The notes beneath the pieces were generated by a model. That model had not been told where the DNA came from. It ran no database searches and saw nothing but the letters and a program-made list of their open reading frames with translations. The position numbers were made by a program, and so were the translations under genes. DNA of 41,447 nucleotides from Porticoccaceae bacterium (GTDB lineage: Bacteria > Pseudomonadota > Gammaproteobacteria > Pseudomonadales > Porticoccaceae), in NCBI GenBank assembly GCA_002702725.1, contig PABE01000096.1, positions 1-41,447 of the forward strand, in the 5' to 3' direction. Below, piece by piece: positions 1 through 41,447 of the stretch. Within the stretch, counting starts at the first letter, position 1. Every line of letters starts with the position of its first letter.

Positions 1-319
1 CCCCCCGCCACAATGCACGGAAAGCGTAATCTAGCGAATTGTCGCCGGAATAGTCGCGCAAGATGCGATCGACACGTTTTGCCAATTGCGCTTCCGATAG
101 TAGCGATAGCTTGCGCCAAGCGTAATCTAGTACGCTTTGGGCGTAGTCATCCAAGTCTGTACTCGACAATTCGGGGGAAGTATCGTTGACTTTCTCCCCG
201 TTGTCGTTTCGCCATGCTAGTGCGTGAACTGCGATAACTCGCCATTCAGCGTATCGCCGCAATTGCGAATAGTTTGCGGCAAGGTAGCTTTCCAACCTTG
301 CCAACCAGAAACCTTTCAT
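1..319 (-). CDS. hypothetical protein, partial (runs off left edge)
   Basis: An open minus-strand frame runs from ATG at 319-317 to the left edge without a stop, giving 106 codons of an unrecognised protein that begins MKGFWLARLES. On the minus strand a GAGG lies 7 bases before the ATG, which supports this start. The protein is helical and polar with two related segments, SVLDYAWRKLS and NSLDYAFRALW, about 30 residues apart, so it may be built of short helical repeats. Codon use favours CTA and CAA, unlike the plus-strand genes further right. It is transcribed away from the small-gene array. No function is assigned. Confidence 0.6.
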   Translation of the reverse strand, partial: MKGFWLARLESYLAANYSQLRRYAEWRVIAVHALAWRNDNGEKVNDTSPELSSTDLDDYAQSVLDYAWRKLSLLSEAQLAKRVDRILRDYSGDNSLDYAFRALWRG

Positions 320-415
320 TTTCCACACCTCATTGGAATTACCAAGAAAACAATAGAAACGGGAAACAACTCCCCGCTACGTGCAATACAGAGTAGACAA
401 AGATAGCAACACCGG

Positions 416-466
416 GAATAGAGAATCGGCAAGAATAATTCGAGAATCTAAGAATAATCCTAGAAT
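416..466. repeat. AGAAT direct repeats near helical spacing
   Basis: AGAAT begins at 422, 432, 443, 451 and 462, and a sixth partial copy (GAATA) lies at 416. Spacings are 10, 11, 8 and 11 bp, close to one helical turn, so a protein bound to each copy would sit on nearly the same DNA face. Operator or iteron use is inference. Confidence 0.45.
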
Positions 467-585
467 AAGCTCAAAACGGTTCCCAATTTGTGGGAAGAAT
501 CCCAAGCGGACAATTGGCCAAGTGCAGGAACCAGCTACTGGCGACGATGCGAACCACCGCCCACAAACTACCGAACATAGAATCT

Positions 586-733
586 AACTAGGGAACTATC
601 TAGCAATCTTCCCGCTAGCCATTCCATCTACTGCCCTATTCTATGCTCTATCTACTATCTATTCGGCCCCATTATCTAGCCGATGAGTGATGCGAACTAG
701 GGTTGTGCTAGGGGCGATTCTAGTCTATTTCTA
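586..733. repeat. CTAG-rich cluster with repeated octamers
   Basis: Eight CTAG tetramers fall within about 145 bp. They include two copies of AACTAGGG (586-593, 695-702) and two of TATCTAGC (597-604, 673-680). CTAG is usually scarce in bacterial and phage DNA, so the cluster suggests a protein-binding region between the divergent gene groups. Confidence 0.35.
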
Positions 734-746
734 GTAGAGTAGAAAT
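727..746. promoter_or_regulatory. 7-bp inverted repeat, possible operator
   Basis: ATTTCTA (727-733) and TAGAAAT (740-746) form a perfect palindrome around a 6-base centre. The 13-bp centre-to-centre spacing suits a dimeric DNA-binding protein. Nothing identifies the protein. Confidence 0.3.
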
Positions 747-890
747 GCGTTTGAGTACGTAAATTACGGGGAAAATGCTTAGAAAATGCGTTTCTTTGGT
801 TTCTTAGTAGTCGCAGCATCCGGTCGTAGGTAGCTGTAAACGCAGAATCTTCTAAGGGTATACAGAGAATGAATGCCTATGCAGGCCGAC

Positions 891-908
891 CGGGGGCACT
901 GACCCCCG
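891..908. other. GC-rich hairpin
   Basis: CGGGGG (891-896) pairs perfectly with CCCCCG (903-908) across the 6-base loop CACTGA. There is no T-run on either side in either orientation, so it does not fit a standard intrinsic terminator. Confidence 0.4.
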
Positions 909-1069
909 CGAACCGCAAAATGTATGTTTACTTCCCCACTCCAAAACTCAAAAAACCCAATGTCCCCTAATCACCCATAAACCCCTCTCAACCAACCCCA
1001 ACAGTGGACATCTTTCCCTTATGTACCTCTCAACCCGGTCTGAGCGATAACGACGGCGTGAAATCCGCC

Positions 1070-1097
1070 TTTAGTGCTAAAAAATAGCTGATACAAT
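1070..1097 (+). promoter_or_regulatory. weak candidate promoter upstream of the small-gene array
   Basis: TTTAGT (1070-1075) and TACAAT (1092-1097) are separated by 16 bp and lie 155 bp before the first clear array gene. The -10 region, GC-TG-ATACAA, also resembles the recurring GCGCATAYAA motif of this phage. It is offered only because an array of this size needs a promoter and nothing better is visible. Confidence 0.25.
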
Positions 1098-1162
1098 GGT
1101 CTAGGCCCCCTAATGCTTGGAAAAACCGGGCAGACATGGGCAGTTCCTGGGGAAGCCCCGGA

Positions 1163-1306
1163 GTGAATCCTGTGGAAACGCTGGGTTTGTTGGTTGCTTT
1201 TGTTTGGGAGTGCGTTAGGATGGTTGCGGAATTTGGCAACGGAGGTATGAGATGGGAAGAACTGTTTGCTGGTCTGCTTTTTGCGAATGGCTTGATTTCG
1301 GGATAA
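1163..1306 (+). CDS. possible small hydrophobic protein
   Basis: A 47-aa frame starts at GTG 1163 (VNPVETLG), with an in-frame GTG at 1172 preceded by GGAG. It is hydrophobic (LGLLVAFVWEC) and ends inside the first array gene, overlapping it by 55 bases. It could be a degenerate leading member or a leader peptide. It lacks the PCxxAF tail. Weakly supported. Confidence 0.25.
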   Translation: MNPVETLGLLVAFVWECVRMVAEFGNGGMRWEELFAGLLFANGLISG

Positions 1307-1455
1307 GCGCTGAGATCAGTCTGCGCGAGGCTGTATTCAGGCCATACGAGTACCGTACGGCTTTCCGCAGTCGCGATTTGCGCTGGCATGCGGTCCTGTT
1401 TAGCTATTCGCGGCATGGATTCCATGGATCGTGTTTTATCGCTTACGGTGAATGA
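1252..1455 (+). CDS. array gene 1, short hypothetical protein
   Basis: First clear member, 67 aa, with GGAGG at 1241-1245 placed 6 bases before the ATG. It begins MGRT and ends FIAYGE, an echo of the family tail. The middle is rich in Arg and aromatic residues and lacks the GEPxD box, so membership rests on size, position and the two ends. Confidence 0.6.
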   Translation: MGRTVCWSAFCEWLDFGISAEISLREAVFRPYEYRTAFRSRDLRWHAVLFSYSRHGFHGSCFIAYGE

Positions 1456-1459
1456 CGAG

Positions 1460-1648
1460 ATGGGTGGAAAGATTGAGAACAGGACCTGGCATTGCCGCAT
1501 TGCATTTTCTTCTAGTTGGCTTCTTGGCGGCAAATCACCGTACGTGTCCGAAGACCTGAGTAAGGCATGGGCTGACCTTTGGAATCCTGTGTGGGTGAGC
1601 CAAATTGGTATTGAGTACCAAGACTCTTGCAGAAGTGCGTGGAGTTAA
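1460..1648 (+). CDS. array gene 2, short hypothetical protein
   Basis: 62 aa starting MGGKIENR at ATG 1460, 4 bases after the previous stop. An upstream in-frame GTG-type start at 1388 would force a long overlap and is less likely. The tail SCRSAWS is a weak match to the family end, and seven Trp or Tyr residues are scattered through it. Confidence 0.55.
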   Translation: MGGKIENRTWHCRIAFSSSWLLGGKSPYVSEDLSKAWADLWNPVWVSQIGIEYQDSCRSAWS

Positions 1649-1649
1649 A

Positions 1650-1823
1650 ATGGACAAGAATTTCAGAAAGCAGTTCAACTGTTGGTTTTATTGCTTCTTC
1701 AAGCATGATGGTGCAGTACTTCGCGGGTATGACGACCGGATGCTGCGATTTAATGGTAACGTGCTGACTCTTCGTAGCGGCCACGCTGTTCCGATTCATA
1801 TTGTCGCATTCAGGGTTTCGTGA
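1650..1823 (+). CDS. array gene 3, short hypothetical protein
   Basis: 57 aa starting MDKNFRKQF one base after the previous stop. The tail AVPIHIVAFRVS fits the PxPCxxAF pattern with the Cys replaced. It shares an LRGY motif with array gene 4 (LRGYDDRMLRF here, LRGYESGFLRT there), suggesting that these two adjacent genes are a recent duplication. Confidence 0.65.
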   Translation: MDKNFRKQFNCWFYCFFKHDGAVLRGYDDRMLRFNGNVLTLRSGHAVPIHIVAFRVS

Positions 1824-2023
1824 TGGGCCACATCTCAAAAGACTGGTTTCCGTCCTGGTTTTCTTACATGCCTGCGTACGACATCAATGTGCTTCGCGGG
1901 TACGAGAGTGGATTCCTGAGGACGATTGGTGATGTGCCGTCGCTTTACGGAGATGCTGACGGGGGGACAATCTTTGATCCACCTTCTATCTTCTTGGTCT
2001 CTTTCAAGGGTGGTGTGAAGTGA
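1823..2023 (+). CDS. array gene 4, short hypothetical protein
   Basis: 66 aa. The ATG at 1823 shares its A with the preceding TGA; an in-frame GTG one codon upstream is possible. LRGYESGFLRTIGD aligns with LRGYDDRMLRFNGN of array gene 3. It ends PPSIFLVSFKGGVK, whose AAGGGTGGTGTGA region carries the ribosome-binding site of the next gene. Confidence 0.65.
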   Translation: MGHISKDWFPSWFSYMPAYDINVLRGYESGFLRTIGDVPSLYGDADGGTIFDPPSIFLVSFKGGVK

Positions 2024-2205
2024 ATCGAGACAGTTTTCTGTGCAGAAATCACAAGAAATGCATCGTCGCTAGGCTCGGAGACTCCCATGCGATTCTCTAT
2101 TCTGATGGCGAGTTTGTGTCTTGGTATCGTGGTGAGCCTGGCGACAGTTTTGGATTCTTCTTTCGTTATCCGCTTCCTTGCGGCATTGCTTTTTGGGGTG
2201 AATGA
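2020..2205 (+). CDS. array gene 5, short protein with full family motif
   Basis: 61 aa, GTG start within a 4-nt GTGA overlap. It is a model member: start VNRDSFL, FVSWYRGEPGDSFGF at about residues 33-47, then PLPCGIAFWGE at the end. The same FVSWYRGEP box recurs in array gene 14, 1.8 kb away, although the residues before it differ. Confidence 0.8.
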   Translation: MNRDSFLCRNHKKCIVARLGDSHAILYSDGEFVSWYRGEPGDSFGFFFRYPLPCGIAFWGE

Positions 2206-2402
2206 TGAACAGGAGTGAGTTTCTCAGTGCTATACATAAAAGACGGGACATGATCGATCGCTTCTTGCTTTCGCGCGCCAGTCACTATTCCCATCGCGTA
2301 TTCGTGTCCTGGGGTCATGGAGAGCCTACAGATGAATTCTCGGTTGTTCATATAACAAGTGGTCGCGTAATCCTTCCTTGTGCCGCAGCTTTCGGGGTGT
2401 AA
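2205..2402 (+). CDS. array gene 6, short protein with full family motif
   Basis: 65 aa, TGATG coupling to the previous stop. It starts MNRSEFL, has FVSWGHGEPTDEFS in the second half and ends ILPCAAAFGV. GGGGTG in the last codons of gene 5 serves as its ribosome-binding site. Confidence 0.8.
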   Translation: MNRSEFLSAIHKRRDMIDRFLLSRASHYSHRVFVSWGHGEPTDEFSVVHITSGRVILPCAAAFGV

Positions 2403-2403
2403 G

Positions 2404-2607
2404 GTGAATCGATCTATGTTCCTTTGCAGGCCATATCGCGGCGATCGCGCAACCCGGCTTTACGCAACTGCGTCTAACAGAGTGTCGCTCCACGACATGA
2501 GGAGATCGGTTATTTCCGTCCCTGCTCTTATCGGATGGCTGTCTACATCTGGCAGCATCAATTACGAGGTCTATCCCTGGGAGGCGTTTTATTATGAACA
2601 GGGCTGA
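2404..2607 (+). CDS. array gene 7, short hypothetical protein
   Basis: 67 aa from GTG 2404 (VNRSMFL), preceded by GGGGTG. The middle is unlike the GEPxD members and the tail (YPWEAFYYEQG) keeps only the AF pair. It overlaps the next gene by 14 bases. Confidence 0.7.
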   Translation: MNRSMFLCRPYRGDRATRLYATASNRVSLHDMRRSVISVPALIGWLSTSGSINYEVYPWEAFYYEQG

Positions 2608-2785
2608 ATTTTTGAGGCGGTATTGCAAGTGGAAGTTGATTTATGCAATTGATTCACCAGTTGTGTATCAATCCAGCGCAGAGATTTTTGCCCACTGGGG
2701 CAATGGTGAGCCTGCCGATGTGTTTGGATACTTTGCTGGCACCGTTTCCCCGTTCCCGGTGGCTATTTCCTTCGGAGGTGAATGA
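2594..2785 (+). CDS. array gene 8, short protein with full family motif
   Basis: 63 aa, starts MNRAEFL. It contains FAHWGNGEPADVFGYFAG and ends PFPVAISFGGE. GEPADVFGY is shared exactly with array gene 12. The final codons GGA GGT GAA TGA are a near-perfect Shine-Dalgarno for gene 9. Confidence 0.8.
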   Translation: MNRAEFLRRYCKWKLIYAIDSPVVYQSSAEIFAHWGNGEPADVFGYFAGTVSPFPVAISFGGE

Positions 2786-3027
2786 TGGGGAGGAGTGCGT
2801 TTCTCAATCGTCGCGTCAAGTCTGCGACTGTGCATTCATTGCATCGCGTGATTGCTGTCAAGTATCCAATGATTTCTACTGAATTCAGTCAAGGGTCGTT
2901 TGTCAGATGGGACGATGGAGAGCCTTTGGATCAATTCGGCTTAGCGCTGAACAGTAGTGGATATGTGGTTAAGCCTTGCGACACTGCTTTTGGGATAACG
3001 CGATCGTGGACAGATCAGAATTTTTGA
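2785..3027 (+). CDS. array gene 9, short protein with full family motif
   Basis: 80 aa from ATG 2785 (MGRSAFL), TGATG-coupled. It has FVRWDDGEPLDQFG followed by KPCDTAFG. Eleven extra residues after the family end (ITRSWTDQNF) arise because no stop occurs until 22 bases into gene 10. Confidence 0.75.
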   Translation: MGRSAFLNRRVKSATVHSLHRVIAVKYPMISTEFSQGSFVRWDDGEPLDQFGLALNSSGYVVKPCDTAFGITRSWTDQNF

Positions 3028-3194
3028 AGAAAGGGTGGAGAGCATTTCGCACTGTTCGCCTTGCCAGCGCACCCACAGCTGCGTCGGCAATTTTTGCTTT
3101 GATGCCGAGGAGCAATTGGTCATATACGCCGATTCGGGTAGTTGCGTGGCTAGACGGAGAAGACGCTCGTTACATGCCGTTCGAGGGTGAGTGA
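3006..3194 (+). CDS. array gene 10, short hypothetical protein
   Basis: 62 aa from GTG 3006 (VDRSEFL), which lies inside the 3' end of gene 9. The GEP box has decayed to AWLDGEDARY and the tail is MPFEGE. The GTG was chosen because it restores the family's N-terminal motif. Confidence 0.7.
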   Translation: MDRSEFLKKGWRAFRTVRLASAPTAASAIFALMPRSNWSYTPIRVVAWLDGEDARYMPFEGE

Positions 3195-3415
3195 TGGAAA
3201 GAACTGGATTCCAGAAGTCGAGCTATCCATTTCGCAATAGGCTACTGGCTCGCATGCCTATGTCATACAAACTCATGGTCTTCGATAACACCTTTCCCTT
3301 TGCTAGCTTTGCTAGGTCCCAAATAAACCCGACTGATGCACTTAGTGTTGGATGGCTTGCTTCCGCGTGTCCATGCAAGGGTTCTTTTTTGGAGATGAGT
3401 AATGGGTCGAAGTAG
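3194..3415 (+). CDS. array gene 11, short hypothetical protein
   Basis: 73 aa, MERTGFQ start, TGATG-coupled behind GAGGGTGAG. It ends CPCKGSFLEMSNGSK, so the PC-x2-SF core is present with a short extension into gene 12. The middle has ARMPMSY and NPTDALSVGW. Confidence 0.7.
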   Translation: MERTGFQKSSYPFRNRLLARMPMSYKLMVFDNTFPFASFARSQINPTDALSVGWLASACPCKGSFLEMSNGSK

Positions 3416-3599
3416 TGAGTTCTTGTTTAACGAGAGCACGGATCGCCGCATTTGGTACTTCGATAAGTTCAAGATGGTGGAATCTAGCTCATTGGTGTTT
3501 GTGCCATGGCATTTGGGTGAGCCTGCCGACGTGTTTGGATACATGTGTGGGATCCCGGCTCCATGCCATCTCGCTTTTGCAGCAGAGAGTGAGCGATGA
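3402..3599 (+). CDS. array gene 12, short protein with full family motif
   Basis: 65 aa, MGRSSEFL start overlapping gene 11 by 14 bases. FVPWHLGEPADVFGYMCG and then PAPCHLAFAAESER make it one of the closest matches to gene 8. Confidence 0.8.
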   Translation: MGRSSEFLFNESTDRRIWYFDKFKMVESSSLVFVPWHLGEPADVFGYMCGIPAPCHLAFAAESER

Positions 3600-3802
3600 A
3601 CAAGAAATTTATTCACAAGCATGTCTTCCAGATCAGGAGAAGATTGGACTCATACCTGCCGATGCATTACCGGGTTGAGATTGTCGACAAGCAACTCATA
3701 CTCTCAAGGTTTCAAGCCACCCCTAATTCTGCCTTTGGCACGAGATCATGGATTCGGAGAGATCCTTTCAGTCTGGCTTTCGAGGTGAACAATGGGACGT
3801 GA
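3596..3802 (+). CDS. array gene 13, short hypothetical protein
   Basis: 68 aa, MNKKFIHKH start, 4-nt overlap. It is strongly basic in the first half and has no GEPxD box. The tail is DPFSLAFEVNNGT; the GAGGTGAACAATG encoding its end supplies the ribosome-binding site and start of gene 14. Confidence 0.7.
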   Translation: MNKKFIHKHVFQIRRRLDSYLPMHYRVEIVDKQLILSRFQATPNSAFGTRSWIRRDPFSLAFEVNNGT

Positions 3803-4007
3803 AAAATTCCTAGTCAAGCAATACAAAGACAGAGTGGTTTGGCGCTTCGACATATACACACTGGCCAGCGCAACTGCTGATACTTTTGTGTCTTGGTATC
3901 GTGGAGAGCCTACAGACAGATTTGGGTATTTCACTGGAATGCCAGTTCCTTGCGCTACTGCGTTTGGTAGCACGTTGCCGGTTTGGAGATTGATTAGTGG
4001 GGCGTAG
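3792..4007 (+). CDS. array gene 14, short protein with full family motif
   Basis: 71 aa, starts MGREKFL. FVSWYRGEPTDRFGYFTG and PVPCATAFG match the consensus at almost every conserved position. It then runs 12 residues further (STLPVWRLISGA) into gene 15. Confidence 0.8.
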   Translation: MGREKFLVKQYKDRVVWRFDIYTLASATADTFVSWYRGEPTDRFGYFTGMPVPCATAFGSTLPVWRLISGA

Positions 4008-4182
4008 CCATTTTTGTGCGGCGGGTGGTGTTCGAGAAATTCGGATGAGAATGTTGATGTGGGTAATAAACCCCAGCAATCGCCATTTCTTGGGACATAC
4101 TGGTAGGATTGTCGTCAGCCCTGGTGGGCCTATTGCTGACGGGTTGTTTTCAGACTGCGCTTACAGCTTGGCATTTCGATGA
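3997..4182 (+). CDS. array gene 15, short hypothetical protein
   Basis: 61 aa from GTG 3997 (VGRSHF), overlapping gene 14 by 11 bases. It has no GEPxD box and is rich in Met, Arg and Gly; the tail is CAYSLAFR. Confidence 0.65.
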   Translation: MGRSHFCAAGGVREIRMRMLMWVINPSNRHFLGHTGRIVVSPGGPIADGLFSDCAYSLAFR

Positions 4183-4361
4183 ACAGAACCGGGACGTTAT
4201 TTTCTCCAAGCATGATTGACATAAATCGGCCACTGCGTCTTGGTAGGACTACCGACTATCGCGGCGAACGGGCGATTCGGTTGCTTTTTGCTGGAAGGAG
4301 TCTCACAACCCCTGCGGGAGGCGGCTTGAGATTGCACTGTTACTGGGCGTTTGATCAATGA
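4179..4361 (+). CDS. array gene 16, short hypothetical protein
   Basis: 60 aa, MNRTGTLF start, 4-nt overlap. The middle is basic with RTTDYRGERAIR; the tail HCYWAFDQ keeps C-x2-AF. Confidence 0.65.
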   Translation: MNRTGTLFSPSMIDINRPLRLGRTTDYRGERAIRLLFAGRSLTTPAGGGLRLHCYWAFDQ

Positions 4362-4534
4362 ATCGATCTGGCTTTCTTAAATGGACGTGGAAGTACGACC
4401 TTGTTGTCGAAGGGATTGCGCCAACGATCTACGGCTTCAGGAGCGACGGCCTGCTTGTCGATTTCTTCCATGGTGAAGCTTGCGACATGTTCGGCGACTC
4501 TGACAGAGTCGTTTGCGAATCTTCTTTCTGGTGA
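4358..4534 (+). CDS. array gene 17, short hypothetical protein
   Basis: 58 aa, starts MNRSGFLKWTWKYD, ATGA overlap with gene 16. LVDFFHGEACDMFGD is a recognisable form of the GEPxDxFG box (P to A, x to C). The tail is VCESSFW. The stop is TGA at 4532-4534, 3 bases before gene 18. Confidence 0.75.
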   Translation: MNRSGFLKWTWKYDLVVEGIAPTIYGFRSDGLLVDFFHGEACDMFGDSDRVVCESSFW

Positions 4535-4537
4535 AAC

Positions 4538-4723
4538 ATGAACAGATCTGAATTCTTGACGTATCGATGGCGATCTTATCGAACCAACAGGCTTCGCAGT
4601 TCACAAGATTTCGGCTATGGATTTTCTAGCGCGATCCTTGTTGGCTGGTCGTATGCTATCAGTCCTGTCGCCATGTTCAACATTGGTTTCACGGGCGATC
4701 CTGTTCGTGACTGCTGGAGGTAG
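4538..4723 (+). CDS. array gene 18, short hypothetical protein
   Basis: 61 aa, canonical MNRSEFL start. WSYAISPVAMFNIGF occupies the place of the GEPxDxFG box but keeps only W and F. It ends DPVRDCWR without the AF pair. Six Arg residues lie in the first 25. Confidence 0.7.
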   Translation: MNRSEFLTYRWRSYRTNRLRSSQDFGYGFSSAILVGWSYAISPVAMFNIGFTGDPVRDCWR

Positions 4724-4726
4724 CAA

Positions 4727-4930
4727 ATGAACCGATCTGAATTCCTTACCTTGAGGGCTAAGAATCATCTTCACTACTGGAAGACTTGTGAACAGCTACC
4801 AAGGGACTTCTATGACTCTGAGTTTTCTGGCCGTTGGGTTGCAGTGAACCCATTTGACAAGTTTGGTTCCCACATGCTTGTTCCGCACCAAGTGGATCGC
4901 GCTTTCCGCTTTCTCTACAAGGAGTCCTGA
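4727..4930 (+). CDS. array gene 19, short hypothetical protein
   Basis: 67 aa, MNRSEFL start behind GGAGG (4717-4721). WVAVNPFDKFGSHM is a variant of the W-x-P-x-D-x-FG box. The tail VDRAFRFLYKES is longer than usual, and its AAGGAG is the ribosome-binding site for gene 20. Confidence 0.75.
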   Translation: MNRSEFLTLRAKNHLHYWKTCEQLPRDFYDSEFSGRWVAVNPFDKFGSHMLVPHQVDRAFRFLYKES

Positions 4931-5131
4931 ATGAACAGAACCCTATTTGAGCTGCATCTTTTCTTTGACGACTTCGTTGGTTCATCCTCATTCCCTTCGG
5001 TGTGGAGTCCAGGCGATGACGACACCCATCCAGGATTTGATCCGCGCTGGGTGTACGGGATGCAGCTTGTTCGGATCGGATTCTACTCGGTGTGTATCCC
5101 CAGGTCTTGCTACAGTTCATTCGGAGGTTGA
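4931..5131 (+). CDS. array gene 20, short hypothetical protein
   Basis: 66 aa, starts MNRTLFELHLFF immediately after the previous stop. It is acidic and aromatic (FFDDFV, DDDTHPGFDPRW) and ends SCYSSFGG, whose GGAGG codes the last glycines and probably initiates gene 21. Confidence 0.7.
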   Translation: MNRTLFELHLFFDDFVGSSSFPSVWSPGDDDTHPGFDPRWVYGMQLVRIGFYSVCIPRSCYSSFGG

Positions 5132-5135
5132 TTCG

Positions 5136-5330
5136 ATGGGCAACAGAGTCTTTAAGCGTCGTGTGTTCTCTCGCATGCTCACGCTGATGTCGTCACATCA
5201 GTTCGGTCGAGAGGACGTTAGCGACCTATTAGTTAGTGCCAGCGTAGACACAATCTATGGGATTCATGTCTTCAAAGGTGAGTTCAATCAGTACGTTCCA
5301 GCTTCCTGCTTTGTGACATTCGAGGGTTAA
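5136..5330 (+). CDS. array gene 21, short hypothetical protein
   Basis: 64 aa from ATG 5136 (MGNRVFKRR), chosen over upstream in-frame starts because GGAGG (5123-5127) precedes it at normal distance. Basic N-terminus; tail ASCFVTFEG. Confidence 0.7.
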   Translation: MGNRVFKRRVFSRMLTLMSSHQFGREDVSDLLVSASVDTIYGIHVFKGEFNQYVPASCFVTFEG

Positions 5331-5331
5331 G

Positions 5332-5505
5332 ATGGGAAGAAGTTTTAAGAGTTCGTTCGGGGAGTGGTTTTCCTACATCCTGCGGCTAGACATCGGAATT
5401 ACTGACTACGACAGCGGCCTGCTGCTGCTGCGGTCTGGTGATCTTTATCGGGTCTACCCAGTCTATGGTAGGTTCTCGACGGTGCATTGTTTTGGGGGTG
5501 AATGA
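5332..5505 (+). CDS. array gene 22, short hypothetical protein
   Basis: 57 aa, MGRSFKSSFGEWF start, one base after the previous stop. The middle has four consecutive Leu codons (CTGCTGCTGCTG) within DSGLLLLRSGD. It ends VHCFGGE, and GGGGGTGA sets up TGATG coupling to gene 23. Confidence 0.7.
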   Translation: MGRSFKSSFGEWFSYILRLDIGITDYDSGLLLLRSGDLYRVYPVYGRFSTVHCFGGE

Positions 5506-5696
5506 TGGGAAACAAAACGGCTATCGTGGGGCATCGTGATTGCATTTACTCCTTGTATCGCGCAGTAACTTTCCAGCGGATTGATTTCAGCATATCGAAC
5601 AACATCGATGGAATTCATTTGTCTGACTGCAGGAACCCAGCGATATCGTTCCGCGCGACAAGCGGCGACTCTCCACTTATCTGGGCTTTCAGGTGA
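5505..5696 (+). CDS. array gene 23, short hypothetical protein
   Basis: 63 aa, MGNKTAIVGHRD start. It has no GEPxD box. The tail is SPLIWAFR, and AGGTGA in the stop region precedes gene 24. Confidence 0.65.
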   Translation: MGNKTAIVGHRDCIYSLYRAVTFQRIDFSISNNIDGIHLSDCRNPAISFRATSGDSPLIWAFR

Positions 5697-5699
5697 ACC

Positions 5700-5879
5700 A
5701 TGGATCGCGAAAATTTCCTTGCGTGGGGATGGAAAGATGCCATTCGCTACGAATTTCTTCGCAAGGTGTGCCAAATCAACGGGATTGCTGAAGGATTTGA
5801 CTACAGCTGCATCAGTGATCCAAGCAATACGATATTTAGTCCAAGAGTATGTGTTCTGGCATTTCAGGAGCGACAATGA
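5700..5879 (+). CDS. array gene 24, short hypothetical protein
   Basis: 59 aa from ATG 5700 (MDRENFLAWGWKD); AGGTGA lies just upstream. FDYSCISDPSNTIFSP then VCVLAFQERQ. An overlapping GTG at 5693 is in a frame that closes quickly, so it was not used. Confidence 0.7.
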   Translation: MDRENFLAWGWKDAIRYEFLRKVCQINGIAEGFDYSCISDPSNTIFSPRVCVLAFQERQ

Positions 5880-6091
5880 ACCGGAGTGGTTTTCTAACAG
5901 AAGGTGATCGATTCACTGGCAGGCTCGCTGACATTATCGGTGGATATGCCGGTGCAGATTTGCGATACTACGTCCTGGACGGACATTTCGTGAGTTGGGG
6001 AGATTCGTGCCCAATGATCTCATTTGATGGCAGCCGCGAGTGGTGGCGCCGCAGCGCTATCCTGGTTCACTTCTCTGAAGGCAAAATATGA
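5876..6091 (+). CDS. array gene 25, short hypothetical protein
   Basis: 71 aa, MNRSGFL start with 4-nt overlap; GGAG of the preceding 3' end is the likely ribosome-binding site. HFVSWGDSCPMISFDGS keeps FVSW and aligns with the GEPxDxFG box. The tail AILVHFSEGKI is divergent. Confidence 0.7.
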   Translation: MNRSGFLTEGDRFTGRLADIIGGYAGADLRYYVLDGHFVSWGDSCPMISFDGSREWWRRSAILVHFSEGKI

Positions 6092-6270
6092 ACAAGACTG
6101 GTTTTGTGTCGTCGTACGGCATAATGGGGCTTAGCAGGCCTGCTTATCCAAGACCACCTTGCGGTCCATTCTGGAGTGAGTATTTCTTCGGAAGGACTTG
6201 GACAACAGATCCGATGGATCGATTCGACTTGGTTGGTGGCGTCGAGATAGCTATGATGGCTCCATGCTGA
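6088..6270 (+). CDS. array gene 26, truncated at the conserved PC motif
   Basis: 60 aa, MNKTGFV start. WTTDPMDRFDLVGG is the box region. The frame stops at TGA 6268-6270 directly after MMAPC. The next in-frame codons are TAT CCT TTT TGG TGA (to 6285), which would complete a PC-x-Y-P-F-W tail like gene 5's PCGIAFW. The TGA therefore looks like a recent nonsense change or a readthrough site. Confidence 0.65.
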   Translation: MNKTGFVSSYGIMGLSRPAYPRPPCGPFWSEYFFGRTWTTDPMDRFDLVGGVEIAMMAPC

Positions 6271-6288
6271 TATCCTTTTTGGTGAATA

Positions 6289-6489
6289 ATGAACAGAAGT
6301 AAATTCCTTTCTTGGCAATCGAGAGTCTGCAGGTGCGACAAACTGTATTTTTCAGGATGTGATTTTGCAAGAGAGGTGGTTGACTGGTGCGAAGACATCT
6401 GGCCTGTTAGGTGCCCAACTGCGGTTCTTGGCATTGGTCCGATTCGTGACGAGTTCTGTTTAGTGTCTTTCCCGAGGTGTTCGTCGTGA
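6289..6489 (+). CDS. array gene 27, short hypothetical protein
   Basis: 66 aa, MNRSKFL start, 18 bases after the gene 26 stop, with TTGGTGA before it. It has six Cys residues, an unusual number for the array, and ends EFCLVSFPRCSS. Confidence 0.7.
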   Translation: MNRSKFLSWQSRVCRCDKLYFSGCDFAREVVDWCEDIWPVRCPTAVLGIGPIRDEFCLVSFPRCSS

Positions 6490-6689
6490 ATAGAAATTTC
6501 CTTGACAATTGCGACATGGTTTCTGTTCGCGTAGGCATTCGCTTGCACATGCCGACCTGGTACTCGGAGGAGTACTTTTCCTGGGGGAGGCGCTCGCAGA
6601 GCTTCAGTCCAGTTCAGTCATTCAACATGTCTTTCACGTCATTGTCATACTCACCTGGCGCCACTCCTTGGGGAGATGCTTTCCGATGA
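6486..6689 (+). CDS. array gene 28, short hypothetical protein
   Basis: 67 aa from GTG 6486 (VNRNFL), 4-nt overlap; a GTG three codons upstream is possible but loses the VNR start. It contains YFSWGRRSQSFSPVQSF, a W-to-F box of family spacing, and ends TPWGDAFR. GGGAGATG near the end precedes gene 29. Confidence 0.7.
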   Translation: MNRNFLDNCDMVSVRVGIRLHMPTWYSEEYFSWGRRSQSFSPVQSFNMSFTSLSYSPGATPWGDAFR

Positions 6690-6880
6690 ACAGAAGCCAC
6701 TTCCTTAAATGGAAATTCCAGAACGACTGCTTTTCGGGCATGTCTGCATCGATGGGATCGTACACCGAGAGATATTGCTCTAGTGGATTCTCGCACAAGA
6801 TGACGTTCAGTTCGTTTAGCCACGACATGCGTTTCGTTCCCGCGCCGTGTTGCATCGCATTCAGAGGAAAACTGATATGA
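6686..6880 (+). CDS. array gene 29, short hypothetical protein
   Basis: 64 aa, MNRSHFLKWKF start, 4-nt overlap. Serine- and phenylalanine-rich middle; tail PAPCCIAFRGKLI. The start is nearly identical to that of gene 31 (MNRSHFLNW). Confidence 0.75.
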   Translation: MNRSHFLKWKFQNDCFSGMSASMGSYTERYCSSGFSHKMTFSSFSHDMRFVPAPCCIAFRGKLI

Positions 6881-7071
6881 ACAGATCCTTTCCGCTGACC
6901 TGGCGCTATAGACGATTGGTTGATAATGAAGACCTCAATCGCTCACTGGCTCGCTACTGCATCTATGTGGACCATCCTCTAATAGGGTCGTGCAAATCGC
7001 CAAACGCTGCCTTTGGGAGCTGGGGGGGTGTTCCATTCCCGTGTTTGCTATCATTTGGGCCTACAGCATGA
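6877..7071 (+). CDS. array gene 30, short hypothetical protein
   Basis: 64 aa, MNRSFPLTWRYRR start, 4-nt overlap; GAGG lies upstream in the AGAGGAAAA run. NAAFGSWGG precedes the tail PFPCLLSFGPTA. Confidence 0.75.
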   Translation: MNRSFPLTWRYRRLVDNEDLNRSLARYCIYVDHPLIGSCKSPNAAFGSWGGVPFPCLLSFGPTA

Positions 7072-7262
7072 ACCGCAGTCATTTCCTGAACTGGGGAGGA
7101 AAACTCTCCGCTTGCGCCGGGATGCGAAACGCTACACCGCTAGTCTTCCTGAAATACATAAGGCATTCGCATGGTCAGGTGTCTGCAATGCTTGAACCTG
7201 TGCATGTGTTCGACATAATCGACCTTGTCCCGCTGCCTTGCTTTCTTGCGTTCGAGGACTAA
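7068..7262 (+). CDS. array gene 31, short hypothetical protein
   Basis: 64 aa, MNRSHFLNWGGK start, 4-nt overlap. LEPVHVFDIIDLV is the relic of GEPxDxFG and PLPCFLAFED is a full tail. Confidence 0.75.
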   Translation: MNRSHFLNWGGKLSACAGMRNATPLVFLKYIRHSHGQVSAMLEPVHVFDIIDLVPLPCFLAFED

Positions 7263-7264
7263 CA

Positions 7265-7438
7265 ATGAACAAGTCCACTGGAAGGGTTTCTGTGTTCTTT
7301 CTGATGCTATCGATGCAGCGAAAGATTTTGTTCCTTGGCGTTGGTGAAGAGATTGCTCATGTCGACGTGTCGGATGTTTTCATGCCTGTCTATGCAAATG
7401 GAATATCAGTGCCAAGTCCAGTGATCGGGAGTTTTTGA
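7265..7438 (+). CDS. array gene 32, short hypothetical protein
   Basis: 57 aa from ATG 7265 (MNKSTGRVSVFF), 2 bases after the previous stop; GAGG of FED is its ribosome-binding site. Hydrophobic first half (VFFLMLSM); it ends PSPVIGSF. Confidence 0.65.
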   Translation: MNKSTGRVSVFFLMLSMQRKILFLGVGEEIAHVDVSDVFMPVYANGISVPSPVIGSF

Positions 7439-7632
7439 TGGGAACTAGCATTCGCCGTGATATAAAGAAGTGTATTCAAGGAATCGAAGAAACCAGAGTA
7501 GAGATGCTCGGCAATTCATCGTTTCCGCCGCACATGTGCAATGTCTTCAGGTGGGGCACTGTGATTAACTACAATGGATTATTTCGCGCCGTTCCTGGAA
7601 ACCCACTAGAAGCATTCGCGGTGCGAAAGTGA
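7438..7632 (+). CDS. array gene 33, short hypothetical protein
   Basis: 64 aa, MGTSIRRDIKK start, TGATG-coupled. A charged, helical first half is followed by GNPLEAFAVRK. GEPxD box absent. Confidence 0.65.
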   Translation: MGTSIRRDIKKCIQGIEETRVEMLGNSSFPPHMCNVFRWGTVINYNGLFRAVPGNPLEAFAVRK

Positions 7633-7781
7633 ACGGAAGAATCCTCGGGCCAAGCTTCATAGCAATGTGGGACATACGCAACAAGGATTACATCCCATCG
7701 GAGTTCCTTGATGACCTGAGTGCAGTCAGCAGGCTGGCGATTATCCACGGTTCGATTGCTCGCGCGATAAGGATGCGGTGA
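7629..7781 (+). CDS. array gene 34, very short hypothetical protein
   Basis: 50 aa from GTG 7629 (VNGRILGPSF), in a 4-nt overlap. It has no PCxxAF tail and ends SIARAIRMR. The frame is supported mainly by the exact coupling on both sides (GTGA before, TGATG after). Confidence 0.55.
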   Translation: MNGRILGPSFIAMWDIRNKDYIPSEFLDDLSAVSRLAIIHGSIARAIRMR

Positions 7782-7975
7782 TGGACAGACAAGAGTGGAT
7801 GCTGGCGAACTTCTACAAGAGCAAGACCCTGAGGTCAATGCGCAGTTGTCACCTTAGTGGCTGGTATCTATGTGGCCTGTTCTATTCGCTGCTGGAGCCA
7901 ACTGACGAGTTTGATTTTGTTTCAGTCCACAGGTTTTTGTACATTCCGTATCCTTGCTGGCAGGCTTTCGAGTGA
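7781..7975 (+). CDS. array gene 35, short hypothetical protein
   Basis: 64 aa, MDRQEWMLANFYKS start. LLEPTDEFDFVSVH matches EPTDEF of gene 6, and PYPCWQAFE is a full tail. It is a clear family member despite an altered start motif. Confidence 0.75.
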   Translation: MDRQEWMLANFYKSKTLRSMRSCHLSGWYLCGLFYSLLEPTDEFDFVSVHRFLYIPYPCWQAFE

Positions 7976-8133
7976 ACAAATCTCACCTCAAATCACCTCG
8001 CCGATACAGGCACGAAATCATGGTCGGCCCGATGGCTGGCGCGATGCTTGTCGCTGGCCTACGATCGTTCGGATTCGGCCATCGGTTTCCGCATCACCAA
8101 AATTCTTGTTTCCTCGCCTGGAGGCCGTTGTGA
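7972..8133 (+). CDS. array gene 36, very short hypothetical protein
   Basis: 53 aa from GTG 7972 (VNKSHLKSPRRYRH), 4-nt overlap. Highly basic; tail NSCFLAWRPL with AW for AF. TGGAGG near its end precedes gene 37. Confidence 0.6.
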   Translation: MNKSHLKSPRRYRHEIMVGPMAGAMLVAGLRSFGFGHRFPHHQNSCFLAWRPL

Positions 8134-8321
8134 ACGATAAGGTCTATAACGCTACTTACATTCGGCACACCATGATGACTTGGATTTTGTCCACAGCGCC
8201 ACTGTATCATGGATGCATGGTTGATTGCGGGCTCCATCCGGTGCGATCAGCCAAGGGATTGTTGCGATTGCGACAGAACATGCCTCTTTCTTCTAACGTC
8301 TGTGTGGAGGCTTTCAAGTGA
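8130..8321 (+). CDS. array gene 37, short hypothetical protein
   Basis: 63 aa from GTG 8130 (VNDKVYNATYIRH), 4-nt overlap. Upstream in-frame starts would overlap gene 36 completely. Tail NVCVEAFK, with GGAGG in the codons for V-E-A. Confidence 0.65.
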   Translation: MNDKVYNATYIRHTMMTWILSTAPLYHGCMVDCGLHPVRSAKGLLRLRQNMPLSSNVCVEAFK

Positions 8322-8506
8322 ACAAGAGCAAAAAGATTACAACGGAATTGGCTGCATCGTTCAGGTACAGCGCGTACATTGCTGTTGATCTTTACTGCAG
8401 TGAACTTTTCGAGGCTGGATTTCGCTCACACTACAGACTTGACGTGATGACTGGCTACAGGCTTCAGGGCGGCGTGATCATCACTCCACTGCATGGGGTT
8501 TTTTGA
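8318..8506 (+). CDS. array gene 38, short hypothetical protein
   Basis: 62 aa from GTG 8318 (VNKSKKITTEL), 4-nt overlap with GGAGG 13-17 bases upstream. The tail TPLHGVF lacks Cys. GEPxD box absent. Confidence 0.65.
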   Translation: MNKSKKITTELAASFRYSAYIAVDLYCSELFEAGFRSHYRLDVMTGYRLQGGVIITPLHGVF

Positions 8507-8507
8507 G

Positions 8508-8684
8508 ATGAACAAAAGTCTTTTCAGTCGGCATTGGTACAGAATGATGGATTACCGGAAAGAAGCTGGGATGTGTTATTCAACATGGACCTTGCTGCCA
8601 GAAAATACATCGCCGACACACTCTTTTGCATCGCTGTATTCTTACTGCGGATATGTACCACTTCCGTACATGAAGGCGTTTTGA
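8508..8684 (+). CDS. array gene 39, short hypothetical protein
   Basis: 58 aa, MNKSLFSRHWYRM start, one base after the previous stop. LPENTSPTHSFASLY is the degenerate box; the tail PLPYMKAF has Tyr in place of the conserved Cys. Confidence 0.7.
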   Translation: MNKSLFSRHWYRMMDYRKEAGMCYSTWTLLPENTSPTHSFASLYSYCGYVPLPYMKAF

Positions 8685-8845
8685 TGAACAAGCTAAAGTA
8701 CAGGCGGTTCACTTCGCTGGCGCTGGACAGGCCTATGTCACTTGCGGACATGGTCAGGCTTGAGTCTCCACTCGCCTTTGACCCGGTCGGATGCTTCGGC
8801 GGATTCTATGCACCTGCGCCTTGCTGGGACGCATTTTTCCCATGA
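8684..8845 (+). CDS. array gene 40, very short hypothetical protein
   Basis: 53 aa, MNKLKYRRFTS start, TGATG-coupled; upstream in-frame codons lie wholly within gene 39. LESPLAFDPVGCFGG then PAPCWDAFFP, an intact tail. Confidence 0.7.
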   Translation: MNKLKYRRFTSLALDRPMSLADMVRLESPLAFDPVGCFGGFYAPAPCWDAFFP

Positions 8846-9018
8846 ACAAAACAATCATTACTCGCTATTGGTACTTTGGGGTAGACACACGGCGCGAGAT
8901 GTGCGAAGGAGGCCTTCAACCGTTGTTCCCAGGAAGCAGAAATCCGCCTAGAACTTTTGACGCATGGATCTGTGGACAATGCCAAGTCCCTCGTCCAGCA
9001 TACATCGGCTTTGTTTAG
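8842..9018 (+). CDS. array gene 41, short hypothetical protein
   Basis: 58 aa, MNKTIITRYWYFG start, 4-nt overlap. Tail VPRPAYIGFV (Cys lost). It is followed by the only sizeable gap in the array, 62 bases. Confidence 0.65.
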   Translation: MNKTIITRYWYFGVDTRREMCEGGLQPLFPGSRNPPRTFDAWICGQCQVPRPAYIGFV

Positions 9019-9020
9019 GG

Positions 9021-9048
9021 TTGCCTTCATTCTTCTATTTGCTACGAT
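9021..9048 (+). promoter_or_regulatory. possible internal promoter in the array gap
   Basis: TTGCCT (9021-9026) and TACGAT (9043-9048) are 16 bp apart in the one clear gap of the array. Four of six -35 bases fit the sigma-70 consensus. A second promoter here would help express the distal units, but the evidence is thin. Confidence 0.25.
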
Positions 9049-9080
9049 AGTTGCGGAAAATGTCACCAGCGGAGTTTGCG

Positions 9081-9254
9081 ATGGGTGGGTTCGTTAAATA
9101 CAAGTGGCTAGACAGATTGAGGATGAATCGGTCGATGTACCAAAGAATCCCGAGTTTTGTTGATGTCGAGCTGGAAGCCTGTGGGTTTGCTTGGGACGAC
9201 GGAGGATGGGCCATCATTGAGAACGCTCACTTCTTCGAGGTTCACTTTACATGA
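9081..9254 (+). CDS. array gene 42, short hypothetical protein, start uncertain
   Basis: 57 aa from ATG 9081 (MGGFVKYKW) with GGAG 6 bases upstream. The family start motif MNRSMYQ appears at residue 15 (ATG 9123), so either the gene gained an N-terminal extension or the true start is 9123, giving 43 aa. Tail FFEVHFT is divergent. Confidence 0.55.
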   Translation: MGGFVKYKWLDRLRMNRSMYQRIPSFVDVELEACGFAWDDGGWAIIENAHFFEVHFT

Positions 9255-9406
9255 ACAAGAAGTTTAGTTGCTGGCCGGTATCTACAGAAGGATCCCTGGA
9301 AATCGCTTTGTTCTTATCCGCGACTGGCTACTTTGAAATAGTGCATTACCCGGAGAACGCAGGATTTGACTGGGTTCCCGAGATTGCTTTTTATGGAGGG
9401 TACTAA
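9251..9406 (+). CDS. array gene 43, very short hypothetical protein
   Basis: 51 aa, MNKKFSCWPVSTE start, 4-nt overlap. VHYPENAGFDWVPEIAFYGGY retains the final AF; GGAGGG codes the last glycines and precedes gene 44. Confidence 0.65.
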   Translation: MNKKFSCWPVSTEGSLEIALFLSATGYFEIVHYPENAGFDWVPEIAFYGGY

Positions 9407-9585
9407 TGGGCTCTTCGCTAATCGGATTTAGCCATTTTAGCGCCACTGGCGTGCTAGGTATTCACGGCTTCCTGTGCAAGATCGACATTCCACACAGGCG
9501 ACCGTACGTCGATGTTACGCCAGGTGGATCGCTGTATTTTTCGTGCAGTTTGACGAGCCCAATGTTCGAGGGTTTTGGGATATGA
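9406..9585 (+). CDS. array gene 44, short hypothetical protein
   Basis: 59 aa, MGSSLIGFSHFS start, TAATG-coupled. Small-residue-rich; tail SPMFEGFGI. No GEPxD box. Confidence 0.6.
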   Translation: MGSSLIGFSHFSATGVLGIHGFLCKIDIPHRRPYVDVTPGGSLYFSCSLTSPMFEGFGI

Positions 9586-9752
9586 ATAAATTCATCATTG
9601 CTGATCAGGAATACGAAGAGCAGTTTCCCGAGATAACCTGGTTTGCCTTTGCGTTTCCAAGTTTTTTTCACGAATTTCATGCTAAGAGAAGGATTCGGCC
9701 ATTCATGATGCATCCGCGAATTGCCTTTGGAGACAGGTGGGCTTTGATATGA
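9582..9752 (+). CDS. array gene 45, short hypothetical protein
   Basis: 56 aa, MNKFIIADQEYEE start, 4-nt overlap; GAGGG of gene 44 is the ribosome-binding site. Aromatic middle (WFAFAFPSFFHEF); tail MHPRIAFGDRWALI. Confidence 0.65.
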   Translation: MNKFIIADQEYEEQFPEITWFAFAFPSFFHEFHAKRRIRPFMMHPRIAFGDRWALI

Positions 9753-9901
9753 GCGGAAGGATCAAGGGCTTGTATCCAGGATATTTCTTTCAGTATCTCG
9801 CCATGGTGCATGGGCACATCACAGTGCTGGATACAATCTCCGGACCTGACGATGCGTTTACTCAAGCCGCGTTTGGAGTGTGGTCGTGGAGAAGAATTTG
9901 A
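9749..9901 (+). CDS. array gene 46, very short hypothetical protein
   Basis: 50 aa, MSGRIKGLYPGYF start, 4-nt overlap. It ends TQAAFGVWSWRRI; the VWSWRRI extension overlaps gene 47 by 16 bases and resembles the FWSWGI end of gene 47. Confidence 0.6.
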   Translation: MSGRIKGLYPGYFFQYLAMVHGHITVLDTISGPDDAFTQAAFGVWSWRRI

Positions 9902-10020
9902 AAGCAATCGCGCCTCGGCATGTCCCAGTATCTGGCATGTACGAGATTTTTCTGCTCGGACGGAGCTACACTCCAAACCCAAGCTTGACTTATGTTGTGT
10001 TCTGGTCGTGGGGGATCTGA
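9886..10020 (+). CDS. array gene 47, shortest array member
   Basis: 44 aa from GTG 9886 (VEKNLKAIAPRH). The tail YVVFWSWGI echoes gene 46. It probably lost its N-terminal part. It is TGATG-coupled to gene 48. Confidence 0.5.
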   Translation: MEKNLKAIAPRHVPVSGMYEIFLLGRSYTPNPSLTYVVFWSWGI

Positions 10021-10229
10021 TGGGCAGCTTCGGAGATAAGTTGAAAAAGAAGGTGGTTTCGGCTGATTGTGCAATGTACTCAGTGCTGATGCGCGAATCA
10101 CCAGGAGATTGCCTGGAAATGTCACCAGCACTCGTTGGTGGATGGATCGCATGGGTGACAGTTGAAAGCGTAATCAGGATCACTCTGCGCCCTTCTCATA
10201 CAGTACGCCCTGCATTTGGAGTCGATTGA
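10020..10229 (+). CDS. array gene 48, short hypothetical protein
   Basis: 69 aa, MGSFGDKLKKKVV start, TGATG at both ends. Basic N-terminus, valine-rich middle, tail TVRPAFGVD. An N-terminal MGxFGxKL resemblance to gene 49 (MGKFGKRLF) suggests recent duplication. Confidence 0.65.
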   Translation: MGSFGDKLKKKVVSADCAMYSVLMRESPGDCLEMSPALVGGWIAWVTVESVIRITLRPSHTVRPAFGVD

Positions 10230-10396
10230 TGGGGAAGTTCGGCAAGCGACTATTCATGGATGTCGTGGCGAAATATGAAGCTGAAATGTACGGCAGCCTT
10301 AATCGACTGCGCCACAACAGTCGCTACGGAGTGGTTCCTGATCTAACGATGGTACTTTCGTCGCTTGTAAGCACGACAGTGTTCTTCAATGAATAG
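10229..10396 (+). CDS. array gene 49, short hypothetical protein
   Basis: 55 aa, MGKFGKRLFMDVV start, TGATG-coupled. RYGVVPDLTMVLSS lies in the middle; the tail TTVFFNE overlaps gene 50 by 8 bases. Confidence 0.65.
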   Translation: MGKFGKRLFMDVVAKYEAEMYGSLNRLRHNSRYGVVPDLTMVLSSLVSTTVFFNE

Positions 10397-10580
10397 GATT
10401 GACATCTTGCCGGTGCCGCGCGGACTAACAAAGCAGTACGTTTTGGATATGATTTATCAGTTCGGATATGCGACCGAATTCTTGGATATGTGCTTTAGGG
10501 TACGCATCGAGGCGCAAAGTCAAGATGTCCCCATTCTCCACATTCCGATTGATGCAATTCACGAGGCTTTCTATGGGTAG
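10389..10580 (+). CDS. array gene 50, short hypothetical protein
   Basis: 63 aa, MNRIDILPVPRGL start. It is hydrophobic and acidic without the GEPxD box; tail IDAIHEAFYG, 8-nt overlap with gene 51. Confidence 0.65.
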   Translation: MNRIDILPVPRGLTKQYVLDMIYQFGYATEFLDMCFRVRIEAQSQDVPILHIPIDAIHEAFYG

Positions 10581-10734
10581 ATCTTGGATCTTTCGCGGCA
10601 TATCCAGTCTGTCAGTTGCAGAAGATATCGGCACTGGATGGTTGGTTGCAGCGTGCTGGGATGAAGATTACGCATGCGCTCTTGACCCATTCGTTGCGCC
10701 AATCCCCTCGTACTCAAGGATAGCGTTTCTGTGA
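10573..10734 (+). CDS. array gene 51, very short hypothetical protein
   Basis: 53 aa from ATG 10573 (MGRSWIFRGISS). WDEDYACALDPFVAPIP holds a D-x-F step, and the tail IPSYSRIAFL keeps AF. The ATG is preferred to upstream starts because it gives the MGRS motif. Confidence 0.65.
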   Translation: MGRSWIFRGISSLSVAEDIGTGWLVAACWDEDYACALDPFVAPIPSYSRIAFL

Positions 10735-10934
10735 ACAGGCTCAGTCTTAGGTCATGGTGGACACATCATGACTCCAAAATGTGGAACATTTCCCTAGGCA
10801 GCCAAATTGGAAACATGAGATTCAGCAGAATCTACGCTCCGCTAGTCGGGAGCTTTGTTGTAGCAAACCCTGGTTCGTGCCATCCTCTGTTTCTCGGAGA
10901 CAACTACATCTACGATGCATTCTCGCGCATATAA
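10731..10934 (+). CDS. array gene 52, short hypothetical protein
   Basis: 67 aa from GTG 10731 (VNRLSLRSWWTH), 4-nt overlap. Tail NYIYDAFSRI. The bases encoding SRI and its stop are also the GCGCATATAA motif described separately. Confidence 0.7.
   Translation: MNRLSLRSWWTHHDSKMWNISLGSQIGNMRFSRIYAPLVGSFVVANPGSCHPLFLGDNYIYDAFSRI
10925..10934 (+). promoter_or_regulatory. GCGCATATAA motif, candidate phage promoter element
   Basis: The decamer equals those at 21226 and 37093 and lies 30 bases before the non-family gene at 10965. Here it is also coding sequence for the end of array gene 52, so chance is harder to exclude than at the other sites. Confidence 0.4.
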
Positions 10935-10964
10935 AAGACGGGGATCTTTTTATGGAGCGCGTGG

Positions 10965-11153
10965 ATGAAGGGGATGCGGAACAAGGATGGTTCCAGCGAG
11001 TTGCTTCCAAAGTTCAAGACGATGCCTGTAGCGCTGCCGCAGGACATCGGCGAAGCACTTGAGAAGGCGCAGGCGGATATCTGCAAGACAATCAGGTCTA
11101 CCGTTGTTGAAGTACTCAGGGATGGTGGTTTCTCAGAGAAAGCGAGAGAATGA
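10965..11153 (+). CDS. small hypothetical protein, not of the array family
   Basis: 62 aa from ATG 10965 (MKGMRNKDGSS), with GGAG at 10953-10956 about 8 bases upstream. Unlike its neighbours it is predicted mostly helical and charged (DIGEALEKAQADICKTI, VVEVLRDGGFSEKARE), lacks the array start and end motifs and has few aromatic residues. It overlaps the next gene by 4 bases. A competing frame starting at 10952 was rejected for its poor composition. Its place inside the array and the motif ahead of it suggest a different, possibly regulatory role; this is inference. Confidence 0.65.
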   Translation: MKGMRNKDGSSELLPKFKTMPVALPQDIGEALEKAQADICKTIRSTVVEVLRDGGFSEKARE

Positions 11154-11419
11154 ATCCGTTGAATTTTTGCATCTACCCTGACTTCTTTGCGATGTGCGAC
11201 TTGATTCCACATCGTGGATGTAATCCTTCTTTTCTGACCGGCATTTCTGGCAGGACTGTCGCAACGCCATTTGGGTTTAGTCGCGCCTCTGGGCCAGCAA
11301 ACATTAGCTCATCGTCGGATTCCACAAGAATGTCGTTTGGCGACTACGGCATTGCTGGTTTTTACACATGGACTGGCGGCAGGGAGGATGCTGGGACGTG
11401 GAACCACTTGATTCGCTGA
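11150..11419 (+). CDS. array gene 53, enlarged divergent member
   Basis: 89 aa, MNPLNFCIYPDFF start, 4-nt overlap. It is rich in Gly, Ser and Thr and ends GTWNHLIR with no PCxxAF tail, so membership is doubtful. It may be a fusion of two decayed units. Confidence 0.55.
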   Translation: MNPLNFCIYPDFFAMCDLIPHRGCNPSFLTGISGRTVATPFGFSRASGPANISSSSDSTRMSFGDYGIAGFYTWTGGREDAGTWNHLIR

Positions 11420-11607
11420 GATTGTATCACTACGAGTATCACAACATAGCGCTCGCAGAGATGTTCCTGGAAAGGTGTGTTCAGGACGGTACGCTCATGC
11501 ATTCCGACTCGATGTTTGAAGTGGTTAGAATAAATACACCGGCAGCGATTAGATTGGCGTTTTTTGATTTGCAGAGATCAGAGAATTCCTTTATATTCAC
11601 CAAGTAG
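11398..11607 (+). CDS. array gene 54, last member
   Basis: 69 aa from GTG 11398 (VEPLDSLRLYH), with GGAGG 9-10 bases upstream; an in-frame ATG at 11368 would give 79 aa and a 52-base overlap. NTPAAIRLAFFDLQ contains the AF end, followed by 12 extra residues. The promoter for the next operon lies in its last codons. Confidence 0.6.
   Translation: MEPLDSLRLYHYEYHNIALAEMFLERCVQDGTLMHSDSMFEVVRINTPAAIRLAFFDLQRSENSFIFTK
11569..11597 (+). promoter_or_regulatory. sigma-70-like promoter for the metabolism operon
   Basis: TTGCAG (11569-11574) and TATATT (11592-11597) are separated by exactly 17 bp, and the methyltransferase ATG is 37 bases downstream. This is the best host-type promoter in the window and sits where the small-gene array ends. 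Confidence 0.55.
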
Positions 11608-11633
11608 ACAAAAACCGCAACCGAGGATCAGTC

Positions 11634-12428
11634 ATGGAAGTGCTTGTCGGCGACTGCCTGGAGATCATGAAGTCAATGGAAGACGACTCTGTTGACCTTG
11701 TGGTTTGCTCGCCTCCGTACGAAGACGCAAGGACGTACGGGATAGGGTTTAACCTGAAGGGCCAGGATTGGGTTGACTGGGCTGTCGAGCGGTACATGGA
11801 GTGTGTTCGTGTGTGCAAAGGTCTTGTCTGCTGGGTGGTTGAGGGGAAGACTCGGAAGTTTCGCTGGAGCGCCACTCCTGTTTTGATGATGGCCGACCTG
11901 CATCGCGCTGGAGTAAAGCTTCGCAAGCCTCCGGTTTACAAACGCAATGGAATATCTGGATCTGGTGGTCCCGATTGGCTAAGGAACGACTACGAGTTTG
12001 TGATCTGCTCTTCCAAGGGGAAGCTTCCCTGGAGCGACAACACTGCAAAGGGAAAGCCATGCAAGTACGGCCCTGGTGGAAAGCCAAGCAGCCGCAATCG
12101 AATTGGCAACAGAGTAAGGTCGGACTATGAGCCGCCGAAGCTGGCGAACCCAGGCAACGTAATCTCGTGCTCTGTTGGTGGTGGCAGGATGGGGTCAAGG
12201 CTGGCGCACGAAAACGAAGCGCCGTTTGCTGAAAAGCTAGCTGATTTCTTTGTTTGCTCGTTCTGTCCTCCTGGCGGTGTTGTGCTGGACCCTTTCTGTG
12301 GAAGTGGGACGACGCTTGCTGTCGCTGCCAAGACTGGCCGGAATGGAATCGGGATTGATGTTCGTGACTCGCAGGTTGATTTGACGCACAGGAGGCTCGC
12401 AGAAAATGCAGTCGTTCAGGACAGATAG
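11634..12428 (+). CDS. DNA methyltransferase, N4-cytosine/N6-adenine type
   Basis: 264 aa. It transfers a methyl group from S-adenosylmethionine to a base in phage DNA, probably to block host restriction. The catalytic motif SPPY is at residues 26-29, and the S-adenosylmethionine-binding motif DPFCGSGTT is near the C-terminus (219-227), followed by GIGIDV. Motif IV before motif I with a central target-recognition region is the beta-class order. SPPY favours N4-cytosine activity, but N6-adenine enzymes can carry it too. No restriction endonuclease gene lies next to it, so it is best read as a solitary phage enzyme. GAGGA precedes the ATG. It opens the operon behind the promoter at 11569-11597. 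Confidence 0.88.
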   Translation: MEVLVGDCLEIMKSMEDDSVDLVVCSPPYEDARTYGIGFNLKGQDWVDWAVERYMECVRVCKGLVCWVVEGKTRKFRWSATPVLMMADLHRAGVKLRKPPVYKRNGISGSGGPDWLRNDYEFVICSSKGKLPWSDNTAKGKPCKYGPGGKPSSRNRIGNRVRSDYEPPKLANPGNVISCSVGGGRMGSRLAHENEAPFAEKLADFFVCSFCPPGGVVLDPFCGSGTTLAVAAKTGRNGIGIDVRDSQVDLTHRRLAENAVVQDR

Positions 12429-12786
12429 TCGTGGTTTTCTTCATTCGAGTGGTCACGCAATGGCTCCTCGGACTGGAGGAAAGGATCGTTTCGGTTGCAA
12501 TCCATTCGGACTTGTTCGCAGCCTTCCGCAGGGGATTCGCAAGCGAACTAAGCATCAAATCGAAGCGTTTGAGAACGACGACTACGAGCCGATTCCAGCG
12601 ATGTGTCCCACAAACTTCCCAGCTGGAAGCGAAGAGAAGATCAGCGTGCTTCAGCAACGGAGCGCGTGCGGCCAATCGCTTTGGCACCCAGAAGACAACA
12701 GCGGCAAGGATGACGAGATCGACGGAGATTTCGAGGAGTACCTTGCTTTACTCTCGGAAATGGCTGGTGAGCAATGTACTCTGTGA
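12406..12786 (+). CDS. conserved phage hypothetical protein with EEKI/HPEDN box
   Basis: 126 aa. GGAGG lies about 10 bases before ATG 12406, and the gene overlaps the methyltransferase by 23 bases. The central segment EEKISVLQQRSACGQSLWHP with a following EDN matches a short box I recognise from small proteins of planctomycete-type genomes and phages (function unknown). The C-terminus is acidic. It is read in a different frame from both neighbours. Confidence 0.7.
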   Translation: MQSFRTDSRGFLHSSGHAMAPRTGGKDRFGCNPFGLVRSLPQGIRKRTKHQIEAFENDDYEPIPAMCPTNFPAGSEEKISVLQQRSACGQSLWHPEDNSGKDDEIDGDFEEYLALLSEMAGEQCTL

Positions 12787-13037
12787 CGATTCGCAAGGGC
12801 GGCGGTGTGATCGCAAACTTCGATTCCGCCGAAAGCGTGACTATCGACCACGGAATCATCCGTGTGAAAAACGACGGGGTCTTTTCTTTGTTTCGCGAGT
12901 GGAGTGCAGCCACCTACCACAGGGTAGTCAGCAAGCCAGAAGAGAAGCAGAAAAGCCTTGTCGACATGGTGAATGACCAAGAGAAACACGATCGACACGA
13001 CCAAGCACTCATCCAACTGGAGTTTGATTTTGAATAA
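12774..13037 (+). CDS. small hypothetical protein
   Basis: 87 aa, MYSVTIRKGGGV start, 13-base overlap with the previous gene and GGTGAG just upstream. The first half looks like a small beta-rich domain (VTIRKGGGVIANFDSAESV); the second half is charged and helical, ending IQLEFDFE. Family unknown. Confidence 0.7.
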   Translation: MYSVTIRKGGGVIANFDSAESVTIDHGIIRVKNDGVFSLFREWSAATYHRVVSKPEEKQKSLVDMVNDQEKHDRHDQALIQLEFDFE

Positions 13038-13866
13038 CAACTTTGAGTTCCTCCGCGCAGCCGGGGAGTACGACTACAGCAACCTACTTCGCCACGCTCG
13101 ATTCAATGGCGAGGAGCGGTTCGATCGGACTGGCGTTGGAACGAACGCTGTGTTTGGTGTTTCGTGGGAGGCGGATATCTCCAATCAGTTTCCGCTATTC
13201 GTGCGCAAGTCAATGCCATGGAAGCAGACCATTGACGAGCTGAAGTGGTTCATTTCTGGCGGAACGAACTACAAGCAGCTGCCAGAAAGAACCCAGCACT
13301 GGTGGAGTTCTTGGGCCGACGACGACGGTGAACTTGGTCCTATCTACGGGAAGCAATTCCGCGATGGCAATGGAGTTGACCAGTTGGCTCAGTTCCTTGA
13401 TGGCATTGTGCTGAATCCGTTTTCCAGGCGACACGTCATTTCCCTTTGGGACCCGAAGGAGATGAACGAGGCAAAGCTTCCGTGTTGCCATGGATTGGTG
13501 ATCCAGGCTTACGTCTCGAACGACGATGAGCTTTCGCTGCAGATGTACCAGCGCAGTGCTGATCTTTTTATCGGCGTTCCGGTGAACATCGCTTCGTATG
13601 CACTATTCACCTACTTGGTTGCGGCTGCCACCAGAACAAGACCAAAGCGTTTGCGGATTGTTTTTGGTGATGCCCATGTCTACCGAAGCCACCGAGAACA
13701 AGTCGACGAATACCTTGCGCGGCAATGGCGACCGGCACCATCGCTGAAGATCGACGATCGACTCTCTGGCCTTGGGATTGAAGCTCTTGAGTCTTTCACT
13801 GAGGACGATCTTGAGCTTATTGACTACCACCCAGATTCCTCGATCAAGGCGCCGCTTGCGGTGTAG
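13030..13866 (+). CDS. thyA: thymidylate synthase (ThyA type)
   Basis: Makes dTMP from dUMP with methylene-tetrahydrofolate for phage DNA synthesis. The catalytic cysteine lies in LPCCHGLVIQAYV (C153, with H154). RSADLFIGVPVNIASYALF is the dUMP-binding segment and DAHVYRSHREQ the C-terminal signature; RTGVGT near residue 35 is the phosphate-binding region. I place the start at TTG 13030, with GGAG 7 bases upstream, giving 278 aa and an 8-base overlap. An in-frame ATG at 12973 would add 19 residues but overlap the previous gene by 65 bases and lacks a ribosome-binding site. Near the normal length for the family. Confidence 0.95.
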   Translation: MNNNFEFLRAAGEYDYSNLLRHARFNGEERFDRTGVGTNAVFGVSWEADISNQFPLFVRKSMPWKQTIDELKWFISGGTNYKQLPERTQHWWSSWADDDGELGPIYGKQFRDGNGVDQLAQFLDGIVLNPFSRRHVISLWDPKEMNEAKLPCCHGLVIQAYVSNDDELSLQMYQRSADLFIGVPVNIASYALFTYLVAAATRTRPKRLRIVFGDAHVYRSHREQVDEYLARQWRPAPSLKIDDRLSGLGIEALESFTEDDLELIDYHPDSSIKAPLAV

Positions 13867-13870
13867 AGAC

Positions 13871-14218
13871 ATGGCCGAACGAAAAAGCATTGCCGAGCAT
13901 GTCGAAGAGCAGAAGGCTGCGTTCCAGGTACACGCCGCAGTTCCTGCGATTGCAACCGTCGTGTACGTCTGCCTGATGACTTGCTGCGTGATCTTGCAAA
14001 TCGACAGGTTCAACAAGAAGTGCAACGAGTTTCAGCAGAAGTGCATTCGGATCGCTGGCGAGTATGGCGATGCTCATGAAAAGAACATGAGTGACATTGC
14101 AGAATGTCGTGGTGCGCTTGCGAAACTCAGCCTGGAGCCGCCAGAGTCCAACCCATACATGGGGACTGAGTACGCAGAAGATTGGCTGAACGGATACTTC
14201 GGAATCAGGAAGGACTGA
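13871..14218 (+). CDS. single-span membrane protein, unknown
   Basis: 115 aa from ATG 13871 (MAERKSIAEHVEEQ). One strong membrane segment (about residues 20-44, AIATVVYVCLMTCCVILQI) divides a short polar N-terminus from a helical, Cys-containing C-terminal domain. Longer upstream readings overlap thyA and were not used. It could be an inner-membrane phage protein; no family recognised. Confidence 0.7.
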   Translation: MAERKSIAEHVEEQKAAFQVHAAVPAIATVVYVCLMTCCVILQIDRFNKKCNEFQQKCIRIAGEYGDAHEKNMSDIAECRGALAKLSLEPPESNPYMGTEYAEDWLNGYFGIRKD

Positions 14219-14221
14219 GCG

Positions 14222-14662
14222 ATGCTTGCATGGATGCTTTTACTGCTGTCTTCGTACAACCCAACTGTCCCGGTCATTGAAGACGAAGTCGATGTTATCG
14301 AGGTCAACCACTACCACAGGAATGGCGGTAGTAAGTATTCCCAGATAATTTTCTGGGATCAGAGGCAAGGAGGTGGCGACAATGTCGTGGTTATGTATAA
14401 AATGCTGGTTGACAAAAACCGCAACCACATAAAATACGACAAGAGAAGAAGGAAGCACTTGTGGTATTTCGTCGGCAAGGATGGAATGGGGCGAAGCTAC
14501 ATGTGCAAGGTGTACGCCAGCGGATTTGTTGAATCGCACACGGCAGTCGACTGGGAGTTGATCAACTCCGAGAAGCTTCCACGGGACTTCAGGAGAGGTT
14601 TGTTTCGCGACAGCTTCCCTGCATACAACCGACTTGAGATCCACAACATCATTCGGGACTGA
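14222..14662 (+). CDS. conserved hypothetical protein (VDVIEVNHYH family)
   Basis: 146 aa. The N-terminus MLAWMLLLLSS is hydrophobic and could be a short signal or anchor. The segment VDVIEVNHYHRNGG with IIFWDQ about 20 residues later is a pattern I associate with a small uncharacterised protein common in planctomycete genomes and phages. It ends FPAYNRLEIHNIIRD. ATG directly follows the previous stop (TGAGCGATG). Confidence 0.7.
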   Translation: MLAWMLLLLSSYNPTVPVIEDEVDVIEVNHYHRNGGSKYSQIIFWDQRQGGGDNVVVMYKMLVDKNRNHIKYDKRRRKHLWYFVGKDGMGRSYMCKVYASGFVESHTAVDWELINSEKLPRDFRRGLFRDSFPAYNRLEIHNIIRD

Positions 14663-14666
14663 TGAC

Positions 14667-15800
14667 ATGAAGATCACGGCAGACAGCAGTGCTCTGGATA
14701 ATTGCGTGCGTGCAGTGTCTTCTGCGTGCCCAACAAGAACTCCTCAAGAGATCCTTCAGTCGATCAAGATTGAATGCACTGACGGTGTCGTTTCCATGGT
14801 GGCCACCGACAACGTGCGAACCATCGTAAAGCACTTGGATGTAATTGATGCGGAGGAAGATGGATGTGTTTTGATCCCCGCGAAGCAAGCCGCTGCGATT
14901 GCCAATTCCGTAAGCGGAGATGTTTCTATATCGTGCGACGGCGGCGCTGTTGTTGTGAAGGCCGGTGCCGACAAGTTTCGGATCAACACAGAGCCTTGTG
15001 AAAAACACCCCGCAGACGCCGGGAAGTTCGCAACTAGCGACTATTGCCATACATTCAAGCGCGAATCGTTTCTAACTGCACTCAGGCGAGTCGTGTTCGC
15101 CGCAAGTCGTTCTCCAGGCCGGTACGCAACAGACGGAGTTGCTTTCGACTTTCCGGTAGATGGCGAGTGCTACCTCGTGGCTTGCGATGGCAGCCGCACT
15201 GCTGCGCACCTAATCGGTGGAGAGTCATTCAAGGAGCACAAGTGCAGCACGACGACGACTGTTGTTCCGACTGTCGGAATGAAATCGCTACTGACCGTAC
15301 TGTCGCTTTCTGAGAGCGACGATATATCAGTCTCTTCTCGCGCTTCCGACATCGTTGTCTTTGGTGATGACTTTGTATTTGGCTGTCGCCTGCTTGAAGG
15401 ACGATATCCAAGTCCGTGGAGAAAGATGCTTGTCATGGATGATACGGATGGGTTCTACAACATTAGCGTCTCTTGTGCTGAGTTGCTTTCAGCCGTTCGC
15501 AAGTCGAGCATTGTGTCGGACACAGAGTCCTTGGCAGTGAAGTGCGTGTTTGGCGCTGGCCAGATTCACTTCGAGCGCACTGAATCCGTGGTTGGTTCAT
15601 CGAGCGTTTCGATTGCTGCTGATGGTCCTGGCGAGGAATCTTCTGTATTGATGAACCTTTCTCTATTGAGGGAATGGCTTTCGACGATTCACCCAGAGGA
15701 CATCGTGCGGATCGACTACCCGAAGACTCCTTTGTCGAAGATCCAGTTCAGCACAGACGAAGGCTCTTATTACTCTCAAGGAACAATGGGGAAAGAATGA
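14667..15800 (+). CDS. dnaN: DNA polymerase III beta subunit, sliding clamp
   Basis: 377 aa, full family length. It encircles DNA and holds a polymerase on the template. It begins MKITADSSALDNCVRAVSSA and shows three consecutive clamp domains. Family landmarks include VSMVATDNVRTI in domain 1, VAFDFPVDGECYLVACDGSR in domain 2 and SVLMNLSLLREWLS near the end. A phage with its own complete bacterial-type clamp is uncommon; no polymerase or clamp loader is in this window, so its partners are elsewhere in the phage genome or in the host. ATG 14667 is preferred over an upstream in-frame start inside the previous gene. Confidence 0.9.
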   Translation: MKITADSSALDNCVRAVSSACPTRTPQEILQSIKIECTDGVVSMVATDNVRTIVKHLDVIDAEEDGCVLIPAKQAAAIANSVSGDVSISCDGGAVVVKAGADKFRINTEPCEKHPADAGKFATSDYCHTFKRESFLTALRRVVFAASRSPGRYATDGVAFDFPVDGECYLVACDGSRTAAHLIGGESFKEHKCSTTTTVVPTVGMKSLLTVLSLSESDDISVSSRASDIVVFGDDFVFGCRLLEGRYPSPWRKMLVMDDTDGFYNISVSCAELLSAVRKSSIVSDTESLAVKCVFGAGQIHFERTESVVGSSSVSIAADGPGEESSVLMNLSLLREWLSTIHPEDIVRIDYPKTPLSKIQFSTDEGSYYSQGTMGKE

Positions 15801-15801
15801 C

Positions 15802-16185
15802 GTGAATAAGTTTGTCGAGTCGACTGAGAAGTGGCTGATCGAGTACCTAGACAGCCTTGGGATTTCTTACCGTAGAAAACAGTCGAGGACAACAGAGAGC
15901 AAATACTTTTGGATTGGCAGGCCAGGCAACGAAACCTGCATAAGGATATCTGATCATCCTCCGCATCCAGGAAACCGAGATGTGTCGATTCATCCCGGAA
16001 GCCACATAGGAAGATCTCAGATTGCTGGACTGCCGGTGGTTAGGCAGGAGAGGCGACTTGATCCGCCTCCTTATCGCAAGAGCAAGCGATACGAAAAGAA
16101 CGTCAAGAAGATGAAACAGAAGCGGAAACTCAGGAAGCCTCATCATGGAAAACCCAGAGAACTTTGTACCGACATCGATTGGTGA
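15802..16185 (+). CDS. small basic hypothetical protein
   Basis: 127 aa from GTG 15802, one base after dnaN. The first half (EKWLIEYLDSLGISYRRKQS, then SKYFWIG and TCIRISDHP) resembles a small nuclease- or nucleic-acid-binding-like alpha/beta start, but no catalytic set is clear. The C-terminal third is extremely basic (KNVKKMKQKRKLRKPHHGKP), suggesting nucleic acid binding. Confidence 0.65.
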   Translation: MNKFVESTEKWLIEYLDSLGISYRRKQSRTTESKYFWIGRPGNETCIRISDHPPHPGNRDVSIHPGSHIGRSQIAGLPVVRQERRLDPPPYRKSKRYEKNVKKMKQKRKLRKPHHGKPRELCTDIDW

Positions 16186-16333
16186 AGTAACTCGTGACGT
16201 TAAAGAGCACGAGGTGTTCTTTTCGTTCAACAGCGATCACCACGCAGAGGCTTTTGAGGACTGGTGGTACTCGGAAGGCCAGAGTCAGTTTGTGGAATAC
16301 GTGAGAAACAGGCGGAACAACGATGAAAGCTGA
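16145..16333 (+). CDS. small hypothetical protein
   Basis: 62 aa, MENPENFVPTSIGE start inside the 3' end of the previous gene (41-base overlap), with CAGGAAG 8 bases upstream. It has an acidic, aromatic helix (HAEAFEDWWYSEGQSQFVEY). It overlaps the next gene by 11 bases. Confidence 0.65.
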   Translation: MENPENFVPTSIGEVTRDVKEHEVFFSFNSDHHAEAFEDWWYSEGQSQFVEYVRNRRNNDES

Positions 16334-16484
16334 AACTGCATTCCTCCTGGTGTGGTTTTTTGGTCCCGCTTTGATTGCGGCGCTGTCTCTTCTTGTTCTC
16401 GGCGCCCCTATCACTGAATCGCTTAAAGCATTCGGCGTATTGTTTGTTGGGATAGTGTTCCTCTCGTTCATAGGATTACGGTGA
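16323..16484 (+). CDS. two-span small membrane protein
   Basis: 53 aa from ATG 16323. Two hydrophobic segments (residues 5-27, FLLVWFFGPALIAALSLLVL, and 35-51, FGVLFVGIVFLSFIGL) are joined by a short polar turn. Size and topology would suit a small phage membrane protein such as a holin-like or superinfection factor; this is not established. Confidence 0.6.
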   Translation: MKAETAFLLVWFFGPALIAALSLLVLGAPITESLKAFGVLFVGIVFLSFIGLR

Positions 16485-16486
16485 TC

Positions 16487-16756
16487 ATGAAGACTGAAGA
16501 AGAGATGCTCATGAGGATCCTGTCTAACGGCGAGACAGTCTTTTATGAAGGGTTCACATACGGCATGTCTGAGTCTGGAGCACTTGTCGCTGGTTATGGA
16601 GGTCGTTTCATCGAAATTGACTGCGACATGCGAGGGTTTTCTGCGATGGCAAAGGGGATTGGAATGGACGAGCTATGGCTAAGGTGTTGCGCAATGTCGC
16701 TGAAGAAAAAAAAGTCACGTACTTCGGCATCGAGTGTTGCATCTGGCGAAGTGTAG
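16487..16756 (+). CDS. small hypothetical protein with possible -1 frameshift site
   Basis: 89 aa from ATG 16487 (an in-frame GTG lies at 16481). ETVFYEGFTYGMSESGALV and YGGRFIEIDCDM look like a compact beta domain. The last 13 residues (SRTSASSVASGEV) are low-complexity and come after A-AAA-AAG at 16708-16714, which is in the correct register for -1 slippage into the next gene's frame. Confidence 0.6.
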   Translation: MKTEEEMLMRILSNGETVFYEGFTYGMSESGALVAGYGGRFIEIDCDMRGFSAMAKGIGMDELWLRCCAMSLKKKKSRTSASSVASGEV

Positions 16757-16908
16757 ATGGCGGGCCATATCCGTGGAGATTTAGTGTTGGCAACTACATC
16801 TACATCGGAATACCAAATCAATGCGAAACATGTCGTTCTGCTGCGCGTCGTGCGTGGTGGCGTGCAAAGTGGATGAGCGAAGGATCTTGGAAGGATCGAT
16901 ATCGATGA
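16675..16908 (+). CDS. small Cys-containing hypothetical protein
   Basis: 77 aa, MAKVLRNVAEEKKV start within the previous gene (82-base overlap). VTYFGIECCIWRSVDGGPYP then PNQCETCRSAARRAWWRAKW. The C-x2-C pair and basic tail could bind metal or nucleic acid. It may be made alone or as the C-terminal part of a -1 frameshift product with the preceding gene. Confidence 0.6.
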   Translation: MAKVLRNVAEEKKVTYFGIECCIWRSVDGGPYPWRFSVGNYIYIGIPNQCETCRSAARRAWWRAKWMSEGSWKDRYR

Positions 16909-17654
16909 TCAAGTTGAATGGGCATGTCGTCAAGCCAACAATTTTTCCAGATGGAACCAGTCAAGTATGGAAGCAGCCGCTTGACGAAGGGAACGCTGGC
17001 GTCGTCGAGTGGGAGTTCGAGAACGAGGCAGAAGTGTTTCACGTTCTCCAGGCGTGCCACCTAGCCAGGAAATACTTTGGCCACGTCCGGCTTGTTGTCA
17101 ATTACCTTCCGTACGGTCGACAAGACAAATCTGTTGACAACGAGAAGACGTTTGCGTTGCGGACCCTTGGTCTTTCGCTGGCGGCTGTCGGCGTAAGCGA
17201 AATTGTCACTGTTGATGCTCACAGCCAGTTGCTGGCTGAGCCTGGCATGAAGCTCAAGCTCACAAGCATCTTCCCTGGCGAGCGAATTGTTGATGTGATT
17301 GCAGAATGCGGCGCGAACATGGCTTGCTACCCAGACAAGGGCGCGTTTCAGCGATACAGCTCCATCGACATGAAGTCGATCGTCCTGGAGAAGGCTCGCG
17401 ACCAGACGACCGGAGTGATCACAGGGATGGACGTTGTTGATGGCGATGTGGCCGAAGACGACGTTGTGCTGATCGTTGATGACATTTGCGACGGCGGCGC
17501 TAGCTTCATTGCTGCCGCGAAAGAACTCAAGGAACTGGCCGATGTGACAGTTCATCTTTACGTGTCCCACGGCATTTTCTCGAAAGGACTCGATGTGCTG
17601 CGTGAGGCTGGCATCGAGCGTATCTTCACGTACGAAAAGGAACTCGCACTGTGA
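16905..17654 (+). CDS. prs: PRPP-synthetase-like protein (Prs or NARP1 Adps)
   Basis: 249 aa from ATG 16905, 4-nt overlap. The fold is that of ribose-phosphate pyrophosphokinase: NYLPYGRQDKSVDNEKTFALRTLG (residues 66-89) is the catalytic region, VTVDAHS (101-107) the metal and substrate histidine region, and VLIVDDICDGGASF (188-201) the phosphoribose-binding loop. At 249 residues it is shorter than the usual cellular enzyme of about 315. It is translationally coupled to the NAMPT-like gene. In phages this pair can be NARP1, in which the Prs homologue pyrophosphorylates ADP-ribose instead of ribose-5-phosphate. Sequence alone cannot separate these substrates. Confidence 0.85.
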   Translation: MIKLNGHVVKPTIFPDGTSQVWKQPLDEGNAGVVEWEFENEAEVFHVLQACHLARKYFGHVRLVVNYLPYGRQDKSVDNEKTFALRTLGLSLAAVGVSEIVTVDAHSQLLAEPGMKLKLTSIFPGERIVDVIAECGANMACYPDKGAFQRYSSIDMKSIVLEKARDQTTGVITGMDVVDGDVAEDDVVLIVDDICDGGASFIAAAKELKELADVTVHLYVSHGIFSKGLDVLREAGIERIFTYEKELAL

Positions 17655-19213
17655 TCAACCCAATTCTTCTGGCCGATGCTTACAAGATCAGCCACCCAGA
17701 GCAATATCCCGACAACACCGAGTACGTCTACAGCAATACGACGGCACGCAAAAGCCGCATCGATGGAGTCGACCACGTTGTTGTGTTCGGCATTCAGTAC
17801 CTGACCAAGGAGTACCTAGTCGACAGGTTCGAGCGAGACTTCTTCCGCAGGCCAAAAGACGACGTGCTTCAGGAATTGGACGACTTCTTTGTGTCGTTCT
17901 TTGGGCCTGGCGCCGTTGACGTGTCGCGTTACGGAGACCTCCATGACGTTGGGTATCTTCCACTGGAGATCAAGTGTCTTCCAGAAGGAACGCGATGCCC
18001 GATTGGCGTTCCATTTATGACGATCGTCAACACCAACCCAAAGTTTTACTGGCTGACTAATGCCATCGAGACATTGGTGCAGAACGTCATCTGGAATCCA
18101 ATCACGGCAGCTACCATTGCAGATCGGTATCGCCAGCTGCTCGACAAGTACGCAGACATGACATCCGACTCTCCTGGGTTCGTTGACTTCCAGGGGCACA
18201 ACTTTTCCATGCGTGGAATGAGCAGTCCCGAATCGAGCATGACGACCGATGGCGGACACTTGCTTTCATTCAATGGGAGCGACACTCTTCCTGGGACATG
18301 GTTTGTCAATGAATACTACGGCCCAAACGATGGTGTGCTAATTGGCACATCAGTCCCGGCGACGGAACATTCTGTGATGTCTGCTGGTGGGTGTGAAGAT
18401 GAGCGTGAGACATTTCGGATGCTGATCCAGGATGTATATCCATCCGGAATTGTCTCAATCGTGAGCGACACCTGGGATCTGTGGAAGGTTCTTACAGAGA
18501 TAGCGCCTTCGCTGCGAAAAGAGATCGAGGCTCGCGACGGCAGAACGGTCTTCCGCCCTGACAGTGGTGATCCTGTCAAGATCGTCTGCGGCTACAACGT
18601 CAAGATGCATGCAAGCCTTCCCGAGAGCCGCGAACAATGGGAAGCGTTTTATGAAGATGGATACGACGCTGTCTTCACTCCGGACGGTCAGTATCTTGAC
18701 GAACACGGAAAAGTGTTATCCATGAATGAAGTCAAGGGGTGCGTGCAGATCCTTGATGAGCAGTTTGGTTCAACGATCAACTCGAAGGGATACAAAGAAC
18801 TGAACCCGAAGGTCGGACTGATCTACGGCGACAGCATCACTTACGAGCGCGCTGAACAGATCTGCAAAGAACTTGCCGACAAGGGATATGCGTCCACGAA
18901 CGTCATATATGGGATTGGCAGCTTCACGTTCCAGTACAACACTCGCGACACATTCTCGATCGCCTGCAAGGCCACCTGGGTGCAGATTGACGGCGAAGGC
19001 CGGGAGATCTTCAAGGACCCGGTGACTGACGACGGCACGAAGAAGTCTGCAAAAGGCCTTCTACAGGTCTACCGCGACACTGATGGAACGATCTGCCTGC
19101 GAGATTGCGTTTCCAAGTCAGAGGAGGAGGAGACCATTCTTGAGACTGTCTTCTTGGACGGCCAGGCTTTTATGGAGACGTTCGGAACGATTCGCAAGCG
19201 TTTGCGTAGGTAG
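17651..19213 (+). CDS. nadV: nicotinamide phosphoribosyltransferase-like protein (NadV or NARP1 Namat)
   Basis: 520 aa from GTG 17651, GTGA overlap with the Prs-like gene. Family landmarks appear in order: ILLADAYKISHPEQYP at the N-terminus, FQGHNFSMRGMSSPESSM in the middle, PATEHSVM with the active-site His, SIVSDTWDLWKVL and VFRPDSGDPVKIV, which contacts the phosphoribose. A NAMPT makes NMN from nicotinamide and PRPP. In NARP1 the homologue joins nicotinamide directly to ADP-ribose pyrophosphate to give NAD. Coupling to the Prs-like gene, and no NMN adenylyltransferase in view, favour the second reading. Confidence 0.9.
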   Translation: MINPILLADAYKISHPEQYPDNTEYVYSNTTARKSRIDGVDHVVVFGIQYLTKEYLVDRFERDFFRRPKDDVLQELDDFFVSFFGPGAVDVSRYGDLHDVGYLPLEIKCLPEGTRCPIGVPFMTIVNTNPKFYWLTNAIETLVQNVIWNPITAATIADRYRQLLDKYADMTSDSPGFVDFQGHNFSMRGMSSPESSMTTDGGHLLSFNGSDTLPGTWFVNEYYGPNDGVLIGTSVPATEHSVMSAGGCEDERETFRMLIQDVYPSGIVSIVSDTWDLWKVLTEIAPSLRKEIEARDGRTVFRPDSGDPVKIVCGYNVKMHASLPESREQWEAFYEDGYDAVFTPDGQYLDEHGKVLSMNEVKGCVQILDEQFGSTINSKGYKELNPKVGLIYGDSITYERAEQICKELADKGYASTNVIYGIGSFTFQYNTRDTFSIACKATWVQIDGEGREIFKDPVTDDGTKKSAKGLLQVYRDTDGTICLRDCVSKSEEEETILETVFLDGQAFMETFGTIRKRLRR

Positions 19214-19220
19214 GCCAGTT

Positions 19221-19502
19221 ATGCCAAGAGTACACAACAAATACCACAGGACTGCCCCTGCCGATGCGATATACATTGGTCGTGGCAGCCCATACGGCAA
19301 CAAGTTTGTTATTGGAGATCCGCATCCAGAAACTGGCGCGCCGATGACCAGGGATGACGTGTGCGATCTATTCGAGCGACTCTGCCTTCCGAACTTGGAT
19401 GTCACTGCTCTCGCTGGCAGGGACTTGGTTTGCTTTTGCAAACCCAAGAGGTGCCATGGGGATGCGATTCTTGATGCTGCCAATGGAGGCATCAATGTCT
19501 GA
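19221..19502 (+). CDS. DUF4326-family protein
   Basis: 93 aa from ATG 19221, 7 bases after nadV. YIGRGSPYGNKFVIGDP and the C-terminal LVCFCKPKRCHGDAIL are the DUF4326 signatures, with Cys and His placed like a metal or active site. The family is frequent in phages and has no firmly established activity. Its place directly after the NAD genes may indicate a nucleotide-related role; this is inference. Confidence 0.8.
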   Translation: MPRVHNKYHRTAPADAIYIGRGSPYGNKFVIGDPHPETGAPMTRDDVCDLFERLCLPNLDVTALAGRDLVCFCKPKRCHGDAILDAANGGINV

Positions 19503-19755
19503 GATGCGAGAAAAGATTGCTGAGGCAAAAAGCGAGGCAACTATCGCCGCATTTAATTCATTCCGCCAGGAGATTGGATGGCGAGGCGAGGAGATTGCTG
19601 ACCTTCGAGCGCTGGTGTGCCTGTTGATTGAAAAGCTTGGCGGTTCATGCTCAGTCTCAAAACGCGACTTTCACTACATGAGGGAATCGAAGCAGGTGTT
19701 TTTCTCTCGCGACGATGAACGCAATCGAAGCGTTGTGCTTTGGGTTGATAAGTAA
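19495..19755 (+). CDS. hypothetical protein
   Basis: 86 aa from ATG 19495, with GGAGG 7 bases upstream and an 8-base overlap with the DUF4326 gene. The first half is helical (MREKIAEAKSEATIAAFNSF, then DLRALVCLLIEKLGG) and could form a short coiled coil; the second half is polar. No family recognised. Confidence 0.7.
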   Translation: MSEMREKIAEAKSEATIAAFNSFRQEIGWRGEEIADLRALVCLLIEKLGGSCSVSKRDFHYMRESKQVFFSRDDERNRSVVLWVDK

Positions 19756-19777
19756 CTCGATTTTAGGATGATTTGCG

Positions 19778-20206
19778 ATGGAAGTAAAAAGACACTCACT
19801 AATGGATGAGATTGTCGCCAGGTCTATTGCTTACAAGATGTATGAGCACATCTCTAGGCAGTGCAACATTGAGCAACTCATGAACGACGACGGAAATATC
19901 GATAGCGGTCGATTTGTCTTTCATGAAATCAATGAAGAAGAGTCAAGCGGAGTTATTGCTTATTGGATAAACGATCTGGACGTTTACTGCGCTTGTGAAA
20001 TGACGACCAAGAACGATGGATTTTCTCCGAATGATTGCATTTCGCTAGTCAATCGAATGCTATCAAGCGGATACTTCCGACACAGACACATGTTCGAGTC
20101 TGCGGAAGGTCCTGACGATTTTGATGGAAGCGGCATCTCTCAGATTGACCTGGACGTAAGGGACGCGGTCAGAGAATTCGAGAGAGAGATAAATGGCGAT
20201 AAATAA
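19778..20206 (+). CDS. hypothetical acidic protein
   Basis: 142 aa, AGGATG 9-14 bases upstream. Mixed alpha/beta with ARSIAYKMYEHISRQCNIEQ near the start and a very acidic C-terminus (ESAEGPDDFDGSGISQIDLD). It might mimic DNA or bind a host protein, as acidic phage proteins often do, but there is no motif to prove it. Confidence 0.65.
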   Translation: MEVKRHSLMDEIVARSIAYKMYEHISRQCNIEQLMNDDGNIDSGRFVFHEINEEESSGVIAYWINDLDVYCACEMTTKNDGFSPNDCISLVNRMLSSGYFRHRHMFESAEGPDDFDGSGISQIDLDVRDAVREFEREINGDK

Positions 20207-20450
20207 CTGCAGAGCGTGCGGTCGACTCAAAGTCCAGGACTTGGATGTCATCGAGAAGTTCCTGTCGGAGGGGATCACCAAACCTCCTTCTCGTGCAACC
20301 AAGGACGAACTCGAAAAGTGGATCGACGAGCATGCTCGCGTTTTCAATAACGTGCGCGATCTCCTTGTGCAGACAATTGCCGGGGAGATCCACAGTCGAT
20401 TAACAATGAACCAGATTGACTTCGATTCAATCAAGGGAGACATGAAGTGA
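20193..20450 (+). CDS. small hypothetical protein
   Basis: 85 aa, MAINNCRACGRLKVQD start overlapping the previous gene by 14 bases, with GAGAGAG upstream. The N-terminal C-x2-C could bind zinc with another partner; the remainder is helical (DELEKWIDEHARVFNNVRDL). The 88 bases that follow hold only very short frames (such as 20490-20558, 22 aa). Confidence 0.65.
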   Translation: MAINNCRACGRLKVQDLDVIEKFLSEGITKPPSRATKDELEKWIDEHARVFNNVRDLLVQTIAGEIHSRLTMNQIDFDSIKGDMK

Positions 20451-20538
20451 GCAGCGGAACTACTGGCAATTGGAGTGACAGTTGAAGTGATGGAGCAGTT
20501 GACGGATCGATTGAAAAGTTCCCTAAAGGAGAATGAAG

Positions 20539-21217
20539 ATGGAAAAGGTAAGGATTGAAATCAGGTCAGCCGAGGGCGGCGACGACTCGAAGCTATTGAT
20601 TCGCGACATGGCTGGAATATACGCAAAGGCCTGCAAGCGGAGGTGCCTTTAGCTTCGACATCGTGTCGGAGTCTGACGGAGAGATCGTGTGTTTTGTTTC
20701 TGGGAAGGGTGCTTGGAAAGACTTCAAGGATGAAGCCGGTGGCCACAGATGGCAGCGTGTTCCTCCGACTGAAACAAAGGGTCGCAGGCACAGTTCCACA
20801 TTTACGGTGGCAGTTTTCCGGGACGGCAGCGAGAGCATCGATTTTGACGAAAGCGATGTCAAGTTCGAGGCAGCTATTGGTCATGGTCCAGGAGGACAGC
20901 ACAAACAGAAGACAGCTTCCGCGATCAAGGCAACGCATGTTCCCACTGGAATAACAGCCTACGTGCAGAACGAGCGCTCGCAACACACAAACAAGCGAAA
21001 AGCCTTAGAGACTCTCCGGTCTCGTGTTACCGAGCTGATCGAGAGCGAGAAGCACAGCGAAGTCAACAACAGTCGCCAGGAGATGATTGGCAGCGGAGAG
21101 CGCAGCGACAAGATTCGCACTGTCCAGGAGCAGAATGGACGGGTGGTTGATCATCGGACAGGCAAGAAATGCAGTGTTTCTGCCTACCTAAAAGGCGACA
21201 TTTGGAAGCTCAGGTAA
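20539..21217 (+). CDS. class I peptide chain release factor, +1 frameshifted at UAG
   Basis: Frame one runs from ATG 20539 (AAAGGAG 7 bases upstream) for 37 codons to TAG 20650-20652. The second frame continues from AGC 20651 to 21217. Joined at CTT-TAG-C they give 225 aa with unbroken release-factor homology: RIEIRSAEGGDDSKLLIRDM, then FDIVSESDGEI, GGHRWQRVPPTETKG (PPT at 75-77) and GPGGQHKQKTASAIK (GGQ at 118-120). GGQ triggers peptidyl-tRNA hydrolysis. The P-x-T tripeptide is the RF1 type, which reads UAG and UAA. The helical domain 1 of normal RF1 is missing. GGAGG (20639-20643) stands 3 bases before CTT, the same layout as the bacterial prfB frameshift site, but with UAG in place of UGA. 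Confidence 0.85.
20639..20653 (+). promoter_or_regulatory. candidate programmed +1 frameshift site (GGAGG-TGC-CTT-TAG-C)
   Basis: The internal Shine-Dalgarno GGAGG, a 3-base spacer, the slippery CTT codon, the stop TAG and a following C reproduce the known RF2 (prfB) frameshift architecture. With UAG as the stop, scarcity of a UAG-reading factor would promote slippage, giving feedback control of an RF1-type protein. Confidence 0.75.
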
Positions 21218-21225
21218 TTGCCGCT

Positions 21226-21243
21226 GCGCATATAACATTACGG
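21226..21243 (+). promoter_or_regulatory. GCGCATATAACA promoter-like motif before GNAT-like gene
   Basis: GCGCATATAACATTACGG matches 37093-37110 at 17 of 18 positions, and both copies lie at the same distance from the next ATG (28 bases from motif start through the ATG). Both are intergenic. A phage-specific promoter whose -10 is CATATAAC would leave only a short leader carrying the ribosome-binding site. Confidence 0.6.
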
Positions 21244-21250
21244 GAGGAGG

Positions 21251-21817
21251 ATGTTGCGCAACCTGGAGATGGCCATGGCGAGCAAGGATGACGGATTTAC
21301 CAGGATGGAAAGCAGCCACTTCGACGCAGTGAAGAGTCTCGATTCTCGCTGCAATGAGGGTGTTTTCCCTGCGAAAGGAATACGGTCGGCCATTAGGGAT
21401 TCCGCGAACCGCGCTTTCGTGAACCTGAGTGGCGGAAAGGTAAACGGTTTCGTTGTCTTCTCAATCAAGCGAAACCCAGGGATCTTGCACATCGAAAGGT
21501 TTGCCGCAGACAGCGTCAGGTCGTACGATACGATTTTTGACGCGCTGTTCTACATCTGTGACGGAATCTTCGATCACCAAGAGTGCGAGTGCATCAACAT
21601 TGCTGTCCCGTTCAACAACTTGACTCTCCGTGGAAAGTTGATCGAGAAGGGGTTTAGTGTTGGCCAGACAAAAGGATCTGGCGACAACAGGAAGATCTAC
21701 TTCTCAAAGATCATGATCGAGAGCACCTGGAGCGAAGGGACCCACTATCCACTTGGGACCATGGTCATCGAGGAAATAATGGGCGGATCCTGCCGCGTGC
21801 TAGGACACATCGTCTAG
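21251..21817 (+). CDS. GNAT-like acyltransferase protein
   Basis: 188 aa from ATG 21251. The central part reads like a GNAT fold: a central beta-strand region (VNGFVVFSIKRNPGILHIER), a helix (SYDTIFDALFYICDGIF), then INIAVPFNNLTLRGKLIEKG resembling the end of the acetyl-CoA domain. The usual R/Q-x2-G-x-G/A pyrophosphate loop is not clear, so activity is uncertain. If active it could modify a host protein or tRNA. The gene is expressed from its own motif and converges on the sigma-factor gene with an 18-base 3' overlap. Confidence 0.55.
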   Translation: MLRNLEMAMASKDDGFTRMESSHFDAVKSLDSRCNEGVFPAKGIRSAIRDSANRAFVNLSGGKVNGFVVFSIKRNPGILHIERFAADSVRSYDTIFDALFYICDGIFDHQECECINIAVPFNNLTLRGKLIEKGFSVGQTKGSGDNRKIYFSKIMIESTWSEGTHYPLGTMVIEEIMGGSCRVLGHIV

Positions 21818-22438
21818 CTCGTCAAACAGGCTTCCTTCGTGGATGCTGTGCAGTCCAATCTCTTTGGCGCCGTCGGGGCACTTCGACCCAACCTCGAAAG
21901 AGATGTAGTTTGCCGCTGCCTTTAGCCTTAGCTTCGCCTCTTCTTCGGAAATGCCAAGCTCTACGGCAATGCTAGGCAAACTTGCTCCTTGCAGGACGAG
22001 ATTGATCAGTTGTTGCTGCGACGGGCTGAGGCTCCTTGCCGCTTCGATTGCCACATCGCACGCATCCGTGCCTGACCGGAAGTCTTCGATGTCCATGTCT
22101 TCGGGGTCATTCCTGAATGGCAGCGAATTCTCTTCAATTGTTGACATCGAGATGTGTTCTCCCTGCCGCTTCTTTACACGCAGATGGAGGTACATTTCGC
22201 GTCTGGCCACAGTCATTGCAAACGTGGCAAATTTCCCTTTGGATTCGTTCCACTTGTCAACGGACCTTGGCAGTGAAAAGACAGCATCGGCGTACAGGTC
22301 TTCTTGTAGCGACGGATTGTGCGGAACAATCTTTGCGGCCAGTGTTTCCAGTCTTCGCTGGAGAATCTCCACGAGGTCAGTAAACGCCTCTTGATTGCCT
22401 TCTTTGGCGAGCTTTGCTAGTTCATCAGTCCTTGACAT
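21800..22438 (-). CDS. sigma-70-family (ECF-like) RNA polymerase sigma factor
   Basis: 212 aa from ATG 22438 (MSRTDELAKLAKEGNQEAF), with GGAG and AAGGA on the minus strand just upstream. Region 2 spans about residues 17-90: EAFTDLVEILQRR, then LQEDLYADAVFSLPRSVDKW and GKFATFAMTVARREMYLHL. Region 4 spans about 137-180, with a helix-turn-helix GASLPSIAVELGISEEEAKL. The acidic linker between them and the lack of region 3 fit a two-domain ECF-type factor. It would redirect host RNA polymerase to phage promoters; the GCGCATAYA motif is a candidate target. It is transcribed against its neighbours. Confidence 0.85.
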   Translation of the reverse strand: MSRTDELAKLAKEGNQEAFTDLVEILQRRLETLAAKIVPHNPSLQEDLYADAVFSLPRSVDKWNESKGKFATFAMTVARREMYLHLRVKKRQGEHISMSTIEENSLPFRNDPEDMDIEDFRSGTDACDVAIEAARSLSPSQQQLINLVLQGASLPSIAVELGISEEEAKLRLKAAANYISFEVGSKCPDGAKEIGLHSIHEGSLFDELDDVS

Positions 22439-22504
22439 TTCCTTCTCCTGGAGTAAAACACACACATAGGGGCGAGCAAGTATTATACACGAAAGGTTGA
22501 CAAA
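22439..22504. promoter_or_regulatory. divergent promoter region between sigma and recombinase genes
   Basis: In the 66-bp gap, TATTATAC (22481-22488) reads as TATTAT on the plus strand and TATAAT on the minus strand, so one AT-rich core could serve as -10 for both genes. No good -35 element is visible on either side. Confidence 0.4.
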
Positions 22505-23929
22505 ATGCACAACCGTATATCTGAAAACACACCGCGAGTCTACGCACTCTGTCGAGTTTCGTCTAAGAAGCAGGTACTTGCCGACATATCGATTCCCGAG
22601 CAAAGGGCCGCTGCGAGGCGATACAGGAAGGAAAAGCTGAGCAAGTTCAGGTGGGGCGAAGAGTCGTACCCAGAGACGGAGGCAAACGGGTTCTTTGTCG
22701 ACCGCGCCGTGTCGGCATGGAAGAAGAAATTCAACGAGCGCCCTGCAGCATCTCGGCTTTTGAGTGTCGTTCGTCCTGGAGATTACGTGCTGATATACAG
22801 TGTTGACCGGGCATTCAGGAACGTTGGTGACTTCGGGACTGTCATGCAGGCGATGACGCAGACCGGCGTGAATGTGATTTTTGTCAGCCAAGAATCGGTC
22901 AACATGAACACCTCTTCTGGCAAGCTTATTGGAAACATGCTTGCGACCATCGCCCAGTACTCCTCGGACGTGAAGTCAGATCGCGCAAGAGAGGCAAAGC
23001 TAATGCGAAAGCTTGGTCTCGTTGACAAGAATAAGCCATCCGGAGAGCCTGAGAAGATCCCCTGGGACGAAAACAAGCTCGTGCTGCCAGGAAGGATTGA
23101 AGAGGAATCAAAGAGAGTGCCAGGTAGGGTTTTCCCGTACATTCGGTGCAGCCACGTCAAGTCGCTGGAGTCTGGCCTTGGGCTTGCCTGCCAGGAGCAG
23201 GCCGTTGTTGCCTACTCGCAGCAATTAAAAGAAGGCAACGACCTGCTTGAAATACAGGATGTGTTTGCCGACGAAGCAGTTAGCGCATTCTCGAAATCAT
23301 TTGCAGAAAGGCCTTCAGGGAGGGTGATTAGCGAGCAGCTGAAGACTGGCGATCATGTTGTTGTCTACAGGCTAGACCGTGCATGGAGAAGCCTTGGTGA
23401 CGCAACGCAGACGATCGAGAACTGGATCAGCAACGGCATTCACGTCCACCTCGTTGCCGATGGCGTGCGGTCTGATGATCCATTTGGAAGGCTGCACTTC
23501 TACACGATGGCGTACATCTCGTGGGTGGAGTCATACTTGACTTCTTGCAGGTCGAAGGCAGTGGCTGCCTACTTGAAGAAGAAAGGTCGCCCGGCTGGAA
23601 ACACTCCGTACCTGACGAAGAAAATCGTCAAGAACAACAAGAAGCAGTTAGTGCTTGACGTTGACAGGATCGGCAGGGCTGCTTGGTTCAAAGACCTGAA
23701 AGAACGCACTGGAATGACGTACGAGGCGATGGCAGAGTACATTGCCAGAGAGTACGCAAAGAGGAGCGGCAAGAAGTACAAAATGACAGAGCATCCTTTT
23801 GACTTCCGCAGGATCGAAAAGGACGTTGTCGCTCTGCCCAAAATGCTTGAAACAGCTGCCGCAAATATGGCAGACGTTCCTACTCCTGAGGAACTACATT
23901 CAAGGGGCGTGATAAAATATATGCTGTAA
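22505..23929 (+). CDS. tandem double-domain serine recombinase
   Basis: 474 aa. Serine recombinases cut and rejoin DNA through a serine near the N-terminus. This protein has two successive copies of that domain. Copy 1: YALCRVSSKKQ (S19 or S20 candidate nucleophile), VDRAVSAWKKKFNERPAASR, YSVDRAFRN. Copy 2: PYIRCSHVKSLESG (S216), ADEAVSAFSKSFAERPSGR, YRLDRAWRS. The DRA-x-R arginine motifs are at 101-105 and 291-295. The C-terminal 120 residues hold a short recombinase-type DNA-binding region (RPAGNTPYL, MTYEAMAEYIA), much smaller than that of large integrases. One chain could supply two active sites, so it may act as a dimer where others act as tetramers (inference). It might integrate, resolve or rearrange phage DNA. 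Confidence 0.85.
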   Translation: MHNRISENTPRVYALCRVSSKKQVLADISIPEQRAAARRYRKEKLSKFRWGEESYPETEANGFFVDRAVSAWKKKFNERPAASRLLSVVRPGDYVLIYSVDRAFRNVGDFGTVMQAMTQTGVNVIFVSQESVNMNTSSGKLIGNMLATIAQYSSDVKSDRAREAKLMRKLGLVDKNKPSGEPEKIPWDENKLVLPGRIEEESKRVPGRVFPYIRCSHVKSLESGLGLACQEQAVVAYSQQLKEGNDLLEIQDVFADEAVSAFSKSFAERPSGRVISEQLKTGDHVVVYRLDRAWRSLGDATQTIENWISNGIHVHLVADGVRSDDPFGRLHFYTMAYISWVESYLTSCRSKAVAAYLKKKGRPAGNTPYLTKKIVKNNKKQLVLDVDRIGRAAWFKDLKERTGMTYEAMAEYIAREYAKRSGKKYKMTEHPFDFRRIEKDVVALPKMLETAAANMADVPTPEELHSRGVIKYML

Positions 23930-24248
23930 TTGATTTGCAGCAGGCGTCCCTCAGTTCCTCTTCTGAGTCTGATAGTTCCCTGAACACCGACTTGGATGTC
24001 GTTCGTTCATGGTTCTCGCTGAACTCACTGTCGCCAGTAGAGACCGTTGTATCGCAAATGTGCTCCAGCCTTATTGATCTATACAGAATCCTCAGGGCTG
24101 TGGTGGCTACATGGATTTCGTCCGGTATGCCATCGGACTCTTCTGCGGATTCATCTTCTACCAGCATTGATTGCAAATCCTTGATTTCATGAACTCTTCG
24201 CTGGATAGCCTTTTCGATTGCTTCTCGTTTTTCCAGATTGCTCGTCAC
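23880..24248 (-). CDS. hypothetical acidic helical protein
   Basis: 122 aa, MTSNLEKREAIEKAIQRRVH start. The first 30 residues are a probable coiled coil (EKAIQRRVHEIKDLQSMLVE) and the remainder is acidic and serine-rich. It overlaps the helix-turn-helix gene upstream by 4 bases, implying one transcript, and converges on the recombinase gene with a 50-base 3' overlap. It could be a partner of the helix-turn-helix protein. Confidence 0.6.
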   Translation of the reverse strand: MTSNLEKREAIEKAIQRRVHEIKDLQSMLVEDESAEESDGIPDEIHVATTALRILYRSIRLEHICDTTVSTGDSEFSENHERTTSKSVFRELSDSEEELRDACCKSITAYILSRPLNVVPQE

Positions 24249-24475
24249 GGTTCCTTCCTTGAGTTGAGTTCCAATTGAAATCTCTGGTACGCGCCGAGCG
24301 AAGTCTTCTTTCCTGACTCCGTGCGCACGATATCCAGCACGACAGTTCTTCCGTCGATTGCTGTTGCGCCAGTAGTTGTGAGCCTATGTATCTTGCTCAC
24401 GCTGCAACCTAGTAGCGCAGCAAGTTCGTTAATGCTGCATGGGTTCTCTTGAAGTATCTTCTCAGCCTCATCCAT
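24245..24475 (-). CDS. small helix-turn-helix regulator, DUF1580/excisionase-like
   Basis: 76 aa. It begins MDEAEKILQENPCSINELAA; the helix-turn-helix is ELAALLGCSVSKIHRLTTTG (about residues 17-36), followed by a wing-like stretch (GRTVVLDIVRTES) and SLGAYQRFQLEL. This order resembles the winged-helix excisionase and planctomycete DUF1580 proteins. A repressor or excisionase role for the divergent promoters beside it is likely but unproven. Its start faces the phased repeats at 24541-24616. Confidence 0.65.
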   Translation of the reverse strand: MDEAEKILQENPCSINELAALLGCSVSKIHRLTTTGATAIDGRTVVLDIVRTESGKKTSLGAYQRFQLELNSRKEP

Positions 24476-24510
24476 GGACTGCTCCGGAAGTGCGGTGGCC
24501 CTCTATATTC

Positions 24511-24519
24511 TATATGCGC
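24511..24519 (-). promoter_or_regulatory. GCGCATATA motif on the minus strand
   Basis: Read on the minus strand this is GCGCATATA followed by GAATATAG, 36 bases before the ATG of the helix-turn-helix gene. It matches the plus-strand motifs at 10925, 21226 and 37093 in orientation relative to its gene. Confidence 0.5.
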
Positions 24520-24540
24520 CAAGCCGTTTCCCGCTGATTC

Positions 24541-24616
24541 CCAAATCTTACTTTTCTTTCCCATATTTTCCTAAATTTTCCTAAATCTTCTCATACTTTC
24601 TCACATTTTCTCACCG
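24541..24616. repeat. 10-bp helically phased tandem repeats
   Basis: From 24561 each 10-base block has the form YYAHATTTTC or close to it: CCATATTTTC, CTAAATTTTC, CTAAATCTTC, TCATACTTTC, TCACATTTTC, ending TCACCG at 24611. Two weaker blocks precede (24541-24560). The exact 10-bp period places every copy on one face of the helix. The repeats lie between the divergent helix-turn-helix and scaffold genes, as expected for cooperative operator or bent-DNA sites. Confidence 0.6.
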
Positions 24617-24628
24617 AGCTGTCCTTCC

Positions 24629-24638
24629 GCGCATACAA
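24629..24638 (+). promoter_or_regulatory. GCGCATACAA motif before the capsid operon
   Basis: A one-base variant (ATACAA for ATATAA) of the recurrent motif, 48 bases before the scaffold gene. With the minus-strand copy at 24511 it brackets the phased repeats, so both divergent transcription units start with the same signal. Confidence 0.45.
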
Positions 24639-24685
24639 GAGGTCAGAAATCACCCCCAGTCTAGTACGCGCAAAACATACGAATC

Positions 24686-25930
24686 ATGGCAAAGCGAACT
24701 TCGTTTCAAGATGCCGACGAGAACAACAAGACTCTTGCCGACCTGATCAATGAGGAAAACCCCCAGGTCGAGGATGAGCAAGAAGTCGAAGAGCCCTCGG
24801 AAGATCCTGTAGAGGATGGTCCAGAGGAAGTTCCTGAGGATGATGAAGATCCTTCGCAGGGAAGCGGAGAAGGCGAACCGGAGGTCACGGAAGACACGAC
24901 TCCGGCGCCGTTCTCTCGCTATTTGGCAGAGCGCGGGTACGAAATCCCTGAGGGATTAGACGAATCGGACCTGATCGAGTCTGTGTTTCGCCGGATGCAG
25001 GAAGTCGACAAGATCCGGAAGGACTTAGAGCAGGAAAGAAAAGAGCGGGAGAAGCTTCTCAAGGAGCAAGAGGAGCTTCGCAAATCGCAGCAGGCACAAG
25101 CTCCGTCGCCAGCTGCACCTCCAGAGCAAAGAGACGAAAAGCCCAGCAGTGACGACTTCTGGGGTCCTCTGGAAGAACCTGACCGCGAATTGATGCAACG
25201 GGTCGAGCAAGACCCTAACACCGGCATGTTCCGTTCTCGGGAAGAGTACCAGGGATTTGGCGGCGAAGAGGCTGCTCGCAAGATCAACGAATACAACCAG
25301 CGGCTGAGTCGTCGGTCGCAAGCCATCCTGAAGAATCCAGCAGACGCTGTTTTCCAAGCAGGCCTGGCCAAGAGAATCGAAGAGATTGCCATCAAGAAGG
25401 CAGAATCTCTCTTCGAGGAGAAAATCAAGGGCCTGGGAGACATCCAGGGCAAGGCTGTTGCAGCATTCGACAAGCGCCGCGAGGCCGAGGCAAAGCAGCA
25501 GCGAATCAGTTCGTTCTATGAGGAGCATGGAGACAAGTTCCTCAAGCGTGACCCAAGCGGTCGCCTGCTGACTGACCTGGGTGGAGACTATATCCCCACT
25601 GACATTGGCAAGGCTTTCTACGACGAGCTTGCCTACATCAAAGACACACTTCAAGTCAAAGACGAAGAGACGGCGTTGAAAACAGCGTGGAGAAACATTT
25701 CTCGCACGATCGCTGCTCCGAGTCAGCAAGAGGCTCCTCCGAAAACTGAACCGGAGACGCCTCCGCAAGAAAGCGGGCCGCAAAAGCGCCGCAAGTTTGT
25801 AGAGCGCAGAAACACCGAAAGCCCCAGTGTTCCTGCCAATCGTGATGGCTATGCCAGAGAGGGGCGACCCGAGCGAAGCAGACCGCTTTCGCTCTCGGAA
25901 TTGGTGAAAGAAGAAGAAAGTCTTCAGTAG
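24686..25930 (+). CDS. capsid scaffolding-like protein
   Basis: 414 aa. Residues 15-75 are extremely acidic (EDEQEVEEPSEDPVEDGPEE), residues 95-140 a strong coiled coil (DKIRKDLEQERKEREKLLKE), and the C-terminus basic and proline-rich (GPQKRRKFVERR, then PLSLSELVKEEESLQ). An acidic, coiled-coil protein with a short basic helical end directly before the major capsid gene is typical of phage scaffolds, which guide shell assembly inside the procapsid. Assignment rests on composition and position. Confidence 0.75.
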   Translation: MAKRTSFQDADENNKTLADLINEENPQVEDEQEVEEPSEDPVEDGPEEVPEDDEDPSQGSGEGEPEVTEDTTPAPFSRYLAERGYEIPEGLDESDLIESVFRRMQEVDKIRKDLEQERKEREKLLKEQEELRKSQQAQAPSPAAPPEQRDEKPSSDDFWGPLEEPDRELMQRVEQDPNTGMFRSREEYQGFGGEEAARKINEYNQRLSRRSQAILKNPADAVFQAGLAKRIEEIAIKKAESLFEEKIKGLGDIQGKAVAAFDKRREAEAKQQRISSFYEEHGDKFLKRDPSGRLLTDLGGDYIPTDIGKAFYDELAYIKDTLQVKDEETALKTAWRNISRTIAAPSQQEAPPKTEPETPPQESGPQKRRKFVERRNTESPSVPANRDGYAREGRPERSRPLSLSELVKEEESLQ

Positions 25931-25968
25931 CCAGCAACATCATTTGGCCGTAGTAAGGAAGCGTAACG

Positions 25969-27093
25969 GTGGCAAACGAGGGAATCTTAGCAGTTAAAGC
26001 AACTGCGCCGAAGTATCTGAAGGGCGCGAGTGACCAGACCATTCGTCAGCGTGTGTTGCTGTCAATGTTGGATTCTCGCGGCCAGTTGAAATTCAATGTG
26101 GATGGCCATACGGAATCTAATTGGCTGATCCAGGTTCGCGACCCGCAGATTCGCCAATACGGTGACTCGGCGCGTCAGAACTTCACCGAACATGACGCCT
26201 ACGAATCGTTGCAGATCGACGTTCGTGGCTACATCGGAACTGACAAGCTTTCGCACCGCACTGGCTTGCTGAACCGTGGCAAGTTGGCGATCGTCAATCA
26301 CTACGACGAGAAGCTGAAGATTCTGATGCGTGCTGCACGGCGCCGCATTGGTACGGACATTTATGCAGACGGATACGCGACCGGCAACGAACAAGCCTTG
26401 ATTGGTCTTGGCTCGTTCATGAAGCCTGATGGCTCGGTCGACACCGACGACTTGGTTGCAGTGCCGTCTTCGAGCGCAGCCTACGGCGGAAAGTCCTGCC
26501 AGTTGGGTGCTCTTGGAGGTAGCTGGTCTGCCGATTTGGCGGTCGCCGACCGTCCCAGTTCTTTGATCTCGTACGACTGGCCTCTTGGGTCTGGCTCGCC
26601 TGAATATGACGCGCTGACTCCCAAGATGATCAACGCTGGATCGACTCGCTGGCCGAGCGGTACTGCCGGTTGGAAGCACAACTGCACGACCATCATGCGT
26701 CGGGCACGTCAATGGACGCGCAGCCTTGGTGGCGACGGCTCTGAGCCAATGCTCCACCTGTTGTGCAGCGAGTTCTACGGCGAATACCAAGACTACATGG
26801 AATCCAAGGAACGGATCATCCTTCCTCACAAGGAAACGTCCGACTACGGGTTCTCGCGAACGCTGAACTTCGAGGGCGCCGCGATTGTCGACGACTTCGA
26901 CGTTCCGAGCCAAAAAGGGTACGGCCTCAACATCGACGAGCTGATGCTGTTCACCTTGCACGACGACTTGTTTGAGTCGGAAGGCCCTGAGTGGGACACG
27001 ATGGAACAAGCGTGGTTGTTTGTTGTGCGGATGGCTGGAAACCTCCGGTTCAATCCGAAGCACCACAGCGAGTACGGCGTCTACGGCAGCTAA
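25969..27093 (+). CDS. major capsid protein
   Basis: 374 aa from GTG 25969 (AAGGAAG upstream). It follows the scaffold gene and precedes a likely decoration protein. Features fit a phage major head protein of HK97 type: a polar N-terminal arm, alternating strands and helices (GYIGTDKLSHRTGLLNRGKL, then IVNHYDEKLKILMRAARRRI), a central domain around GSFMKPDGSVD, and AWLFVVRMAGNLRFNPKHHS near the end. Codon bias is strong, as expected for an abundant protein. The exact family was not identified. Confidence 0.8.
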   Translation: MANEGILAVKATAPKYLKGASDQTIRQRVLLSMLDSRGQLKFNVDGHTESNWLIQVRDPQIRQYGDSARQNFTEHDAYESLQIDVRGYIGTDKLSHRTGLLNRGKLAIVNHYDEKLKILMRAARRRIGTDIYADGYATGNEQALIGLGSFMKPDGSVDTDDLVAVPSSSAAYGGKSCQLGALGGSWSADLAVADRPSSLISYDWPLGSGSPEYDALTPKMINAGSTRWPSGTAGWKHNCTTIMRRARQWTRSLGGDGSEPMLHLLCSEFYGEYQDYMESKERIILPHKETSDYGFSRTLNFEGAAIVDDFDVPSQKGYGLNIDELMLFTLHDDLFESEGPEWDTMEQAWLFVVRMAGNLRFNPKHHSEYGVYGS

Positions 27094-27142
27094 GCCAAGC
27101 CGGAAGCAACGAATTTTGGAAAGGAATCTCCGGGAATAAAAG

Positions 27143-27676
27143 ATGAGCCGTTTTAACAACCCTTTTGAGCGAGGCACTACTCGCTCGGCAACCGACCGCC
27201 CGCATTTGCTTGGTCAGCGTTGCTACTTTGACAACGTCGTTGCAAACACTGGCAACGGCCCGACGAAGGTCACTGATGGCCGGGAGGTTGAAGCCATTGT
27301 CGTGAAGAATGACTCTGGCGGAACCTTGGCTGCAAAGAAGGCAGTCACTTGGAAAGCCGGGTACACCGGCACGCGAGTTGGTGGCGTCACGAGTGGCGCA
27401 TCCCAGCGAGTTGCTGGCATCGTTGACCCGTTCTTGACGAGCACTGTTGCGGACGGCGAGCAGTTTTTGCTGATCGTCAAAGGTCCCACGACTGTGCTTG
27501 CAAATGACGGATCAATTACTGCTGGCACTGGCTTGGTCTCTCAAGCCGCTGGCCGCGCTGGCGGGTATGCAGCGAACGGCGACTCTGACGACGCATTGAG
27601 CTACTTCGGGACTGCTGATGCCGCGAGTTCGGCTCAGGACGACGACGTGGCCGCGACGATCGACTGCCGTTACTAA
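27143..27676 (+). CDS. virion structural protein, probable head decoration
   Basis: 177 aa. It is rich in Gly, Ala, Thr and Val, with a beta-type pattern: EAIVVKNDSGGTLAAKKAVT, then RVAGIVDPFLTSTVADGEQF and LLIVKGPTTVLAND. Proteins of this pattern next to the capsid gene, with a phrase like ADGEQFLLIVKGPT, are usually capsid decoration or stabilising proteins of the gpD-like or DUF2190 kind. It is well expressed by codon use. The exact family is not certain. Confidence 0.65.
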   Translation: MSRFNNPFERGTTRSATDRPHLLGQRCYFDNVVANTGNGPTKVTDGREVEAIVVKNDSGGTLAAKKAVTWKAGYTGTRVGGVTSGASQRVAGIVDPFLTSTVADGEQFLLIVKGPTTVLANDGSITAGTGLVSQAAGRAGGYAANGDSDDALSYFGTADAASSAQDDDVAATIDCRY

Positions 27677-27711
27677 TCGTTTTGGCAACAACACTTAACA
27701 GGTGATTTGAT

Positions 27712-27849
27712 ATGAAAAGCTCCTCATCCTCATCTTCGGGGCAGACTGGCGCGGACTGTTGCAAAGGCGGAAGCACACTTGATGAATCCGCCGTAGACAA
27801 CGTGTCGAGCGAGAGTGCAGACATGCGTGGTGGCGGCTCTAAGAGCTAA
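27712..27849 (+). CDS. tiny serine-rich protein
   Basis: 45 aa from ATG 27712, with AGGTGA about 8 bases upstream. It opens with seven consecutive serines (MKSSSSSSSGQTG) and has a CC pair and a glycine-rich end (RGGGSKS). No function recognised. It is the last gene before a strong terminator, in the capsid unit. Confidence 0.55.
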   Translation: MKSSSSSSSGQTGADCCKGGSTLDESAVDNVSSESADMRGGGSKS

Positions 27850-27896
27850 CTGCACTTTCACTTCTCTTATGGTCTGCTGGGGGTGCGAGTGGGCCT

Positions 27897-27933
27897 GGGG
27901 GCGGGTGGGTTAATACTGCCCGCCCCCTTTTTT
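27897..27933 (+). terminator. strong intrinsic terminator after capsid genes
   Basis: GGGGGCGGG (27897-27905) pairs perfectly with CCCGCCCCC (27919-27927), with a 13-base loop and TTTTTT at 27928-27933. It lies 47 bases after the last capsid-unit gene and separates it from the terminase genes. Confidence 0.9.
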
Positions 27934-27935
27934 AT

Positions 27936-27947
27936 GCACCTACAAGA
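27936..27947 (+). promoter_or_regulatory. weak motif relative after the terminator
   Basis: GCACCTACAAGA resembles GCGCATACAAGA (24629-24640) at 9 of 12 positions and lies just after the terminator, 7 bases before the GTG at 27954. Transcription of the terminase genes has to restart near here, but the match is loose. Confidence 0.2.
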
Positions 27948-27953
27948 ACAAGC

Positions 27954-28670
27954 GTGAGCGACAAGCGCATCTACATAAACGACAAACGCTGTCACTGTGT
28001 TGACTGTCCTGGAACTTTCTCCGTGGAGCATGTCAACCGTGAGGGCTACTGCAAGAGATGCTGGTCATCTAAGTGCAGGGAAGTCGCAGAGCACCAACGC
28101 ATGTCCGAACAAAAAGCATTATTTGACGCAACTCGCGAGCTGTCTCGAAAGATCTCTAACCTCAGCAAGAACAGTGCTGTGGCGCCTGAGTTCTTCGAGG
28201 AGTTCCAGAAAGAGCTTGGCGGCGCGCGCGGCCTTGGCCAGTTAATCGCTGAAGACTTCAAGCGAATGCACGGCATCGGCTTGAGTGCAACCGAACAAAA
28301 GCTCTTTTCCCCAGACGAAAAGACAATCCAGCGTTACTGGCAGACCTTAATGGTCTTCATGCAGCAGCAGGATCGCCACAACGCTGTCGACATCTCTAGC
28401 TTGAGCGACAAGGAACTTCAAGCCACGCTTCTGCAATTAGCGCAGGAGTTAATTCTTGAAAATCCTGGTTTCCGCAGCCAGGTCATTCGGATCGCGGTAG
28501 CACAAGATCGAGACCTCATTAACGAGCTTGCCATGAAAGCAGGCCTCTTGGGAGACGTAGTCGAGGGAGACACGGAGCCTGAGGAGCCAGAAGCAATTGT
28601 TAGAGAGGACAACCCGGCAGAAGAGCCTGATGACTTTGATGTGGATGTGATTGAGCCTGAGGAACACTGA
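27954..28670 (+). CDS. putative terminase small subunit with zinc-ribbon-like N-terminus
   Basis: 238 aa from GTG 27954. Cysteines in RCHCVDC and, some 15 residues later, YCKRC form a plausible zinc site within the first 40 residues. The centre is helical and the C-terminal 40 residues are acidic (EGDTEPEEPEAIV). It is coupled by TGATG to the terminase large subunit, the usual place of the small subunit that recognises phage DNA. No clear helix-turn-helix was found, so the role rests on position. Confidence 0.55.
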   Translation: MSDKRIYINDKRCHCVDCPGTFSVEHVNREGYCKRCWSSKCREVAEHQRMSEQKALFDATRELSRKISNLSKNSAVAPEFFEEFQKELGGARGLGQLIAEDFKRMHGIGLSATEQKLFSPDEKTIQRYWQTLMVFMQQQDRHNAVDISSLSDKELQATLLQLAQELILENPGFRSQVIRIAVAQDRDLINELAMKAGLLGDVVEGDTEPEEPEAIVREDNPAEEPDDFDVDVIEPEEH

Positions 28671-30379
28671 TGGCTTCGATAACAACTACAGAAGCAAAGG
28701 CACTGAAAGAGCTGTCACTGCGTCAATGCGACGCGCTCGACATCTTCAGGCCGATGAAATACCAGGAGCCTATATTCCTTGCAGGGAGTACCGAGACACT
28801 TGGAAGAGGGGGTAACCGCTCAGGGAAGAGTACATGCATGGCTGCTCGCTTTGCTGCGATAGCCAGAGACATGCCAATCACGCTGGAAGATGGCCGCAAG
28901 GTAATGATGCGGCGCAAGTACCAGCGAGGTAAGAAGCTCAGGATGTGGATCATCGCCTACGATGCTAAGTACATCGGGCAAACGATCCACCGGCTTTTGT
29001 TCGAGGAAGGCTTGTTCAAGATTGTCCGCAATCCAAAGACAGGCAAGTGGGAAACATACAAGCCTCGCGAAGATAAGCACAAGGGGCTTGAGAGAGAAGT
29101 CAAGGACTCGCCTCCTTTGATTCCAGCTTCCTGGATTGTTCCTGGTTCATGGAACTGGGAAAACGCGGGCAACAAAGAGTTCACTCGGGTAACGATTGCA
29201 AATCCACAGACCGGCGAAGAGCTTGCCGAGATTTTTGCTTACTCGTCCAAGGCCGACCCAAAGGCTGGTGATCCAGTAGACCATATCTGGATTGACGAAA
29301 AGATTCGCTACCCAAAGCACTACGGCGAATGGCAAGCACGTACGCTTGACCGCAAGGGAAGGATCGATTGGTCTTCGTGGCCAGCAACATCCAACTCAGC
29401 GCTAACTGATCTCACTAAGCGAGCAAAGAAGTGTCGCGAGTCAGGGAGCAAGCGAGTTCAAGAGATTGTCCTTCGCACCGACGACAACGAGTCGTTCACC
29501 AAGGATCAGTTTGAGCAGTGGGCAACTGGGTTTTCCCCAGAAGAGTACATCGCTCGTGTGTCTGGGGAATACCAGACTGACGGGTTGAAGATGTACCCGC
29601 TCTTCTCAAAGGAAGTTTGCTCCGCTGTCATCGAAGGCCAGAGGGAAGATGAGCTAAGTAGAGAGCTTCGCAAGAACAACTTCGAGCCACCATCCTCTTG
29701 GACGCGAGAGCTTGTTCTCGACCCAGGGACAACCAATCCAGCAGTCATCTTCTGTGCGATACCACCTCCGTATCTCGGAAGATATTTCGTTATCTACGAC
29801 GAGATCTGCATACCGCGACTTGACGCTCGCCAGTTAGCAAAGCGAATCAAAGAGAAAGCAGGCGGTCACTTATTCAACAGATTCATCATCGACGGTCACG
29901 CAGCACGTACGACCCCGATGGGATTCACGTTGACTGTATCTGCCAACTACACAAAAGAGTTCGAGAGATACGGACTCATGTGCAAGCAGACGGGATCGAT
30001 GTTCAGCTATGGATCCGACAACATTGCTGGTCGTATCCAAGTCTTGCAGGAATGGATGCACATTCAAGCGGACACCGGACTGCCAAAGCTCCGCATTGTC
30101 ACAAGCCGGTGCCCAACGCTTTGCGAGCAGCTTGAAGAGTACGAGAAGCAACTCAGCGCAGACATTGCACAGGACTTTGTTCCTGCAAGAAATCAGACAA
30201 TCGACGCCGCCCAATGTCTGGAGTACTTTGCTTCGCGCAATCCTCGGTACGTTCCTCCAGAACCAATGGTAGAGGGAAAGCAAGACGTTGAGTCTGTGTG
30301 GAAGGAATTCAAGAAGATGTTCTTCCGCAAGAGTAAGAAAGAGTCAGACAACACTGTTCTCATGGGACCCCCAGTTTAA
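28670..30379 (+). CDS. terL: terminase large subunit
   Basis: 569 aa. It pumps DNA into the procapsid by ATP hydrolysis and cuts it. The Walker A motif is GRGGNRSGKST (residues 45-55) and the Walker B motif HIWIDE (205-210). The C-terminal nuclease domain begins ELVLDPGTTNPAVIF with D351, and RFIIDGH places a second acidic residue at D409. Length is normal for the family. Confidence 0.92.
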   Translation: MASITTTEAKALKELSLRQCDALDIFRPMKYQEPIFLAGSTETLGRGGNRSGKSTCMAARFAAIARDMPITLEDGRKVMMRRKYQRGKKLRMWIIAYDAKYIGQTIHRLLFEEGLFKIVRNPKTGKWETYKPREDKHKGLEREVKDSPPLIPASWIVPGSWNWENAGNKEFTRVTIANPQTGEELAEIFAYSSKADPKAGDPVDHIWIDEKIRYPKHYGEWQARTLDRKGRIDWSSWPATSNSALTDLTKRAKKCRESGSKRVQEIVLRTDDNESFTKDQFEQWATGFSPEEYIARVSGEYQTDGLKMYPLFSKEVCSAVIEGQREDELSRELRKNNFEPPSSWTRELVLDPGTTNPAVIFCAIPPPYLGRYFVIYDEICIPRLDARQLAKRIKEKAGGHLFNRFIIDGHAARTTPMGFTLTVSANYTKEFERYGLMCKQTGSMFSYGSDNIAGRIQVLQEWMHIQADTGLPKLRIVTSRCPTLCEQLEEYEKQLSADIAQDFVPARNQTIDAAQCLEYFASRNPRYVPPEPMVEGKQDVESVWKEFKKMFFRKSKKESDNTVLMGPPV

Positions 30380-30795
30380 TGTTCGACGCACCTAAGCACA
30401 AAGTACCTATCGGTACGCCAGTCTGGTTTATCCAGTATGGCGCCGATGACAGCACTCCTCTTCCGGCCACAGTGATCTCCATTGCAGACAACTTAGTCTG
30501 CCGACTGCAGATCATCACTCCAGATGGCCCAACCGTCACAAACACTGCTGTCCATCCTTATGGGCACCAGACGCTACGCGACGAGAACAACGCACCATCT
30601 ACCAATGCTCGAAGGAATGGGGCGTGGACATACAACCCATGGTTTAAGCCCGGAACAACCATGAAGCCAGAGCCAACCACGGAAGAGCTTGTCAAGACGC
30701 TGTACGAAGAGCACGGGGACCTGAAGAAGGTCTGCGCTCGAGTTCGCAGCAAGGGGATTAGCAAGTCCCAAGTAGAAGACATTTTGAACCTGTAA
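30379..30795 (+). CDS. hypothetical protein between terminase and portal
   Basis: 138 aa, TAATG-coupled to terL. The N-terminal half is a likely small beta-barrel (PIGTPVWFIQYGADD, then LPATVISIADNLVCRLQII). The last 40 residues have a charged helical motif (TTEELVKTLYEEHGDLKKVC, then SKGISKSQVEDILNL) that could be a helix-turn-helix. The position would allow a packaging accessory or small-terminase role. Confidence 0.65.
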   Translation: MFDAPKHKVPIGTPVWFIQYGADDSTPLPATVISIADNLVCRLQIITPDGPTVTNTAVHPYGHQTLRDENNAPSTNARRNGAWTYNPWFKPGTTMKPEPTTEELVKTLYEEHGDLKKVCARVRSKGISKSQVEDILNL

Positions 30796-30808
30796 TCGGA
30801 CAGCGCTG

Positions 30809-33004
30809 GTGGACGAGCCGCGATACTACATGTCCTCAGTCGTGAACTGTTGGCTGAGGAACATCAAAAAGGCCGGGGACGCCAAGAAGGCATTCACCGA
30901 AACAGGTGAAATGTGCCGTCAGTTCTTTTCTGGATCTGTCGGCTTCATGTGGGAAGACAAGTTCCGAAGTCGTTTTCTCAAGAACGTAACGCCTCCCCGA
31001 TTTCGCGTAACGATCGCGAAGGCTTTTGAGCTTGTCGCAGTATTCGGACCCAGTCTTTTTTGGCGTTACCCCGGTCGCACAATCAAGTCGCGAGAAATCT
31101 TCCAGCCGGACCCTTCGTTCTTCGGAAATCCTGAGGACCCAGCAGTTGCAGAGCAGATCCAAGCTTTCATGCAACAGGTCCAGCAAGAGAAGGTGACCAG
31201 AAACACTCGCGACAAGTTGATGGAGCAATACCTCAACTACGCACAGCGAGAGCAGCCTGGTGGTGGATTAAAGCTTGACGCGCAACTTGCTGTAACCGAG
31301 GCGCTGGTCAAGGGACGAGGTGTCCTTTGGTGTCAAGACTATTCGTTCCCTGGATCTGACAGGAAGCTGACCGGAAGTTTCTTCGACACGGTCGACAACC
31401 TGTTCATTGATCCAGACGCGACTAGGCCAAACCTAACCGATGCTCACTGGATTGCAAAAAAACACATCGACAAATACTGGGAAGTTGAGAGGCGATTCAA
31501 GCTACCTCCCGGTACGCTAAGAGACAAAGCTCGCGGCAAGACTGCCGACATGTTGAGCCAGCAGGAAACACTTCGCAAGCCAAACGCCTCGTCTGCCCAA
31601 GTTGGCGATCAGATTGTTTGGTACGAGGTATTCTCGAAGTGTGGAGTCGGAACCAGACAGCGCGGAATTGTACCGGACTTGCACGAGGCATTTGAGGATG
31701 TTGTTGGTGACTTTGCATACATTTGTGTCTGCGAAGGAGTCGACTACCCTCTGAATGCTCCTCCGGAAAGATTCGAGAACGCCGAAGACGAGCAAGTTCT
31801 GGAGATGTTTGATTGGCCTGTTCCGTACTACAAAGACGGAAGGTGGCCTTGCGCGTGGCTGGATTTCTATCCAAACCCAAACAGTGTCTGGCCGTTGGCG
31901 CCGATGGCAATGGGCCTTGGTGAACTGATCTTTCTGAACACGATGATGTCTGTTCTGTGCGAGCGATCGTACGAAAATAGCAGGCTTTTGATTGCAGCAA
32001 TCAAGGGGCATGCTTCTGACGCTGTTGCCAAGATCAAGAATGGCAGCATGAAGGAAGTCATCGAGATGAACCCCGAGATGCAGGCTTCGATCAAAGATCT
32101 GATCCAGGTCATTCAGCTCCCGGAAATCGGATTCGACTTGTTTAAGATGATCAACATGGTAAGTGCCATGTTTGACAAGCGAACAGGGCTATCTGAGTTG
32201 CTATACGGCATGAACCCAGGCGGGTCTGCATCGAGAACGGCTGCTGACATCAACGTCAAGAGCGAAATGGCTTCCGTTCGCCCAGAATACATGAGCCAAC
32301 AAGTCGAGGATTGGCAATCAGAGGTTGCGAATGTCGAGCGAATTGCAGCCGGATGGAAGGTGATTGGCGACGACGTATCTCCGCTTGTTGGGATGTTTGG
32401 CGCCCAACTCTGGGATCAGTTGATCACCAACGACGATCCTGAAATCTTCGTGCGTGAGATGCGCTGCACGGTTGAAGCAAACAGCATCCGCAAGCCAAAC
32501 AAGACTCGCGACAACGAGAACATCCAGAGAATCTCGCAGTACTTGTTCCCTGAACTCAGCAAGCACGCAGAGATCACAGGCGATACCGAGCCAATCAACA
32601 ACTTCATCGAGGACATGGGCGCCGCGATGGAGCAAGACACGAAACGCTGGACACTTCCTAGCCGGGAACAGCAACCCGATCCTGAGCAGGAAGAGATGGC
32701 TAAAGAGCAGGCTCGCCTTGAGCTTGCCGACAAGAGTGCGGACGTATCAAAGAAGCAAGCAGAAACAGAAGGACAATCGATCGAAAATGAAAAGCTCATC
32801 CAAGAAATGCAGCTCGGGGAAGTCGGCGGCGAAGTCAACGACCAAGAACTCCAGCGGCAAGTCGCAGAACAAGAAATGAACTTAGCCGCCAAGCAGGCTG
32901 AGGAGTACATCAAGCTCGATTCAATGCAAGCAGAGAACGAGCTTGAGCTTGAGTTTCAAAAGGAATTGAACGACCTGAAGCTAGATGCAGCTTCAGCTAG
33001 TTAG
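30809..33004 (+). CDS. portal protein
   Basis: 731 aa from GTG 30809. The portal is the twelve-part ring at one capsid vertex through which DNA enters and leaves. The middle carries portal-like segments: LFIDPDATRPNLTDAHWIAK, LDFYPNPNSVWPLAPMAMG and TGLSELLYGMNPGGSASRTA followed by ADINVK. The C-terminal 110 residues are a long charged coiled coil (ARLELADKSADVSKKQAETE). It follows the terminase, and size and content fit portals of podovirus-like phages. Confidence 0.85.
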   Translation: MDEPRYYMSSVVNCWLRNIKKAGDAKKAFTETGEMCRQFFSGSVGFMWEDKFRSRFLKNVTPPRFRVTIAKAFELVAVFGPSLFWRYPGRTIKSREIFQPDPSFFGNPEDPAVAEQIQAFMQQVQQEKVTRNTRDKLMEQYLNYAQREQPGGGLKLDAQLAVTEALVKGRGVLWCQDYSFPGSDRKLTGSFFDTVDNLFIDPDATRPNLTDAHWIAKKHIDKYWEVERRFKLPPGTLRDKARGKTADMLSQQETLRKPNASSAQVGDQIVWYEVFSKCGVGTRQRGIVPDLHEAFEDVVGDFAYICVCEGVDYPLNAPPERFENAEDEQVLEMFDWPVPYYKDGRWPCAWLDFYPNPNSVWPLAPMAMGLGELIFLNTMMSVLCERSYENSRLLIAAIKGHASDAVAKIKNGSMKEVIEMNPEMQASIKDLIQVIQLPEIGFDLFKMINMVSAMFDKRTGLSELLYGMNPGGSASRTAADINVKSEMASVRPEYMSQQVEDWQSEVANVERIAAGWKVIGDDVSPLVGMFGAQLWDQLITNDDPEIFVREMRCTVEANSIRKPNKTRDNENIQRISQYLFPELSKHAEITGDTEPINNFIEDMGAAMEQDTKRWTLPSREQQPDPEQEEMAKEQARLELADKSADVSKKQAETEGQSIENEKLIQEMQLGEVGGEVNDQELQRQVAEQEMNLAAKQAEEYIKLDSMQAENELELEFQKELNDLKLDAASAS

Positions 33005-33026
33005 CACCCCAATTTCAGAGGCAAGG

Positions 33027-33554
33027 ATGCCAATACACAAGATCAAGTACCAGGGCAAGACGTACGTCGGAAGAACCAACAGGAGCGGTGAGACGATCTT
33101 CGATCCTCCGCTTCCTCCAGAGTACGAAGAGCGCTGCAAGTCAAACATCAAAGAAGCTGTCGAAGCTCGGCAGTTCCCTGGGTTGAACACGGACACAAGC
33201 TTTCTTGCGAATCGCGGGACGCTTGAGGCTCAGTTTGCTGACAAAGAAGCGCTGAAGCAAACAGTCGAAGGCGCTCAGCGAGCTGGGTACAAACCAAAGC
33301 CGAGCGATGTTTATCTCTCCAGCTTGGCCCAGTTCCCAGGAGACCCGCAGGCTTGGGTTGGGAGCGATGCAAAGGGGCACATCCGCAAGGTCTGTGAAGA
33401 GCGCGGGATTGGGTGCTCTGGATCAGTCAACGTGCCGCAGCCAGATCGTCGAGTTGACGCCGAAGAGGCAAGAAAGAAGGCCCGCGATAAGGCGGTCGAG
33501 AGGAAGGCGAAGAGAATCCTTGCTCGCCAGAAACACCAGGTTCCTAAGAAATGA
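33027..33554 (+). CDS. conserved phage hypothetical protein
   Basis: 175 aa from ATG 33027 (MPIHKIKYQGKTYVGRTNRS), AGAGG upstream. The segment SDVYLSSLAQFPGDPQAWV, then CEERGIGCSGSVNV, is a pattern seen in small phage proteins near head genes. The C-terminus is highly basic (EEARKKARDKAVERKAKRIL), suggesting DNA binding. Upstream in-frame starts overlap the portal gene. Confidence 0.65.
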   Translation: MPIHKIKYQGKTYVGRTNRSGETIFDPPLPPEYEERCKSNIKEAVEARQFPGLNTDTSFLANRGTLEAQFADKEALKQTVEGAQRAGYKPKPSDVYLSSLAQFPGDPQAWVGSDAKGHIRKVCEERGIGCSGSVNVPQPDRRVDAEEARKKARDKAVERKAKRILARQKHQVPKK

Positions 33555-34738
33555 GCTTCCCAAGTCAAACATTAACGACACAGGAAGTCCTGACGTTTCA
33601 AGACGCAGTTGACCGACTAGCGCTTGCCACTGGATGCAGGGCAACTGGGCGGGAGTACAACCAGTTGCGAATGGCCGTCTTGGATGCATACAAAGATCTG
33701 CCGAACAAGCACAGTTGGTCGTACTACAAGCGAGCTTTTCAGATCACGACTGTCGCTCCGGAGACTGGCAAGGTTGGTGCGTACGATCACACTGGTGGGA
33801 CATACGAGCGACAGCTAACACTTACCACTGGAACGTGGAACGATCAGGCGGCAGACGGTCAGGTTGTCTTGGGAGACAACCTATACAAAATCGAGAAGCG
33901 GATTAGCGACACCGTCGTGCAGCTTTCTGTTGACAGCAATCCAGGACAAGATGTTTCTTCCAGCACTCTTTCGTGGGTGAAAACAAGCTATCGGCTTGGC
34001 CAGCGTGTCAAGCGAGTTCTGTATCTTGCCGAGGCTGCCAACGACGTACCTCTCGATTACGTTTCACAAGTAGAGCTTCTTCAGCACCAGCGAGCGACAC
34101 CGAGCCCAAGCGATCCGATTATCTATAACATTCACCAGACAGGTGGATATCTTGGAGAGACCGAGATTGAATTTGCTCCTCCACCTCTCCAGGCAAAAAC
34201 ATACATCATTGCCATCGAGGCTTCGCCAAGGCCGCTCAGGACTTACAAGGCAGAGTCTGTCGTAACAAGTTCTGGGACTACAGTAACCAGAACATCAGGC
34301 GATGCGTTCAGAACATTTCATGTCGGCGCTGTTATTAGGTTTGGAATATCTGACACATCACCAACAGGTGTTGTTGCCGAGGACTCATCTTTCGACCCGT
34401 TTGAATATCAAGCGATCATTACTGCAGTCAGTGGATCGACACTAACGATACACGATTCGACCATCCCGAATCAGACAGGAAACGGTGTCACGATCTCTGA
34501 TCCACTCGACATCGATCCGCTTCTCATGTGGGACTATTTCTTTGCGTTGTGCCGCAGAAAGTTCCACCAGTACGGACCAGTAGGTACGAAGGTCGACGAG
34601 CACCTAGCTCTTGAGCAGAAGGCACTGATGACAGCCATCGCAAACGACCCGTACGTCCACACAGACACATTGACACAAGCCAAGCTTTCGGCTGTGCCAG
34701 ACATTGACTTTATTCTTGAGTTCCCACAGACGCAGTAG
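33551..34738 (+). CDS. probable head-tail adaptor / tail tubular protein
   Basis: 395 aa, ATGA overlap. An N-terminal helical part (TFQDAVDRLALATG, MAVLDAYKDLPNKHSWSYYK) precedes beta-rich repeats (VVTSSGTTVTRTSGDAFRTF, IITAVSGSTLTIHDS), and a C-terminal helix follows (WDYFFALCRRKFHQYGP). Helical ends around a beta core and a position after the portal resemble adaptor proteins such as T7 gp11-type rings. The similarity is general, not motif-specific. Confidence 0.6.
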   Translation: MSFPSQTLTTQEVLTFQDAVDRLALATGCRATGREYNQLRMAVLDAYKDLPNKHSWSYYKRAFQITTVAPETGKVGAYDHTGGTYERQLTLTTGTWNDQAADGQVVLGDNLYKIEKRISDTVVQLSVDSNPGQDVSSSTLSWVKTSYRLGQRVKRVLYLAEAANDVPLDYVSQVELLQHQRATPSPSDPIIYNIHQTGGYLGETEIEFAPPPLQAKTYIIAIEASPRPLRTYKAESVVTSSGTTVTRTSGDAFRTFHVGAVIRFGISDTSPTGVVAEDSSFDPFEYQAIITAVSGSTLTIHDSTIPNQTGNGVTISDPLDIDPLLMWDYFFALCRRKFHQYGPVGTKVDEHLALEQKALMTAIANDPYVHTDTLTQAKLSAVPDIDFILEFPQTQ

Positions 34739-34749
34739 CAGAGAGAGAT

Positions 34750-35082
34750 ATGGCAATTTCAGATACTTACTATTCTGACTTGACATCAGACGGCGATTCG
34801 TCGTGGGTCAAGGTTGGCAAGGAAGGCCTGACAGTCACTGTCGACTGTGTTGACGGAAGCGGGGATTCTGCTTCGTGGGGAAGTGTGGAGGCAACCCTTC
34901 TGTACTCACCCGATGGAAAGATGCGGTCTGTCGTCAAAGAAGACGGAACTGCAGTCACTGGCACTGATGGATTCACAAAAGAGATGCAGGTCGCCGGTTA
35001 CGTGGCTGTAGCTGGCAGCAACATCTCCGGAGAGACATTGCGAATCAAAGTTCAGCACCCAAGAAACGCATTCTACAGTTAA
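34750..35082 (+). CDS. virion structural protein, small beta-rich
   Basis: 110 aa, GAGAGAG before ATG 34750. It is almost wholly beta-strand by pattern (GLTVTVDCVDGSGDSASWGS, VAGSNISGETLRIKVQHP). It is probably a small tail or fiber-associated protein, judged by the neighbouring tail genes. Confidence 0.6.
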   Translation: MAISDTYYSDLTSDGDSSWVKVGKEGLTVTVDCVDGSGDSASWGSVEATLLYSPDGKMRSVVKEDGTAVTGTDGFTKEMQVAGYVAVAGSNISGETLRIKVQHPRNAFYS

Positions 35083-35085
35083 GCC

Positions 35086-35961
35086 GTGGTAGTAAAAAAG
35101 AATATCACAGGAAACATCACGCGAGACTTCGTTCGCTCTCTTCCGTTTGAGCTAACGGGCGATGGTGTGTTATCCGGTAGCTCCCAAGGGTCCGCCACTG
35201 GTGGGACCATCACCGACGTCGGCGGCTATCGCATCCACATGTTTACCAGCAGCGGAGACTTCGTTGTCTCCGGTGGCAATCTTGACGTTGAGTATCTCGT
35301 CGTTGCTGGTGGTGGTGGTGGTGGTGCAAACTCGATCGGAGGTGCTGGCGGGGGAGGTGCTGGCGGACGGTTGACAACCTTGGGCAATCCGGAAACGTGG
35401 GACGCTGGGACGTATCCGGTGGTTGTTGGTGCTGGCGGTGCGGGTGCTACCGGCAATGGTGCGGGTGCAAATGGCTCTGGTTCAACGGTAAACGCTATCG
35501 CTCCGATCGGCGGTGGCGGTGGAGGAGGCCGGTTCGATACTCAAGGCAGAGACGGCGGATCAGGTGGTGGTACCCGAGCTTCCGCTGGCAGTGGCAACGA
35601 AGGAGCTGGAACAATTGGACAAGGAAATGACGGTGGCTATTCTGGCGGAGGAGGTGGTGGAGCGGGGGGTGGTGCTGGATCGGAAGGTGCAATTGCGACT
35701 GACGATGACGGCGTCAGCGGAGGCGACGGTGTAGCTACGTCGTTTACGGGCACGTCGGTTACTCTGGCTGGCGGCGGTGGAAGCTCTGGTGGCTCTGGGG
35801 CTACTGCCGGTGGTGGTGGGTCCGGGGGTGGTGGTGGCGGGGGAAACACCGTAGACGGATCGGCTGGAACCGCAAATACTGGCGGAGGTGGAGGCGGCTC
35901 CTGTGCCGGCAACGGCGGCAACGGTGGTTCAGGAATCGTAATCATCAGGTATCCAATCTAA
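35086..35961 (+). CDS. glycine-rich tail tip / fiber protein
   Basis: 291 aa from GTG 35086. After a short N-terminus with GDGVLSGSSQGS, the chain enters YLVVAGGGGGG and then about 180 residues of glycine-rich loops (GGGGAGGGAGSEG and similar), ending GSGIVIIRYPI. YLVVAGGGGGG and GSGIVIIRY mark a domain found in phage receptor-binding tips, where glycine helices pack side by side. A 20-base segment coding GDGVLSG recurs at the right edge of the window. Confidence 0.8.
   Translation: MVVKKNITGNITRDFVRSLPFELTGDGVLSGSSQGSATGGTITDVGGYRIHMFTSSGDFVVSGGNLDVEYLVVAGGGGGGANSIGGAGGGGAGGRLTTLGNPETWDAGTYPVVVGAGGAGATGNGAGANGSGSTVNAIAPIGGGGGGGRFDTQGRDGGSGGGTRASAGSGNEGAGTIGQGNDGGYSGGGGGGAGGGAGSEGAIATDDDGVSGGDGVATSFTGTSVTLAGGGGSSGGSGATAGGGGSGGGGGGGNTVDGSAGTANTGGGGGGSCAGNGGNGGSGIVIIRYPI
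35159..35178 (+). repeat. 20-bp direct repeat, copy 1
   Basis: GCGATGGTGTGTTATCCGGT is identical to 41367-41386, 6.2 kb away. Both copies are read in the same frame as DGVLSG near the start of tail-type genes. The bases on either side differ. Confidence 0.85.
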
Positions 35962-36620
35962 TGCCTTATTACGCAGAATTAGACGAAGACAGCCAAGTGC
36001 TGCGGGTGATCGTTGCCGACTCCAAGGAATGGTGCGAGAACCGACTTGGCGGGACTTGGGTTGAAACTAAAATCGACGCGGGAGAGCAATACGCTGGTAT
36101 TGGTTTCCAATTCGACAAGGCCCACCCAAAGCGGTTTGCTCCTGATTGGAGTTCAGCGGGGCAGACCCAACAGCCAGACGGGTCGTGGATTTACAACACC
36201 CAAGGTCAGTTTGCTGCACACAACGGCAAGATATGGACCAACCTGCTGCCGAGCGGAACTCCAAACGTCTGGGAGCCTGGAGTTGCAAACTGGCGAGAGT
36301 ATCAGCTTGGCGTCAATTACACGGTCTGGCTCCAACCTACTGGAGCATTCGACGCTTATCCGTCTGGTTACCGGGTCGAGCATGATGAAGTCGAATACGA
36401 ATCGAACATTGACGCAAACACCACTACTCCAGGCGGCCCAGGTGGTCAGTGGACTCGCCTGACTCCGTTGCCTGCTCTTGATGAATGGGCACCGAACACA
36501 AGCTACGTGATTGGTGACGAGCGAACCTACAACGGCACCACTTATCGCTGCATCCAGGCCCACACTTCTATCGTCGGATGGCAACCACCGAACGTCCCAG
36601 CATTGTGGCAGGCTGTCTAG
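35961..36620 (+). CDS. tail protein with carbohydrate-binding (CBM5/12-like) modules
   Basis: 219 aa, TAATG-coupled. The N-terminal part (MPYYAELDEDSQVLRVIVAD, then GGTWVETKI) resembles phage tail-associated domains. The C-terminus EWAPNTSYVIGDERTYNGTT, followed by YRCIQAHTSIVGWQPPN and ALWQAV, is a classic CBM5/12 chitin-binding-type module. A second, looser copy starts near WREYQLGVNYTVWLQPTG. Such modules help phage bind cell-surface sugar. It lies right after the glycine-rich tip gene. Confidence 0.75.
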   Translation: MPYYAELDEDSQVLRVIVADSKEWCENRLGGTWVETKIDAGEQYAGIGFQFDKAHPKRFAPDWSSAGQTQQPDGSWIYNTQGQFAAHNGKIWTNLLPSGTPNVWEPGVANWREYQLGVNYTVWLQPTGAFDAYPSGYRVEHDEVEYESNIDANTTTPGGPGGQWTRLTPLPALDEWAPNTSYVIGDERTYNGTTYRCIQAHTSIVGWQPPNVPALWQAV

Positions 36621-36624
36621 CAGA

Positions 36625-36729
36625 ATGGAAACCTATCGTCAGAACAAGGCAAAAACGCGACTAACGCTTAACGATCCATTACCCTCTTCAAATCAATCAG
36701 ATCTGATGGAACAGATTCATGGCAAATGA
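36625..36729 (+). CDS. possible very small protein
   Basis: 34 aa, METYRQNKAKTRLTLNDPLP start. It has no good ribosome-binding site and overlaps the next gene by 11 bases. It fills the gap between two tail genes and may be a leader or not translated. Confidence 0.3.
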   Translation: METYRQNKAKTRLTLNDPLPSSNQSDLMEQIHGK

Positions 36730-37081
36730 AATCCGCGTAAGCTTCCAGTTCGATGTGACGAACGGAAACTTTTCTGATTCAATCGTCCGGTCCAACAAGC
36801 AGTTCGATCAAGCAAGCGATGGTGGCGGCAATCCTGGGACTATCGAAATCGGCACATCGGAAGAGTCGGTTGCATTTAGTGAACTTGGGACTGAAGGGTT
36901 CCTGTTCATGGAAAACCTTGACGACACCAACTACGTGCAGTGGGGATTTGCAACAACTGACTACGGCGGTCGAATTGAGGCTGGTGAAATCGCTTTCTTC
37001 CGTCTTGAGCCAAGCACGACCCTTTACCTGAAAGCCAACACAGCAGCCTGCAAAGTAAATTTCCGGGCATACGAAGACTGA
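36719..37081 (+). CDS. small virion structural protein
   Basis: 120 aa, MANEIRVSFQFDVTNGNFSD start. Beta-rich with VAFSELGTEGFLFMENLDDT, YVQWGFATTDYGG and LEPSTTLYLKANTAACKVNF. I associate this pattern with small tail proteins in marine and planctomycete-type phages, without a named family. Confidence 0.65.
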   Translation: MANEIRVSFQFDVTNGNFSDSIVRSNKQFDQASDGGGNPGTIEIGTSEESVAFSELGTEGFLFMENLDDTNYVQWGFATTDYGGRIEAGEIAFFRLEPSTTLYLKANTAACKVNFRAYED

Positions 37082-37092
37082 TTTTCAGCTTC

Positions 37093-37110
37093 GCGCATAT
37101 AACAGTACGG
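37093..37110 (+). promoter_or_regulatory. GCGCATATAACA promoter-like motif before nuclease gene
   Basis: GCGCATATAACAGTACGG is the twin of 21226-21243, with one difference in 18 bases and the same distance to the ATG (37118). It lies in a 36-bp intergenic gap, so it is not constrained by coding. Confidence 0.6.
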
Positions 37111-37117
37111 AGAGAGG

Positions 37118-37471
37118 ATGAGGCCAAAGCCAGGAATAGCAGCAAGGGCTGAAATTCAAGACATTATCGACGGCGATACTCTTGACGTTGTGCTGAAGAT
37201 ACCAGTCAGGATCCGCCTGCTTGACTGCTGGGCGCCGGAAACAAGGGGGCATGAAGCTCCAGAGGGAAAGAGATCCAAGGAAGCACTGGACCGCTTGATA
37301 GATGGCAGGGATGCCGCCTTGGTTCACATACCAACGGAAGATGCCCACAAGTTTGGCGACGTGCTAACCTTTGGAAGGGTTCTTGGGAACGTCTGGATTG
37401 GCGAAGACCAGGAGTCACTGAGCGAAAAGATGGTCGCAGAAGGATTTGCAAAGGCCAAGAAGGATGCCTGA
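37118..37471 (+). CDS. staphylococcal-nuclease-like (SNase) protein
   Basis: 117 aa. IIDGDTLDVVLKIPVRIRLL then DCWAPE is the nuclease signature: D20 and T21, R33, D36 and E41 correspond to catalytic and calcium-binding positions, and R87 in FGRVLG to the second catalytic Arg. It is slightly short and has no signal peptide, so it would act inside the cell, possibly degrading host DNA or RNA. It begins a new transcription unit and overlaps the lipase gene by 8 bases. Confidence 0.8.
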   Translation: MRPKPGIAARAEIQDIIDGDTLDVVLKIPVRIRLLDCWAPETRGHEAPEGKRSKEALDRLIDGRDAALVHIPTEDAHKFGDVLTFGRVLGNVWIGEDQESLSEKMVAEGFAKAKKDA

Positions 37472-38282
37472 AAAGCAATTCATCGACATGCTATGGACGG
37501 CGATGATGCAGGCGAGATTGATTGCTGCTGCATACGCTGGTCGCGTTGGTGAGCTTGCTGAGGATGCTGGAGCAAACTTTAAGATTGTCGAGGAAGGCAA
37601 TTCTCTTGCAGCTGTTCTCTACTTCAGAGATCACACGCATCTGGCGGTTATTGGGACAAACGACATCCACGACTGGGTAGACAACTTTTCTGCCGGACAG
37701 ACTTCCTATCGCGGCATGAAGGTTCACAGTGGGTTTGCTAGGTGTGCGATCCATTTGGCTGATCGACTCGAAGAGGCTGGGTTTTATGCGGCTTCTGCCG
37801 GAAAGCCAGTGATTGTCGGTGGCCACAGCGCTGGCGGGGCGATTGCTCAGCTTTTGACAGTTCCGTTCAAATACCGCGAAGTTGATCCAAGAGAGGTTAT
37901 TACGTTCGGGTGCCCGAGGGTTTTTTCGCCCAACGATGCTGTTCTTTATGGAGCATTTTCGTGGGAGATGTTTAGGTTTGTTCTCCCTGGTGATCCTGTT
38001 CCGCATCTTCCGCTGAGGAAGTTTAGAGCGCTGTTTGGAAAGGCAGAGTACGCACACTCGTCCCAGGCAATGACCATCAACGACGATGGTGACGTGCTGG
38101 CAGAGCAGTCGCTTGGGTTCATCGGGAAGGTTGCTAGGTTCTTTGCCAACGCATGGCTATATGGAATCGTGTCGGCTCTTTCTCCGATGGGCAGGATATC
38201 CGCGATGCTCGACAAGCACTCGATCACGAGATACGAAGCCGCCATTCGCAAAGCAATAGACAAGAGGTCAAGCGATGCTTAG
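37464..38282 (+). CDS. class 3 lipase-like alpha/beta hydrolase
   Basis: 272 aa from ATG 37464. The nucleophile elbow is VGGHSAGGAIAQL (S122), the acid LPGDPVPHLP (D177) and the base likely H198 in EYAHSS. VITFGCPRVFSPNDA is the strand after the elbow typical of lipase class 3. LAVIGTNDIHDWVDNF and VHSGFA also match the family. There is no signal peptide, so release would be at lysis or on the virion. It might cleave host membrane or surface lipids. Confidence 0.85.
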   Translation: MPEKQFIDMLWTAMMQARLIAAAYAGRVGELAEDAGANFKIVEEGNSLAAVLYFRDHTHLAVIGTNDIHDWVDNFSAGQTSYRGMKVHSGFARCAIHLADRLEEAGFYAASAGKPVIVGGHSAGGAIAQLLTVPFKYREVDPREVITFGCPRVFSPNDAVLYGAFSWEMFRFVLPGDPVPHLPLRKFRALFGKAEYAHSSQAMTINDDGDVLAEQSLGFIGKVARFFANAWLYGIVSALSPMGRISAMLDKHSITRYEAAIRKAIDKRSSDA

Positions 38283-39684
38283 AAAACTGCTGATTCTGCT
38301 GGCAATCGCAATGCCAATCCAGGCTAGCGCCCAGTCGATGACCTACCTTGGGTCTAAGGCTGAGGTATTCCCTGGCGGCGATCAGTTGGCCATTGAGCTA
38401 ACGGACTACTCATACACCCAAGATGGCCCGCTAATCAATTTCCTTCGCAGGGTGCGCCAAGGAATTGTGTGGAGATGGTCAAGGCCGCAGCCGTATCACA
38501 ATGCTGCTGTAGTTGTTCATGCACCGGACGGATCTGGAAGTGGAACGATCATCCAGGTCAGTGGAGCCCACTGTGTGATCATCACTTGCCATCATGTGGT
38601 CGAGATGAATCGAGGCGGTGTTTCGAGAAACGTCACGATCAAGTGGATGAGCGGCTATAAAGCACAGGGAACTGTGATCGCTCATGACTCCGAGGGCGAC
38701 ATGGCAGCAATCGTTGTCCAGAATCCTCCTCGCGGTTTTGTTGGCGTTCCTGTTTCCAGGGTCGCGCCGCGAGACACCGACGAAGTGGAGGTAATGGGTT
38801 TTGGTGGACCTGACTTTGGCAGGTTCCGGCCATACAGGGCCAGACCTGTCAGTGGAATCGGCGGTCTTTGCATCGATGCTCCGTGCATTTCCGGAGACAG
38901 CGGCGCTGGCATGGTTGTCAACGGTGCTCTTGTCGGTGTCCAGTTTGGCGCATTCGCTGCCCCTCATATTTCACTGTCCAGTTCACAGGGGTCGATCCCT
39001 CTTGTGTACCCAGCAACGTCCAGGACGGACGTGAATCGCCTTGTATCATTCACCCAGGGTGCATGCCAGATCATTGGTGGTGGTTGCCAGCCACAGTACT
39101 ACGGGCAACCACAGGGCGGCGTCCAGATAGGAATAAACCAGGGAGGCAATGATGGATTCTATCCTCCTGAGTACAGCCCACCTCCTGCAAATCAGCCTCA
39201 GCAGCCCGAGTTGAACCCTCCGGCGAATGCTCCTCAGTGCAACGGCAATTGCAACGGGAAGTGTGGATCCGGGTGCAAGGATTGCGAGTGCGATGTAGAC
39301 GAGATTGCCGGAAAGGTGTCGGACATCATCAAAAATGATGATTCGATGCGAGGTCCGCAGGGCCCAAAGGGAGATCCGGGAGTAGTTTCCGAAGAGCATC
39401 TGGCATCTGTCGTCGCTTCGATTATCAAGCAATTGAAATCAGATCCTGATATGCGAGGTCCTCCTGGCCCAGTTGGACCACAGGGATTGCCAGGCAAGGA
39501 TGCAGAGATCACCCCCGAGTTGATTGACCAAATCACAGAGCAAGTAATCGCAAGGCTTCCACGGCGAAGGTTCGTGATCGTTGATGGAGCGAAACGAGAG
39601 ATCATTGAGGATGAAACCTACGGCCCAGATGAGCCGGTGGTTTTTGATATACGGTCCTTCAATAAGCAGAAGGTCGTTCAGTAG
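38275..39684 (+). CDS. secreted trypsin-like serine protease with collagen-like repeats
   Basis: 469 aa. A signal peptide (MLRKLLILLAIAMPIQASAQ) is followed by a chymotrypsin-fold protease: H107 in ITCHHVV, D142 in EGDMAAIV and S209 in CISGDSGAGMV. A proline- and glutamine-rich linker (about 270-320) and a cysteine cluster (QCNGNCNGKCGSGCKDCECD) follow. Two collagen-like stretches come next (MRGPQGPKGDPG near 358 and MRGPPGPVGPQGLPG near 393), then a helical end. Collagen triplets suggest a trimer. Being exported by a phage-infected cell is unusual; it may act on the envelope or be virion-attached. Confidence 0.85.
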   Translation: MLRKLLILLAIAMPIQASAQSMTYLGSKAEVFPGGDQLAIELTDYSYTQDGPLINFLRRVRQGIVWRWSRPQPYHNAAVVVHAPDGSGSGTIIQVSGAHCVIITCHHVVEMNRGGVSRNVTIKWMSGYKAQGTVIAHDSEGDMAAIVVQNPPRGFVGVPVSRVAPRDTDEVEVMGFGGPDFGRFRPYRARPVSGIGGLCIDAPCISGDSGAGMVVNGALVGVQFGAFAAPHISLSSSQGSIPLVYPATSRTDVNRLVSFTQGACQIIGGGCQPQYYGQPQGGVQIGINQGGNDGFYPPEYSPPPANQPQQPELNPPANAPQCNGNCNGKCGSGCKDCECDVDEIAGKVSDIIKNDDSMRGPQGPKGDPGVVSEEHLASVVASIIKQLKSDPDMRGPPGPVGPQGLPGKDAEITPELIDQITEQVIARLPRRRFVIVDGAKREIIEDETYGPDEPVVFDIRSFNKQKVVQ

Positions 39685-39705
39685 CACCCGATTGGAAGTC
39701 ACGCG

Positions 39706-40029
39706 ATGAGCGATGACGTAACCGAGCACGAGTTCCCCGAGGAGCCTGTCATTGGAGATGGGATCCTCACGTTACCTCCTTCAGAAGGAAAGAAGAAGAT
39801 GCCCGTAGACTTGCCAGAAAGCGTGGCCGTCAACCTGTTGGCCGAAGCCACCAACAACATGCAAAACAACAACCGCCAGGGTCGTGACACGTTCACGTTG
39901 GCGAGCGGTGCTTTGCAAGCCGGAATTGCCAAGACTCTCAACGAGCTTGGCCCGGTCGAAAGCCGAAGCGTTAGCGGGGTCATGGCGACTCCCGTGGCGA
40001 GCCCAGCCGTCCAGGCTCCCGGCGCCTAA
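39706..40029 (+). CDS. hypothetical protein
   Basis: 107 aa, acidic start (MSDDVTEHEFPEEPVIGDGI). The centre is helical (ESVAVNLLAEATNNMQNNNR, then DTFTLASGALQAGIAKTLNE) and the tail is alanine- and proline-rich. Possibly virion-associated, by context only. Confidence 0.6.
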   Translation: MSDDVTEHEFPEEPVIGDGILTLPPSEGKKKMPVDLPESVAVNLLAEATNNMQNNNRQGRDTFTLASGALQAGIAKTLNELGPVESRSVSGVMATPVASPAVQAPGA

Positions 40030-40031
40030 GC

Positions 40032-40259
40032 ATGACGCCAGAAGAGCAACAATTGCGGGCGATAGTTGAAAATGCTGTCGCCCGCAATGCCTCTGGTCGT
40101 GATGAGTTCACATCAAAGGCCAAAAGCCTCCAGCAGATTTTATTAAGCGGTACAGAGGAAGATCTCAATGAGTTCATCGACAGACTGGCGCCAGACAGCA
40201 CTGGAGCACGGGAAGGAGATGGGGAAGATCTTCAACTGGGCGAGGCTGGGAGCAGTTGA
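40032..40259 (+). CDS. hypothetical protein
   Basis: 75 aa, MTPEEQQLRAIVENAVARNA start, 2 bases after the previous gene. Helical and acidic. Its segment RNASGRDEFTSKAKSLQQIL parallels NRQGRDTFTLASGALQAGIA of the preceding gene, so the two may be related. The last third overlaps the next gene. Confidence 0.55.
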   Translation: MTPEEQQLRAIVENAVARNASGRDEFTSKAKSLQQILLSGTEEDLNEFIDRLAPDSTGAREGDGEDLQLGEAGSS

Positions 40260-40617
40260 AGACATGCAAGAGCAATGGAGAGAGCAGCAGTTGAACCGTG
40301 AGGCAGAGTCTTCTGCGGCGCGTCGGCAGTTTGTCTCTCCTGATGTGCAAATGCAATCTCAGGCGGACGAGGAAATGCGCCAGACGATTCTTGGTGATGT
40401 AAACAATCCACCTGCGATCATCATGCCTCAGCAGCAGAGTAGTAATCTTGGGACAGTGGCGGCTTTAGCGGCTGCCACGCTGGGCCTTGGTGGCGCAGCA
40501 GGATACATCTTGGCAGACAAGTCATCGGATAGCACTCAGCCACCCGCAGTGCAGCGTTCGGTAGATGACGAGAGCGTGTCCATTGGCCTTGGAAGGATCG
40601 AGGATTTCTTGAAGTAG
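40168..40617 (+). CDS. hypothetical protein with C-terminal membrane segment
   Basis: 149 aa, MSSSTDWRQTALEHGKEMGK start with GGAAG upstream, in a 92-base overlap with the previous gene. A glutamine-rich helix (QEQWREQQLNREAES) precedes an Ala/Gly membrane segment (LGTVAALAAATLGLGGAAGY, about residues 92-116), then a short polar end. Tail-anchored; an internal ATG at 40219 is possible. Confidence 0.6.
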   Translation: MSSSTDWRQTALEHGKEMGKIFNWARLGAVEDMQEQWREQQLNREAESSAARRQFVSPDVQMQSQADEEMRQTILGDVNNPPAIIMPQQQSSNLGTVAALAAATLGLGGAAGYILADKSSDSTQPPAVQRSVDDESVSIGLGRIEDFLK

Positions 40618-40625
40618 GGCATCCG

Positions 40626-41312
40626 ATGGATTGGGTGGCGTTTTCTGCAATTGCTGTTCCTGTTGTCGCAACAGCTGTGTCTGGTTTCTTTGCATTTCTG
40701 AGCAAGCAGTCCGCTGGAAAGCGAGACGCAGCTAAAGAATCTGAGTCTGCAAAAATCGAGCAGCAGGTTCAGTTCTACGCGCAGGTTATTTCTGAGTGCT
40801 CTGAGCTTAGAAAAAGCAATCTTGAACTGCAGCACCAAATATCAAGCTTGCAGTCGGAAGTCCATAAGCTTCGCGATCAGCTTGAGTATTACGAACAGAA
40901 CCACTTGGCATCAGAGGCCAGAGAGCTTGTATCTGGTCTTCTCAACAGGGCGTGCAATCGGCCTGCATGGATACACGATGTCGCGTCAAACAAGTGGTAT
41001 TTGAACGACGAGTATTGCCGAGAGTTCTCTATTACTAGGCCAACATTCTGGACACCAGTGAACATCTTTGGTCGATACGACGCTGACGATGTCTTGGAGT
41101 ACATATCCAACGATCTAAAGGTTGTGGAAGCAAACGCGACTGTCGAGTTTGTAGAGTCGATGCCCAGGCGAGTCATGGACCCAAAGTGCGACGAGCTTGT
41201 CCGAGCAAAGTTCCAAAAGACTCCGATCGTGATCAACGAGCGCCCGTACGTTTTCGGAAGGCTCGTTGAGTGGCTAGACGAGATTAAGGTATGCGACAAG
41301 GGCTGCGTTTGA
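40626..41312 (+). CDS. membrane-anchored coiled-coil protein with PAS-like domain
   Basis: 228 aa. Residues 4-25 are a membrane span (VAFSAIAVPVVATAVSGFFA), 35-95 a coiled coil (ELRKSNLELQHQISSLQSEV), and about 110-205 look like a PAS domain: NRPAWIHDVASNKWYLNDEY, REFSITRPTFW, ATVEFVESMP. PAS folds bind ligands or signal. N-in with a cytoplasmic PAS is the simplest topology. A sensor-like membrane protein in a late phage region is unexpected. It could be a lysis-timing or exclusion factor; function unknown. Confidence 0.7.
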   Translation: MDWVAFSAIAVPVVATAVSGFFAFLSKQSAGKRDAAKESESAKIEQQVQFYAQVISECSELRKSNLELQHQISSLQSEVHKLRDQLEYYEQNHLASEARELVSGLLNRACNRPAWIHDVASNKWYLNDEYCREFSITRPTFWTPVNIFGRYDADDVLEYISNDLKVVEANATVEFVESMPRRVMDPKCDELVRAKFQKTPIVINERPYVFGRLVEWLDEIKVCDKGCV

Positions 41313-41447
41313 TGAAGAAAATGCTTTCTCGACCGATCAGCATGCCAATCTCCAGATCGATAACACGCGATGGTGTGTTATCCGGTTCTGGCTATACGTT
41401 TTCAGACTCGGACGCCGAAGCCTACGTCACATTGGTCGAAACCGCAG
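41312..41447 (+). CDS. tail-type protein, partial (runs off right edge)
   Basis: Begins at ATG 41312, sharing its A with the previous TGA, and stays open to the window end (45 codons). It reads MKKMLSRPISMPISRSITRD then GVLSGSGYTFSDSDAEAYVT. The GVLSGS segment is encoded by a 20-base exact copy of the one in the glycine-rich tail gene, so it is probably another virion adhesin with the same N-terminal module. Confidence 0.6.
   Translation, partial: MKKMLSRPISMPISRSITRDGVLSGSGYTFSDSDAEAYVTLVETA
41367..41386 (+). repeat. 20-bp direct repeat, copy 2
   Basis: Identical to 35159-35178 and read in the same frame (DGVLSG). Conservation at the DNA level while the flanks differ points to recent exchange or copying between the two tail genes. 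Confidence 0.85.

What the first reader, a model, noticed from the sequence alone, without database searches (positions are those of the whole stretch)
1252..11607. An array of about 54 tandem, diverged small-protein genes occupies a quarter of the window
Seen: 54 consecutive same-strand genes of 44-89 codons with the shared start M-N/G-R/K-S-x-F-L and shared end PxPCxxAF, but middles that can barely be aligned. Inference: repeated tandem duplication followed by fast diversification made a repertoire of small proteins, each perhaps aimed at a different host target or defence. No phage or bacterial system of this layout is known to me.
Basis: partly seen in the sequence, partly recalled or inferred. 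Interest (0 to 1): 0.97.

Follow-up and report, generated by a model that had tools for sequence, protein, structure and literature searches.

The report
Phage array of fifty mini-genes
A quarter of this phage contig is a single-file row of about fifty tiny, related but strongly diverged genes, each starting where the last one stops; no such row was found in the sequence collections searched, and it may be a stockpile of small proteins for overpowering bacterial hosts.

Summary
Window 1252-11607, in a 41,447-base tailed-phage contig, carries about 51-54 consecutive same-strand mini-ORFs (43-89 aa). A chain built without the start motif finds 57 ORFs, 32 junctions overlapping by exactly 4 or 1 nt and 38 starts M[NGD][RK]; 20 shuffles average 18, 2.9 and 0.4. 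Junction conservation follows codon positions, and codon statistics favour the assigned frame in 47 of 51 interiors. A profile with controls ties 18 of 51 together; the rest share start, layout and weak neighbour similarity. No convincing relative was found in family libraries, PDB, phage records, or limited IMG/VR and GTDB scans. Structure predictions were too weak to use (pLDDT 60.5, 48.8). Best reading: tandem duplication and fast divergence built a coupled arsenal of small host-takeover or anti-defence proteins. Duplication and selection on translated products are supported; expression time, targets and function are inferred. Main rivals: a heteromeric assembly, or a decaying dosage amplification.

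The parts
1252..11607 (+). whole array of about 51-54 tandem mini-genes
1..1251 (.). leader region; + strand ORFs of at most 68 aa, one 167-aa ORF on - running into the array; likely place of the array's promoter (inferred; no sigma-70-like site was found there)
1252..1455 (+). member ORF (MGRTVC...), edge of array, weak
1650..1823 (+). member ORF, resembles its neighbour 1823 (z 8.5)
1823..2023 (+). member ORF
2020..2205 (+). core member with full motif FVSWYRGEPxDxFG...PLPCGIAF
2205..2402 (+). core member
2404..2607 (+). member, profile-supported (start re-anchored to GTG 2404; the chain chose 2416)
2594..2785 (+). core member
2785..3027 (+). core member
3006..3194 (+). member, profile-supported (GTG start 3006, MDRSEFL; the chain chose TTG 3024)
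3194..3415 (+). member ORF
3402..3599 (+). core member
3596..3802 (+). member ORF
3792..4007 (+). core member
3997..4182 (+). member ORF (MGRSHF)
4179..4361 (+). member ORF (MNRTGT)
4358..4534 (+). core member
4538..4723 (+). member, profile-supported
4727..4930 (+). member, profile-supported
4931..5131 (+). member ORF (MNRTLF)
5136..5330 (+). member ORF
5332..5505 (+). member ORF (MGRSFK)
5505..5696 (+). member ORF
5700..5879 (+). member, profile-supported
5876..6091 (+). seed member
6088..6270 (+). member ORF (MNKTGF)
6289..6489 (+). member, profile-supported
6486..6689 (+). member ORF (MNRNFL)
6686..6880 (+). member, profile-supported, PAPCCIAF end
6877..7071 (+). member, profile-supported
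7068..7262 (+). member, profile-supported, PLPCFLAF end
7265..7438 (+). member ORF (MNKSTG)
7438..7632 (+). member ORF
7629..7781 (+). member ORF
7781..7975 (+). member, profile-supported, PYPCWQAF end
7972..8133 (+). member ORF (MNKSHL)
8130..8321 (+). member ORF
8318..8506 (+). member ORF (MNKSKK)
8508..8684 (+). member ORF (MNKSLF); similar to 8842 (z 9.0)
8684..8845 (+). member ORF, PAPCWDAF end
8842..9018 (+). member ORF (MNKTII)
9123..9254 (+). short member ORF (MNRSMY; start re-anchored, the chain chose 9081)
9251..9406 (+). member ORF
9406..9585 (+). member ORF
9582..9752 (+). member ORF
9749..9901 (+). member ORF
9886..10020 (+). member ORF
10020..10229 (+). member ORF
10229..10396 (+). 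member ORF
10389..10580 (+). member ORF
10573..10734 (+). member ORF (MGRSWI)
10731..10934 (+). member ORF (MNRLSL)
10965..11153 (+). 3'-edge ORF, probably not a family member
11150..11419 (+). 3'-edge candidate ORF
11398..11607 (+). 3'-edge candidate ORF (...AIRLAFF...)
11634..12428 (+). next gene downstream: N6/N4 DNA methyltransferase (PF01555), marks the end of the array

Best explanation
The array is a multigene family of about fifty translated mini-proteins. One ancestral gene of about 190 bp was duplicated in tandem again and again; the copies diverged until only the start (M-N/G-R/K-S/T-x-F-L), a core in the best-kept copies (F-V-x-W-x-x-G-E-P-x-D-x-F-G ... P-x-P-C-x-x-A-F) and the ribosome-binding junction are still shared. 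Shown or strongly supported: the chain, the overlapping stop-start junctions, conservation that follows codons rather than DNA, open frames kept in all members, and greater similarity between neighbours. Inferred: the row is read as one polycistronic message from a promoter in 1-1250, early in infection, with ribosomes passing from gene to gene by termination-reinitiation, so that many different small proteins are made together; and these bind and disable different host or anti-phage targets, working like the host-takeover module of phage SPO1 although built from paralogues. The fixed ends would be the folding frame and the free middle the target-contacting surface.
For: Chain and junctions far above shuffles. 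Junction information lies mainly at codon positions 1 and 2 of residues 2 and 3 and in parts of residues 4, 6 and 7, third positions being weaker (0.35 bits or less); R is written CGN or AGR, S AGY or TCN. Shine-Dalgarno of 4 nt or more before 76% of 51 array genes, 46% of 26 other phage genes and 22% of 2000 random ATG/GTG (biased in favour of the array, because its starts were chosen by a chain that rewards a Shine-Dalgarno trimer, while most other genes were taken at their first start codon). Interior codon statistics favour the assigned frame in 47 of 51 and are positive in 44 of 51. In a neutral simulation (stops only, independent copies) at 0.43 substitutions per site 6.6 of 51 frames stay open on average, at most 12. 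pN/pS: start and core constrained, middle near saturation (six members, 15 pairs). Neighbours more alike. Analogies: SPO1 takeover module of 26 mostly small early genes (PMC6873191, passages); T4 amplifies the counter-defence gene tifA under selection (PMC9391042, abstract); -4/-1 overlaps couple translation (PMC10666635, abstract). The phage also carries a NAMPT next to a PRPP-synthetase-like gene (the latter below Pfam's cut-off), a pair that elsewhere counters NAD-depleting defence (recalled).
Against: No function was shown. No homologue, no defence or anti-defence family match, no usable structure. No promoter-like site in the leader. No other phage with the array was found, so growth or shrinkage between relatives cannot be seen. 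Only 18 of 51 members are tied together by a profile with controls. A frame test on synonymous codons alone is weak: assigned frame best in 38 of 51, mean 0.006 per codon against 0.083 in 11 known phage genes, and amino-acid make-up lies partly between that of known genes and of wrong-frame ORFs (low K, E). The middles are only slightly more alike than control ORFs (mean z 0.34 against 0.10). Shared ends may reflect the reading apparatus more than a shared fold.
Confidence: 0.45

Rival explanations
1. Heteromeric assembly: the paralogues are subunits of one large structure (a shell, filament or scaffold), made in fixed proportion by coupled translation; shared ends make subunit contacts and middles give each position its identity.
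For: -4 and -1 overlaps at 30 of 50 junctions; [quoted passage not shown]
Against: Fifty different subunits from a phage contig of 41 kb would be extreme. Middles show little constraint (pN near pS in six members). The array sits with nucleotide-metabolism genes, away from the head genes (capsid at 25969, terminase 28670, portal 30809).
Confidence: 0.17
2. Decaying dosage amplification: one useful small gene was amplified for dose; most copies now drift and are redundant, held only as open frames or lost slowly.
For: T4 amplifies tifA under selection (PMC9391042, abstract). Members towards the 3' end are shorter and harder to recognise (the profile seeds all come from the 5' half, which adds to this). 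Middles are near saturation and synonymous codon bias is weak.
Against: Under neutral drift most frames would have closed (6.6 of 51 open on average at 0.43 substitutions per site, indels not counted); Shine-Dalgarno sites and coding signal persist across the array.
Confidence: 0.17
3. Recombination donors or silent cassettes: the array is a reservoir from which one expressed copy is rebuilt, with the resolvase-domain protein at 22505-23929 as the enzyme.
For: A protein with two matched stretches of the resolvase N-terminal domain is encoded 11 kb away.
Against: Members share little DNA identity (67-74% over 81 nt in three of them, up to 86% over 21 nt) and no exact site recurs at the junctions; each has its own start and most have a Shine-Dalgarno.
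Confidence: 0.05
4. Peptide precursors (RiPP-like leaders with variable cores) or another secreted peptide repertoire.
For: Conserved start, variable rest.
Against: In the best-kept members both ends are conserved and the middle varies; no modification enzyme was named among the 29 window proteins scanned outside the array, some in one library only. Signal peptides were not tested.
Confidence: 0.03
5. Not protein-coding: chance ORFs over a repeated DNA or RNA element.
For: Middles are barely alignable and models have low confidence.
Against: Shuffle controls, codon-position pattern, use of all three frames, coding potential, no Rfam match.
Confidence: 0.02

Closest known systems
Host takeover module of Bacillus phage SPO1 (26 genes; PMC6873191, passages read)
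   Same: Cluster of mostly small genes with ribosome-binding sites, in one genome region; proposed use (many small proteins against different host processes) is the same.
   Different: About twice as many genes here, at least 18 of them paralogous, overlapping stop to start. That the SPO1 genes are not paralogues is recalled, not tested; expression time here unknown.
tifA amplification in evolved phage T4 (PMC9391042, abstract and outline)
   Same: Segmental amplification of a counter-defence gene by recombination in a phage.
   Different: T4 amplifications arose during laboratory evolution; here about 50 strongly diverged copies.
Diversified multigene effector families of parasites and plant pathogens, and poxvirus gene accordions (recalled, no call)
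   Same: Tandem duplication, fixed ends, fast-changing middle.
   Different: Eukaryotic viruses and pathogens; far larger genes; no bacterial-virus case recalled.
Ordinary small-gene cluster of a phage-like contig, G214:C13 (39 kb)
   Same: Contiguous small ORFs in a contig with a weakly related capsid protein (19% identity, E 7.9e-4).
   Different: Longest chain 7; by eye the products are unrelated, with no common start or end.

Membership tests
Host takeover module (SPO1 type) | cluster of many small genes with ribosome-binding sites | tested here: met
   (the Shine-Dalgarno comparison is biased towards the array)
Host takeover module (SPO1 type) | expression early in infection | not testable with these tools
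   no expression data; no promoter-like site in the leader
Host takeover module (SPO1 type) | products interfere with host processes | not testable with these tools
   needs expression assays
Tandemly duplicated multigene family | members homologous to each other | tested here: met
   met for 8 seeds and 10 further of 43 members, above 334 controls; the other 33 not shown by this test
Tandemly duplicated multigene family | neighbours more alike than distant members | tested here: met
   Mantel r -0.196, none of 2000 permutations as low
Recent gene amplification (tifA or accordion type) | near-identical copies | tested here: not met
   DNA repeats 67-74% over 81 nt, at most 86% over 21 nt; protein identity to the first row of each alignment at most 43%
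Known phage or defence-related protein family | significant profile match | tested here: not met
   25 of 51 members against PHROGs, PADLOC, Pfam and NCBIfam: best E 0.03, one SAVED-domain hint at E 0.037 under its cut-off; PDB best E 0.2
Translationally coupled operon | stop-start overlaps of 4 or 1 nt | tested here: met
   19 junctions at -4 and 11 at -1 of 50
Translationally coupled operon | measured reinitiation | not testable with these tools
   needs a reporter test
Heteromeric complex | subunits bind each other | not testable with these tools
   no complex prediction or interaction data available

The most novel reading that the evidence does not exclude
A bacterial virus carries a true diversifying multigene family, the counterpart of the antigen or effector families of eukaryotic parasites: one founder mini-gene copied about fifty times in a coupled operon, with fixed ends that keep a common fold and a hypervariable middle, each copy aimed at a different host or defence protein, and copy number free to grow and shrink as hosts change.
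Probability: 0.33. Interest if true: 0.93.

Novelty: categorically new. Interest (0 to 1): 0.83.

Why it matters
As I understand the field (recalled), phages gain counter-defences mostly by collecting unrelated genes. A phage that spends a quarter of its contig on about fifty diverged copies of one mini-gene would show another route: breeding a repertoire from a single fold inside one genome. It would give a ready library of small natural binders to screen against defence systems, a fifty-cistron natural test of translational coupling, and a measurable case of duplication and divergence in a compact genome.

Tried and rejected
Relatives of the array: an IMG/VR scan with alignment A2 (21 stretches matched, none confirmed), a GTDB scan with A2 (8 stretches, none confirmed), a three-start DNA pattern in IMG/VR and GTDB genomes (2 and 34 loci of 3.4-13.9 kb; longest chain in any of the 36 loci is 5, no match to profile A4 at E 0.1), single members against phage records (best E 0.2 seen in the listing) and plasmids (none), A1 against 97 and A4 against 390 and 398 genomes (samples that overlap and include the own genome). 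A4 gave eight weak hits outside the own genome, three of them (G814, G862, G1081) under E 0.001 for one genome. I treat all as chance: L029 and L030 run across longer ORFs in other frames and the other six have stops inside the match.

Related phages: terminase, portal, capsid and NAMPT gave no confirmed locus in IMG/VR. The methyltransferase and thymidylate synthase led to 4 loci without an array (longest chains 2-3). Manatee Spring phages MW202524 (NAMPT 51%) and MW202497 (terminase 28.5%, E 5e-6) have no array (longest chains 4 and 3). Capsid and portal found nothing in annotated phages. G214:C13 shares a weak capsid match, 1 of 368 other genomes searched, and has a plain small-gene cluster.

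Structure: two AlphaFold jobs, pLDDT 60.5 and 48.8; no fold search was made with them because matches would be meaningless. A resemblance of W-x-x-G-E-P to the C-type lectin motif came from memory; PDB profile searches gave nothing, so it was dropped.

Non-coding reading: no Rfam family at gathering scores, no tRNA; shuffles and codon pattern speak against it. Circular or terminally redundant contig: no exact terminal overlap of 11 nt or more.

Print: no description of such an array was seen in the listings of searches (PubMed Central open licences only; narrow terms, several returned nothing relevant). The review on phage small proteins PMC11323111 holds none of the words tandem, paralog, array, duplicat or cluster.

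Full report
Setting. The window is the whole of contig C137 (41,447 bases) of an unnamed 3.56-Mb, 165-contig metagenome-assembled genome. It is a tailed-phage contig, probably a podovirus (inferred): terminase (phrog_2), portal (phrog_1216), major head protein (phrog_9953), beta clamp, thymidylate synthase, PRPP-synthetase-like protein, NAMPT, sigma factor, a resolvase-domain protein, an RF-1-domain protein. No tRNA and no Rfam match at gathering scores. The contig has no exact terminal overlap of 11 nt or more. Its host is not established; binning is weak evidence.

The observation. Between 1252 and 11,607 the + strand is a single-file row of mini-ORFs. A chain built without the start motif (it rewards length, ATG, a Shine-Dalgarno trimer and short gaps) gives 57 ORFs, 32 junctions of exactly -4 or -1 nt, and 38 starts M[NGD][RK]; the - strand gives 11, 1, 0; twenty shuffles scored alike average 17.9, 2.9, 0.4, maxima 39, 9, 2. 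Other rules give a chain of 41, against 10 in the rest of the window and at most 5 in 100 shuffles; with tight gaps 17, against 7 and 4. My curated list has 51 ORFs, or 54 with three candidates at the 3' edge; lengths 43-89 aa. Spacing between starts is mostly 150-210 nt, all three frames are used, 40 of 51 stops are TGA, 40 starts are ATG and 10 GTG (that list carried the member ending at 3194 with an upstream non-start codon, later re-anchored to GTG 3006).

Are they genes? Across the 51 junctions information is concentrated in a Shine-Dalgarno block (-11 to -6), the start codon, and mainly codon positions 1 and 2 of residues 2 and 3, position 1 of residue 4, positions 1 and 2 of residue 6 and position 2 of residue 7; third positions carry 0.35 bits or less. 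A Shine-Dalgarno of 4 nt or more precedes 76% of 51 array genes, 46% of 26 other phage genes, 22% of 2000 random starts; this favours the array, since its starts came from a chain that rewards such a site and most other genes were taken at their first start codon. Codon statistics trained on 11 known phage genes favour the assigned frame in 47 of 51 interiors and are positive in 44; synonymous codons alone do so in 38 of 51, with a mean of 0.006 against 0.083 in the known genes. Composition is unusual: rich in F, W, Y and S, poor in K, E, N and Q against known genes; low K and E are shared with wrong-frame ORFs, high F and Y are not. A neutral simulation (stops only, copies independent) leaves on average 6.6 of 51 frames open at 0.43 substitutions per site. 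I take translation under selection as well supported but not measured.

Are they one family? Eight seeds give a profile that places 10 of the other 43 members above all 334 controls. Without the first nine residues, 3 of 43 clearly exceed the controls, so for most members the middle carries no recognisable homology. Iterating the profile on the members raised the number to 21 with strong scores and 4 weak ones, but that iteration had no control set. Three well-kept members share an 81-nt stretch at 67-74% DNA identity. Similarity falls with distance along the array (Mantel r -0.196; middles alone r -0.137; none of 2000 permutations as low); middles are on average only slightly more alike than control ORFs (mean z 0.34 against 0.10). 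In the six best members (15 pairs) mean pN/pS is 0.39/0.72 in the core and 0.64/0.77 in the middle; the start has pN 0.31 with saturated pS. These figures rest on a small, uncertain alignment and saturated sites.

Relatives. Nothing significant was found in Pfam, PHROGs, NCBIfam or PADLOC for 25 of 51 members (ten members also), or in PDB. Single members found nothing convincing in annotated phages or plasmids. Pattern-limited scans of IMG/VR and GTDB genomes found no relative. Samples of 97, 390 and 398 genomes gave only eight weak hits outside the own genome, judged chance. The terminase, portal, capsid and NAMPT found no confirmed locus in IMG/VR, so the phage itself is isolated and the absence of the array elsewhere may partly reflect poor sampling.

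Mechanism. Best-supported account: repeated tandem duplication, then divergence under weak constraint in the middle and stronger constraint at the ends, in an operon with stop-start overlaps. Overlaps of 4 and 1 nt couple translation in bacteria (PMC10666635, abstract). The operon runs in the same direction as the nucleotide-metabolism genes next to it and lies away from the head genes, which suggests early expression; this is inference, and the head genes too are on the + strand. The proposed use, many small proteins against different host or defence targets, is by analogy with the SPO1 takeover module (PMC6873191, passages) and with amplification of tifA in T4 (PMC9391042, abstract). AlphaFold models were too poor to help (pLDDT 60.5 and 48.8).

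Novelty. I know of, and found, no phage with such a row. It fails the test of a recent amplification (copies are not alike) and of every family library tried, and it cannot be filed as an SPO1-type module because early expression and host interference are untested. The layout, a fifty-member orphan row in one overlapping operon filling a quarter of a phage contig, is therefore rated categorically new, with the caution that it rests on one contig and that 33 of 51 members are tied to the family by position, start and weak similarity only.

Limits.

Noticed in passing
window 16821-19213: Adjacent PRPP-synthetase-like (below Pfam's cut-off) and NAMPT genes, perhaps an NAD-salvage pair; closest phage NAMPT 50.8% identical (MW202524).
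   Followed up: partly
window 20663-21217: RF-1-domain (GGQ) release-factor-like protein, phrog_19918 E 3.6e-45; relatives include uncultured phage records of 595 and 485 kb.
   Followed up: partly
window 22505-23929: Protein with two matched stretches of the resolvase N-terminal domain; the sigma-factor ORF on the other strand, as listed at 21800-22891, overlaps its start, though the true sigma start may lie inside.
   Followed up: no
window 14634-15800: Phage beta clamp; no DNA polymerase was recognised among the window proteins scanned, and PF00476 does not match this contig.
   Followed up: partly
L072 (G000:C135, 15,736 bases), 4981-6903: Second phage-like contig in the same MAG with a divergent family A DNA polymerase; could be a missing part of this phage or another phage. 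No array members there.
   Followed up: partly
window 1001-12000: AT skew is negative over the array (more T than A on the coding strand) and mostly positive over the structural genes; array proteins are rich in F, W, Y and S and poor in K, E, N and Q against 11 known phage genes.
   Followed up: no
window 35086-35961: Glycine-rich protein of 291 aa, phrog_2295.
   Followed up: no
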